Source: Prevotella sp. (GTDB lineage: Bacteria; Bacteroidota; Bacteroidia; Bacteroidales; Bacteroidaceae). From it: a stretch of 46,801 nt of DNA. Each line of letters opens with the position of its first letter. Position 1 is the first letter of the stretch. The stretch is taken from the NCBI GenBank assembly GCA_017445845.1, contig JAFSRY010000041.1, positions 1 to 46,801 on the forward strand, read 5' to 3'. A program made the translations under genes and the position numbers. Under the pieces are notes generated by a model. It was not told where the DNA came from and ran no database searches. It saw only the letters and a list, made by a program, of their open reading frames with translations. Shown here in pieces: positions 1 to 46,801 of this stretch.

Positions 1-26
1 AAAAAAACATAGTACCTTTGTGGCAG

Positions 27-147
27 AATTACAAACCAAGAAAAGAATACCGCTTGATGAAATCAACAAGGGACTTAAAGTCTCTAATAAAGTTCGATAA
101 TTCGTCAGAGTAGCCGACTGAAAGAAGGCAGCTGTTTGCTGCCTTTT
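27..147 (+). ncRNA. Possible short transcript (sRNA or tiny ORF)
   Basis: A -7-type box TACCTTTG lies at 13-20, so transcription would begin near 27 and could end at the hairpin at 125-147, giving about 120 nt. A second small hairpin is formed by AGGGACTT (69-76) and AAGTCTCT (78-85). An 18-codon ORF (57-113, ATG to TAG) fits inside, but no family is recognisable. The window begins at base 1, so the -33 region cannot be judged and the transcript could be a leader. No known RNA family was recognised. Confidence 0.3.
125..147. terminator. Stem-loop terminator, possibly bidirectional
   Basis: AAGGCAGC (125-132) pairs with GCTGCCTT (138-145) around a 5-nt loop and is followed by a short T run (144-147) on the plus strand. 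It lies 20 bases past the stop of the minus-strand gene at 168-1247 and could also end that transcript, since the minus strand reads a T-rich stretch after the stem. Confidence 0.55.
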
Positions 148-167
148 GTCGTATATATCTTTTTCCC

Positions 168-1247
168 TCACCAGCCATTGGGCAGGACGATGTTGTCGGC
201 ATGATGGGCAGGGGCGAAAAGGGGCGCGATGTCTTCATCGGTAAATCCGGCGATGCCACAGCCGATGCGGGTGACGAGGAAGGTCAGCTCAGTATGCTGG
301 CGGGCAAAGCTGATGAAATTCTCGACATACGGACGGATGGTCTCTACGCCGCCCTGCATGGTCGGGATGGCATAGCTCTGTCCTTGCAGACCGACGCCCT
401 GACCCATGACAGCACCAAATTTCCGATAGGCGACATAGGCTGCTCCGCCACCGTGCAATCCTTTCAGGTTGCTGCCAAAAACGAAGATTTCGTTGGGCTC
501 CAGACTGGTGATAAATGCGGGCGGTGTCCTCTTCGGTTCTATCGGAATCTCCACTTCGGACATTGACAGCGGTGAGTCGAAGTAGGCTTCTGACATCGGA
601 GCGCACGGCATTGCCATTTCTTCGGCAAGCACGAGGGAGCGCTCGTCAATCACTTCCGGCATATCTAAGTCCATATCGAAATTCTTCTTGAAATAAGGTA
701 TGATGATGTCTTCCTTCAGCTTTTTATATTTCTGCGACACGGCCGACGGCGTCATGCCCATCTGTGCGGCAATCTCCTTTCCTTTGAAGCCTTTCAGCAG
801 CATCATGTCGATGATGAGTCGTTCGTCACGGCTCAGCGCGGCGTGGTGGCAGATGTCTTCGACGACTCTGTTGAACTGCAGCCGCAGGTCGCTGGTCACA
901 TCGAATGACTGCAGGTAGTCTTCAAAGGTGATGCTGCCGTATTCGCGGCGATACCACTTGAGCGCGTCCAGCACCACATAGCGGAATCCGTTGATGAGCC
1001 ACGTGCGCAGGCTTACGTTGGGCGAATGGTCTTCCAGGGGTTTCCAGTTGTGCTCCATCAGATAGATGGCATACTGGTGGGCCAGCGACATGAAGTCGAG
1101 GTTTTCCTTCTCGCTGAGCTGATAGCGTTGGTCGAAGACATAATAGCCCACCCGACAATATCCATAGAAATACTCACGGATGATGTCGGCATCTCCTTTG
1201 CGGAAGCCTCTGATGATGGCCTCGTCTGACAGTTGACGGTGATGCAT
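168..1247 (-). CDS. Sigma-70-like protein fused to an A1S_2505-like phage-type domain
   Basis: The 359-residue protein has two recognisable parts. Residues 5-100 resemble sigma region 2, and 135-185 form a region-4-like helix-turn-helix (LSRDERLIIDMMLLKG then GKEIAAQMGMTPSAVSQ). After an acidic, proline-containing linker (190-245), residues 250-359 match a small stand-alone family found in phages and bacteria: IFVFGSN near 254-260, a glycine-rich GLHGGGAA, GQSYAIPT, VTRIGCGIAGF near 325-335, and a terminal LPNGW. I recall that family as A1S_2505-like; its function is not established to my knowledge. The HTH suggests DNA binding, so it may be a regulator controlled by the C-terminal domain (inference). 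A TTG two codons upstream is possible, but the ATG at 1245-1247 is preferred. It is divergent from the vWA gene across a 124-bp AT-rich spacer. Confidence 0.8.
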   Translation of the reverse strand: MHHRQLSDEAIIRGFRKGDADIIREYFYGYCRVGYYVFDQRYQLSEKENLDFMSLAHQYAIYLMEHNWKPLEDHSPNVSLRTWLINGFRYVVLDALKWYRREYGSITFEDYLQSFDVTSDLRLQFNRVVEDICHHAALSRDERLIIDMMLLKGFKGKEIAAQMGMTPSAVSQKYKKLKEDIIIPYFKKNFDMDLDMPEVIDERSLVLAEEMAMPCAPMSEAYFDSPLSMSEVEIPIEPKRTPPAFITSLEPNEIFVFGSNLKGLHGGGAAYVAYRKFGAVMGQGVGLQGQSYAIPTMQGGVETIRPYVENFISFARQHTELTFLVTRIGCGIAGFTDEDIAPLFAPAHHADNIVLPNGW

Positions 1248-1371
1248 AGACAAATAATTTTTGGCGAAATTACAAAAAAAATCTCATTCGCACTTAATTT
1301 TTTCCGAAAAACATCTTTAAAGAAATAAAAGACGTCTTGAACTGAGTATTTACCTTTTTAAAAAAACGATT

Positions 1372-2031
1372 ATGATGATGAAAGATTCTAAGAAAAAAGA
1401 AGTGAGAACCAAGCGTGTGCACAACCTGATTATCGTCGACGAGAGCGGCTCGATGTCCATCATCCGCAAGCAGGCTTTTGCCGGGATGAACGAAACGCTG
1501 CAGACTGTCCGCCAGATGCAGAAGAAATTCCCCGACCAAGACCAGCGCGTGACGCTGATCACCTTCGACAGCGAGCACACGAAGCTACACTACGACAACA
1601 CACCTGCCGAGCTGACCAAAGACCTTACATGGCGAGCCTACAACCCTTCGGCTGCCACGCCTCTCTACGATGCCATCGGCAAAGGCATCTCGAAAGTCAA
1701 CGCGCAGGTGGCGGAGGGCGACCACGTGCTTGTGACCATCATCACCGACGGCGAGGAGAACAGCAGCGAAGAGTGGACGCTGAAGATGATTCGCAACATG
1801 ATAGAGAAGCTGAAGAAGCAGCACTGGACGTTCACCCTCATCGGTACCGACAACCTCGACGTGGAGACGATGGCGCATTCGTTTGCCATCGACGAACACC
1901 TGGAGTTCCGTCAGGACGTAGAAGGCACCAAGGCGATGTTTGCCCGCGAGCGTCGCAGCCGTGAACGCTACAACTGCTGCCTGGCTGAAAACGCACCTAT
2001 GCCAACAGGCTCTTTCTTCGACGAAGAATAA
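1372..2031 (+). CDS. von Willebrand factor A (vWA) domain protein, TerY-like
   Basis: The 219-residue protein is a single vWA domain with an intact MIDAS metal site: DESGS at 23-27, Thr in ATPLYDA near 96, and Asp in ITDGEEN near 126. There is no signal peptide or membrane segment, so it is probably cytoplasmic. vWA proteins of this size mediate metal-dependent protein-protein contacts, for example TerY-type proteins in stress or phosphorylation-linked clusters. Its specific partner is unknown. It starts with three consecutive ATGs and the first is given. It is divergent from the sigma-like fusion gene and may share its regulation. A strong stem-loop made of 22-bp repeats follows the stop. 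Confidence 0.85.
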   Translation: MMMKDSKKKEVRTKRVHNLIIVDESGSMSIIRKQAFAGMNETLQTVRQMQKKFPDQDQRVTLITFDSEHTKLHYDNTPAELTKDLTWRAYNPSAATPLYDAIGKGISKVNAQVAEGDHVLVTIITDGEENSSEEWTLKMIRNMIEKLKKQHWTFTLIGTDNLDVETMAHSFAIDEHLEFRQDVEGTKAMFARERRSRERYNCCLAENAPMPTGSFFDEE

Positions 2032-2085
2032 GCATCGGCACCACCATGTCTTACCCCCGTCATAGCCGAAGGTAAGACTCCTGAA

Positions 2086-2151
2086 AGCAAATTAACTGAA
2101 TTTGGTCAGCAAATTAACTGAATTTGGTCGGTAAATTCAGTTAATTTGCTT
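2086..2151 (+). repeat. 22-bp repeat array A: two direct units plus one inverted, terminator-like
   Basis: Two identical, adjacent 22-bp units occupy 2086-2107 and 2108-2129 (core AGCAAATTAACTGAATTT, then GGTC). A third 22-bp block (2130-2151) is close to their reverse complement. The second unit (2108-2125) and the third (2133-2150) make a perfect 18-bp stem, followed by TTTTT. This should work as the terminator of the vWA gene. Confidence 0.85.
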
Positions 2152-2505
2152 TTTCGATTCTTAGACTACGTTTTCAGAGTTCTTCTTTTCGCCACTCTGA
2201 TTGATTTCTTTTGTTTTTGGCGTTAGTATCATTTTTTTGAGTTGTTTTATGTTTTTTAGTAAGAATTGTTTTTGTATTCTAATATTTTATTGTTAATTTT
2301 GCATCATCTTTGGTTCTTTTCTGATATTTCTATCAGGTTCGCCAAGTTATACATCGCGAGATGCGTTGCTTTTGAATAAGTTTGAAAACCAACAGTTTAT
2401 GTCTTTGCAGAGGAAAAAACAGTTTATACTTTCGTATGAATTACGCGCGTAATAGATATTTTTTGTTATCTTTGCAGACAGAACTGAAAGTATTGTAAAA
2501 GGAAA
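2152..2505 (+). promoter_or_regulatory. Upstream region of the 3-keto operon with two promoter candidates
   Basis: This T-rich 354-bp spacer holds no convincing gene. Its best promoter is TTTG (2271-2274), 19 nt, then TAATTTTG (2294-2301), which fits the Bacteroidota -33/-7 consensus and predicts a leader of about 200 nt. A second -7 box, TATCTTTG, is at 2467-2474. Just upstream of it is a perfect 12-bp palindrome TTACGCGCGTAA (2441-2452), placed where a repressor or activator would act. A long minus-strand reading frame enters this region but is taken to be antisense noise. Confidence 0.6.
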
Positions 2506-3582
2506 ATGATTAATGTAGCTATTATCGGCTTTGGCCGTATGGGGCGCTTCTATCTGGCAGAGTTTCAGAAGAGCGACCGCTACAGAGTGAGCTATATTTG
2601 TGATGTCGATGCCGACTGCCGCCAGTTGGCCCACAAACAAGCTCCCGAGGCCAAGGTTGTTGATGATACGGAGGAAATATACAAGGATGCGTCGGTCGAC
2701 GTCGTCACGCTGTGTGCCCTTGCCGGGTCGCGCAAGGAGCAGATACGGCGGGCGCTGGAGGCCGGCAAGCATGTCATTGCAGAGAAGCCCATTGCCGACA
2801 CCATCGAGAACGAATGGGAAATGGTGAGGCTGGCAGAAGGCTGCGACCGCTTTACTACGGTAAACATGTATCTGCTCAATTCGTGGTATCACAACGAGAT
2901 ACGGCGGTTTATCGACTCCGGCGAAATCGGAGAACTCGCCATCATCCGCATCTGCCACATGACACCGGGACTGGCTCCTGGCGAAGGCCACGAGACCGAA
3001 GGCCCCTGCTTCCACGACTGTGGTATGCACTATGTGAACCTGGCCCGATGGTATGCCCGCAGCGAATACCGCACCTGGCACGCCCAGGGTATGCGCATGT
3101 GGAGCTACAAGGACCCTTGGTGGATACAATGTCACGGAACGTTTCAGAACGGCATCGTCTACGACATCACGCAAGGCTTTGTCTACGGACAGATGTCGAA
3201 AGACCAGACCCACAACTCCTATGTCGACCTGATCGGCACGAAGGGCATCTGCCACATGACCCACAACTTCAAGACAGCCCATGTAGAACTGCGCGGTGTC
3301 AACGAGACACGCATTGAAGAGCGCCCCTTTGGCGGGAAAAACATCGACCGGCTCATCACCGAGATGGCCGACTCCATCGAAACAGGACAGCGCAGAAAAG
3401 ACATGCCGACATTCCGCGACTCGGCAGTGGCCTCGGAGATGGCATGGAAGATGCTGCAAGACTCTTACCACACAGAGCTGCCTGCCATCGGTGACCTGCA
3501 GACCCTGGAAGCCATCCGCGAACGGCGCCGAAACATGACCGACGGCTACGGCTTGCTGCCCAGAAACAACAAGAACGTATGA
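2506..3582 (+). CDS. Gfo/Idh/MocA family oxidoreductase (cytoplasmic)
   Basis: The 358-residue protein starts directly with a Rossmann fold (GFGRMG at 8-13) and has the family AEKP motif near 92-95, whose lysine is part of the active site. It has no signal peptide, unlike the next gene, so it is expected in the cytoplasm using NAD(P). Family members oxidise or reduce sugars and polyols, often at C3 or C2. As first gene of a five-gene run with a second oxidoreductase, two DUF1080 proteins and an isomerase, a role in making or reducing 3-keto sugars is likely (inference). The exact substrate is unknown. Confidence 0.9.
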   Translation: MINVAIIGFGRMGRFYLAEFQKSDRYRVSYICDVDADCRQLAHKQAPEAKVVDDTEEIYKDASVDVVTLCALAGSRKEQIRRALEAGKHVIAEKPIADTIENEWEMVRLAEGCDRFTTVNMYLLNSWYHNEIRRFIDSGEIGELAIIRICHMTPGLAPGEGHETEGPCFHDCGMHYVNLARWYARSEYRTWHAQGMRMWSYKDPWWIQCHGTFQNGIVYDITQGFVYGQMSKDQTHNSYVDLIGTKGICHMTHNFKTAHVELRGVNETRIEERPFGGKNIDRLITEMADSIETGQRRKDMPTFRDSAVASEMAWKMLQDSYHTELPAIGDLQTLEAIRERRRNMTDGYGLLPRNNKNV

Positions 3583-3661
3583 GCCGGAGGACAGGGAAAG
3601 AAACAACCGTTAAATCATATAATCGTAAATCTTAAACCATTAAACCCAAGAAACAACAATT

Positions 3662-5140
3662 ATGGCTGAAATTTCAAGAAGAGATTTCCTTAAGAGAGGA
3701 AGTGCCGCCGTTGCTGGAATGATTGTCGCTCCGACCATCGTCCCCGCTTCCGTGCTGGGCAAAGCCAAGGGCCACAAGGCTCCAAGTGACAAACTCAACA
3801 TCCTCGGTATCGGTATTGGCGGACGCGGTGCTGCCGACCTTCACGAGATGGAGACCGAGAACATCATCGGTCTGTGCGACTGCGACTGGAAGTATGCTAA
3901 GCACATCTTCGAAAAGTATCCCGATGCCAAGCGCTACAGCGAGTATCGTAAGATGTACGACGAGATGCTGCCGCAGGCCGATGCCGTCATGGTGGCTACT
4001 GCCGACCATACCCACGCCATCATCGCTGCCGAAGCCATCCAAGCCGGCAAACACGCCTATGTGGAAAAGCCCATGACACTCTACGCTTACGAGAGCCGTC
4101 TGCTCACCAAGTTGGCAGAAAAGCACAAGGTGGCCACCCAGCAAGGTAACCAGGGCGCCTCGCAGGCCGACACCCGCAAAGCCCTCAACTGGCTGTGGAA
4201 CGGTGAAATCGGTGAGGTCACCCGCATCGAAGCCTTCACCAACCGCCCCATCTGGCCGCAAGGAATGGAAGCTCCGAAAAACAAGCAGGCCATCCCCTCA
4301 ACGATGAACTGGGATGCCTTCATCGGCCCGGCTCCCATGCGCGATTACAACGAAGTCTATACTCCTTGGAACTTCCGCGGATGGTGGGACTTCGGATCTG
4401 GCGCCCTCGGCGACATGGCCAACCACATCCTCCAGGTAGCCTTCAAGGGCCTGAACCTCGGCTATCCCGAAGCTGTCATCGGCTCGTCCACTCAGCTCAT
4501 GAGCGACGCCTGCCCCAGCGCACAGAAGATTACCTATCGCTTCCCCGCCCGTCCCAACATGCCGAAGCTGGCTCTGCCTCCTTGCGAACTCACATGGTAC
4601 GACGGTGGTCTGCGTCCTAACCTGCCCTTCAACCTGCCCGAAGGCAAGAAGTTCGACGGCAACGGTGTCACCGTATTCTATGGAACCAAGGACATCATGG
4701 TTGTCGGTTGCTATGGCGACCGTCCGTTCCTCGTCTCTGGCCGCGAGCCCATCGTGCCCGAAATCGAGCGCGTCGTGAAGGTCAGCCACCAGCAAGACTG
4801 GATTCGCGCTTGTAAGGAAGACGCCGATGTCCGCGTGAAGTCAGCTTCAGACTTCAGCCTCGCCGGCCCGCTCAACGAAATGATTGTCATGGGTGTGGCT
4901 GCCGTACGTCTGCAGGAACTCGAGCAGTGGCTCAAGTGGGACGGCAAGAACATGCACTTCACCAACATCCCGAAGGATGCCAAGCTGCACGTCTCCAACG
5001 CCATCAAGTTCTCCATCCACGATGGTCACCCGTCGTTCTCGGCTGCCGACACCAACCTCGTCGACGCCAACCTCTATGCCGAGCGCCTCATCAAGCCCGT
5101 CTATCAGAACGGCTTCAAGCTGCCCGAAATGCCGATGTAA
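3662..5140 (+). CDS. Tat-exported Gfo/Idh/MocA family oxidoreductase
   Basis: The 492-residue protein begins with a twin-arginine signal (SRRDFLKRG at 5-13, followed by a hydrophobic stretch and VAPTIVPAS), so it is probably exported folded with its cofactor bound. The Rossmann motif GIGIGGRG lies near 49-56 and EKP near 135-137. The C-terminal half is the long form seen in periplasmic members of the family. It lies 79 bp after the first oxidoreductase and 18 bp before a DUF1080 gene. In the proposed scheme it would oxidise a glycoside to its 3-keto form in the periplasm (inference from context). Confidence 0.9.
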   Translation: MAEISRRDFLKRGSAAVAGMIVAPTIVPASVLGKAKGHKAPSDKLNILGIGIGGRGAADLHEMETENIIGLCDCDWKYAKHIFEKYPDAKRYSEYRKMYDEMLPQADAVMVATADHTHAIIAAEAIQAGKHAYVEKPMTLYAYESRLLTKLAEKHKVATQQGNQGASQADTRKALNWLWNGEIGEVTRIEAFTNRPIWPQGMEAPKNKQAIPSTMNWDAFIGPAPMRDYNEVYTPWNFRGWWDFGSGALGDMANHILQVAFKGLNLGYPEAVIGSSTQLMSDACPSAQKITYRFPARPNMPKLALPPCELTWYDGGLRPNLPFNLPEGKKFDGNGVTVFYGTKDIMVVGCYGDRPFLVSGREPIVPEIERVVKVSHQQDWIRACKEDADVRVKSASDFSLAGPLNEMIVMGVAAVRLQELEQWLKWDGKNMHFTNIPKDAKLHVSNAIKFSIHDGHPSFSAADTNLVDANLYAERLIKPVYQNGFKLPEMPM

Positions 5141-5158
5141 CATCAAACGACCAAGACA

Positions 5159-5968
5159 ATGAAAAAGACATTATTCGCAATCGCTGCGCTCGCCATGAGC
5201 ATGAGCATGAGCGCACAGAAAGTGACCACAGCCGAGCTCTATGTTTCGCAGGGCTTCCAGGGTCCCGAGTGTTATGAAAAGGTAACCGTTCCCGTCGACA
5301 AGAACGGCTACATGAGCATCTTCAACGGCAAGGACTTTGCCGGATGGCGCGGCTACGGCCTCACCAACGTCACCGACAAATGGGTCATCGAAGACGGATG
5401 CATCAAGTTCGACAGCAAGAAGCAGGGACGTGGCGGCGACATCATCTTCGCCCACAAGTTCAAGAACTTCGAGCTCGAGATGGAATGGAAAATATCTGAA
5501 GGTGGCAACTCCGGTATCTTCTACCTTGCACAGGAGACCTGCACTGCCGACGGCAAGAGCCTCGAGCCAATCTACATCTCCTGCCCCGAATGCCAAGTGC
5601 TCGACAACGAGAACCATCCCGATGCCAAGCTTGGTGTCGACGGAAACCGCAAGTCATCGTCGCTCTACGACATGATTCCCGCCAAGCCCCAGAACGCAAA
5701 GCCTTTCGGCGAATGGAACAAGGTGAAGATCCGCGTCAAGGACGGTGTCGTCACTCACTTCCAGAACGGCGTGCAGGTGCTGCAGTATACATTGTGGACT
5801 CCCGAATGGGTAGAGATGCTGCAGAAGAGCAAGTTCTCTCAGCAGAACTGGCCCGTCGCCTTCGAACTCCTCAAGGAGTGCGGTGGTCCCAACCACGAAG
5901 GCCTCATCGGTATGCAAGACCACGGTGACACCGTATGGTATCGCAATATTAAAGTAAAGGAACTATAA
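5159..5968 (+). CDS. DUF1080 (3-keto-disaccharide hydrolase domain) secreted protein
   Basis: The 269-residue protein has a signal peptide (about 1-20, ending SMSAQ). A DUF1080 jelly-roll domain fills the rest, with GWRGYG, GGNSGIFYLAQE, LGVDGNRKS and HEGLIGMQDHGD motifs. Members of this family cleave 3-keto-glycosides, by hydrolysis or elimination, after an oxidoreductase has introduced the keto group. It is a tandem paralog of the next gene, sharing all these motifs, but lacks its lipobox and is presumably soluble in the periplasm. The pair may differ in location or linkage preference. Confidence 0.88.
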   Translation: MKKTLFAIAALAMSMSMSAQKVTTAELYVSQGFQGPECYEKVTVPVDKNGYMSIFNGKDFAGWRGYGLTNVTDKWVIEDGCIKFDSKKQGRGGDIIFAHKFKNFELEMEWKISEGGNSGIFYLAQETCTADGKSLEPIYISCPECQVLDNENHPDAKLGVDGNRKSSSLYDMIPAKPQNAKPFGEWNKVKIRVKDGVVTHFQNGVQVLQYTLWTPEWVEMLQKSKFSQQNWPVAFELLKECGGPNHEGLIGMQDHGDTVWYRNIKVKEL

Positions 5969-6069
5969 TACATTTAGTCGTTTAGGAAATTAGTCGTTTG
6001 GCCGTTTAGGGTGGTTACATTCATCACCCCAATCTGCCAAACGACTAAACCATCAAACCACCAAGGAAT
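5969..6069. repeat. Intergenic inverted repeat of GTCGTTTGG words
   Basis: TTAGTCGTTTGG (5990-6001) is perfectly inverted as CCAAACGACTAA (6037-6048), giving a 12-bp stem with a 35-nt loop. The left side also carries the word TAGTCGTTT twice. Similar words (GGTCGTTTGATGGTTTG) occur at 12160-12177 upstream of aroK. This is probably a dispersed intergenic repeat; it has no T-run of a classic terminator. Confidence 0.5.
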
Positions 6070-6894
6070 ATGAAGAAAATATTAATGCTCGTTGCAGCCG
6101 TGGCCATGTTTGCCTCCTGCTGCAATAACAAGTGCAAGTGCACATGCAGCGACTGCAGCTGCTGTAAGGACGAAGCCGCTGCTGCCGTGGCAGAAGAGGC
6201 CGACGAAGAAGGCTTCGAAGCCATCTTCAACGGCGAGACCCTTGAGGGCTGGCGCGGTTATGGCATGGACGTTCCGCCTGCAAGCTGGAACGTAGAAGAC
6301 GGAGCCATCCACCTCGTAGGCTCAGGCACCGGCGAAGCCCAGGCTGAAGGCGGTGGCGACCTGCTCTACGACAAGAAACTCTCTAACTTCGAAATCCGCT
6401 TCGAATACAAAATCTCGAAGGGCGGTAACTCCGGCGTGTTCTACCTCGCCCAGGAAGCCAAGTCACAGAAAACGGGCGAACTGCTGCCCATCTGGCAGTC
6501 GGCCTCTGAATACCAAATCCTCGACAATGCCAACCACATCGACGCACAGCTCGGTGTCGACGGCAACCGTCAGGCCGCATCGCTCTACGACATGATACCT
6601 GCAAAGCCCCAGAACGCAAAACCCTACGGCGAATGGAACACCGCAGCCATCGTGGTCTTCAAGGGCACCGTCATCCACTATCAGAATGGCGAAAAAGTAT
6701 TGGAGTATCACCTCTGGACACCGAAATGGAAGGAAATGCTCGACGACAGCAAGTTTGCTGCCGACGGCGAATTCCCCGAAGCCTACAACCTGTTGCTCAA
6801 CATGGGTGGCGAGAACCACGAGGGATATATAGCCTTCCAGGATCATGGCGACGACGTATGGTATCGTAACATCCGTGTAAAGGTAATGGAGTAA
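6070..6894 (+). CDS. DUF1080 lipoprotein with a cysteine-rich N-terminal linker
   Basis: The 274-residue protein has a lipoprotein signal (hydrophobic stretch then FASC). The linker right after it is unusually cysteine-rich (CCNNKCKCTC then CSCC), followed by an acidic EEADEE stretch. The DUF1080 domain (about 50-274) carries GWRGYG, GGNSGVFYLAQE, LGVDGNRQ and HEGYIAFQDHGDD, matching the preceding gene. It is likely anchored in a membrane and acts on 3-keto-glycosides. The Cys cluster could bind metal or form disulfides; nothing in the family predicts it. Two bases separate it from the next gene. Confidence 0.88.
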   Translation: MKKILMLVAAVAMFASCCNNKCKCTCSDCSCCKDEAAAAVAEEADEEGFEAIFNGETLEGWRGYGMDVPPASWNVEDGAIHLVGSGTGEAQAEGGGDLLYDKKLSNFEIRFEYKISKGGNSGVFYLAQEAKSQKTGELLPIWQSASEYQILDNANHIDAQLGVDGNRQAASLYDMIPAKPQNAKPYGEWNTAAIVVFKGTVIHYQNGEKVLEYHLWTPKWKEMLDDSKFAADGEFPEAYNLLLNMGGENHEGYIAFQDHGDDVWYRNIRVKVME

Positions 6895-6896
6895 GT

Positions 6897-7793
6897 ATGA
6901 AGAGAATTCTTTTTATCGCAATGGCACTCGTCCTGGGTCTCACGGCTTGCGACGGTAGCAAGAAGAAGCCCGTCCAGAAGGAAATGGGCCTGCAACTCTA
7001 TTCCATCCGCGAACTCATCGGCAACGAAGAGAACTACGCCAAAAACCACGTCGAAGTCTTCAAACAACTCCGCGAGATGGGCTATACCTATGTAGAGGCT
7101 GCCCACTATAACGACGGAAAGTTCTACGGTGTCAGCCCCGAGCAGTATAAGCAAGACTGCGAAGAGGCCGGACTGAAACCCCTCTCCAGCCATGCCACCC
7201 GTGGTCTGAACGATGAAGAACTGGCCAACCACGACTTCACCGAGGCCCTCAAATGGTGGGAGCAGGCCATCGCCGCCCACAAGGCTGCCGGCATGGAGTA
7301 TATCGTCACTCCCGGCTGGGGCGTGCCCAAGAACCTGAAGGACGCCCAGACCATGTGCGACTATGCCAACGAAATCGGTAAGATGTGCCGCGAGGCCGGA
7401 CTGAAGTATGGCTACCACACCCACTCCCACGAATACCAGAAGGTGGAAGACCAGGTATGGATGGAATACTTCATGGAGAACACCGACCCCGAGAATATGT
7501 TCTGGCAGATGGACACCTATTGGGCTTGCTGGGGCAACCAGTTCCCCGTCCACTACTTCAAGAAGTATCCCGGACGCTTCAAGATGCTGCACATCAAGGA
7601 TAAGTATGAACTGGGCGAGAGCGGCTTCGTAGGCTTCGATGCCATCTTCGGAGCTGCCGACATCGCCGGCCTTGAGAACTTCATCGTAGAGATTGAAGAG
7701 ACCGACGGCCAGACCGACATCATGGAGGCTTGCCGCCGCAGTGCCGAATACATTCAGAACCTTCCTGCCGTGAAGGCCACCTACGCAAAGTAA
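6897..7793 (+). CDS. Sugar phosphate isomerase/epimerase-like lipoprotein (AP endonuclease 2 fold)
   Basis: The 298-residue protein has a lipoprotein signal (LTAC near 15-18) and then a xylose-isomerase-like TIM barrel. Metal-site features are visible: Glu in YVEAAHY, YGYHTHSHEYQ, and the late MLHIKDKYELG and FIVEIEET strands. Lipoprotein forms of this family recur beside DUF1080 and Gfo/Idh/MocA genes in gut Bacteroidales. They may isomerise or eliminate 3-keto sugars outside the cytoplasm. It is the last gene of the operon, with a strong terminator 27 bp downstream. Confidence 0.88.
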   Translation: MKRILFIAMALVLGLTACDGSKKKPVQKEMGLQLYSIRELIGNEENYAKNHVEVFKQLREMGYTYVEAAHYNDGKFYGVSPEQYKQDCEEAGLKPLSSHATRGLNDEELANHDFTEALKWWEQAIAAHKAAGMEYIVTPGWGVPKNLKDAQTMCDYANEIGKMCREAGLKYGYHTHSHEYQKVEDQVWMEYFMENTDPENMFWQMDTYWACWGNQFPVHYFKKYPGRFKMLHIKDKYELGESGFVGFDAIFGAADIAGLENFIVEIEETDGQTDIMEACRRSAEYIQNLPAVKATYAK

Positions 7794-7819
7794 TCCTTCT
7801 ATTGCATCATAACAGAAGA

Positions 7820-7855
7820 AAGGACAAGGTCAATCATAGACCTTGTCCTTCTTTT
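7820..7855 (+). terminator. Rho-independent terminator of the 3-keto operon
   Basis: AAGGACAAGGTC (7820-7831) pairs perfectly with GACCTTGTCCTT (7839-7850) across a 7-nt loop and is followed by CTTTT. It closes the five-gene operon and could also serve transcription arriving from the minus strand. Confidence 0.85.
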
Positions 7856-7889
7856 GTATCCATTATATACAAACTTCCTGAAAGTAAAT

Positions 7890-8042
7890 TATTGCTGTCT
7901 GGTAAAAACGGGGCGAACCAAAGGTCGACGGCCGAAGGGTAAGTCAAGGGCCAATGAGACCCCAAATCATTTTTAATCTTTTATAGGAGCAATATATACA
8001 GGGAATATCAAATATAAAAGTAAATTATACCGGACAGCAATA
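7890..8042. mobile_element. MITE-like element 1 with 9-bp target duplication
   Basis: The 153-bp element has inverted ends TATTGCTGTCTGGTA (7890-7904) and TACCGGACAGCAATA (8028-8042), with one mismatch in 15. It is flanked on both sides by AAAGTAAAT (7881-7889 and 8043-8051). No transposase fits inside. A third copy of AAAGTAAAT lies just inside the right end (8018-8026), which hints at a rearranged end. It lies between the converging ends of two operons. The termini match elements at 43450 and 46155. Confidence 0.75.
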
Positions 8043-8087
8043 AAAGTAAATCAAGATGTGCAAGAATACCTTTGCCGGGGGAGTTGT

Positions 8088-9176
8088 TTATTTCAGTTGG
8101 TCGTACCATTCGTCGGTGACTGGTTCGAGCCATTCGTTGCTGGCTCCATCCTGCACATCCTTATGATAGGTAAGATGCTGGAACCAAGAGTCGCGGGCGG
8201 CTCCGTGCCAATGTTTTGCTTCGGCAGGAATGGCGATGACGGTGCCGGGTGTCATCTCTACAGCAGGCTTTCCCCACTCCTGATACCATCCTCGGCCAGC
8301 CACACAGATGAGAACCTGCACCTGCTTATGGTGGACATGCCAGTTGTTCCGGCAGCGAGGCTCGAAGGTGACATTCGTCACAGCACCCATTTCTGCCAGA
8401 TAGCTTTGTCCTGTGAAGTATTTTCCGTAAGGGTTCTCAATGCCTTTGGGCCAGACGTTGAAGTCGACGGGCGCTACAGCCTGACAGCTTTCTCCAAAGA
8501 CGGCCGACACAGCCTGTTCGCAACGGACCGCCTCGGCTTCACCGATGCGACTGCGCAAGACATTAGGAATCTCATGCAACTGAGCGTCACTGACCCCCAT
8601 GTTTCTGGCTCCACTGACATGGGCCTTCAGCTGTGGCTCACAACCGGGGAGTGCCGAGATGGCCGAGACGGTCACTATTTCCCGTTCGGCAAAGGAAAGG
8701 TTGTTGCGGGCAAAGATGTCGCCGAAGAGGTGTGCTTTCAGGTAGTAGTCGGTCTGCGGTGCGAAGGTATAGTTGAAGGGTTGTCCGCCCACCAGTTGCG
8801 TCTGCACCTTTGTTCCTTGCTCCAAGGCGTCATAATCTTCAGCTAACGGGTCGGCTTCGCTGCCTTCCTCACAGCCGAGTCCTTGTTCGGTGCGTTGCCG
8901 GATGACCTGTTGCAAGGCACCGAGGGCATTCAGCGAACGCGGAAAACCCGTGTAGGCATACAGTTGCGAGAGTGCTTCCTTGATCTCACTGACGGTGAGT
9001 CCTGCCTCAAAACCATTGTTCACTTCTTTTTTCAGGGCCTCGATGTCGCCCTTAGCCTCGTTGGCAGCGATGGCCACGAGTGCTTGTTGCTTTTCAGTCA
9101 AATTCATAACTTTCTGTGCTTTAACATGATAGGTTGCCAGCATCATAGCGACAAAAATGATGATTACTTTTTTCAT
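8088..9176 (-). CDS. Secreted carboxymuconolactone decarboxylase (CMD)-cupin fusion protein
   Basis: The 362-residue protein has a signal peptide (about 1-21, MKKVIIIFVAMMLATYHVKAQ). Two CMD/AhpD-like helical regions follow (about 22-95 and 125-210), then a C-terminal cupin (about 255-335) with a His-rich metal site (NNWHVHHKQVQV and AKHWHG). The second CMD region has a single Cys in ALPGCEPQLKAH rather than the CxxC of AhpD. It may be a peroxide- or quinone-linked enzyme; the substrate is unknown. The ATG at 9174-9176 is chosen because it begins the signal peptide. It lies 20 bp after an ECF sigma gene, so co-transcription is likely. Confidence 0.85.
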   Translation of the reverse strand: MKKVIIIFVAMMLATYHVKAQKVMNLTEKQQALVAIAANEAKGDIEALKKEVNNGFEAGLTVSEIKEALSQLYAYTGFPRSLNALGALQQVIRQRTEQGLGCEEGSEADPLAEDYDALEQGTKVQTQLVGGQPFNYTFAPQTDYYLKAHLFGDIFARNNLSFAEREIVTVSAISALPGCEPQLKAHVSGARNMGVSDAQLHEIPNVLRSRIGEAEAVRCEQAVSAVFGESCQAVAPVDFNVWPKGIENPYGKYFTGQSYLAEMGAVTNVTFEPRCRNNWHVHHKQVQVLICVAGRGWYQEWGKPAVEMTPGTVIAIPAEAKHWHGAARDSWFQHLTYHKDVQDGASNEWLEPVTDEWYDQLK

Positions 9177-9196
9177 AGGAATTAGGGGATGAAATC

Positions 9197-9688
9197 TCAA
9201 ACCTCAAAGTCTTTCCGAATGGTCTGTCGTGCCCGGAAGATATTGACTTTCACCTGTTCTTCGGTGATGCCGAGGATGTCGGCGATGTCGTGATAGGAAC
9301 GTCCTTCGAAGTCGCGCAGCTGGATGCAGGTTCGTTGTTTTTCCGGCAGTCTGTCGATGATTTGCCCTACTCGGTCGAAGTGTTCACGGTGGATGGTCTG
9401 CTCCAGGGGACTGGGCGTTTGGTCGAAAGGCTCTACCTGTGGAGTGTCGAGGGGCAGATGGCGATTAGAGAGGCGTTTGAGGTGGTCGAGTGAAAGGTTG
9501 CGGCAGATGGTGAGGGCGTAGGCTTCGATGTTTTCGATGGCATCCCATTGCTGGCGCTGCTCCCACATCTTTATAAGAGTCTCCTGCACGATGTCTTGCG
9601 CATCTTCCCTGTTGAGTGTGATGCGCAGGGCCAGACGAAAGAGTCTGTCTTTAAGTGGCAAGATGTCGTGTTGGAAACGATGGAGCAT
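9197..9688 (-). CDS. ECF-type RNA polymerase sigma factor
   Basis: The 163-residue protein contains sigma region 2 (about 20-60, EDAQDIVQETLIKMW) and region 4 (about 112-157, LPEKQRTCIQLRDFEG then SYHDIADILGITEEQVK). It directs RNA polymerase to a small regulon. No anti-sigma gene is adjacent: speA is upstream, with its stop codon six bases before the sigma start, and the CMD-cupin gene is downstream. CMD-type genes are known partners of the ECF41 group, but those sigmas carry a C-terminal extension that this short protein lacks. Confidence 0.92.
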   Translation of the reverse strand: MLHRFQHDILPLKDRLFRLALRITLNREDAQDIVQETLIKMWEQRQQWDAIENIEAYALTICRNLSLDHLKRLSNRHLPLDTPQVEPFDQTPSPLEQTIHREHFDRVGQIIDRLPEKQRTCIQLRDFEGRSYHDIADILGITEEQVKVNIFRARQTIRKDFEV

Positions 9689-9693
9689 AAGTT

Positions 9694-11586
9694 CTATTCG
9701 AGATAGGTATATCCGTAAAGGCCCGAGCGGTAGTTGGAAAGGAACTCTTTGCCTTCTTCGAGCGATATCTTCCCTTGTTTAACGCTCTTGGTGACCCATA
9801 TCTCCAGTTGTCGTACCAGCTTTTTCGGATTAAACTGAACGTAGTCGAGTACTTCTTCCACCGTTTCTCCATCGATGATCTGGTCGATGTGATAGCTGCC
9901 GTCTTTTACGGAGATATGGACTGCATTGGTGTCGCCGAATAGGTTGTGCATGTCGCCGAGTATCTCCTGATAGGCTCCTACGAGGAAGACACCGAGATAA
10001 TACGGTTCGCTCTTGCGTAGGGCATGGACGGGCAGCACATGGGAGATGTGCCGGTTGGTCACGAAGTTGGCTATCTTTCCGTCAGAGTCGCAGGTGATGT
10101 CCTGCAGCGTTGCGTTGCGCGTGGGCCGTTCGTTGAGCCGCTGGATGGGCACGATGGGGAACAGTTGGTCGATGGCCCATGAGTCGGGCAGCGACTGGAA
10201 TAGCGAGAAGTTGCAGAAGTATTTGTCGGCCAGGAGTTTGTCGAGCGTGCGCAGTTCTTCGGGAATATGCTTGAGTGACTTGGCGATGGTATTGATTTCC
10301 CGGCATACGCTCCAGAACATCGACTCTATCTCGGCACGCGTCTTCAGGTCGATGAGACCGTGTGAGAACAGGTCGAGGGCTTCCTCGCGGATCTGTTCTG
10401 CATCGTGCCAGTCTTCGAGCATGGTGCGTTGGTTCAGGTTGTCCCATATCTCATAGAGGTCTTTGACAAGCTGATGGTCATTGTCCTTTGCTTCAAACTC
10501 CTCCGGCATCTCGGGCAGCGACGCCGTCTCCAGCACATCAATGACGAGCACAGAGTGGTGTGCGGTGAGCGACCGTCCGCTCTCCGTGATGATGTTGGGA
10601 TGCGGGATGTCGTTCTTGTCGGCGGCATCGACAAACTGATAGATACAGTCGTTGACATATTCCTGGATGCTGTAGTTGACGGAGCTCTCGCTCGACGGCG
10701 AGCGTGTGCCGTCGTAGTCGACGCCGAGACCACCGCCACAATCGACGAAATCGACATTGTAGCCCAACTTATGCAACTGCACATAGAACTGTGCGGCCTC
10801 ACGCAAGGCCGTCTGGATGCGGCGTATCTTCGTAATCTGCGAACCGATATGGAAGTGGATGAGTCGCAACGAGTCGTGGAGTCCTTTTTCGTCAAGTATC
10901 TTCAGTGCCTGCAGGAGTTCCGACGAGGTCAGTCCGAACTTCGAGGCATCGCCGCCACTCTCTTCCCATTTTCCCGAGCCTGACGATGCGAGCTTGATGC
11001 GGATGCCGAGGTTGGGTGTCACGTTGAGCTTCTTGGCTGCCCGTGCGATGATGTTGAGTTCGTTGAGCTTCTCGACGACGATAAAGATGCGCTTGCCCAT
11101 CTTCTGTGCCAACAGTGCCAGTTCGATATAGCTCTGGTCTTTATAGCCGTTGCATACGATGAGGGAGTCGCTCTGACACTGCACGGCGATGACGGCATGG
11201 AGTTCGGGTTTCGAGCCTGCCTCGAGTCCGAGGTTGAACTTCCTTCCGTGCGAGATGATTTCCTCTACGACGGGTTGCATCTGGTTGACCTTGATGGGAT
11301 AGATGACAAAGTTCTCACCTTTGTAGTCATACTCTTCGGCAGCCTGTTTGAAGCACGAAGCCGTCTTCTCGATGCGGTTGTCGAGGATGTCGGTGAAACG
11401 AAGGAGTACGGGTGTCGTCACGTCGCGCAGGGCGAGTTCGTCCATCACTTCGTGCAGGTCGATTTGCGTATCGTCCTTGCAGGGTGTCACGAAAATGTTG
11501 CCTTCTTCGTTGATACCGAAGTAAGAAGTGCCCCAGCCGTTGATGTTATACAGCTCACGGGCGTCGTCGATGGTCCACTTTTTCAT
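9694..11586 (-). CDS. speA: Biosynthetic arginine decarboxylase
   Basis: The 630-residue length and sequence fit SpeA, the PLP-dependent enzyme that decarboxylates arginine to agmatine, the first step of polyamine synthesis. The N-terminal GWGTSYFGINEEGNI motif, the PLP lysine in YPIKVNQMQ (Lys 99), the glycine-rich VDCGGGLGVDYDG and ITESGRSLTAHHSVL are all present. It should be cytoplasmic. It follows aroK by 36 bp and precedes the ECF sigma gene by 5 bp, in a closely packed minus-strand run. Confidence 0.97.
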   Translation of the reverse strand: MKKWTIDDARELYNINGWGTSYFGINEEGNIFVTPCKDDTQIDLHEVMDELALRDVTTPVLLRFTDILDNRIEKTASCFKQAAEEYDYKGENFVIYPIKVNQMQPVVEEIISHGRKFNLGLEAGSKPELHAVIAVQCQSDSLIVCNGYKDQSYIELALLAQKMGKRIFIVVEKLNELNIIARAAKKLNVTPNLGIRIKLASSGSGKWEESGGDASKFGLTSSELLQALKILDEKGLHDSLRLIHFHIGSQITKIRRIQTALREAAQFYVQLHKLGYNVDFVDCGGGLGVDYDGTRSPSSESSVNYSIQEYVNDCIYQFVDAADKNDIPHPNIITESGRSLTAHHSVLVIDVLETASLPEMPEEFEAKDNDHQLVKDLYEIWDNLNQRTMLEDWHDAEQIREEALDLFSHGLIDLKTRAEIESMFWSVCREINTIAKSLKHIPEELRTLDKLLADKYFCNFSLFQSLPDSWAIDQLFPIVPIQRLNERPTRNATLQDITCDSDGKIANFVTNRHISHVLPVHALRKSEPYYLGVFLVGAYQEILGDMHNLFGDTNAVHISVKDGSYHIDQIIDGETVEEVLDYVQFNPKKLVRQLEIWVTKSVKQGKISLEEGKEFLSNYRSGLYGYTYLE

Positions 11587-11622
11587 ATTTTAAGATTAAC
11601 AGATAAACGAATGATGGGTTGC

Positions 11623-12150
11623 TCACAGGTTCAGCATTTTCCTCACGTCTGCCACCGAGGTGGCAATCTTGTCGAAGTCGTCCATGACGCTCACGTCGAG
11701 AATGTGCTTGGCCTTTGAATAGTAGGACTCCCGCTGTTGCAGCTGTTCCCTGATGAAGGTCTTCACCTCTTCGGGCGTCTTATTGAGCAGCAACGGCCTG
11801 ACGCCTTTTCCCATTTGCAGGTGCATGAAGAGCACGTCGGGGTCGGCTTTGAGATAGACGGTCTCTGCCTGCCGGTTCATATAGTCCATGTTGTCGAAGA
11901 AGCAGGGGGTGCCGCCTCCGCAACTGATGACTACATTCTCGAACTCTGCCACCTCGTGCAGCATGTTGTGTTCGATGCGCCGGAACCCCTCTTCTCCTTG
12001 CTCGTCGAAGATTTCCTTCACGGTCTTTCGCCGCCGCGTCTGTATATACCAGTCGAGGTCGTAGAAGGGTATGCCCAGTTCTTTTGCCAGAGCTTTGCCG
12101 ACCGTTGTCTTGCCGGCACCCATGTAACCGATGAGGATGATGCGAACCAT
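11623..12150 (-). CDS. aroK: Shikimate kinase
   Basis: The 175-residue protein has the Walker A motif GYMGAGKTTVGK near 8-19, the DLDWYIQ shikimate-binding segment, a CGGGTPCF motif near 85-92 and a lid with GVRPLL. It phosphorylates shikimate in aromatic amino acid and chorismate synthesis. The length is normal for the family. It sits 31 bp after topA and 36 bp before speA. Confidence 0.95.
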   Translation of the reverse strand: MVRIILIGYMGAGKTTVGKALAKELGIPFYDLDWYIQTRRRKTVKEIFDEQGEEGFRRIEHNMLHEVAEFENVVISCGGGTPCFFDNMDYMNRQAETVYLKADPDVLFMHLQMGKGVRPLLLNKTPEEVKTFIREQLQQRESYYSKAKHILDVSVMDDFDKIATSVADVRKMLNL

Positions 12151-12181
12151 TTGGCGGTTTGGTCGTTTGATGGTTTGACTC

Positions 12182-14515
12182 CTAACTCTTCTTGATGATT
12201 TCCATGCACTCTTCGTAGGTGAGGTCTTGTGCCTTAGCCTGCTGAGTCTTGGTGAGTCGGTAGTTCTTGCCGTTATGAGTCAGGTAGGGACCGTAGCGGC
12301 CATTGAGCACTTGCAGGGTTTCATCCTCGGCGAAAGTCTTCAGGTGGCGTTCCTGATCATGCTTGCGCCGTTCGTTGATGAGTTCGATGGCATGTGTGAG
12401 CGTAGTCGTATGGGGGTCTTCGCCCTTGGGCAACGACACATACTTATTCTCGTGCAGGACGTAAGGACCGAAGCGGCCGGCTCCGATGACGACATCGCTG
12501 CCTTCATACTGTCCGACGACGCGCGGCAGCTTGAAGAGTTCGAGAGCCTCTTCGAGGGTAATTGTCTCAATGCTCATCGCAGTGGGCACTTGTGCGAAGC
12601 GGGGCTTCTCACCGTCTTCGGCAGTACCAATCTGCACGACGGGTCCGAAGCGGCCGATCTTCACGGAGACGGCACGTCCCGTCTGAGGGTCATTGCCCAA
12701 GACACGCTCGCCGGCCTTATGTTCCGAACGCGCATTCATCACACCTTCCACGGTGGGTTCGAAGTGATGGTCGAAGTCCTGCATCATGGCTGTCCACTCT
12801 TCCTTGCCTTCGGCAATCAGGTCGAACTGCTGCTCGACGCGGGCGGTGAAGTTATAGTCCATGATGTCGGGGAAGTTTTCCATAAGGAAGTCGTTCACGA
12901 CGATACCGATGTCAGTGGGCAACAGCTTACCTTTCTCGTTGCCTACGATTTCCTTCTTATTCTTCGTCGTTATCTTATCGTCTGTGAGCGTGTCGATGAC
13001 GTAGGAACGCTCCTCACCCTTCTTGTCGCCTTTCTGAACGTATTCACGTTGCTGTATGGTAGAGATAGTGGGGGCGTAGGTGGAAGGACGTCCGATGCCC
13101 AGTTCTTCGAGTTTCTTCACGAGTGAGGCTTCGGTATATCTGAGGGGGGGCTGTGAGAAGCGTTCCGTTGCTATCAGTTCCATCCGCTTCAGGGCGTCGC
13201 CCTCATGCAGTACGGGCAGCAGTGCTTCTTCCTGTGTGTCGGTGGTTTCGTCGTCGGTCGACTCGCGGTAGACTTTCAGGAAACCGTCGAAGGTGATGAC
13301 TTCACCTTGTGCCATGAACTTATGGGGGGCCGGTGTAGACTGCGACTGAGTCGCAGCAAACTCTACAGGAATCTCGATGGTTGTCTTTTCCAGTTCGGCA
13401 TCTGCCATCTGCGAGGCCAGGGTACGTTTCCATATGAGTTCATAGAGGCGTTTCTCCTGCGGGGTACCCTCGATGGTCACCTGGTTCATATAGGTGGGGC
13501 GGATGGCTTCATGAGCTTCCTGTGCGCCCTTTGAATGTGTATGGTAGTTGCGCGGATGGCTGTAGGCTTCTCCGTAGACGTTGACGATTTCCTCCTTGCA
13601 GGCATTGATGGCGAGCGATGAGAGGTTGACCGAGTCGGTACGCATATAGGTGATGCGTCCGCTTTCATAGAGTCGCTGTGCCACCATCATGGTCTGCGAG
13701 ACGGTGAAGCCGAGTTTCCGTGCGGCCTCCTGTTGCAGTGTCGACGTAGTGAAAGGCGGTGCTGGTGTGCGCTTGACGGGCTTCTTTCCGACACTGCCGA
13801 CGCTGAACGATGCCGTCTTGCAGGCTTCGAGGAAGGCCACTGCCTCTTCATGCGTCTTGAAGCGGGTGTCGAGTTCGGCACGCAGCTCGGCGGGTTGCTG
13901 ACTGCCGGCTGTGGCAGAAGGCACGGAGAAGAGGGCGGTCACCCGATAGTAGGGTTCGCTCTTGAAACTCTGCATCTCGCGCTCCCGCTCTACGATGAGC
14001 CTGACGGCCACGCTCTGCACGCGACCTGCCGAGAGGGCGGGCTTTACCTTTCGCCAGAGCACGGGCGAGAGCTTAAAACCTACCAGACGGTCGAGCACGC
14101 GACGGGCCTGCTGTGCATTGACGAGGTTCATGTCAATATGGCGCGGATGCTCGATGGCATTGAGGATGGCGGGCTTGGTGATTTCGTGGAATACGATGCG
14201 AGAGGTTTTCTTCTCGTCCAGTCCCAGCACTTCGCACAGATGCCACGAGATAGCTTCTCCCTCGCGGTCTTCATCGGAAGCCAGCCACACTTTGTCGGCT
14301 TTCTGGGCTTGTGTGCGCAGTTCCTTGACGAGTCGCTGTTTCTCTTCGGGTATTTCGTAATCCGGCTCCATGCTGTTCTCATGGATGCTCAGTTCCTTTT
14401 TCTTTAAGTCGCGTATGTGTCCGTATGAGGACATTACTTTGTAGTCCTTTCCCAGAAACCGTTCGATGGTTTTGGCCTTGGCGGGACTCTCCACAATCAC
14501 CAGGTTCTTTTGCAT
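12182..14515 (-). CDS. topA: DNA topoisomerase I (type IA)
   Basis: The 777-residue protein starts with a TOPRIM domain (LVIVESPAKAKTIERFLG; acidic SDEDREGEA near 118-126). The type IA core has the catalytic Tyr in RITYMRTDSVN (about residue 290). The C-terminus has GRFGPVV, GRFGPYV and GRYGPYL repeats, which replace the zinc fingers of the E. coli enzyme and are typical of many other bacteria. It relaxes negative supercoils. The gene heads the minus-strand run and has its own promoter. Confidence 0.97.
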   Translation of the reverse strand: MQKNLVIVESPAKAKTIERFLGKDYKVMSSYGHIRDLKKKELSIHENSMEPDYEIPEEKQRLVKELRTQAQKADKVWLASDEDREGEAISWHLCEVLGLDEKKTSRIVFHEITKPAILNAIEHPRHIDMNLVNAQQARRVLDRLVGFKLSPVLWRKVKPALSAGRVQSVAVRLIVEREREMQSFKSEPYYRVTALFSVPSATAGSQQPAELRAELDTRFKTHEEAVAFLEACKTASFSVGSVGKKPVKRTPAPPFTTSTLQQEAARKLGFTVSQTMMVAQRLYESGRITYMRTDSVNLSSLAINACKEEIVNVYGEAYSHPRNYHTHSKGAQEAHEAIRPTYMNQVTIEGTPQEKRLYELIWKRTLASQMADAELEKTTIEIPVEFAATQSQSTPAPHKFMAQGEVITFDGFLKVYRESTDDETTDTQEEALLPVLHEGDALKRMELIATERFSQPPLRYTEASLVKKLEELGIGRPSTYAPTISTIQQREYVQKGDKKGEERSYVIDTLTDDKITTKNKKEIVGNEKGKLLPTDIGIVVNDFLMENFPDIMDYNFTARVEQQFDLIAEGKEEWTAMMQDFDHHFEPTVEGVMNARSEHKAGERVLGNDPQTGRAVSVKIGRFGPVVQIGTAEDGEKPRFAQVPTAMSIETITLEEALELFKLPRVVGQYEGSDVVIGAGRFGPYVLHENKYVSLPKGEDPHTTTLTHAIELINERRKHDQERHLKTFAEDETLQVLNGRYGPYLTHNGKNYRLTKTQQAKAQDLTYEECMEIIKKS

Positions 14516-14596
14516 AGTTATATTTTATTTTTTATGTTTCGCATTTGCTCAACCTATTGAAGTTGAATTATTTTATAATAATGCCGATTTAGGGCG

Positions 14597-14604
14597 CAAA
14601 AGTA
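14597..14604 (-). promoter_or_regulatory. Promoter -7 box for topA
   Basis: The minus strand reads TACTTTTG here, fitting TAnnTTTG, about 80 bp upstream of the topA start. A clear -33 TTTG at the usual spacing was not found, so the call rests on the -7 box and its position in the spacer ahead of the run topA to the CMD-cupin gene. Confidence 0.5.
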
Positions 14605-14628
14605 CACAAAACTTTCGGGTACACCTTA

Positions 14629-15177
14629 TTATATATGTGTTTTTTCTATTTTTTTAAGGATTTTCACCACTCCTCTCCTCACCGAAGCCAGCCCGAACTG
14701 GTCGGGGTGCAGCTCGTCGAGGGCTATCCACTGATAGTCGGCAGCGTCGTCCATCGCCTTCAGGTCCGTGAAGTCCGCCACTTCGCAATGAAAGAAGAGG
14801 TCTTGCGTGGGGATGGTCAAGCCGCCATAGGAGTAGCGGTTGACTTCGGAAAACAGATAGGTGGCCCTGACAACCGTGAGCCCCGTCTCCTCTTTCACCT
14901 CGCGGCAGACGCCCTCCTCGGCGGTCTCGTCAGCGTCGGCGAAGCCTCCCGGCAGGTCAAGGGTTCCGCGGGCAGGCTCCTTGGCGCGGCGCACCACAAG
15001 CAAATTCTTCCGCCCGTCGTCACCGTCGCGGGTGATGACGGCTACGTTCGAGGCACTCGCATTCATAAACACTTCCAGTCCGCAGACCTCACAACGCTTG
15101 CTCTTCACGCTGCTCTCGACAAAGCGGTCGCTGCCGCAGGCCGGACAATAACGGTATTTCTCTAACCAATGTTCCAT
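14629..15177 (-). CDS. Nudix hydrolase with N-terminal zinc ribbon
   Basis: The 182-residue protein has an N-terminal zinc ribbon (CPACG at 11-15 and CEVCG at 29-33). A complete Nudix box follows (about 77-99: GGFADADET then REVKEETGL). It hydrolyses a nucleoside diphosphate linked to another group; the ribbon resembles NudC-type NAD-processing enzymes, but the substrate is unproven. The start at 15175-15177 (MEHWLEK) is preferred over an upstream ATG at 15282 because a -7 promoter box lies between them. Confidence 0.9.
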   Translation of the reverse strand: MEHWLEKYRYCPACGSDRFVESSVKSKRCEVCGLEVFMNASASNVAVITRDGDDGRKNLLVVRRAKEPARGTLDLPGGFADADETAEEGVCREVKEETGLTVVRATYLFSEVNRYSYGGLTIPTQDLFFHCEVADFTDLKAMDDAADYQWIALDELHPDQFGLASVRRGVVKILKKIEKTHI

Positions 15178-15225
15178 TGTTCCTTCGCAATTGTTACATT
15201 TTTTTCCGACGGGTCGGATACGCTG

Positions 15226-15233
15226 CAAAGGTA
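15226..15233 (-). promoter_or_regulatory. Promoter -7 box for the Nudix gene
   Basis: The minus strand reads TACCTTTG, an exact fit to TAnnTTTG, about 50 bp upstream of the chosen Nudix start. It argues against the longer reading frame that begins at 15282, because that start would lie upstream of the transcription start. Confidence 0.6.
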
Positions 15234-15377
15234 AGCAATTATTTTCAGAAAAGAAATTTTTCAACCCTTCTTTCTGACGCATTGTTTCAAAATCGTGGGC
15301 AGAAAACAGCCTTTCGGAAATGCCGATGATGAGGACCGGCAGAGCCGAAACGATCTATCGCTATCCTTATCAAAGAC

Positions 15378-15487
15378 TGATCATCCGATTATCAGTGCTT
15401 GATCATCCGGTTATCAGTGCTTGATCATCCTATTACCTGTGTGAGATAATCCCATTACCTGTGTGAGATAATCCTATTACCTGTGCG
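15378..15487. repeat. 22-bp repeat array B: five units
   Basis: Five adjacent 22-bp units run 15378-15399, 15400-15421, 15422-15443, 15444-15465 and 15466-15487. The first two share TGATCATCCGRTTATCAG. The last two share AGATAATCCYATTACCTG, and the third is a hybrid of both types. Partial units flank the array (TTATCA before, TGATAA after). The array lies in a 554-bp gene-free region (15178-15731) between two divergent operons. That region otherwise holds the Nudix promoter, the GH2 promoter and a direct repeat. Confidence 0.85.
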
Positions 15488-15596
15488 TGATAAGGGTGGC
15501 GAAGGAAAGAAGGGTGGGTGGAAATACATTTTTCCGACTGACACGACGGGCCTCTCCGGACATAAAGACGCCTTTTCCGATGATTTCTCGATTTTT

Positions 15597-15673
15597 TGAC
15601 AAAAAGTTAGATTTTGCTTCGATGAAATCGTGCATTTTTGGACAAAATTACAGATTTTATGGACAAAATTACA
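15597..15673 (+). promoter_or_regulatory. Direct repeats upstream of the PUL promoter
   Basis: GGACAAAATTACA occurs at 15640-15652 and again at 15661-15673, a 21-bp spacing that puts both copies on the same DNA face. A weaker copy (TGACAAAAAGTTAGATTTT) begins at 15597, about two spacings upstream. The cluster ends about 25 bp before the -7 box at 15696, a position suited to an activator such as the HTCS encoded at 34728. The link to that regulator is inference. Confidence 0.5.
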
Positions 15674-15695
15674 TGCCGGTTCATGTAAAACTGAG

Positions 15696-15703
15696 TAATT
15701 TTG
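15696..15703 (+). promoter_or_regulatory. Promoter -7 box for the GH2 gene
   Basis: TAATTTTG fits TAnnTTTG and lies 28 bp upstream of the GH2 start. No good -33 TTTG is seen at the right spacing, which is common for activator-dependent promoters and fits the direct repeats just upstream. Confidence 0.6.
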
Positions 15704-15731
15704 CAGCATAAATAATAGCCTAAAATCAATC

Positions 15732-17591
15732 ATGACAACATTCAGAACCCTGTTGACAGCTGTCTTAGCTACAGTAACCCTCTCATCCTATGGTGAAAAC
15801 ATTCCCCGTAGCGAGTATCCGCGTCCACAGTTTGAACGCACAGAATGGCAGTGTCTTAATGGCACTTGGACCTATCAGTTTGACTTCGGCAGAAGCGGAA
15901 AAGAGTCGCAATTGCAGAAGTCGAAAGGCTTCGCCGACAACATCACGGTGCCTTTCTGCCCAGAAAGTCCGTTGTCGGGCATCGGACACACCGACTTTAT
16001 CCCCGCCCTCTGGTACCACCGCACGCTGGAAGTACCCACCGCCTGGGACGGACAACATATCCTCCTTCACTTCGCCGGAGTAGATTATCGTTCAACGATA
16101 TTTATCGATGGAATCGAGGTTTTTTGTCACTATGGCGGTGCCGCATCGTTTGCCGTCGACATTACGAGATACGTTAAACCCGGCAAGAAACACGACCTCG
16201 TGGTGTTCGCCGAAGACGACGTCCGCTCACGCCTGCAACCCGGCGGAAAGCAGTCGCGCCGGCTCCACAGCTACGAATGCTTCTATACCCGTGTGACAGG
16301 CATTTGGGCTCCCGTATGGATGGAACCCGTCGGAAAGAACGGACTGAAAGACGTCCGCATCACCCCAGACCTCGATAACAGCATGTTCATTTTCGAACCA
16401 GAGTTCCTGGAGACTGACGTCGAAGCCTCGTTCACCGTCATCGTCAAGGACGGACAGAAGGTGGTAGGGCAGAAAACGGTCAACGCCTCCAACTCCGCCT
16501 TCGTCGCCGTTCCCATCAAGAAAGTAAAGACATGGAGCCCCGAGAGTCCTTTCCTCTATGATGTAGAATACAAAGTCGTCGGTGCCGACGGCAAGACCAT
16601 CGACGACGTGCGTGCCTATGCGGGAATGAGAAAAGTGGAACTCCGCAAGGGCGTGTTCTACCTGAACAACCAACCCTACTACCAGCGCCTCGTCCTCGAC
16701 CAGGGATACTATCCCGACGGACAGTGGACAGCTCCCACCGACGAAGCCCTCAGACGCGACATCGTACTGGCAAAAGAGGCCGGTTTCAACGGAGCCCGCC
16801 TCCATCAGAAGGTCTTCGACCAGCGCTTCTTCTACTGGGCCGACCACCTGGGCTATCTCACCTGGGGCGAGTCGCCCTCGTGGGAGATGGACTGGACCAA
16901 CCAGATTGCCGCCCGCAACATGATTGCCGAGTGGGAAGAATGCATACAGCGCGATTATAGCGTGCCCTCCATCGTGGCGTGGTCGCCGCTGAACGAGACC
17001 TGGATGGACGATGTCGACGGACAGCGTGCCCGCCTGACCAACGACCTCTACTTCATCACCCGCCGCTTCGACCGCACACGGCCTGTCGTCACCACCTCGG
17101 GCGGCTATCATGAAGGATTCACCGACATCTATGCCGAGCATACCTATGTGCAAGATCCCGTCGCCCTCTATCACCAGCTGGAAATGAAACCCGACGGCAG
17201 CGTCTACAACCACTTCCCAGACAAGAGTGCGCCCTGGAAGGGTGAGGCCTATATGATCGATGAATTCGGCGGCATTCGCTGGGTGCAGCAGATGAAAGCC
17301 AAGGAGGTGACCACCGCCGATGAGTTCTGGGGATATGGCAAAGACCCGCAGTCGCTCGACGAATACTACCAGCGGTTGGAAGAGCAGGTCAACGTCATCC
17401 TGAGCATACCCTATATCACTGGTTTCTGCTACACACAGATTGTCGACGTTGAACTTGAGAAGAACGGCATCTACACCTACGACCGCGAGCGCAAGTTCGA
17501 CATGGAACGCATCCATCGCATCTTCACCAAGAGCCGCGAGCAGGCCACCGAGGAAGTAGACCAGATGCTGAAAGAAAGAGATCATCAATAG
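15732..17591 (+). CDS. Secreted glycoside hydrolase family 2 enzyme
   Basis: The 619-residue protein has a signal peptide (about 1-21). A GH2 sugar-binding sandwich (about 25-190, with LNGTWTYQFDFG and ALWYHRTLEVP) leads into an immunoglobulin-like domain and a TIM barrel (about 300-600). The acid/base Glu is in WSPLNETWM (about residue 422) and the probable nucleophile is in MIDEFGG (about 511). GH2 enzymes remove terminal beta-galactose, beta-glucuronate, beta-mannose or related sugars; the specificity cannot be told here. It is the first gene of the plus-strand PUL and has its own promoter. Confidence 0.9.
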   Translation: MTTFRTLLTAVLATVTLSSYGENIPRSEYPRPQFERTEWQCLNGTWTYQFDFGRSGKESQLQKSKGFADNITVPFCPESPLSGIGHTDFIPALWYHRTLEVPTAWDGQHILLHFAGVDYRSTIFIDGIEVFCHYGGAASFAVDITRYVKPGKKHDLVVFAEDDVRSRLQPGGKQSRRLHSYECFYTRVTGIWAPVWMEPVGKNGLKDVRITPDLDNSMFIFEPEFLETDVEASFTVIVKDGQKVVGQKTVNASNSAFVAVPIKKVKTWSPESPFLYDVEYKVVGADGKTIDDVRAYAGMRKVELRKGVFYLNNQPYYQRLVLDQGYYPDGQWTAPTDEALRRDIVLAKEAGFNGARLHQKVFDQRFFYWADHLGYLTWGESPSWEMDWTNQIAARNMIAEWEECIQRDYSVPSIVAWSPLNETWMDDVDGQRARLTNDLYFITRRFDRTRPVVTTSGGYHEGFTDIYAEHTYVQDPVALYHQLEMKPDGSVYNHFPDKSAPWKGEAYMIDEFGGIRWVQQMKAKEVTTADEFWGYGKDPQSLDEYYQRLEEQVNVILSIPYITGFCYTQIVDVELEKNGIYTYDRERKFDMERIHRIFTKSREQATEEVDQMLKERDHQ

Positions 17592-17633
17592 AGAACAGAT
17601 AACCTTATTATTAACATTTAAACCTAAAGTAAC

Positions 17634-19475
17634 ATGAAAAAGAGATTTTTACTCTTTGCTGCAATGGCTACATTTGCAGTAGGTGCAAACGCACAGACGA
17701 CTGAGTTGGAAGGTGGCGTGCTTGTCGACGTTCTTCCCGCTGGCGTAGTGGCCAACGTCAACAACTCTCGTAAAGACATCAAGGACAAGAACATCATCGT
17801 TGCTGGTTCTCCCGAAAAAGGCTACAAGGCTTTCTTCGCTGCCACAGATGCTGAGCACGGTGAGGAACTCTGGGTCACCGACGGTACCGTTGAAGGCACC
17901 CACATGGTGAAGGATATCCTGGAAGGTTCCGGTAGTGCCAATCCTCAGAACCTGGGTCGTCTGAACGACAAGGTCCTCTTCTCGGCCTACACCGACGAGT
18001 TTGGCTATGAGCCTTGGGTATCTGATGGTACCGAAGAAGGCACATTCATGCTGAAGGACATCAACGAAGTCGCCAACAGCTCACCCATCGCTTTCCACCA
18101 GATGGACGAGACCCGTGCCATTTTCGCCGCTACCGACGATGAGAGCGCTGAGTATGATGTTGACAACGGTGCACAGATGTGGCTCTGGATTACCGACGGT
18201 ACTGAAGAAGGCACCAAGCGTGTCGTTGAGTACAGCGATGACGAAGACTACTACATCGCTCACCAGCCCAACATGAAGTTCCCGGGACAGGACAACACCG
18301 ACCTTCACTCTAACTATGTCCGCGTTGGTCGCCGCGTGTTCTTCAAGGCCGACAAGGTGAACATGTCTACCGGTGAAGAGCTCTGGGTCACCGACGGTAC
18401 TCCTGAGGGTACCTACATGGTGATGGACGTCAACTGGGAGCGCTGGGGAGAAGGCCAGCCCGGCTACGAGGAAGGCTACACCCGCAATGCCGGTCTTGAC
18501 AACCTCTTCAACTTCGACAACAAGGGTTGTATGTTCCAGGCTTGGACTCCTGACTACGGCGGCGAGCCTTGGTACACCGACGGTATGGTTGCCGACGAAA
18601 TCAACGTTGCCTGCACCCAGGACGGTGTTGACGGACGTGGTTCTGAGCACACCTACATGATCTACGACACCAAGCCCGGACGTGGCGACAACGGTATCGG
18701 ACTGCATGCCGGAACCTTCGGCGTCGGTGTCCAGACCTACAAGGGACGTGTCTACTGGCGTGGTTACGATCCTAAGGGCGGTTATGAGCTCGGCGGTACG
18801 AACTGCGAGAAAGACGACTATGTATTCTATGACATCTGGGACGAAGAACCCTCTGTCGACCACAACTCCTACACCGACCCGAACGTTGTCTTCGACGGCA
18901 TCCTGATGTATTGCGCTGCTCACGGATTCGATGCAGCCAACCCAGACCACTACGGTGGTGAGCTCTGGGCATTCGACGGTGAGAATGTATTCCCGCAGCA
19001 TGGCAACTGGCAACCCTCTACCCACTCTAACTGGCAGAAAGAGCCCGTCGTAGCCGGCGGTTCACTCTACTGGTGGAACGAGGAGAACTGGGTAGCCGGA
19101 GGCTTCGGTACCGGTCTGTATCGTCTGGACGCATGGGATGCTGAGCCCGTCTATGTGACCAAGAACACCATCGATCCCAACGGCGACATGGTTCACACCA
19201 TCCGCAACATGGGCAACGGCGTTGCCTTTGCTTCCGGCAAGACCAACCGCGTCTATGTCTACACCTATGCTAAGCCAGGTTGGGACGGTGAGAGCGACAA
19301 GGGTATGATTGAGCCCGACTTCGGTCCGAAGGAAACCGGTATCGCCGAGCTGAACCATGAGGCCAAGGCCGAGGAAGGTGTCTACAACCTCAACGGTATG
19401 AAGGTTGCCAACAGCGCAGAAGGCCTGCAGAAGGGCGTCTACGTTGTCAACGGCAAGAAGGCTATCGTACGCTAA
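17634..19475 (+). CDS. Secreted ELWVTDGT-repeat beta-propeller-like protein
   Basis: The 613-residue protein has a signal peptide (1-21, ending GANAQ). A recurring motif of the form ELWVTDGTxEGT occurs at about residues 78, 125, 185 and 247, with weaker copies (EPWYTDGM, ELWAFDGE) further on, consistent with a beta-propeller. The end (YNLNGMKV, then GVYVVNGKKAIVR) matches the short tail shared by other secreted proteins here, so it is probably delivered to the surface. No catalytic motif is recognised. Its position between GH2 and susC suggests glycan binding or an accessory surface role. Confidence 0.8.
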   Translation: MKKRFLLFAAMATFAVGANAQTTELEGGVLVDVLPAGVVANVNNSRKDIKDKNIIVAGSPEKGYKAFFAATDAEHGEELWVTDGTVEGTHMVKDILEGSGSANPQNLGRLNDKVLFSAYTDEFGYEPWVSDGTEEGTFMLKDINEVANSSPIAFHQMDETRAIFAATDDESAEYDVDNGAQMWLWITDGTEEGTKRVVEYSDDEDYYIAHQPNMKFPGQDNTDLHSNYVRVGRRVFFKADKVNMSTGEELWVTDGTPEGTYMVMDVNWERWGEGQPGYEEGYTRNAGLDNLFNFDNKGCMFQAWTPDYGGEPWYTDGMVADEINVACTQDGVDGRGSEHTYMIYDTKPGRGDNGIGLHAGTFGVGVQTYKGRVYWRGYDPKGGYELGGTNCEKDDYVFYDIWDEEPSVDHNSYTDPNVVFDGILMYCAAHGFDAANPDHYGGELWAFDGENVFPQHGNWQPSTHSNWQKEPVVAGGSLYWWNEENWVAGGFGTGLYRLDAWDAEPVYVTKNTIDPNGDMVHTIRNMGNGVAFASGKTNRVYVYTYAKPGWDGESDKGMIEPDFGPKETGIAELNHEAKAEEGVYNLNGMKVANSAEGLQKGVYVVNGKKAIVR

Positions 19476-19493
19476 TACTCCTATAATATAATA

Positions 19494-19572
19494 ATGTAGG
19501 TGGGGGCATCACGCCCCCACACTGCACAGGTTATCCGAAAAAAGTGTGGGGGCATGGGTCCCCCACCTACAT
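19494..19572. repeat. Large GC-rich inverted repeat upstream of susC
   Basis: Two 30-nt arms (19494-19523 and 19543-19572) are inverted copies with a few mismatches, both bounded by ATGTAGGTGGGGG. Each arm also contains short internal inversions of GGGGG and CCCCC, so a cruciform or branched hairpin is possible. It lies 19 bp after a stop codon and 53 bp before susC. It may be a MITE-like insertion or an RNA structure that limits read-through. No T-run follows it. Confidence 0.8.
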
Positions 19573-19625
19573 CATTCACAAAAACTTCCTCTCACAGCAG
19601 GGGATCATTATTTAAAGACAATTCT

Positions 19626-22600
19626 ATGCATAAACACGAATTTACTAAATGTGCGACCCTGTTCGTGATGTTGCTTTTTGCCACACTGACGTATGCGCAG
19701 AAAGTAACCGTCAAGGGTGTCGTTGTCGACGGACAGACACAAGAGCCCATGATTGGCCTGACCATTAAGGAAAAAGGACAGACAACAGGTGCTGTGACAA
19801 ACATCGACGGTCAGTATGCCATCAGCGTGCCTTCCAATGCCACGCTGGTGTTCAGTTACATGGGCTATAAGACCGTGGAGCAAGCTGTCAACGGACGCAA
19901 CTCGATCAACATCGAGATGATGCCCGACGTGGCACAACTTGACGAACTAATCGTCATCGGTTATGGCGTCCAGAAGAAAAGTGACGTCACCGGTTCAATC
20001 TCCTCTATCTCTGGTAAGGACATTAACAACATTCCCGTATCATCAACCCTGCAGGCTCTGCAAGGTCGTGCTGCCGGTGTGAACATCATCCAGAACACGG
20101 GCGCACCGGGTGGAAAGACCACCATTCAACTGCGCGGTGTAGGTACCGTTAACGACTCCGACCCGCTCTATGTGGTCGACGGATTTATCGTCGACGACAT
20201 CGACTACCTGAATCCTAATGACATTGAAAACGTAGAAATATTCAAGGATGCCGCCTCGAGTGCCGTCTACGGTTCGCGTGCCGCCAACGGTGTCGTCGCC
20301 ATTACCACCAAGAGCGGTAAGGAAGGCAAAATCAAGGTAACCTACGACGGTTACATTGGCTTCTCAAATCCTTGGAAAACCATCGACGTGATGGGACCAG
20401 AGGACTATGCACTGATGTCCGACTATACCCATCGCACCAACAACCGCTACTCTATCGACGGTCAGCTATACATGTCGAAGGATGCCAACGGCAACTATGT
20501 CTTCGACGAACGCAAGAAATTTGAAATCGACACCATCCGCAACAACTCGGCAGGTAACTACTGGGATGCCATCACACGCACAGGTATGAAAACCCAGCAC
20601 GGACTGAGCGTTTCGGGAGGTAGCGACCGCACGCAATACATGGCCAGCACCAGTTTCTACAAGGAAAACGGTATCGTGAAGACTTCTGACTATGAGCGCT
20701 TCAACGCACGTCTGAACGTCACCACACGATTGGCCAAATGGCTGAAGATGACAGGCAACATGGCCTTCACCAGCGACGGACGCAACGGTGTTCCCGAAGG
20801 TGACGGAAGTATTCTGAAAAAAGCCCTCTACTACACCCCAATGGAATATCTGTACGACAGCAAGGGCTACTGGTATGGCGACAACCCCATTGCCACCATC
20901 GACCGCTACCAGTCATTCCGCAAGAGCCACCGCCTCGACATGAACCTCAGCCTCGACGCCAAGATCTGCAAATACCTTACCTACCAGTTCAAGGCTTCCT
21001 ACTATAACGCCACCGCCCAGTCCAACAATTTCTCTATGGCATGGGGACTCGACGAAGACTTCGGTATCGGAACGCTGACCACCGTCGGCCAGACCCGCAC
21101 AAACACCGACAAGTGGGAAATCAACAACCTGCTCACCTTCATGTGGGAAGACAAAGACCACCACATCACCGTACTGGCAGGTCAGACCGCTGAAAACTAT
21201 AAATATGACTACATCAACGGAAGCCGCAAGGGTACGCCGACCAACGAGCCCATCTTCCGCTATTTCGATATGGCCTACACAGGTGACAAGGTCTACGGAC
21301 GTCCCTCACAGTGGAGTGCCATCGGTCTCATCGGCCGACTGAACTATAACTTCCGCGAAACCTATCTCTTGCAGGCCAACATGCGTTACGACGGTTCGTC
21401 GAAGTTCGCAAAAGGCAACAAGTGGGGCTTCTTCCCATCGGTATCACTGGGTTGGCGCTTTACCAACGAAAAGTTCATGAAGTTCCTCACCGAAAACGAC
21501 TTCCTCTCCTACGGTAAGCTGCGCCTCGGTTGGGGTAAGCTGGGTAACAGCCGTATCGACGAACTCGCACGCTATACCTATCTCTCGACAGGCTACAACT
21601 ATCCCATCGGACTGAAAGAGTCCATCTATCCCGGTACGACAGGTACCGTGCTGGGTAACCCCGACATCGTGTGGGAAAAGAGTGAAAACTACAATGCCGG
21701 TGTCGACCTGACCTTCTTCAACAACCGTCTGTCGCTCACCGTTGAATACTTCAACCGCAAGACTACCGACATGTTGATTCGCGTACCGACCGTTTCTGAG
21801 GCTGGTCTGAACTCAGCCCCGATGACCAACGCCGGTTCTGTCAAGAACTATGGTTGGGAATATGAAGCCAAGTGGCAGGACCGCATCGGTAAGGACTGGC
21901 ATTATGAAGTGGGCTTCAACCTCTCGTGGATCAAGAACAAGGTGGTCAGCCTCGGCTCGGGTAACGAGCCTATCTGGGGTAACGCCGTCGGTCTCGACAT
22001 CTCAGACCCCGTCACGAAGACCGTTGTCGGACAGCCTATCGGTTCGTTCTATGGCTATGTCACCGACGGTATCTTCCAGAGCTTCGAGGAAGTAGCCCAA
22101 AGCGCACAGTATGACTTCGGCAAGAACTCATGGGAACAGACCACCTTCCCTGGCGACTTCCGCTTCAAGGACCTCAACGGCGACAGCCGCATCACGGCTG
22201 AAGACCGTACCTTCCTCGGTTCACCTATTCCAAAGTTCGTATTTGGTGCACCGTTGGCAGTAGGCTACAAGAACATCGACCTGAGCATCTTCTTCCAGGG
22301 CCAGACCGGCAACAAGATCTTCAACGTCATGGACTACTTCCTCTACAATGCCAACAACGGCAACGTATATGCCGACCTCCGCGAGAAGCACTGGTCAGGT
22401 CAGATTGAAGGTATGGACCGCGACTTCTTCCCGGAAAACCTCGATGCCACCATTCCTGACCTGCGCAGCAACAGCAACAACAAGAACTTCCGCGCCAGCG
22501 ACTTCTTCGTTCACGACGGTTCATACGTCCGTCTGAAGGAAATGCGACTCACCTATAACTTCCCGAAGGCCATCCTTGAGAAGCTGAAGGTGTCTAACCT

Positions 22601-22772
22601 CGCTCTGTCCCTGACTGGTTACAACCTGCTGACCTTCACCTCCTACAACGGATTTGACCCCGAAGTCGGTAAGGTTGTCGGTACCGAAGGAAACAACATC
22701 AACCTCGGTGTCGACCACGGCAACTATCCGCAGGCCCGTTCGTTCACATTTGGTGTAAAACTTGGAATCTAA
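19626..22772 (+). CDS. susC: SusC/RagA-family TonB-linked outer membrane receptor
   Basis: The 1048-residue protein has a signal peptide (1-22, ending TYAQ). A carboxypeptidase-regulatory-like domain (about 25-105: VKGVVVDGQTQEPMIG and VFSYMGYKT) precedes the plug (about 115-230: VIGYGVQKKSDVTGSIS and DPLYVVDGFIVDD). The rest is a beta-barrel ending in VKLGI. It imports oligosaccharides across the outer membrane with energy from TonB. The ATG at 19626 is chosen because it gives the signal peptide; a GTG at 19500 lies inside the inverted repeat. SusD follows after 19 bp. Confidence 0.95.
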   Translation: MHKHEFTKCATLFVMLLFATLTYAQKVTVKGVVVDGQTQEPMIGLTIKEKGQTTGAVTNIDGQYAISVPSNATLVFSYMGYKTVEQAVNGRNSINIEMMPDVAQLDELIVIGYGVQKKSDVTGSISSISGKDINNIPVSSTLQALQGRAAGVNIIQNTGAPGGKTTIQLRGVGTVNDSDPLYVVDGFIVDDIDYLNPNDIENVEIFKDAASSAVYGSRAANGVVAITTKSGKEGKIKVTYDGYIGFSNPWKTIDVMGPEDYALMSDYTHRTNNRYSIDGQLYMSKDANGNYVFDERKKFEIDTIRNNSAGNYWDAITRTGMKTQHGLSVSGGSDRTQYMASTSFYKENGIVKTSDYERFNARLNVTTRLAKWLKMTGNMAFTSDGRNGVPEGDGSILKKALYYTPMEYLYDSKGYWYGDNPIATIDRYQSFRKSHRLDMNLSLDAKICKYLTYQFKASYYNATAQSNNFSMAWGLDEDFGIGTLTTVGQTRTNTDKWEINNLLTFMWEDKDHHITVLAGQTAENYKYDYINGSRKGTPTNEPIFRYFDMAYTGDKVYGRPSQWSAIGLIGRLNYNFRETYLLQANMRYDGSSKFAKGNKWGFFPSVSLGWRFTNEKFMKFLTENDFLSYGKLRLGWGKLGNSRIDELARYTYLSTGYNYPIGLKESIYPGTTGTVLGNPDIVWEKSENYNAGVDLTFFNNRLSLTVEYFNRKTTDMLIRVPTVSEAGLNSAPMTNAGSVKNYGWEYEAKWQDRIGKDWHYEVGFNLSWIKNKVVSLGSGNEPIWGNAVGLDISDPVTKTVVGQPIGSFYGYVTDGIFQSFEEVAQSAQYDFGKNSWEQTTFPGDFRFKDLNGDSRITAEDRTFLGSPIPKFVFGAPLAVGYKNIDLSIFFQGQTGNKIFNVMDYFLYNANNGNVYADLREKHWSGQIEGMDRDFFPENLDATIPDLRSNSNNKNFRASDFFVHDGSYVRLKEMRLTYNFPKAILEKLKVSNLALSLTGYNLLTFTSYNGFDPEVGKVVGTEGNNINLGVDHGNYPQARSFTFGVKLGI

Positions 22773-22776
22773 TAAG

Positions 22777-22783
22777 AAGGAGG
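22777..22783 (+). promoter_or_regulatory. Unusually strong Shine-Dalgarno sequence before susD
   Basis: AAGGAGG ends 8 nt before the ATG at 22792. Bacteroidota genes mostly lack such a site, and the other starts in this window do. It supports 22792 over the in-frame ATG at 22762, which overlaps the end of susC. Confidence 0.6.
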
Positions 22784-22791
22784 AAACAGAT

Positions 22792-24480
22792 ATGAAGAAA
22801 TTATTTTTAGCATTTTCCTTACTTGCAGCACTGGCGCTGACCAGTTGCAGCGACTTCCTCGACAAGGAAATAGAAGGCTATGCCACCGACGAGACTTTCT
22901 TCCAGACTCAGAGAGAGATTCAGGAAGCCCTCAATGCCACCTACGACATTCTGCAAAGCGACGCTTATAACGATCAGGAATGGCGTTTTGGCGAGGCTAC
23001 TGCCGACAATGTCATCGGTGGTGACGAAGGTCTGAGCTCACAGATGGGTCAGTTGGTCCAGTTTGAGTTCGATACTTCAAATACTTGGATTCTACAGCGT
23101 TGGCAAGTCAACTTCCGTGGTATCCATCGTGCCAACCAGGTCATCGCCAACATGGACCGAGTGAATATCACGACCACCAACTACAACACCTATCTGGCTG
23201 TCCGCCAGATTTACGGACAGGCTAAATTCCTGCGTGCGTTCTTCTACTTCAACCTGGTGAAGACCTTCGGTGGTGTGCCCATCCGGCCTGAGACAGAAAC
23301 CGTAGAAGGACTCATCATTCCGCGCAACACCCTCGAAGAGTGCTATGCCTACATCGAGAAAGACCTCCGCGAAGCAGCACTGATGCTGCCCGTCACCTAC
23401 GACGGCAACAATCTCGGCAAGGCCACAAAGGGTGCCGCCGTGGCACTGCTGATGAAGGTCCTGATGTATCAAGCCAAGCCTGGCGTACCTTCCGAGAAGT
23501 GGCAGCAGATGAAGGAAATCGGCGACTACTTCGTGGGTGGCAAGACCATGACCTACGGTGACATGGTTCAATTCAGCGGAAGCAGCGACGAATGGGAAGC
23601 CCTGCGCAAGCGTCTGTGGTTCAAGCCCCTTGAACAGGCTGCCGAGGGAGACCCCTATGAGAACTACGACACTCCGCTCGATGCACTGAGCAGTGTCTAC
23701 TCTCTTGAGTATCGCGACTACTACGGAAACATGCTCCACAACGGCGACCGCTACGCCTATATCTACCAGTGGTATAAGGAAGGCGAGCTGTGTCGCGGTT
23801 CCGTCTTCGAAGTTGTCTTCAAGGAGAGTGCCGACGGTACCAGTGGCGACACCAATGAAGGTTCGGGCATCTACCTTTTCAACAGCAACCAGATGTGGGC
23901 AACCGCCGACTTGCTGAAGAAGATTTTCGACGGCGACGTGCGCAGTGAGAAAGAATTCATCATCCACCATCAGCAGAACACCCCCGACGGACTCATCTGG
24001 CAGAACATCGAAGGTCACTATGTCACCCTGAAGTGGTACATCCCGCAGAAGGACTATCCGAAGTATGACGGTGACAACCAGTGCAACCGCCGTATCATCC
24101 GCTATCCCGAGGTCGTGCTGATGTATGCCGAAGCCCTCAACGAGTGTGGCGACCGCCAGGGAGCCCTCACCCAGTTGAACAACTGCAAGCGCCAGGTCAA
24201 CACCATCAACAATTCCACCCAGCTCTATGTCGCCGGCGGCTATGCCAAGATTCGCGACCAGATCTGGCAGGAGCGCCGCATGGAATTCGCCTTCGAGTGG
24301 GACCGCTTCTTCGACCTCGTCCGTCAGGGACGTGCCGCCGAAGTCCTCCACACCTTCGGTGCCTCACGACCCAACAACCGTGGCCGCTTCTTCACGAAGG
24401 GTGTCAACGAAGTATTCCCGATACCACAGAATACGATTGACCTCTCGAACGGTATCGTAGAACAGAACCCGGGATACTAA
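22792..24480 (+). CDS. susD: SusD/RagB-family surface glycan-binding lipoprotein
   Basis: The 562-residue protein has a lipobox (ALTSC, Cys 19) followed by SDFLDKE, the classic SusD start. Helical repeats include GQAKFLRAFFYFNLVKTFGGVPI, cut by a variable binding region, and the end has RMEFAFEWDRFFDLVR and the terminal VEQNPGY. SusD caps the SusC barrel and binds the glycan. The segments FYFNLVKTFGGVP and EFAFEWDRFFDL are typical family signatures. It follows susC by 19 bp. Confidence 0.95.
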   Translation: MKKLFLAFSLLAALALTSCSDFLDKEIEGYATDETFFQTQREIQEALNATYDILQSDAYNDQEWRFGEATADNVIGGDEGLSSQMGQLVQFEFDTSNTWILQRWQVNFRGIHRANQVIANMDRVNITTTNYNTYLAVRQIYGQAKFLRAFFYFNLVKTFGGVPIRPETETVEGLIIPRNTLEECYAYIEKDLREAALMLPVTYDGNNLGKATKGAAVALLMKVLMYQAKPGVPSEKWQQMKEIGDYFVGGKTMTYGDMVQFSGSSDEWEALRKRLWFKPLEQAAEGDPYENYDTPLDALSSVYSLEYRDYYGNMLHNGDRYAYIYQWYKEGELCRGSVFEVVFKESADGTSGDTNEGSGIYLFNSNQMWATADLLKKIFDGDVRSEKEFIIHHQQNTPDGLIWQNIEGHYVTLKWYIPQKDYPKYDGDNQCNRRIIRYPEVVLMYAEALNECGDRQGALTQLNNCKRQVNTINNSTQLYVAGGYAKIRDQIWQERRMEFAFEWDRFFDLVRQGRAAEVLHTFGASRPNNRGRFFTKGVNEVFPIPQNTIDLSNGIVEQNPGY

Positions 24481-24560
24481 GGGGAATGAGTAATGAGAAA
24501 ATCAGAAATGACTAATTATGAATTGATTATGAATAAGAACGTTTTCATTAAGTCAAATGA

Positions 24561-24587
24561 CCAAAGCCAGACTTGTCTGAGCTTTGG
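24561..24587 (+). promoter_or_regulatory. Stem-loop between susD and the surface lipoprotein gene
   Basis: CCAAAGC (24561-24567) and GCTTTGG (24581-24587) pair, enclosing CAGAC/GTCTG with a 2-nt loop and a single bulged A. The hairpin sits 20 bp before the ATG at 24607, in the 126-bp spacer after susD. With no T-run it is more likely an RNA-stability or attenuation element than a full terminator. Confidence 0.5.
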
Positions 24588-24606
24588 CATGACGAGAAAA
24601 GGTCGG

Positions 24607-25608
24607 ATGAAATCCAACACCATAAAATCAATAATGGTGAGTGCACTGAGTATCCTCATGCTGGGAGTCTTCGGGGGAGCCTTTGTTTCCTGCACCAGCG
24701 ACAATGAGGAAGCTCGCACCCCCATTGCCTCTGTTCAGGTCAACAAGACCAACCTGAAGGTGAACGAAACCATGGAGATTGTTTTCACGGGTGTAGCCGA
24801 CCAGGTCGTCGTCTTCACTGGCGACAACATGCACGAGTATGCAAAACGCGCCGAGAGCAACACCGGCGTACCCGTGAGCAAAGGCTTCATGACCTACTCC
24901 TACAGCGTACCCGGCACCTTCCATGTGACCGTCATCGCCTCTACCTACGACACCTACCTTGGCGACAACCAGAAGATAGACCTCTATGAGTTCGATGTCA
25001 CCGTCGTCGATGACAACACCACCATTGAGACCATCTACTCGGTGAACACGCTGAACACCTACATTGCCCAGATGGTCGACGAGAAGGACTGGGTCATCTG
25101 TCTGCCCAACAAGCAGGTGAACAGTGCCAGCGGAAAGGAAGTAACCTTCAATCCGGGCAAGCAGCGACTGACCTTCAGCGTAGGTTCCGACTCTACGAAG
25201 GTCTACATCAACGGTGCCGAGTATAAGACGAATGCCTATTATAACCTGAAACAGGTGAACGACATCCATGTGGTTGCCAACTCTGGCGACACCCGCGACT
25301 ATCGTCTCATCGGTCTCGTCTTCCCCGAACTCGCCAACCCGAAGGCCGGTGAAAACACGTTGAAACAGGTTCGCGATGCCTTCAATCCCGACCTGCTCAC
25401 CTATGTCTATCCCGCCGATGCCGATGTCTCGGACGTAGAACTCACCTTTACGCTCGATGACAACGTCATCCTTCTGCGTAACGGACAGGCCGTAGAATCC
25501 GGCACGAGTCTCAACCTTACCGACGAGGCCACCTATACCCTCGTCCGCACCTCGGTTGACAATCCGCTCGCACAGGCCGTCTCGCGCATCCTATTCAAGG
25601 CTGAGTAG
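24607..25608 (+). CDS. PUL surface lipoprotein (SusE-position, probable glycan-binding)
   Basis: The 333-residue protein has a lipoprotein signal ending FVSC (Cys 29). An immunoglobulin/PKD-like N-terminal domain (about 40-140, with a SVPGTFHVTVIAST strand) is followed by repeated cadherin-like beta-strand segments. It lies directly after SusD, where SusE/SusF-type surface glycan-binding proteins are normally encoded, and that role is inferred. Sequence alone does not identify the ligand. A longer frame from 24493 adds residues before the signal peptide with no family support, so the ATG at 24607 is used. Confidence 0.75.
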   Translation: MKSNTIKSIMVSALSILMLGVFGGAFVSCTSDNEEARTPIASVQVNKTNLKVNETMEIVFTGVADQVVVFTGDNMHEYAKRAESNTGVPVSKGFMTYSYSVPGTFHVTVIASTYDTYLGDNQKIDLYEFDVTVVDDNTTIETIYSVNTLNTYIAQMVDEKDWVICLPNKQVNSASGKEVTFNPGKQRLTFSVGSDSTKVYINGAEYKTNAYYNLKQVNDIHVVANSGDTRDYRLIGLVFPELANPKAGENTLKQVRDAFNPDLLTYVYPADADVSDVELTFTLDDNVILLRNGQAVESGTSLNLTDEATYTLVRTSVDNPLAQAVSRILFKAE

Positions 25609-25622
25609 AATGAATAATTTGT

Positions 25623-25716
25623 AATGAGTAGTTAGTAATTATGATTTCCTCTGCCGGCGTGCTCTGCCATCAGGAACGCAAACGGCAAATGTAATCATAA
25701 TTACTAATTACTCATT
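25623..25716. repeat. Hairpin repeat of ATGAGTAATTAGTAATTA type
   Basis: Left arm 25623-25646 and right arm 25693-25716 are inverted copies matching at 23 of 24 positions (core AGTAATTATGATT against AATCATAATTACT). The interior GCCG/CGGC and GCGT/ACGC pairs can extend the stem. The spacer separates the surface lipoprotein gene from the first sialidase-like gene. Related half-copies lie at 28506-28530 and 34691-34709. Confidence 0.8.
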
Positions 25717-25742
25717 TCTAATTTTATTAATTAACACCTGCT

Positions 25743-27620
25743 ATGCATAAACATCTTCTCACCGTTTACCTGCTTTTGTTGGCGATGGTGGTCACTGCGG
25801 CCGAACCCTATTCGTCATCACGCATCTTCTGGGACTCTTCCACTCGCACGACCGTATTTACGACCGGTTGGTATGCGCGAATGATTGAGTTGCAAGACGG
25901 GCGGCTGATGGCAGCCTGCGAACACAGCGGCATCGAAGTGGCTTTCAGTAGCGACAAAGGACAGACATGGTCGACTCCTACAAAGATTGCCACCAACCAC
26001 GACAATATAGGGATGCGGGTTCCCGATTTGGCACAACTCCACGACGGCACCATCGTCGTCAGCTACAACCCGCGCCCCGAAGAGCCTTATACTTCCGACC
26101 GGAAGTTCGGCATCCGTTGCAAACGATCCACCGACAACGGCAAGACATGGGGAGAGGAAATTTTCGTCTACGATGCCCAGCACACCTTTGGCGACGGATG
26201 CTGGGAACCGTCACTACTCGAACTGCCCTCAGGAGAACTGCAATTGTATTTCTCTAACGAAGGCATCTACACCCAATCCAACGAACAGAACATCTCGCTC
26301 TGCCGCTCTTTCGACGGAGGCGTCACTTGGGGCGACCCCGAGATTGTCAGTTTCCGCAACGGCTATCGCGACGGTATGCCCTGCCCGGTCTTGTTGAAAG
26401 ACAACTCACAAATCGTCCTCACCATCGAAGACAACGGATGGCCGGGTGTCGGCGACTTCTTCCCCACCACCGTCCGCTGCCCGCTCGACGTCAACTGGCA
26501 CAACTATCTCGTCAACGGCGACAGCCCCAACCGTGCCAAGACCCTCGACTTCGCATTTTGTCCCAATGCCACGGGTGGTGCACCCTATCTGCGCGTGTTG
26601 CCATGGGGCGAAACCGTGATGTCCTACCAGTCGGCCTACGGTCGCGACGGCCGTCTGTCGATGTATGTCGCCTTGGGCGATGCCGAGGCACGCAACTTCC
26701 GTTCCTTGCAGCATCCCTTCAAAGTGGAGAACACGCAGACCGTCATGTGGAACTCCCTCTGCGTAGCCGACACTGGCATTGTCATTGCTGTCGGGGGCGT
26801 AGGCAACCGCATCGAGATGATCAAAGGCTATCCCGTCCGCCGCCTTCAGGCACCCTATGCCCATGCCACCGTCGACGGCCGGCAGACACGCGGCGAAGGC
26901 TATTATAAGCCCCAGGCCACACAGGTACTGATGGGTATCGAGCGCGGTGTCCGCACCACCGCCGACATCTGCTACGACGCCGACTCCATCTACTTCACCG
27001 CCCGGGTTTCCGACCGAACGGAACATCCCTTGAACAATGCCTATGGCGACGGAGTGACCTTGCTCATCGATGCCGCCGACCGATGCTCACTGGCACCCCT
27101 CGACGGTATGCACCGCATCTTCCTGCGCCGGGCAGGCACGGCACAGCTCTCCCATGGCAACGACAGCAAAAAACGCTGGACCACCGACAACAATCTCCAC
27201 GTTCACCTGAACGTCACTGAGAAGAATACATATTACATAATAGAAGCTGCCATCCCCTGGACTGACCTTGCGCTGACAAAAGCACCCGAAGGAGCATCTT
27301 TGCAAATGAACATTGAAGTGCAGGACAATACGATTGGCGACTACTACCCCGAAAAAGAATACCTGCCCGATGGCCGCCGCGACGAGTCATGGACATGGAT
27401 GGAACTCTATCTGCAGCCCAATCCGGAGCCCACAGGCATCAATACTCCCATTTATTCCAACCCCCAGCCCTCATCCCCCAACTCCCTCCCGAAGGGTGCG
27501 GGAGCTGATTACATTTATAAATTAAATGGCATCTCTACTCCCATTGGGAGAGAAATGGGAGGTAGGTCACACAACCCCTCCGTCGTCATCGTAAACGGTA
27601 AGAAAATACTCATGAAATAA
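25743..27620 (+). CDS. Sialidase-fold (BNR) protein with CBM9-like domain, paralog 1
   Basis: The 625-residue protein has a signal peptide (1-20). A beta-propeller follows with Asp boxes SSDKGQTW (about 69-76), STDNGKTW (129-136) and SFDGGVTW (189-196), then WEPSLLELPSGELQLYF. Residues about 370-560 resemble a CBM9-type sugar-binding domain (VDGRQTRGEGYY, DADSIYFTARVSDR). The C-terminal tail (YKLNG, then VVIVNGKKILMK) suggests surface delivery. Sialidase-fold enzymes include sialidases (GH33) and exo-arabinanases (GH93); which applies cannot be decided here. Two further paralogs follow at 28641 and 32786. It is 2 bp from the esterase gene. Confidence 0.85.
   Translation: MHKHLLTVYLLLLAMVVTAAEPYSSSRIFWDSSTRTTVFTTGWYARMIELQDGRLMAACEHSGIEVAFSSDKGQTWSTPTKIATNHDNIGMRVPDLAQLHDGTIVVSYNPRPEEPYTSDRKFGIRCKRSTDNGKTWGEEIFVYDAQHTFGDGCWEPSLLELPSGELQLYFSNEGIYTQSNEQNISLCRSFDGGVTWGDPEIVSFRNGYRDGMPCPVLLKDNSQIVLTIEDNGWPGVGDFFPTTVRCPLDVNWHNYLVNGDSPNRAKTLDFAFCPNATGGAPYLRVLPWGETVMSYQSAYGRDGRLSMYVALGDAEARNFRSLQHPFKVENTQTVMWNSLCVADTGIVIAVGGVGNRIEMIKGYPVRRLQAPYAHATVDGRQTRGEGYYKPQATQVLMGIERGVRTTADICYDADSIYFTARVSDRTEHPLNNAYGDGVTLLIDAADRCSLAPLDGMHRIFLRRAGTAQLSHGNDSKKRWTTDNNLHVHLNVTEKNTYYIIEAAIPWTDLALTKAPEGASLQMNIEVQDNTIGDYYPEKEYLPDGRRDESWTWMELYLQPNPEPTGINTPIYSNPQPSSPNSLPKGAGADYIYKLNGISTPIGREMGGRSHNPSVVIVNGKKILMK
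27474..27505 (+). repeat. GC-rich REP-like sequence inside paralog 1
   Basis: The segment begins TCCCCCAACTCCCTCCCG and contains an inverted CTCCC (27483-27487) and GGGAG (27500-27504). It encodes the low-complexity linker SSPNSLPKGAGA just before the conserved C-terminal tail. It resembles GC-rich repeat sequences at 28604 and 34505 more than the surrounding coding sequence. Confidence 0.5.
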
Positions 27621-27622
27621 TT

Positions 27623-28501
27623 ATGAAGAAAGCTATCGTCACCCTACTGCTGGTCTGCAACGTCCTGTTTGCAGCAGCCATCGAAAAGAACCCTCCGAAG
27701 CCGACCGCCATCATCAACATCTGGGAGAACATGACACCGCCCACCGATAATGGCGAGACAGGACCCGAAGTCGACCACAAAGGGCTCTACGTCAGTCACG
27801 TTGTCACGCCGACGCTCACCGTCTATGTCCCGAAAGACCCAAAGAAGCGCACGGGGAAAGCCGTTATCGCCTGTCCCGGCGGTGGATATAATGTGTGCTG
27901 GGTGGGAACGGAAGGCCATCCCTTTGCCCAGTGGTTCATGGAACAGGGCTTGACGTTTGCCGTATTGAAATACCGGCTGCCCAACGGCCATCATACCGTA
28001 CCATTGGAAGACTTCCAGCGCGCCATCACCATCATGCGCGAACATGCCGGTGAATGGGGAGGCTACAATCTGGTGGGCGTGATGGGCGGCAGTGCCGGAG
28101 GCCATCTGGCATCGACCGCCGCCACCCATTACAAAGATGCCATTACCCGTCCCGACTTCCAAATCCTCTGCTATCCCGTCGTTTCCTTCCAAGCACCCTA
28201 CGATGGCGAAAGCCTCCATGCGCTGCTCGGAAAGAGCGACACACCCGGGCTTCGTGCCTATTATAGTAATGAGATGCAAGTGACCGTTGACACCCCACCC
28301 GCCTTCATTCTTCATGCAGCCGACGATGACGACGTGTCGGCCGTCCATTCTACCAACTATGCCGAAGCGCTGATGGAAAAAGGTGTCATCGTGTCACTGC
28401 ATCTATACCCAACCGGCGGCCACGGCTGCAACACCAGCCCATCATGGAAATATGACAAAGAATATAAAACCGACCTTGCAAAGTTCCTGAAAGAGCTATA
28501 A
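27623..28501 (+). CDS. Secreted alpha/beta-hydrolase, probable carbohydrate esterase
   Basis: The 292-residue protein has a signal peptide (about 1-19) and an alpha/beta-hydrolase fold. The oxyanion motif is CPGGGYN (84-90), the nucleophile Ser is in MGGSAGGH (Ser 157), the Asp lies in HAADDDD (about 234-237), and the His in PTGGHGCN (His 267). Such proteins in PULs remove acetyl or aromatic esters from polysaccharides; acetyl-xylan or pectin esterase activity is plausible but unproven. It sits 2 bp after the first sialidase-like gene, so they are co-translated or co-transcribed. Confidence 0.88.
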   Translation: MKKAIVTLLLVCNVLFAAAIEKNPPKPTAIINIWENMTPPTDNGETGPEVDHKGLYVSHVVTPTLTVYVPKDPKKRTGKAVIACPGGGYNVCWVGTEGHPFAQWFMEQGLTFAVLKYRLPNGHHTVPLEDFQRAITIMREHAGEWGGYNLVGVMGGSAGGHLASTAATHYKDAITRPDFQILCYPVVSFQAPYDGESLHALLGKSDTPGLRAYYSNEMQVTVDTPPAFILHAADDDDVSAVHSTNYAEALMEKGVIVSLHLYPTGGHGCNTSPSWKYDKEYKTDLAKFLKEL

Positions 28502-28505
28502 AAAA

Positions 28506-28621
28506 AATGAGTAATTAGAATTAGCAATTACCCCCTACCGGCTGGCACTCCCCACCTTGGGCGATAAGCGAGGAGGGAGCGTTGTGGGGAGCACAGCGAC
28601 GGAGGGGAGGTCGGGAGGGGT
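28506..28621. repeat. Composite intergenic repeats between esterase and paralog 2
   Basis: The spacer begins with an ATGAGTAATTAG half-copy (28506-28530). A GC-rich stretch follows, with CTCCCCAC (28548-28555) inverted as GTGGGGAG (28584-28591). It ends with GGGGAGGTCGGGAGGGGT (28604-28621), which recurs with one change inside the next gene at 30381-30398. Confidence 0.65.
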
Positions 28622-28640
28622 CTTTAATTTCAGATAGATT

Positions 28641-30500
28641 ATGAAACGAATACTACTTATCCTCCTTATTGCCACGACGGCACTCACCGTCAGTGCCGCG
28701 CGTCATGAACCCTATACCACGTCACGCATCTTCTGGGACATGGGCAGCCGACAGACCCTTTTCCAGAGCGCACTCTATGCCCGCATGAAAGAGCTGCAGG
28801 ATGGCCGCCTCATCGCCGTAACCAACATCTCCGACAACATCGTCGTCTCTTTCAGCAGTAACAAGGGCCTTAGCTGGACGACACCTGCCACCATCGCCAC
28901 CCACCCCAACATGCAGCATCTCTTCGATGCCGAAGTCGTCCAACTCAGCGATGGCACCATCATCATACCTTATAACATCGGTACCAACCAACCCTACAGC
29001 GATGACCGCCACTACGGCGTGCAACTGAACATCAGCACCGACAACGGCCACTCGTGGGGCAACCCCATCACCGTCTATACCGCCGGCCCCGACTTCGGCA
29101 CCGGCTGTTGGGAGCCTGCCATCCTCGAGCTGCCCTCCGGTGAGCTCCACCTGTATTTCTCCGACGAGAGCCCGTTTCCCGGAAATAACAACGACCAGTG
29201 CATACAGCTGACACGCTCGTTCGACAAGGGGGGCACATGGAGCAATGTTGAAACCATCTCCTACCGACCGGGAGCCCGCGACGGAATGCCCGTGCCCGTC
29301 ATCATCGGCGACAGCATCATCGTCACCATCGAAGACAGCCAGTGGCCCGGCGAGCTGACCTTCGTGCCGGTCACCCTTCGCTCCTCCATTGAAGAAAACT
29401 GGCGGGGCATCACCATCCCTGCCACCAGCAACCGCCGCAACCAAGTCATCGACTACAGCTGGACTCCCCGCACCTGGGGCGGCGCCCCTTACCTTTGCGT
29501 GCTGCCGTGGGGCGAAACCGTCCTCTCCCGACAGGCCTACCACGAGAGTGGCAGCTATGACATCATGAACCAGTATGTCTACATCGGCGACGAACAGGCT
29601 CGAGGGTTCAAAGCCATTTCGCAACCCTTCCCCGACAACGCCGAGAGCAAGGTGTCCGTAGAATGGAACTCCATTGCCGTTGTCGACACCGGTGTCGTCA
29701 TCGCACTGGGCGGCGTCGGTGCCAAGGGAGCCGTCAACCGACATGTCGACATTGTCCGCGGCTACCCCATGCGCGAATTCAAAGCCTGGTACGGCACGCC
29801 TACCGTCGACGGCACCATCGGCTCGGGCGAGTACCATACGAAGCAGGCCACACAGGTGAAGATGGGCACCAACACCATCGGCGAACGCGTCTATGCCGAC
29901 TTCTCCTACGACGAGCAGAACCTCTACTTCGCCATCCGCGTCTACGACAGCACCCCCAACAATGAAGGCAGTTCCGTTGATTGCGTCCATCTGCTGCTCG
30001 ACCCCCACAACCTCTGTGAGACCGTGCCCGCAGCCGGCGTCATCGACATCACCCTACGCACCGACGGCACCTATCTCTTCCAGGAAGGCCGCAACTACCT
30101 GTGGACAACCTTCGAGCCTGCCGCCCCCCTCGACATGCAGGTCAACCTCGCATCGAGGTTTTACACCATCGAGGCCGCCATCCCCTGGAAGGCCCTCGGC
30201 CATGAGGCACCGCCCCAGCAGCAGCGCATGGGTATGGCCATCGAGGTGCAGGACCGTCGGGAAGGCAAGACCCTCGTCGAAACCATGCCCGACGTGAAGC
30301 GCGGACAGTCATGGACCTACATGACCTTCCGGCTTGAAGACCACGAGCTCGGCATCCAACAAACAAACCGCTTCCCCTCAGGGGAGGACGGGAGGGGTAC
30401 GCTCTCCACTCGCGATTCCTACGACCTGCAGGGCCGCCGCATCGGTGACGACTACCGCGGGATAGCCATTCAGAAGGGCCGGAAGATTATCAAGAGGTAG
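28641..30500 (+). CDS. Sialidase-fold (BNR) protein with CBM9-like domain, paralog 2
   Basis: The 619-residue protein has a signal peptide (about 1-20), then the same opening as paralogs 1 and 3 (EPYTTSRIFWD). Asp-box-like motifs include FSSNKGLSW, STDNGHSW and SFDKGGTW. WEPAILELPSGELHLYF and the propeller continue to about 380. A CBM9-like domain follows (about 390-570, VDGTIGSGEYHTKQAT). The tail YDLQGRRIGDDYRG, with GRKIIKR, matches the shared sorting-like end. Key residues differ from paralog 1, so the three may have different activities. Confidence 0.85.
   Translation: MKRILLILLIATTALTVSAARHEPYTTSRIFWDMGSRQTLFQSALYARMKELQDGRLIAVTNISDNIVVSFSSNKGLSWTTPATIATHPNMQHLFDAEVVQLSDGTIIIPYNIGTNQPYSDDRHYGVQLNISTDNGHSWGNPITVYTAGPDFGTGCWEPAILELPSGELHLYFSDESPFPGNNNDQCIQLTRSFDKGGTWSNVETISYRPGARDGMPVPVIIGDSIIVTIEDSQWPGELTFVPVTLRSSIEENWRGITIPATSNRRNQVIDYSWTPRTWGGAPYLCVLPWGETVLSRQAYHESGSYDIMNQYVYIGDEQARGFKAISQPFPDNAESKVSVEWNSIAVVDTGVVIALGGVGAKGAVNRHVDIVRGYPMREFKAWYGTPTVDGTIGSGEYHTKQATQVKMGTNTIGERVYADFSYDEQNLYFAIRVYDSTPNNEGSSVDCVHLLLDPHNLCETVPAAGVIDITLRTDGTYLFQEGRNYLWTTFEPAAPLDMQVNLASRFYTIEAAIPWKALGHEAPPQQQRMGMAIEVQDRREGKTLVETMPDVKRGQSWTYMTFRLEDHELGIQQTNRFPSGEDGRGTLSTRDSYDLQGRRIGDDYRGIAIQKGRKIIKR
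30381..30398 (+). repeat. REP-like word inside paralog 2, shared with the intergenic spacer
   Basis: GGGGAGGACGGGAGGGGT is 17/18 identical to 28604-28621, which lies outside any gene. Here it encodes part of the linker SGEDGRGT, just before the conserved tail YDLQGRR. An intergenic repeat appears to have entered the coding sequence in frame. Confidence 0.65.
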
Positions 30501-30546
30501 CGAAAACATACATTCGGCATCTGTACATGCCCATGTGTAAAGTCGT

Positions 30547-30634
30547 GACCAAAGGCTGGTCACAATGAGACCAAAGGCTGGTCACAACGAGACCAAAGGC
30601 TGGTCACAATGAGACCAAAGGCTGGTCACAAATC
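30547..30634. repeat. 22-bp repeat array C: four palindromic units
   Basis: Four adjacent 22-bp units span 30547-30568, 30569-30590, 30591-30612 and 30613-30634. Each contains GACCAAAGGCTGGTCACAA, in which GACCA and TGGTC can form a small hairpin. The copies are nearly identical except near their ends. They fill much of the 205-bp spacer before the next gene (30706), which has no clear promoter. Confidence 0.9.
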
Positions 30635-30705
30635 CATCTCTATGCATAGGGCATGAGAAAAGGCCGTTCCGATAGTTTAACAAGTTAATTTTTCATCAGA
30701 TACTT

Positions 30706-32550
30706 ATGAAGAGAATACTATTCATCTTGGCAGTCCTGATGGTGACGACGACAGGTTTTGCCAAGCGCAAGCAATGGACAGAGAAACAGGCTTGGAAGTG
30801 GCAGGAGCAGGTGGGAGTCATCAAAGGCTTCAACGAACCCTATCCTGCCTACCCGGGTCAGACCAACCGCGACATCCTGCAGAAAGCGGCTTCGCTGGGC
30901 TTCAACAGCGTCCGCTTCTGGATACAAGGCAACAACACCGAAGAGCGTGTGGCGTATATCCAGAAGATGATCGACGATGCGGCAGCCTGCGGCATGACGG
31001 TGTCGCCGGTGATAGCCTTCGGCGAACGCTATTATTACCGCAAGCACAAAAAGGACGAACAAGAGGAAATGCGCATGGCTTACGAAAAAGCCGTCAGAGA
31101 GGTGGTGCGGCACTTCGCCAAGGAAAGCCGCATCGTCTTCTGGGACCTCTGGAACGAGCCGCGCTTTGAAGACCGCGAGGACACCTACCAACAGATAGAC
31201 ATCATCGAAGAGATGGTGCACTGGTGCTGGGAAGAAAACCTCTCGCAGCCCATCACCTCCTCCATTATATGGGCCACCATCAACACCGACAACAAGGCCC
31301 TGAAACGCACCTCGCAGGTGGAAGCCCTCATGGACATCCATAACTTCCACTCCTACGACTGTGCCCTGAACTTCGGTCATAACATCTACGAGATGCTCGA
31401 CTACATCAAGTCTATCAGCGACCGCCCGATGGTGGCCACGGAGTGTCTGACCCGTACCAACGGCTCGGGCCTGGCACGCACCTTTGCCGCCTTCGCAAAA
31501 TACAAGGTCAACTTCTACATCTGGGGACTCTTCATCAACGACCGCAACTGGGAAGCCCGTTGGGACTGCTCCACCTACGACCCCTACGACCCAATGTTCC
31601 ACAATGTGCTCTACAGCGACGGCGACATGTATGATGCCCGCGAGATTGAACTCCTGCGCAACTATCATTTCGCCCAACCCGGCGAAGAGACAGACCCGGG
31701 ACTTGAAATCACCGACCGATGGAGCCACGAACGGGCCTGGCGATGGATGGTGACAGGTCCGCTGATGGGGCTTGAACTGAAGGGCAACAACCCCTCTCTG
31801 CCACCTATGCAGGGCAGCAATGCCGTACGCGTGAAATTAGACTATGCCGCCTGGAAGAAAGACAAGAAGGCATTCTTCGAACAGTTGGAGACCCTGCTGA
31901 AGCAGGCCGAAGCGCTGGGGGCATCGGTCGTCCCGACATTAGTCAACGATGCCGATGTGTCGGTCAATGCCGAACAGTTGGGCAAGTATGTGGGCGATGT
32001 CATCGGACACTACTATTGCGACACCCGCATCAAAGCCTGGAACCTCTACGACCGGCCGGGACTCACCCATGGCGATACGGCAACACTCATGCAGCTGGTA
32101 AGAACGCTCTTCCGCTACGCCCGCAACCAGTTTGCCAACCAACCGCTCACGATGACACCCGTCGTCGGTGTGAAACCCTTCGACAAGAACTTCGACCCGT
32201 GGAAGGCCATGATACACGGACACACCGCCGGCTGGGACCGACTGACCTACAGCGGTGGCAGCTCTGCCGACTTGGTCTATCTGATTTGGAGCCTCAGCGA
32301 CGTGACGTCTTTTGCCACCGAGATGCCGCCGGCAGAGACACGCTGGCTCACCAGCATCTGCTATCGTTTCGGCCGACCCATCTTCTGTATGTCGTGGGCA
32401 GCCACGAAAGATAACGACGTGCAGACCACGCTGAACCATTTTGCCGACTTCCATGTCTTCTGGTTTGCCGACACCCTGCTACCCGACCTCTATCCACAGT
32501 TCCGCTTCCGACAGAGCAGCACCCAGCGACAGATTACGGAAGGAATGTAA
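30706..32550 (+). CDS. Two-barrel clan-A glycoside hydrolase with a degenerate second barrel
   Basis: The 614-residue protein has a signal peptide (about 1-19). The first TIM barrel (about 25-330) carries the clan GH-A acid/base motif WDLWNEPRF (Glu about 151) and a probable nucleophile in VATECLTR (Glu about 246). The second half (about 345-610) repeats the pattern, but the corresponding position reads WNLYDRPG near 446, lacking the catalytic NE. It is probably a non-catalytic second barrel. The first domain may be an endo- or exo-glycosidase; the CAZy family was not identified. Confidence 0.8.
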   Translation: MKRILFILAVLMVTTTGFAKRKQWTEKQAWKWQEQVGVIKGFNEPYPAYPGQTNRDILQKAASLGFNSVRFWIQGNNTEERVAYIQKMIDDAAACGMTVSPVIAFGERYYYRKHKKDEQEEMRMAYEKAVREVVRHFAKESRIVFWDLWNEPRFEDREDTYQQIDIIEEMVHWCWEENLSQPITSSIIWATINTDNKALKRTSQVEALMDIHNFHSYDCALNFGHNIYEMLDYIKSISDRPMVATECLTRTNGSGLARTFAAFAKYKVNFYIWGLFINDRNWEARWDCSTYDPYDPMFHNVLYSDGDMYDAREIELLRNYHFAQPGEETDPGLEITDRWSHERAWRWMVTGPLMGLELKGNNPSLPPMQGSNAVRVKLDYAAWKKDKKAFFEQLETLLKQAEALGASVVPTLVNDADVSVNAEQLGKYVGDVIGHYYCDTRIKAWNLYDRPGLTHGDTATLMQLVRTLFRYARNQFANQPLTMTPVVGVKPFDKNFDPWKAMIHGHTAGWDRLTYSGGSSADLVYLIWSLSDVTSFATEMPPAETRWLTSICYRFGRPIFCMSWAATKDNDVQTTLNHFADFHVFWFADTLLPDLYPQFRFRQSSTQRQITEGM

Positions 32551-32634
32551 AAAGGAGAAAAAGAAAAAATACGACGAGTGAGGGTGATTTCAATTTTTCA
32601 CCTTTTAAACTTCTCACTTTTCCACATTTTTAAT

Positions 32635-32642
32635 TACCTTTG
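32635..32642 (+). promoter_or_regulatory. Promoter -7 box upstream of sialidase-like paralog 3
   Basis: TACCTTTG fits the -7 consensus and lies 143 bp before the gene at 32786. The gap would give a leader containing a 25-codon ORF and two 22-bp repeats. No strong -33 TTTG is visible at the standard spacing. Confidence 0.55.
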
Positions 32643-32653
32643 CAAATTAGAAT

Positions 32654-32731
32654 ATGGACCGACGACATTGCCGACTGGCTGGAATCGATTGTGAAAGGGT
32701 GAAAAAGAAAACAAGTAGACAAGTTAAATGA
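32654..32731 (+). other. Possible short upstream ORF
   Basis: A 25-codon ORF runs from the ATG at 32654 to TGA (32729-32731) in the proposed leader of paralog 3. It is basic near the end (RVKKKTSRQVK) and resembles nothing known. It may be a leader peptide, a relic or chance, with no conservation evidence available. Confidence 0.2.
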
Positions 32732-32738
32732 TAAAAGC

Positions 32739-32782
32739 AATAACTCGTCAACTAAAAAGTAATAACTCATCAACTAAAAAAA
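32739..32782. repeat. 22-bp repeat array D: two units
   Basis: Two adjacent 22-bp units (32739-32760 and 32761-32782) share AATAACTCRTCAACTAAAAA. They end 3 bp before the ATG of sialidase-like paralog 3 (32786), so they sit in its leader immediately before the start codon. Confidence 0.85.
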
Positions 32783-32785
32783 GAT

Positions 32786-34657
32786 ATGAAGAAGTCTTTA
32801 TTATTACTTTTATTCTCTATGAACATCGTTGCCGCCCTGGCAACATATCATGAGCCTTACAACTCATCCCGCATCTTCTGGGACACAGCATCGCGGAAGG
32901 TTGTTTTCAACAGCGGCGGCTATGCCCGGATGATTGAGCTGCAGGACGGCCGCTATATGGCAACGACCGAGACTGGCGGCATCAACATCATCTTCAGTTC
33001 AGACAAAGGAAACTCGTGGTCGGGAGAGAAGAAAATCGTTGAGAACATCAACAACACCCCGAACTGTGTGCCTGACCTGATACAGCTGAAGGACGGCACC
33101 ATCGTCGTCGGATACAACCCCCGTCCGTCAACACCCTACACCGAAGACCGACGCTTCGGCATCCGCTGCAAACGGTCGACGGACAACGGCCGCACATGGA
33201 GCAATGAAATCTTCATTAATGATGCCTCTTTCACCTACCAAGACGGCTGCTGGGAACCATCGTTCCTCGAACTGCCCTCAGGTGAGCTGCAGTGCTATTT
33301 TGCCGACGAAGGCCCCTATACCAACAGCGGCGAGCAGCAGATTTCGATGTGCCGCTCGTTCGACGGCGGACAGACCTGGGGAAAGGCTGAGATTGTATGC
33401 TTCCGCAAGAACTATCGCGACGGAATGCCCGTGCCCGTCATCCTCCACGACGGACAGACCATCTGTGTAGCCATCGAGGACAACGGATGGAGTGGCTTCG
33501 GGTCGTTTGTGCCCACCACCGTCCGATGCCCCTTGGAGACCAACTGGAATGGGTTCTGGGTTGATGCCAACAGCAGCTATCGCGACCGTTCGGTCAACTA
33601 TACACTCTGTCCGAGGGCTTTGGGCGGTGCCCCCTATCTGCGTGTACTGCCGTGGGGCGAGACCATTATGAGCCACCAGTCGGACTATGGCGACGGCGAC
33701 TGGCAGATGTATATCTATGTGGGCAACGAAGAGGCGAAGGACTTCAAGGCCATGTCGTCGCCCTTCCCGCTGAGCGGCACCGACCGCGCAATGTGGAACT
33801 CAGTGGCGGTTGTCGACACGGGTGTCGTCGTGGCTGTAGCGGGTCTGAACGGAAAGGTGGAGATGATGAAGGGCTATCCCGTCAGACAGCTGCAGGCTCC
33901 CTTTGCCTCCACCATCAAGGTCGACGGCAAGCAGACGACCAATGAGGGCTACTACAAGCGCAACGCTTCGCAAATCATCCTCGGCACGGAGAACGGTGTG
34001 CGTTTCACGGGTGACTTTGCCTACGACCGCGACTCGCTCTACTTTACTTCGCGCGTCAGCGACCGCACGCAACAGCCGTCATCGGGAACATCGTTTGCCG
34101 ACGGCGTACAGCTCTACATAGACCTCGACAACCGCTGCGAGACGCAACCCGTCGACGGATGCTATCGGTTCTTCCTCCGACTCGACGGCCATGTGCAGGC
34201 CTATCAGGGTCTGGACACCAGAAGACGCTGGAACAACATCGACGACGAGGGTGTGCATCTGGCAGTGACGAATAGTTCGACATACTACATCGTAGAGGCT
34301 GCCATTCCCTGGACGTTCTTCGGACTCGACTTCCCGCCCGTCGGCCGCGACATGCGGGTGATGCCCGAGCTGTGGGACAAGCGTACAGCTACCGACACCA
34401 GCGTCTATAAGGAGGCTTTCCCCGATGGCAGCTTCTTGGCATCGTGGACCTACATGGCATTCCGCCTCATCGAGAGCGACCTGCTGGGGATTGAAGCACC
34501 AACATCCCCCGACCCCTCGCAAGAAGGAGAAGAGTGCCTGCCGGGTTGCACTCAAGTCTACAACATTGTCGGCCAGCGCATCAGCTCAACCGCCAACAGC
34601 CATCATTCAAAATACAACAACATCATCGTCAGAAACGGGAAGAAATATATGAAGTAG
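32786..34657 (+). CDS. Sialidase-fold (BNR) protein with CBM9-like domain, paralog 3
   Basis: The 623-residue protein has a signal peptide (about 1-19). It opens with EPYNSSRIFWD, as in paralogs 1 and 2. Asp boxes are FSSDKGNSW, STDNGRTW and SFDGGQTW, and WEPSFLELPSGELQCYF follows. A CBM9-like domain lies at about 370-560 (VDGKQTTNEGYYK). The tail YNIVGQRIS and then IVRNGKKYMK resembles the other tails. It is closer to paralog 1 than to paralog 2 in the first domain. It has its own probable promoter and precedes the HTCS regulator by 70 bp. Confidence 0.85.
   Translation: MKKSLLLLLFSMNIVAALATYHEPYNSSRIFWDTASRKVVFNSGGYARMIELQDGRYMATTETGGINIIFSSDKGNSWSGEKKIVENINNTPNCVPDLIQLKDGTIVVGYNPRPSTPYTEDRRFGIRCKRSTDNGRTWSNEIFINDASFTYQDGCWEPSFLELPSGELQCYFADEGPYTNSGEQQISMCRSFDGGQTWGKAEIVCFRKNYRDGMPVPVILHDGQTICVAIEDNGWSGFGSFVPTTVRCPLETNWNGFWVDANSSYRDRSVNYTLCPRALGGAPYLRVLPWGETIMSHQSDYGDGDWQMYIYVGNEEAKDFKAMSSPFPLSGTDRAMWNSVAVVDTGVVVAVAGLNGKVEMMKGYPVRQLQAPFASTIKVDGKQTTNEGYYKRNASQIILGTENGVRFTGDFAYDRDSLYFTSRVSDRTQQPSSGTSFADGVQLYIDLDNRCETQPVDGCYRFFLRLDGHVQAYQGLDTRRRWNNIDDEGVHLAVTNSSTYYIVEAAIPWTFFGLDFPPVGRDMRVMPELWDKRTATDTSVYKEAFPDGSFLASWTYMAFRLIESDLLGIEAPTSPDPSQEGEECLPGCTQVYNIVGQRISSTANSHHSKYNNIIVRNGKKYMK
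34505..34520 (+). repeat. GC-rich REP-like word inside paralog 3
   Basis: TCCCCCGACCCCTCGC resembles the word at 27474 in paralog 1. It encodes part of the linker TSPDPSQEGE at the same place, directly before the conserved C-terminal tail. Confidence 0.4.
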
Positions 34658-34727
34658 ACAAGTAAACAAGTTAAATGATAAAGGTAATCGTAATTACTAA
34701 TTACTCATTGCTAATTACTAATTAATT
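34658..34727. repeat. Leader words before the HTCS gene
   Basis: The spacer repeats GTAGACAAG and AAGTTAAATGATAAA, also present at 32714-32735 ahead of paralog 3. It continues with TAATTACTAATTACTCATT (34691-34709), the right-arm word of the hairpin at 25693-25716. No -7 box was found, so read-through from paralog 3 is likely. Confidence 0.55.
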
Positions 34728-37700
34728 ATGCGCCGCCATCTATTCATATTATTAGGGTTGAGTTGCCTGCTGACATCATGGGGTGCCAACTATCGTTTCC
34801 GCCATATTACGAGCGAGAACGGGCTGCCCCATCAACAGGTGGAAGCCTTGGCACAAGACGCCAAAGGTAACATCTGGATGGGCACCCGCAACGGACTCGC
34901 CCGCTATGACGGCTACGACTTCCGCAGTTATTTCCACGACGACACCGACAGCACATCGCTCACACATAACTTCGTGAGCAAACTCTTTGTCGACCGACAG
35001 GGCAGACTATGGATCAGTACCCAACGCGGACTCTGCCGCTACCGCCCTGACACCGATGACTTCAAATCGTACGAGACCGGTGCCAGGACTACACCCGTGG
35101 TCCAGATGAACGCCGGAACCATCGTCTGCGGCGGCGATGGACTGTGGGTCTATGACGAGGCTGCCGACTGCTTCCGCCGACATGAGTCGACGGCAGGCTT
35201 CTCCGTCGCATCAATGGCCGTCGACAACAACGACAACCTATATATCGCCACCAACCGCTCGGTGTTCTTCTATAATGCAGACCTCTCAAGGGTGACTTCC
35301 CTCGACCCTGTCTTGCAACCCGACTTCCTGACAGGAGCCGACGACATCCTGCCTATTTTCGTCGACTCACAGAGTCGATTGTGGCTTGGCCGTAACGGTG
35401 AGGGCGTAATGAAGATGGATGCCGACGGAAAGGTGACCGTCCTGCGTCCAGAGACGATTTCGAACGGCATCGTGCGCGTCATCGCCGAAGACCGGCAGCG
35501 GCGCGTATGGCTCGGAACAGAGAAAGGCGTCACCATTGTCCACCCTGACGGAAAGATTGAAATTCTCAAGCATAGCTTCCAAGACCCCTACCGGCTGAGC
35601 GACAATGCCATCTACTCCATCATCAGCGACCGCGACAACAACATCTGGATTGGGTCTTACTTCGGAGGCGTCGATGTGCTGCTGAACAATAACGCCCAGT
35701 TCCAATGGCTCGAGCCTGGCTACCAATCCACACAGATTCATGGCAAGGTGCCGCGACAGATGGTCGAGACCGAACCTGGCGTGCTCTGGATAGCAACCGA
35801 AGACGGCGGACTGAACATCTTCAATCGCTCGACGGGTACCGTCAGCACCTTCGACCGGCTGCCACTCATCGGAACCAACGTCCACTCTCTCTTCTTCGAC
35901 CGGGAGCGGCAGGAGATGTGGATAGGAACGTTCCGAAGCGGACTCTTCCGCTATAATCTGCACACAGGGTCCTCACGGCGATACAACTTCTCAAACGGAC
36001 TGAAGTCGAACTCTATCTTCAGCATCGCCCGGCAACGGGGCGGACGCCTCTGGGTGGCAACGACACTGGGACTCTATTATTATGATGCCGACACCGACCT
36101 TTTCCGACGGACAGGCGACAACACGCTTGACAACCAGTTTGTCTATACGCTTTTCGTCGACAGCGATGACAACCTGTGGGTAGGCATGAACCAGCATGGC
36201 TTATACAGGATTACCCCCCCCAGTAACCGAATTAACTATTGGCAACGCTCTTCGGGAGGCCTGCGCGACGACTATGTGACATGCCTCTACCGCCAGCCTG
36301 ACAGCGACATCCTTTGGATTGGAACCAACAACAACGGACTGCAATACATGGATGTGAAGACGGGAACCTTTGGGGCCATCGACAACGACATGCTGTTGCC
36401 TCACATCACCGTATGCAGCATCATCAGCGACAACAACGGGCATCTATGGGTGAGCACCAGCCAGGGACTCTATCAATATTCGCCGAAGACGGAAGTCCTC
36501 CTGCGCTATACCACCGAGAGCGGACTGCCCACCAACCAGTTCAACTTCTCTTCTGCGATTGTCACCAGCGACCACCAGATGGCATTCGGAACCGTCAACG
36601 GACTCGTCACCTTCAACCCACAATCGCTTTCAAGCCGCAAAGGTCCCATGACGGTACACCTGAAGAGTCTCACCGTCAACAACCATGTGATGACGGCTTC
36701 TGTCGACGGGTCGCCGCTGAAGGGAGAATTCGACGAGACCTCTTCCGTCACCCTCTCCTACGACCAGGCCCGTTCGTTCAGCATCGAGTACGGTGTCATT
36801 AAACCGGGCAACACGACGAGCATCGAATATCAGGTGCAACTGGGCGGCATCGACAAGGTATGGCGCAATGTCGGAAACGAACGGAAATTCTCAGGCTATA
36901 AGCTGCCGCCGGGAACCTATCAGTTGCGCATCCGCGCCAACGACACGAACGAAGGATGGAACGAATGTCCCGAGAAACAACTGCGCATCGTCGTACTGCC
37001 GCCCTTCTACCGCTCCACATGGGCCTATCTATTCTATCTGTTGCTGTTGGCAGCACTGATCTATGCTGCCTACCGCTTCCTGTCCATTCGCGAAAAAGAG
37101 CGTAGTGCCGTCAAGGAAGCCAATATGGAGCGAGACAAGATTGAAGCCATCGACAGAGCCAAATTCGACTTCTTCACAACAGTCTCCCACGAACTGAAGA
37201 CCCCGCTGTCACTCATCGTCGCACCGCTGCGCAGCATCTCACGAAAGCAACTCGACGAACAGTCGGAACGACACCTCGACATGGCCATCAAGAACACACA
37301 GAAGATGGAAAGTCTCATCAACGAACTTGTCACCTTCAACAAGGTGGAGACCGACTCCTTCCCCTTCTATGTACAGAAGGGTAATCCGCTGACATTCATC
37401 GAGGCAATGCTCGGTTCGTTCCGCGAGATGGCTGCCGAACGTGGACTGACGCTGCTGTCTGAATTTGAAAACAACGGTGAGGAGGTTTGGTTCTCGCCTT
37501 CTTACGTCGAACGCATCGTGAGCAACCTGCTCTCCAATGCCATAAAGTTCACGCCCGAAGGAGGCCGCGTCATGGTGAAAGGCCGTATTGCCGATGAACC
37601 AACCGAACTGGTCATCACCGTTCAGGACACGGGCATCGGCATCGCCAAGGAGGAACAGCAACGCATCTTCGACCACTTCTATCAGACCAAGCGAGGCTAC

Positions 37701-38735
37701 AACGTTAACAACAGCGGATGGGGTATCGGACTGTCGTTGGTGAAACGTCTGGCCGAAATCCATAAGGGACATGTCACCGTAGAGAGTGAACCAGGCCACG
37801 GAGCTGCCTTCACCGTCTGGCTGAACGTTTCTTCAACGGCCTTCCAGGCTACCAGCTATCTCAACGAAGACAAGACCATCGTACCGCTGTCTGACTATAA
37901 GTTCTCACCCACAATGAGCGACCTTGACGAGGCTCACACACAACACCCGTCGCCCAACACCCAAGACACGACCCCCACAACCCTGCTTATCGTCGACGAC
38001 AACAAAGACCTGCTCAAATTCCTTGCCGACTACTTCTCGGCAAAGTATAACGTCATCACGGCCTCTGACGGTGAGGAGGCCCTGCGTATGGCCCATACCG
38101 AACAGGTGCAAATGGTCATCAGCGATGTCATGATGCCTGGCATCGACGGTGTTGAACTCTGCCGAAAACTCAAGAGTAATGTTGAGACTTCACACCTGCC
38201 CGTCATTCTCCTCACTGCCAAGACTGAACAGGACGATGTGGCGGCAGGATACAAGAGCGGAGCCGAGGCCTATGTGTCAAAACCCTTCGACCCGCAAATC
38301 CTCGAGATGCAGGTCAGCAACATTCTTCAATTGCGGAAGCGGCAGCAACGCGAGATTGTAGATACCGACGAGGGAGACATCAATGCCACGTCGCTGGGTG
38401 ACCTCGACAAGGAGTTCATACAGAAGATGAACGAACTCATCGACCAACATATGGCAGACAGCGACTTCAACGTTGCCGACATCACACAGCAACTGGCCGT
38501 CAGCCGTTCGCTGCTCCACACAAAGATGAAGAACCTCACGGGCATGTCCATGGGAGACTACATCCGCAAGAAGCGGCTGCAAATGGCGTGCAGACTGCTG
38601 GAACAAGGGTTCAACATCTCCGAGACGGCCTACCGGACCGGTTTCTCTGACCCGAGCTACTTCTCAAAGACCTTCAAGAAGAACATGGGGCTCAGCCCGA
38701 CGGAATATTCAAACAAAAAAACTCAGAATAGATGA
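34728..38735 (+). CDS. Hybrid two-component system (HTCS) sensor-regulator
   Basis: The 1335-residue protein combines all parts of an HTCS. It has a signal and a periplasmic seven-blade-type propeller region (about 20-640, many repeats of the form GTRNGLARY and SIISDRDNNIWIGS). A Y_Y_Y-type domain follows (about 670-750), then one membrane helix (about 763-783), a HisKA domain (SHELKTPL near 820) and a HATPase with GIGIAKEEQQ and GWGIGLSLV. A receiver (about 1085-1200, VDDNKDL and ISDVMMPGIDG) and an AraC-type HTH (about 1230-1333, with SDPSYFSKTFKKNMG) complete it. It senses a glycan fragment and activates PUL promoters. Its stop overlaps the GH43 start by 4 bp (ATGA). Confidence 0.95.
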   Translation: MRRHLFILLGLSCLLTSWGANYRFRHITSENGLPHQQVEALAQDAKGNIWMGTRNGLARYDGYDFRSYFHDDTDSTSLTHNFVSKLFVDRQGRLWISTQRGLCRYRPDTDDFKSYETGARTTPVVQMNAGTIVCGGDGLWVYDEAADCFRRHESTAGFSVASMAVDNNDNLYIATNRSVFFYNADLSRVTSLDPVLQPDFLTGADDILPIFVDSQSRLWLGRNGEGVMKMDADGKVTVLRPETISNGIVRVIAEDRQRRVWLGTEKGVTIVHPDGKIEILKHSFQDPYRLSDNAIYSIISDRDNNIWIGSYFGGVDVLLNNNAQFQWLEPGYQSTQIHGKVPRQMVETEPGVLWIATEDGGLNIFNRSTGTVSTFDRLPLIGTNVHSLFFDRERQEMWIGTFRSGLFRYNLHTGSSRRYNFSNGLKSNSIFSIARQRGGRLWVATTLGLYYYDADTDLFRRTGDNTLDNQFVYTLFVDSDDNLWVGMNQHGLYRITPPSNRINYWQRSSGGLRDDYVTCLYRQPDSDILWIGTNNNGLQYMDVKTGTFGAIDNDMLLPHITVCSIISDNNGHLWVSTSQGLYQYSPKTEVLLRYTTESGLPTNQFNFSSAIVTSDHQMAFGTVNGLVTFNPQSLSSRKGPMTVHLKSLTVNNHVMTASVDGSPLKGEFDETSSVTLSYDQARSFSIEYGVIKPGNTTSIEYQVQLGGIDKVWRNVGNERKFSGYKLPPGTYQLRIRANDTNEGWNECPEKQLRIVVLPPFYRSTWAYLFYLLLLAALIYAAYRFLSIREKERSAVKEANMERDKIEAIDRAKFDFFTTVSHELKTPLSLIVAPLRSISRKQLDEQSERHLDMAIKNTQKMESLINELVTFNKVETDSFPFYVQKGNPLTFIEAMLGSFREMAAERGLTLLSEFENNGEEVWFSPSYVERIVSNLLSNAIKFTPEGGRVMVKGRIADEPTELVITVQDTGIGIAKEEQQRIFDHFYQTKRGYNVNNSGWGIGLSLVKRLAEIHKGHVTVESEPGHGAAFTVWLNVSSTAFQATSYLNEDKTIVPLSDYKFSPTMSDLDEAHTQHPSPNTQDTTPTTLLIVDDNKDLLKFLADYFSAKYNVITASDGEEALRMAHTEQVQMVISDVMMPGIDGVELCRKLKSNVETSHLPVILLTAKTEQDDVAAGYKSGAEAYVSKPFDPQILEMQVSNILQLRKRQQREIVDTDEGDINATSLGDLDKEFIQKMNELIDQHMADSDFNVADITQQLAVSRSLLHTKMKNLTGMSMGDYIRKKRLQMACRLLEQGFNISETAYRTGFSDPSYFSKTFKKNMGLSPTEYSNKKTQNR

Positions 38736-41185
38736 AAAAACTACTAACCTTACTGCTGTTCATCGCCACAATGACAGCAACAGCCCAAGACTACACCAAC
38801 CCAGTGTTAAAGGGTGTGGCAGACGCTGGCGTCATCAAGTATGCCGGAAAGTACTATCTCGGAGGAGTTGCCACAATGGGCGATTTCTTTGTCAGTCAAG
38901 ACCTCGTCAACTGGGATCAACGCATCCATGTCTACGACTTCGACACCGACTACAACAAGGGGACCGGAGCAAAAAACAACCAAGTGCACTCCGACGACAT
39001 CATCTACAGCGGAGGACTCTTCCACCTGTTATATTCCGCCAACTACTGGGGGCGCGACCGACACATCGTGCATATCATCCACGCCACGTCGCCCAACATC
39101 GAGGGACCCTTCTACGAAGACCGAGATGACAAATGGTTTGAAAACCGCATCGACCCGCAAGTGTTCCGCGATGAAGACGGCCGCCACTATCTGTATATGG
39201 TGAAGTTCACCGACGGCAACACCATCTGGGTGCGACCAATGAACAACGACTTCTCGTTTGCCGGCGATGCCGTACAGCAGTTCTCATCGCAACCAGGCAC
39301 ATGGGAGACCATGGACAACCGCGTGGCGGAAGGACCTTTCGTCATCAAGTACCACGGCCGCTATTTCATGATGTATAACGCCAACCACACGGCAGCCGAA
39401 TACGGCAACTACCGACTGGGCATCTGCGAGGCGGACTCACCGATGGGCTTCAATCCCGGCGGCAAATATCCCTATCCCGTCGTAGCACCACAGACCGACC
39501 TGCTCGAAGAGAACTATACCGACCTCATCCGCTACGGTGCCGACGGATATAATGCCGTCGACCTGAAACGTGACACCATCAACTTCAACGTCACCTGCAC
39601 CGTTCACGGAAATCTGTATATGAAAGTGGCTCAGCGAGGGGGCATCAAAATCTGGCTCAACGGCAACGCAGTCGAAACCAACGAACATGCCGACTACAAA
39701 CTCGTTGCCATCGACAGAACTTGGCTGAAAGAGGGGATGAACACCATCACCATCGACCGCCCAGAGTCGCACGTCATACCTTCGCAGTCGACCGAACCAA
39801 ACCGCTCGCGCCGAACATCACAACTCGTCGCACTGGCACTCTACGACATTCAGGGCGAACCGCCTTACGGCGAAGGTACACTCCTGCTCACACCGGGACA
39901 GCCGAACATCGTCCGTGGTCCCAACGGATGGGAATGGTGGCTCGTCTACATGGCCAATCAGGGCTTCCGACGCGACCAATACATCGACCGGATACACTTC
40001 GTCAACGACCATCTGACCGTGGAAGGCATCACGGGACCGAACACCAAACAACCCTATGCGCCTGCCAAACCGCAATATAGCGGCACCGACATCAGCCAGA
40101 TCGTCTTCTCCGACTGCTATCTGCTCGAAGTGACTGCCAAACCCAAAGCCGGAGGACCGGCCGAAGTATGGAGACTGGAGAAAAACAACAACAAGATGAA
40201 GGCTTGGCGCGACCACGAACTCATATACAACGTCGACAATGCCGACATGCAACCAGAAACCATTCTCGAACAACTGAAAGACTACGATATCGAATATTTC
40301 TCCTATAACGACGGATGGGACGAATACGGACAATGGTTCAGCGGATGGCAGGGGCTCTATCCCAACGAGCACGGATTGCCGCTCACCAAGGGCGAGGTCT
40401 TTAAGGGTGATGCAGCCCAGGACTATGCCTTCACCGTCGGCTTCGACAACCCGACACCTGACCACGGACAGTATGGTGCCTATGCCACCTACACCGACGA
40501 GAAGAACTTCGTAAGGGTCGTCATCGACGCTGAGAAAAAGGCTGTCGTCGTTGAGCAGTGCGTGAAGGGTAAACTGACGCAGAAGTCTTACCTCACCACC
40601 TACACCAGCGTCCACTATCCCGACATCAAATTCACCGATTCCTTCGAGAAGCAATACCGATTCACAACACCAACCTATGTATCTGAAGTCTACTACCCGC
40701 ACCTCGATGCCGACAATGATACCTACGCCAAGGACCTCGGGCTGAAAGCCTCTGCACTACGCTCCTACAACGAAGACATGGCTGCGAGAATGACACTTGA
40801 GTACCTTGATGACGAAGACAACGGACGATGGAAGACCATCGACTGGAAGACCACTGAAGACGAAAACATCTCAAGAGCCTGGCAGAAAGTCACCTTCCCT
40901 GCTGTCAAGACCACCGCACTGCGGCTCATCAACCAAGACCCGACGCAACATCACCGCCTGGTCTACAAACTGATGACGACCCGCGACTTCGAACAATGCC
41001 TACAATTGCGCATAGAGAAGCGAAACGGACTGGTCAGCACCTTCCTCAACAACCGGCTCATAGATGTCACCGCATTGCCAAAGGCAAAGAAGGCTACATC
41101 CCTGCCGACCACTCGCATCGGTCTCTTCAGCGACGGTGAGGCTGCCGTGACAGTCACCAACGACCTGTATTATCCCATCTTCTAA
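38732..41185 (+). CDS. Secreted GH43-family glycosidase with C-terminal accessory domains
   Basis: The 817-residue protein has a signal peptide (about 1-19). Its five-blade propeller has the GH43 acid triad positions visible: Asp 31 in GVADAGVIKYAGKYYL, Asp 141 in NRIDPQVFRDEDG, and Glu 200 in NRVAEGPFVIKY. The region after about 280 includes a beta-sandwich (FNVTCTVHGNLYMKVAQRGG) and a lectin-like tail. GH43 enzymes typically release arabinose, xylose or galactose units. Translation is coupled to the HTCS by a 4-bp overlap, so expression of regulator and enzyme is linked. Confidence 0.9.
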   Translation: MKKLLTLLLFIATMTATAQDYTNPVLKGVADAGVIKYAGKYYLGGVATMGDFFVSQDLVNWDQRIHVYDFDTDYNKGTGAKNNQVHSDDIIYSGGLFHLLYSANYWGRDRHIVHIIHATSPNIEGPFYEDRDDKWFENRIDPQVFRDEDGRHYLYMVKFTDGNTIWVRPMNNDFSFAGDAVQQFSSQPGTWETMDNRVAEGPFVIKYHGRYFMMYNANHTAAEYGNYRLGICEADSPMGFNPGGKYPYPVVAPQTDLLEENYTDLIRYGADGYNAVDLKRDTINFNVTCTVHGNLYMKVAQRGGIKIWLNGNAVETNEHADYKLVAIDRTWLKEGMNTITIDRPESHVIPSQSTEPNRSRRTSQLVALALYDIQGEPPYGEGTLLLTPGQPNIVRGPNGWEWWLVYMANQGFRRDQYIDRIHFVNDHLTVEGITGPNTKQPYAPAKPQYSGTDISQIVFSDCYLLEVTAKPKAGGPAEVWRLEKNNNKMKAWRDHELIYNVDNADMQPETILEQLKDYDIEYFSYNDGWDEYGQWFSGWQGLYPNEHGLPLTKGEVFKGDAAQDYAFTVGFDNPTPDHGQYGAYATYTDEKNFVRVVIDAEKKAVVVEQCVKGKLTQKSYLTTYTSVHYPDIKFTDSFEKQYRFTTPTYVSEVYYPHLDADNDTYAKDLGLKASALRSYNEDMAARMTLEYLDDEDNGRWKTIDWKTTEDENISRAWQKVTFPAVKTTALRLINQDPTQHHRLVYKLMTTRDFEQCLQLRIEKRNGLVSTFLNNRLIDVTALPKAKKATSLPTTRIGLFSDGEAAVTVTNDLYYPIF

Positions 41186-41221
41186 AGTCAAAGGGACAAC
41201 AGATACTAACCTTTCATATTC

Positions 41222-41296
41222 ATACACCTATGAGGTAAGCTTGAACAGCTAAAGGGTGGCTGCCTAAGAGAGAACAAGCTTTCCTCATAGCTGTAT
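41222..41296. repeat. Long inverted repeat before the acetylesterase gene
   Basis: A 22-nt left arm (41222-41243) and right arm (41275-41296) match at 20 of 22 positions, with CTATGAGG/CCTCATAG and AAGCTTG/CAAGCTT stems. The 31-nt loop contains CAGC and GCTG, which can form a smaller inner hairpin. It is in the 201-bp spacer between GH43 and the esterase. No T-run follows, so it is more like a MITE-like repeat or RNA-stability hairpin than a terminator. Confidence 0.75.
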
Positions 41297-41386
41297 AAAT
41301 TAAGTTTGTTAAAAAACTGAAACCTATTAATAAGAACAGACACGATCATTCGTTCTTATGTAAAAGACATAAAAATACCATCTGCA

Positions 41387-43366
41387 ATGAAAAAGAAACT
41401 ATTACTATTGGCATTGCTCTGCGCTTTGACCGCACAGGCACAGATTAAACTGCAGCCGATGTTCTCCGACAACATGGTGCTGCAGCAGAAGACGAACGCT
41501 CCTATATGGGGGGAGACCAAACCAGGAAAACAAGTAACTGTGACTACATCGTGGAACAAGCGACAATACATCGCTACTGCCGACCCATACGGACGATTTC
41601 AGGTGGAAGTAGCTACACCAAAAGCTGGTGGGCCATACAACATCACCATCAAGACCGACAACGAACAGCGCACCTTGCAAAACGTCCTCATCGGCGAAGT
41701 GTGGCTCTGCACCGGACAGTCAAACATGGAGATGCCCCTCGCAGCATGGGGGTTCATCGACAACTACGAACAGGAAATCGCCAATGCCGACCAATATCCG
41801 CGCATCCGCATTATCAACATGAAGCATGTCATCAGCCCACTGCCCCGTACTGACATCGTCGCAACAACAGAAGGATGGGAAGTGTGCTCCGCTAAGACCA
41901 TACCAGGCTTCTCGGCTGCGGGATACTTCTTCGCCGTCAACCTGCAGAAGAGCCTCAACGTACCCGTCGGACTCATCGCCACTAACTGGGGAGGGACGCT
42001 CGCCGAGTCATGGACCAGTGAGGAGTCGCTCAGACAGATGCCTTATTTCCGCGATGCCATCGACAAGGTAAAGACGCTTCCTGCCGATGCCGAGGAAGCA
42101 AACAAAAAATATGTGCAAGAGGAAAAGGCCTATTGGAAAGCCATAAAGGAAGGTGAACTGGGCATAGAAAACGGTACCTACCTATGGGCTGCTGCCGACT
42201 ATAACGATGCTGCATGGAACAAAATCCATGTGCCGGGAAAAATAGAAAACTACGGACTCTCCGGATTCGATGGAGCCGTATGGATTCGAAATATTGTCAA
42301 CATCCCAAAAGCGTGGGAAGGACATGAACTCACACTTAACCTCGGAGCCATCGACGACGAAGACAACACCTTCTTCAATGGAAAAGAAATCGGCCATACA
42401 GACTCCTGGTTCGCACACCGCACCTACACCGTTCCCGCCGAACTCGTCAAGGCGGGACCCAACACCATCGCCATAAGAATCATGGACACCGGTGGCGACG
42501 GAGGACTCACAGGAAATGATAAAGATGTCTTCATCGCTTGCGGTAACGACAAGATTGGACTCGCCGACAACTGGAAATACAAAATATCCGTCGACTTGCG
42601 CAACTTTCCGCCTAAACCCGTCAACATGGCAAACAACCCCAACGTGCCCACTGTGCTCTACAACTCCATGCTCAACCCAATCGTCGGATACGCACTAAAA
42701 GGCGCCATCTGGTATCAGGGAGAATCCAATGTCGACAGAGCTTTCCAATACCGAGAACTACTGCCAATCATGATCAATGACTGGAGGACCAAATGGGGAA
42801 CCAACCTCGACTTCTACATCGTTCAGCTCGCTAACTTCATGCGACAACAGACTGAACCAGAAGAGTCCACATGGGCAGAACTCAGAGAAGCACAGATGTG
42901 GACTGCACAACATCTGAAGAACACTGGCATCGCCTGCGCCATCGACATTGGCCTCGAGAACGACATACACCCGAAAAACAAACAGGAAGTCGGTCGCCGC
43001 CTCGCACTTGCTGCACTCGCACAAACCTACGGAAAGAAACTCGATTATTCAGGACCTATCTATACTGGATATGAAATCGAAGGAAACAAAATCCGCCTTC
43101 ACTTCGACCATGCCGAAGGAATGCGTCTCCCCGAAGGAAACGTCTTCACTGTTGCTGGAGCCGACCAGAAGTTCTATTGGGCAAAAGCCAAATTAGAAGG
43201 CAACACCATTGTTGTTTGGGCAGACCAGGTACCCTTCCCCGTCGCCGCACGTTACGCCTGGGCCAACAATCCCATGACCTCGGCCCTCGTCTACAATGCT
43301 GCCGACCTCCCCATGTATCCCTTCCGCACAGACCAATGGCCCGGCATAACCACCCGCATCAAATAA
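41387..43366 (+). CDS. Secreted SGNH/sialate-O-acetylesterase-family esterase
   Basis: The 659-residue protein has a signal peptide (about 1-19). The SGNH nucleophile Ser is in CTGQSNMEMPL (Ser 112). A catalytic Asp/His pair is in NDIHPKNKQE (about 526-528). An inserted beta-sandwich (about 250-400) splits the catalytic fold, as is usual for sialate-O-acetylesterase-type proteins in PULs. It probably removes acetyl groups from sugars. The Bacteroidota versions often act on plant polysaccharides, so the family name should not be taken as sialic acid activity. It is the last PUL gene. Confidence 0.9.
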   Translation: MKKKLLLLALLCALTAQAQIKLQPMFSDNMVLQQKTNAPIWGETKPGKQVTVTTSWNKRQYIATADPYGRFQVEVATPKAGGPYNITIKTDNEQRTLQNVLIGEVWLCTGQSNMEMPLAAWGFIDNYEQEIANADQYPRIRIINMKHVISPLPRTDIVATTEGWEVCSAKTIPGFSAAGYFFAVNLQKSLNVPVGLIATNWGGTLAESWTSEESLRQMPYFRDAIDKVKTLPADAEEANKKYVQEEKAYWKAIKEGELGIENGTYLWAAADYNDAAWNKIHVPGKIENYGLSGFDGAVWIRNIVNIPKAWEGHELTLNLGAIDDEDNTFFNGKEIGHTDSWFAHRTYTVPAELVKAGPNTIAIRIMDTGGDGGLTGNDKDVFIACGNDKIGLADNWKYKISVDLRNFPPKPVNMANNPNVPTVLYNSMLNPIVGYALKGAIWYQGESNVDRAFQYRELLPIMINDWRTKWGTNLDFYIVQLANFMRQQTEPEESTWAELREAQMWTAQHLKNTGIACAIDIGLENDIHPKNKQEVGRRLALAALAQTYGKKLDYSGPIYTGYEIEGNKIRLHFDHAEGMRLPEGNVFTVAGADQKFYWAKAKLEGNTIVVWADQVPFPVAARYAWANNPMTSALVYNAADLPMYPFRTDQWPGITTRIK

Positions 43367-43394
43367 AGTCCCCCTTCCATCAATCATAAAGTGT

Positions 43395-43424
43395 ACTCGC
43401 CGGTTTCTCCGGCGAGTCCTTTTA
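43395..43424 (+). terminator. Rho-independent terminator of the PUL
   Basis: ACTCGCCGG (43395-43403) pairs perfectly with CCGGCGAGT (43409-43417) around a 5-nt loop, followed by CCTTTTATT. It ends the PUL transcript shortly after the esterase. Confidence 0.85.
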
Positions 43425-43449
43425 TTCCCTCCTACCTTCTTTTTAATAT

Positions 43450-43708
43450 TATTGCTGCCTGCTAAAACCAACTCATAAAAGCAAGACGGGCATCCCCACA
43501 TTTGCTTTCGGAAGCCTGTGACGACAGACTATGGAGTTAAATAGTTCTATTGTATGGATTTATTTCGTTATATGGAAAGGCTTTCCGCTAAAAAGAAGGA
43601 TATGAGTATGGAGAGGGCTTACTTTTAGAAAAATGGGCCCACAACACCTATTTATCGGCACTGCGGACACATGACTTATACCATTTCAACTTTTAGCGGA
43701 CAGCAATG
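43450..43708. mobile_element. MITE-like element 2 with 9-bp target duplication
   Basis: The 259-bp element has imperfect inverted ends: left ATTGCTGCCTGCTAAAA (43451-43467) and right TTTTAGCGGACAGCAAT (43691-43707), matching at 15 of 17. It is flanked by TTTTAATAT at 43441-43449 and 43709-43717, a 9-bp direct repeat as expected for a transposition footprint. It holds no intact transposase. Its interior also has a TTTCCGCTAAAAAG word near 43592. It lies just after the PUL terminator and about 90 bp before the tRNA promoter. Confidence 0.78.
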
Positions 43709-43799
43709 TTTTAATATAAATCCTCCATCGAAAAAAGCAAAAAGGAAAAGTAAGAATAAAAAAAATCTCCATTCCTTTTTGCATTTCGTTTTTTATTTG

Positions 43800-43807
43800 T
43801 ACCTTTG
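43800..43807 (+). promoter_or_regulatory. Promoter -7 box of the tRNA gene
   Basis: TACCTTTG fits TAnnTTTG. A TTTTTG (43776-43781) lies 18 nt upstream, close to the -33 spacing. The gene starts 40 bp downstream. Confidence 0.65.
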
Positions 43808-43847
43808 CACCCGAAAAAGAATGCTTATCCATCTTCGCATCTTTTTT

Positions 43848-43921
43848 GGACTTGTAGCTCAGTTGGTTAGAGCAACAGACTCATAATCTGGAGGTCCCAG
43901 GTTCAAGCCCTGGCTGGTCCA
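43848..43921 (+). tRNA. tRNA with CAT anticodon (elongator Met most likely)
   Basis: The 74-base cloverleaf starts GGACTTG and ends CTGGTCC plus discriminator A. It has a TAGCTCAGTTGGTTAGAGC D-arm, an anticodon loop CTCATAA (CAT) and a CCAGGTTCAAGCCCTGG T-arm. The acceptor stem has one T-T mismatch. CAT is also used by initiator Met and by Ile2 (lysidine-modified). The overall sequence resembles elongator Met more, but Ile2 is not excluded. Confidence 0.93.
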
Positions 43922-43932
43922 CACTGAAAATC

Positions 43933-43965
43933 AAGCACTTACGAGTTTCTCGCAGGTGCTTTTTT
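43933..43965 (+). terminator. Terminator after the tRNA
   Basis: AAGCAC (43933-43938) pairs with GTGCTT (43956-43961) and CGAG with CTCG, with an internal mismatch loop, followed by a run of six T. It ends the tRNA transcript. Confidence 0.75.
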
Positions 43966-43971
43966 CATGTC

Positions 43972-43993
43972 TGCGTAAACAATGCGTAAACAA
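43972..43993 (+). repeat. Tandem 11-bp repeat TGCGTAAACAA, possible integrase-arm site
   Basis: TGCGTAAACAA is repeated exactly at 43972-43982 and 43983-43993, 50 bp after the tRNA. A tandem short repeat next to a tRNA end is typical of arm-type sites of tyrosine recombinases. No integrase gene or second tRNA-end copy is in the window, so this is only suggestive. Confidence 0.45.
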
Positions 43994-44154
43994 ACGGCGT
44001 GAGTCGGCGATTTTGGCTCAAATAATCTTATAGAGTTTCATAGAGTATTTTATTCATTCATTATCATACAGGAAACCTTTATTTCTGCATAAGAATTGGG
44101 GCTCGGTAGATCAAAATAGGCGCATAAATACCAAAAACATCACTTAAATGTTAT

Positions 44155-44201
44155 ATTTCCGTAAAAAAATTACGGAAATTAAAAACTTTATTGTATCTTT
44201 G
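44155..44201 (+). promoter_or_regulatory. Operator palindrome and -7 box of the ATPase/TOPRIM operon
   Basis: ATTTCCGTAA (44155-44164) and TTACGGAAAT (44170-44179) form a perfect inverted repeat around AAAAA. A -7 box TATCTTTG (44194-44201) begins 14 bp further on. The palindrome overlaps the place of the -33 element, so a repressor could block this promoter. The start codon is 27 bp after the box. The remaining 43994-44154 spacer is AT-rich, and I see no gene in it. Confidence 0.7.
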
Positions 44202-44227
44202 TCCCAGAAATCTAAAAGAATAAGGTT

Positions 44228-45328
44228 ATGCTCATCAAATTTGCCGTAAAAAACTTCCGTGGTTTTGCCGAAAGAATAGAATGGGACTTATCACATCCCA
44301 GCAATTACTCCTTCAACACATACGCCGTTAAAGATGGAGTAATTAAGAATGGTATTATCTATGGACCAAATGGTTCAGGTAAGACTAACTTCAGTGTAGC
44401 ACTATTCGATATAGTTAATCATCTTACACAGAAATCTAAGAAACCAGACTACTATCAGAACTTTGTCTATGGAGGTGATTCTAATTTGAACGTAGATTTT
44501 GAGTATACGTTTAAATTTGACGATCAAACAATTGAATACAAATACTCCAAGAATGTATTTGGAGCGCTTATAAAGGAAGCTCTGATTGTAGATGGTGTGT
44601 CCGTATTCAAGCGGAGGATAGATACACTTGAACTCGATGAGAAACAATTCCCGATAAATCCAGATGCAAAGCGGAACCTGCAGATGAATGCCAACAGTAT
44701 TTCTATAGTGAACTACCTGTTGACATCTTATCCTCTTGCCAAAGACCACTATTTGATTAGGATGCGCAACTTTGTCGATTCAATGTTATGGTTCAGATGC
44801 CTGAAGGTTAATGAATACATGGGATTTGACAACATGGTAACTATTCTTGACGAGTATATTATCAAAAACAGATTAGTTAAAGACTTTGCAGATTTCCTTA
44901 AGAAAATTAGTGGGCAAAAGTTTGAGTTTGTTCAGTCAAGGACAACAGATAAAATTCTGTTCTGCAAAATAGGGAATGGAGTTATTGCTTTTGACTTGAT
45001 AGCTTCAACGGGTACACAGTCGTTGAAGTTGCTATACTTCCGGCTAAAAAAGATGAACGAAGCATCCTTTGTCTTTATCGATGAATTCGATGCTTTCTAT
45101 CATTTCAAGTTGGCTTTTGAAGTATGTAAGCAATTGTTCAACCTTAATTGTCAGGTCTTCACGTCATCTCACAATACCTATTTGATGACGAACGATCTGT
45201 TGCGTCCGGACTGCAATTTCATTTTGCAGAACAACAAGATTAAGCCATTACATGCTTGCACAGAGAAGGAACTGCGATTCGGACATAATATTGAGAAACT
45301 ATTCCGCGCTGGAGCATTTGAAGTATGA
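44228..45328 (+). CDS. AAA15-type ATPase (ABC-like), putative defence protein
   Basis: The 366-residue protein has a Walker A GPNGSGKT (46-53), a signature-like STGTQSLKLLYF (about 259-270), a Walker B FVFIDEFD (about 281-288) and an H-loop with SSHNTYL (about 313-319). This is the SMC/OLD-like AAA15 pattern. Such ATPases pair with TOPRIM or other nuclease subunits in anti-phage systems (PARIS, AbiL, OLD-type). The gene is AT-rich relative to the PUL and overlaps the next gene by 4 bp (ATGA), indicating a two-gene module. The exact system is not assigned. Confidence 0.85.
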   Translation: MLIKFAVKNFRGFAERIEWDLSHPSNYSFNTYAVKDGVIKNGIIYGPNGSGKTNFSVALFDIVNHLTQKSKKPDYYQNFVYGGDSNLNVDFEYTFKFDDQTIEYKYSKNVFGALIKEALIVDGVSVFKRRIDTLELDEKQFPINPDAKRNLQMNANSISIVNYLLTSYPLAKDHYLIRMRNFVDSMLWFRCLKVNEYMGFDNMVTILDEYIIKNRLVKDFADFLKKISGQKFEFVQSRTTDKILFCKIGNGVIAFDLIASTGTQSLKLLYFRLKKMNEASFVFIDEFDAFYHFKLAFEVCKQLFNLNCQVFTSSHNTYLMTNDLLRPDCNFILQNNKIKPLHACTEKELRFGHNIEKLFRAGAFEV

Positions 45329-46146
45329 TACTGTTTGTGTTTGAAGGCAAGGACGATAAGACTTATTTCGAGTCTATCAAACAGCTTTTCTTCCCAGAGA
45401 AGCTTGATACCTTCGTGTGCACGTACAATAGTAATATATACTCACTCTATACCATACTCATGGAGCATGATGCTCTCAATGGAGCATTTGAAGTGGATAC
45501 AGTATCCGTGCTTAAGGAAATCCTACTTGAAAAGGGTGATGAAACGTTGAAAGACATTAGAGAGGACGAGGTATCTGAAATATACCTATTCTTCGACTAT
45601 GATTTCCAAGAAAAGGCCAGAACCCTTGAAGAGAACAACAAGAGGCTTTCTAAGATGCTGAAGTTCTTTACAGATGAAACGGCGAATGGTAAGTTGTATA
45701 TCAATTACCCGATGGTCGAGTCGCTCCGCTACACAAAAGAGTTACCAGATAGTGACTATTGGACATACACCGTGACACGTCAACAATGTCAGGAAGTAAG
45801 ATTCAAACACCAAGTTCATGAATTCTCTTTCTATGGCGGAAATCTGGAATATCTCATTCTCACCATCAAACCAGCTGATGACGAGATGAAAATACAAGAG
45901 AAGATAGATGGCGCAAAGACGAATTGGAAGCATCTTGTTGTTATGAATGTCAGTAAGGCAAACTACATCTGTAACGACAAAAATGAAGTCCCCGATGAAT
46001 CCGATAGTCAGCAGGCTGTCTTTAGCAATCAACTTTCCAAATATGTCGAGACAGATGAATGTAAGGTAGCTATACTTAATGCGTTCCCCATTTTCCTCTT
46101 TGACTACTTTGGGAGAAAGATTATTAGCAAACTCTTGCATGTTTGA
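45325..46146 (+). CDS. TOPRIM-like partner of the AAA15 ATPase (putative effector)
   Basis: The 273-residue protein has a TOPRIM-like pattern: the first acidic residue in LFVFEGKDDKTYF (Glu 7) and a DxD in YLFFDYDF (Asp 101 and Asp 103). This fits the DUF4435 or AbiLii/RloB-type partners that cleave nucleic acid or are released on phage sensing. There is no signal peptide. Start and stop overlap with the ATPase gene through ATGA. Family identity is provisional. The stop codon touches the 9-bp duplication of MITE-like element 3. Confidence 0.7.
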   Translation: MILFVFEGKDDKTYFESIKQLFFPEKLDTFVCTYNSNIYSLYTILMEHDALNGAFEVDTVSVLKEILLEKGDETLKDIREDEVSEIYLFFDYDFQEKARTLEENNKRLSKMLKFFTDETANGKLYINYPMVESLRYTKELPDSDYWTYTVTRQQCQEVRFKHQVHEFSFYGGNLEYLILTIKPADDEMKIQEKIDGAKTNWKHLVVMNVSKANYICNDKNEVPDESDSQQAVFSNQLSKYVETDECKVAILNAFPIFLFDYFGRKIISKLLHV

Positions 46147-46154
46147 ATAATTAT

Positions 46155-46423
46155 TATTGGTGTCCGCTAAAAACTTTGGTGATTTCAGGGACTACTATTT
46201 TTCTCGGACAGCCGATGTACAGGACGTGTAAGTAGCCATTAGGGTGATATAAAGTGACAGTATATGTCTCAAAAGAGCAAATATAGCCATACACGGTTAA
46301 GTTTATATCGTGTGAGGGGGCAGAATTTTTAGCGGACAGCCGTTGTAGCCTCTTAAAAGGGGGCTTGTCTGTTGCCAAAACCGATATTATTCGACACTAA
46401 AACATGTTTAGCGGACACCAATA
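46155..46423. mobile_element. MITE-like element 3 with imperfect 9-bp target duplication
   Basis: The 269-bp element has perfect 17-bp inverted ends: TATTGGTGTCCGCTAAA (46155-46171) and TTTAGCGGACACCAATA (46407-46423). Flanks AATAATTAT (46146-46154) and AATACTTAT (46424-46432) agree at 8 of 9. An internal copy-like word TTTTTAGCGGACAGCC starts near 46326. It directly follows the stop codon of the TOPRIM-like gene. A minus-strand reading frame inside it is not considered a gene. Confidence 0.8.
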
Positions 46424-46487
46424 AATACTTATAATAATGTGAGACCACATAGGTTTAAGTTGATACTACAAGTTCCCCAAAAACGAT

Positions 46488-46801
46488 ATGAATCCAAACA
46501 AGAAATACTATGGAGATACCAGGTTAAATCACTCTTGTGCGTTCTGCGGTTGCCCAACAGAAACGGAAGACCACGTTCCATCCAAATGTTTCCTTAATAA
46601 GCCTCACCCCCAAGATTTGCCCGTTATCCCTTGTTGCTATAAGTGTAATCATGATTTCTCTTTAGATGAGGAATACGTATCATGTATGATTGACTGCATG
46701 AAGGCTGGCACAGCCTCTCCAACCCTTGTGGAAAGAGAAAAGACTCGCAAGTCCCTTCTGCATAATCCCAAATTACAAGAGAGAATTAGTTCTCAAATAA
46801 G
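46488..46801 (+). CDS. HNH-type endonuclease-like protein, 3' end outside the window
   Basis: The reading frame starts at ATG 46488 and runs to the end of the window (104 codons and 2 bases), so its stop lies outside. It contains CAFCGC (about 17-22), EDHVPSKCF (about 27-35), a CCYKCN site (about 49-54) and FSLDEEY, which matches the zinc-binding HNH family pattern (CxxC, DHVP, CxxCN). It probably cuts DNA or is a derivative of such a nuclease. It follows MITE-like element 3 and the ATPase/TOPRIM pair, so it may be part of the same accessory cluster. Confidence 0.65.
   Translation, partial: MNPNKKYYGDTRLNHSCAFCGCPTETEDHVPSKCFLNKPHPQDLPVIPCCYKCNHDFSLDEEYVSCMIDCMKAGTASPTLVEREKTRKSLLHNPKLQERISSQI

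Follow-up and report, generated by a model that had tools for sequence, protein, structure and literature searches.

A class of short intergenic arrays with a 22-bp step in Prevotella

Prevotella genomes carry a well-supported class of short intergenic arrays whose units follow one another at a step of 22 bp. Very different sequences are arranged at this one 22-base spacing, which suggests that the spacing is kept or read more than the letters are. The arrays came to light in the window, a stretch of 46,801 nucleotides of Prevotella sp. The best reading, to which a probability of about 0.5 can be assigned, is that they are short mobile DNA-level elements, similar to REPs and BIMEs or to BrickBuilt, whose geometry is read by a putative protein; both this protein and the function of the arrays we infer. 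Bacterial repeat families are usually defined by sequence, while the property shared here is the step, which was recovered by a sequence-blind scan. This offers a sequence-independent route to annotating the class and raises a question that can be tested in the laboratory, namely, whether a protein counts 22 bp. No published description of such a class in Prevotella was found in the literature covered, which takes in few subscription journals, and the accessible text of PMC5771137 (BMC Genomics) contains nothing on 22-bp repeats.

The period-22 peak

Nine samples, from Prevotella or mostly from Prevotellaceae, contained 242 intergenic arrays, of which 163 were counted after the exclusion of 79 in which a shorter period (3-9, 14 or 16 bp) was strong. 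Period 22 was found in 83 of the 163 arrays, representing 42 sequence families (as determined for the 80 arrays with a 22-letter consensus), compared with 11 arrays in 8 families at period 21 and 7 arrays in 4 families at period 23. The first-pass annotation of the window had proposed that the length is held at 22 bp across unrelated sequences, with a broad distribution of periods pointing to chance instead; because 22 is far more common than 21 or 23, the distribution is a sharp peak, and the family counts support the proposal. The source genome is a metagenome assembly, 75.5% complete, about a fifth of which was analyzed. In the 446,801-bp sample from this genome, 24 of the 34 intergenic arrays have period 22, two have period 44, three have period 21 and none has period 23, and period 22 does not occur among the 14 coding arrays. 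When intergenic arrays composed of shorter units are set aside, the peak accommodates 26 of 28 in the source genome. Across the Prevotella arrays sampled, the median is 3 units and the maximum 6.8. Some of the period-21 arrays are heptamer arrays.

In G353, this leaves 16 intergenic arrays, all of them at 22, and in an 80-kb sample of the 99% complete genome G003, this is the period of four of six intergenic arrays. Against the best reading, the peak is weak in some Prevotella genomes (1 of 6 arrays in G009 and 1 of 4 in G324). Multi-copy and diverged arrays are mostly at 22, including 30 of the 35 arrays with at least 3.9 copies, whereas the periods of near-identical two-copy duplications (<2.3 copies, >=90% match) are widely spread, with only 3 of 27 at 22. 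Given that the two-copy duplications lack the preference shown by the multi-copy arrays, replication slippage, which had been suggested earlier, does not appear to set the length, and retention or propagation does. Chance, or slippage with a preferred 22-bp slip, would fit the fourth array of the window, an octamer-rich stretch of two copies only (see below), but is contradicted by the two-copy duplications and by the absence of period 22 among 17 intergenic arrays in seven outside genomes, so that this explanation is very improbable.

Arrays of the window, their families and their symmetry

All four period-22 arrays reported earlier in the window are real by TRF and, as had been claimed, their units are mutually unrelated, falling into four families under a cyclic, strand-independent distance. 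The F3 array (2086..2148, no strand assigned; period 22, 2.9 copies) comprises three units, each consisting of a 15-bp AT-rich dyad, AAATT-n5-AATTT, and a 7-bp linker, with dyad spacings of 22 and 22; the earlier description of two direct units and an inverted one reflects the near-palindromic form of the units, whose dyads are 22 bp apart. The F2 array (15378..15493, no strand assigned), detected as two overlapping rows of period 22, lies in a divergent intergenic region and contains five units that center on the dyad GATAATC-C-GATTATC, with four spacings of 22. The F1 array (30547..30631, + strand; period 22, 3.9 copies) consists of four GACCA-n5-TGGTC dyads with 7-bp linkers and three spacings of 22. 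The fourth array (32733..32780, + strand; period 22, 2.2 copies), an octamer-type repeat of two 22-bp units, is placed ahead of an ATG at 32786 and shows no clear palindrome and no folding. Its weak matches are octamer-rich stretches such as AAGTAGAC, mostly located immediately 5' of genes, with TRF periods of 8, 14, 16, 21 or 22, so its 22-bp period may be a coincidence; this array belongs to a separate, octamer-based class and is not counted in the palindromic one.

The arrays at 2086, 15378 and 30547 are copies of dispersed families rather than local events. In the source genome, F1 was found at 16 further places, F2 at 18 and F3 at 13 (the weakest at E about 1e-3). Of 298 other Prevotella genomes, at least 18 also carry F3, and 20 places in them were inspected. 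The intergenic region of the relative G345 that matches the one at 30547 has no array. More than one array per intergenic region was not seen in excess of chance in the source genome (4 observed versus 4.3 expected) or overall (10 versus 8.4), and was seen in slight excess in the seven other Prevotella samples (5 versus 2.0, P 0.04).

Within F1-F3, 154 of the 158 spacings between neighboring palindromes are 22 bp and the other four are 44 bp, with no other value. These were counted at loci picked by similarity, in runs of the motif that admitted any spacing up to 60 bp, a procedure that detects a change of length between palindromes and is blind to one inside a palindrome; the F2 set includes two distantly related arrays, L034 and L042, which are not among the F2 places counted above. 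Arms, center and linker vary around a constant spacing: the 153 units at spacing 22 or 44 carry 521 differences from their family consensuses, and linkers differ from the consensus by 13-39%. The step is not absolute, given a longer, 27-bp GACC-GGTC element that adjoins the core array, before or after it, in 10 F1 copies. A further point against the best reading is that indels are generally rare in these elements; in the tail shared by F1 copies, the pairwise sums are 4 gap openings and 325 mismatches.

Most units in the source genome, and a part of those in other species, consist of an imperfect palindrome of about 15-19 bp and a short linker. A sequence-blind search for dyads gave a comb with counts of 50, 68, 22, 44 and 24 at 11, 22, 33, 44 and 55 bp, versus 5-12 one base to either side of these positions. 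A consensus stem of at least 5 pairs is present in 58% of the 26 source-genome 22-bp arrays, versus 11% in shuffles; of 13 source-genome arrays with periods of 12-30 excluding 21 and 22, not one has such a stem. With all copies scored in 69 intergenic arrays, the mean is 5.2 of 8 pairs, versus 4.5 in column shuffles. Among 86 F3 unit instances, a few of which are off-register, complementarity is seen for the innermost pair in 92% and for its neighbor, as C-G or A-T, in 81%; such central pairs are not needed in an RNA loop, which points to the DNA level. Against the best reading, many 22-bp arrays outside the source genome are not clearly palindromic. At 80 named loci, which include a few from Bacteroides, Phocaeicola and unclassified Bacteroidales, a stem of at least 5 pairs was found in only 35% of the 43 22-bp arrays, and in G016, in none of 12 such arrays, versus 62% of the 13 arrays with other periods.

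Possible origins of the fixed step

Under the best reading, the arrays would be copied as units into new intergenic sites and would be retained because a candidate DNA-binding protein with two-fold symmetry, or a few related ones, reads or bridges adjacent dyads at the fixed 22-bp step; arrays with other steps would not be kept or would not be propagated. By analogy, this protein could be a transposase of the REP type, or else it could have an architectural or insulator role at gene ends. Among the mechanisms suggested in the first-pass annotation, a protein on one face of the DNA comes closest, a dyad-reading protein being the best fit, although "one face" is inexact because 22 bp correspond to about 2.1 turns of B-DNA. 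A recombinase had also been suggested, and none tied to the arrays was found in the search of the source genome for the Y1 (RAYT) transposase, which gave no match, or in the Pfam scan of 29 neighbor proteins, 26 of which adjoin F1, F2 or F3 arrays and four of which match no Pfam family. The scanned proteins include no shared gene family except the paralogous BNR/CBM9 pair of the window. Y1 was not found in G353 and G210 (both incomplete, like the source genome) or in G003, and is present in G016, G197 and G345. It is also conceivable, albeit doubtful, that the protein reads geometry and not sequence, so that any dyad at a 22-bp step would be recognized, copied to new intergenic sites and maintained; if so, dozens of unrelated families would evolve under one length rule and would serve, throughout the genus, as an architectural or insulator code located at the ends of genes.

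An unlikely alternative that nevertheless deserves attention is that the 22-bp step was inherited, under no present constraint, from one ancestral array whose descendants drifted in sequence and were homogenized within arrays. Some families are distant relatives, because the source arrays merge from 15 into 9 families when 7 instead of 5 mismatches of 22 are allowed by a relaxed distance threshold, a level reached by only 0.25% of shuffled pairs, and the rarity of gaps in the F1 tail agrees with such descent. However, 42 families persist at the relaxed threshold, non-palindromic ones among them, and not one linker changed its length in 158 spacings despite linker divergence of up to 39%. That the arrays act as RNA, as bidirectional terminators or as 3' hairpins between convergent genes, is improbable, although the F3 array of the window does suit this role: its units 2 and 3 form a 19-pair stem followed by TTTT (2108..2150, + strand), and the RNA fold of 2080-2160 reaches z -7.7. 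The function of this array as a terminator, claimed earlier, is therefore locally plausible, even though the stem is not above chance by a scan for such stems (one found versus a shuffle mean of 0.6), but it need not apply to the arrays in general. The array at 30547 also folds better than shuffles (z -3.2), whereas that at 15378 does not (z -0.45), and a tRNA at 43848-43921 accounts for the only Rfam match in the window above the gathering score, the arrays matching no family. At 23 F1 and F2 loci, 12 intergenic regions are convergent, 9 co-directional and 2 divergent, an excess of convergent regions over the expected 13% (binomial P = 8e-6) that favors the best reading as well as an RNA role; this set omits two F2 rows repeating others and four rows of F1 that lie where a contig ends, and also lacks 8 of the 19 F2 places and one of the 17 F1 places. 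The 80 named loci alone show no bias (7 convergent, 20 co-directional, 9 divergent and 8 at edges), which counts against the best reading. Besides the complementary F3 centers, the RNA explanation is opposed by the equal orientation of F1 in co-directional regions (three along the genes and three opposite), and it leaves the 22-bp step without a reason.

Slightly less probable still is a MITE that encloses a minisatellite, like BrickBuilt of Porphyromonas gingivalis, which the arrays resemble in copy number and intergenic siting (PMC4596501, as far as accessible). Of the 17 F1 places, 7 have the shared tail next to the array and one more has the first 55 bases of the tail, but the tail has no match at the other nine, F2 and F3 matches extend no more than about 35 bases beyond the array, and the many families share one step with no sequence in common. 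A tail match without an array was found once, on C16, and covers only the last 141 bases. That the arrays are iteron-like sites, perhaps serving as decoys, for initiators of the plasmid type is as hard to credit as slippage. The iterons of R6K and pPS10 are also 22 bp long and are bound cooperatively by initiators with a requirement for helical phase (PMC4980987, accessible part); nevertheless, a Rep_3 initiator was found in only one of seven genomes (G003) and not in the 75.5% complete source genome, F1 and F2 have no match among 72,556 plasmid records, and F2 has none among 50,697 phage records, so iteron decoys were rejected. Viral carriage of GACC/GGTC arrays was rejected too. Such arrays with a 22 step were found in 29 viral contigs, 13 of them flagged as tandem and only 6 with loops alike (>=5/7 letters); in a variable-step control (80 stretches analyzed among at least 120), 16 had like loops and only one of these a step of 22, so 22 is not favored in viral contigs. 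F3 was not found in viral contigs.

Comparison with known repeat systems

BIMEs are grouped with REPs as small dispersed palindromes that are hypothesized to be mobile. The Prevotella arrays share these traits with REPs, which are 20-40 bp long and end in GTAG or CGTC, the GTAG types accompanying RAYT genes (PMC3733652). No fixed tandem step is named for REPs in the accessible text of that paper. The F1, F2 and F3 consensuses, inspected by eye, lack GTAG and CGTC on both strands and have dyads of about 15-19 bp; CGTC occurs on one strand in 7 of 54 F1 linkers (ACGACGA, TCGTCGT). The arrays also differ from REPs in that the 75.5% complete source genome yielded no RAYT gene. ParR/parC-type centromere arrays, with 11-bp repeats and a symmetric protein reader, recall the 11-bp comb, but occupy a single partition locus, unlike the many chromosomal places of the Prevotella arrays. 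The iterons of plasmids R6K and pPS10 are likewise tandem 22-bp sites, bound cooperatively and in a phase-dependent manner (PMC4980987), yet they sit at a plasmid origin with its Rep protein, whereas the Prevotella arrays are chromosome-wide and comprise many families.

The available text of PMC4596501 describes BrickBuilt as a MITE of 23-nt tandem direct repeats with 19 dispersed intergenic copies, each containing 1 to 22.8 units between a leader and a tail with IS5-type terminal repeats, and mentions tandem repeats of 41, 23 and 22 nt in P. gingivalis W83 without locations. The likeness to the Prevotella arrays lies in the Bacteroidales host, tandem units of nearly the same size, intergenic and dispersed siting and a species-restricted sequence. 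BrickBuilt differs in its 23-nt unit (of 158 spacings in the Prevotella arrays, 154 are 22 and four are 44), its wider range of copies (versus about 2-7) and probably its leader and tail with terminal repeats (among the 17 F1 places, 7 share a tail), and it is a single sequence family, whereas the Prevotella arrays are many families with one step.

Period of the intergenic arrays

The first-pass annotation had described four unrelated intergenic arrays with a constant 22-bp unit in the window, and TRF bears this out. Three are palindromic, namely those at 2086 (family F3, AAATT-n5-AATTT), 15378 (F2, GATAATC-C-GATTATC) and 30547 (F1, GACCA-n5-TGGTC). In the fourth, at 32733, palindromy is not clear; this array matches octamer-rich stretches, mostly directly 5' of genes, where TRF periods are 8, 14, 16, 21 or 22. 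The window represents 46.8 kb of a metagenome assembly (2,457,347 bases, 103 contigs, 75.5% complete), and its protein at 9694-11586, which by eye we take to be an arginine decarboxylase, has an uncultured Prevotellaceae as the nearest named relative with a match (94%). The interval from the F2 array to the gene at 15732 contains a near-perfect two-copy 21-bp repeat (15634-15673, ATTTTATGGACAAAATTACAG). Heptamer arrays (TAATTAC/TAATTAG) are located directly 5' of genes at 25609-25723 and 34691-34724, and such short-unit arrays account for part of the period-14 and -21 signal in Prevotella. At 28641-34657, probably a carbohydrate-use locus, a GH5-like protein is encoded between two BNR-repeat/CBM9 proteins; additional homologous copies of these genes are present in the compared genomes G345 and G210.

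Intergenic sequence was defined by a purpose-written codon-hexamer gene caller. In the sample of the window's own genome (446,801 bp), 24 of 34 intergenic arrays had period 22, two had 44, three had 21 and none had 23; none of the 14 coding arrays in that sample had period 22. Among the 80 named loci, which total 1.445 Mb and are almost entirely from Prevotellaceae, the period was 22 in 39/121 intergenic and 0/31 coding arrays, and in genome G016 it was 22 in 9/27 intergenic arrays plus one coding array; one further coding array came from G197. Once arrays with a strong shorter period had been set aside, the counts per period, a comparison that the annotation had proposed, peaked at 22: 83 of the 163 intergenic arrays pooled from nine samples, compared with 11 at 21, 7 at 23, 3 at 20 and 2 at 24. 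Among the 80 period-22 arrays with a 22-letter consensus there are 42 families (8 families of 8 counted at period 21, 4 at 23), and 8 of 11 period-44 arrays repeat at 22 too. The share of period 22 is high in the own genome (26/28), G353 (16/16), G345 (4/4), G016 (11/14) and G210 (5/8), and low in G009 (1/6), G324 (1/4) and G120 (2/6). Seven outside samples (two each from the same order, class and phylum, plus E. coli; 700 kb, ~72 kb intergenic) contained 17 arrays, none with period 22. G197 also harbors a 41-bp intergenic tandem class (L266-L270; 6 arrays in 100 kb), and 41-nt repeats of P. gingivalis, of the same size, are mentioned in PMC4596501.

Spacing and symmetry

Single palindromes were searched with spacing left free up to 60 bp, in loci chosen by similarity and with length changes inside a palindrome invisible to the search. 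Neighbors were 22 bp apart in 54/54 cases for F1, 48/50 for F2 (44 in two), 9/9 for F3 in the own genome and 43/45 for F3 elsewhere (44 in two; a run was obtained at 19 of 20 loci), against 0.2-2.4 pairs per shuffle with shuffled motifs. The 7-bp linkers between palindromes differ from consensus by 13% (F1), 39% (F2) and 36% (F3). In 10 F1 copies, a 27-bp GACC-GGTC element, longer than the step, precedes or follows the core array.

A sequence-blind scan of 428 kb of intergenic sequence from Prevotella and relatives, in which a dyad was any 15-bp stretch forming six or more of its 7 possible pairs, gave distance peaks at 11, 22, 33, 44 and 55 bp (50, 68, 22, 44 and 24, versus 7/6, 10/9, 6/8, 11/11 and 12/5 one base to either side). 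The 11-bp peak is no second finding because it follows mathematically from a symmetric unit repeated at 22 bp. The peaks were absent from 66 kb of intergenic sequence from elsewhere (1, 1, 2, 1, 0). A consensus stem of at least 5 was found in 58% of 26 own-genome 22-bp arrays, versus 11% in shuffles, and, more weakly, in 35% of 43 from the named loci. In G016 it was found in 0/12, versus 62% of 13 arrays with other periods; when every copy is scored, several arrays of G016 do score above their shuffles.

Among 86 F3 instances selected by outer pairs only, complementarity holds at the innermost pair in 92% and at the next pair in 81%, the latter being C-G (49) or A-T (21). RNA hairpins do not require inner-pair complementarity of this kind. 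Relative to co-directional genes, neither F1 (3 same, 3 opposite) nor F2 (1 same, 2 opposite, a repeated row removed) shows a preferred direction. RNA folds are better than shuffles for the arrays at 2086 and 30547 and no better for that at 15378.

Dispersal and genomic placement

Counting overlapping rows as one place and admitting weak rows (E as high as 1e-3), we find F1, F2 and F3 at 16, 18 and 13 places in the own genome besides the window arrays. F2 had no match in 39 relatives searched and F1 none among 59 other genomes of the phylum; of 298 other Prevotella genomes, no fewer than 18 carry F3, independently of any match to the neighboring gene (20 places from 17 genomes were read). The region of G345 matching the F1 site carries no array. 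Behind the gene at 1372-2031, the F3 array was found in 0/14 relatives, one of which (L231) carries a different 22-bp array behind the counterpart gene. Seven F1 arrays have a common noncoding tail (L157:943-1345, L154:955-1385, L155, L004-L006, L008), several copies being close to contig ends, and in G247 two unlike 22-bp arrays lie back to back (L239 438-722). Some environmental viral contigs (L286, L294, L295, L296 and others) contain tandem GACC/GGTC palindromes with a 22-bp step, which a control did not show to be favored in such contigs.

Gene context is known for 23 loci of F1 and F2, of which 12 are convergent, 9 co-directional and 2 divergent, against length-based expectations of 13% convergent (P = 8e-6) and 34% divergent (P = 0.006). 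With all samples taken together, only a weak bias is left (convergent 25 vs 17 expected, P 0.03; divergent 14 vs 23, P 0.01), and in the 80 named loci alone it is absent. The neighbors are ordinary genes by Pfam, including phenylalanyl-tRNA synthetase, triosephosphate isomerase, EF-G, MutL, UvrC and glycoside hydrolases.

Maintenance of the step and known systems

Period 22 is found in 3/27 of the arrays that have fewer than 2.3 copies and match at 90% or more (14/59 without the match limit); the figures are 33/51 at 2.3-2.9 copies, 40/52 at 2.9-3.9, 30/35 at 3.9 or more, and 44/62 for diverged arrays (<80% match). Tandem duplication itself is therefore not 22-specific, and the 22-specific part is the retention or spread of the multi-copy array. 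That the geometry was merely inherited, without constraint, remains a rival explanation, because gaps are likewise few in the F1 tail and the families merge in part at looser thresholds.

The families are dispersed in their own genome, intergenic and constant in step, with dyads in many arrays. Retention or spread could involve transfer of arrays to new sites as units, and a candidate symmetric protein would read adjacent dyads, acting as a transposase or an architectural protein; no such protein was found. A Y1 transposase was found neither in the own genome nor in three more genomes with 22-bp arrays (one 99% complete), and a RAYT may therefore not be required. Our literature search, with subscription journals mostly outside its coverage, returned no description of such arrays in Prevotella. 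REP elements (PMC3733652) and iterons (PMC4980987) are partly similar and BrickBuilt (PMC4596501) is the closest described system, each having at least one defining feature that the Prevotella arrays do not share.
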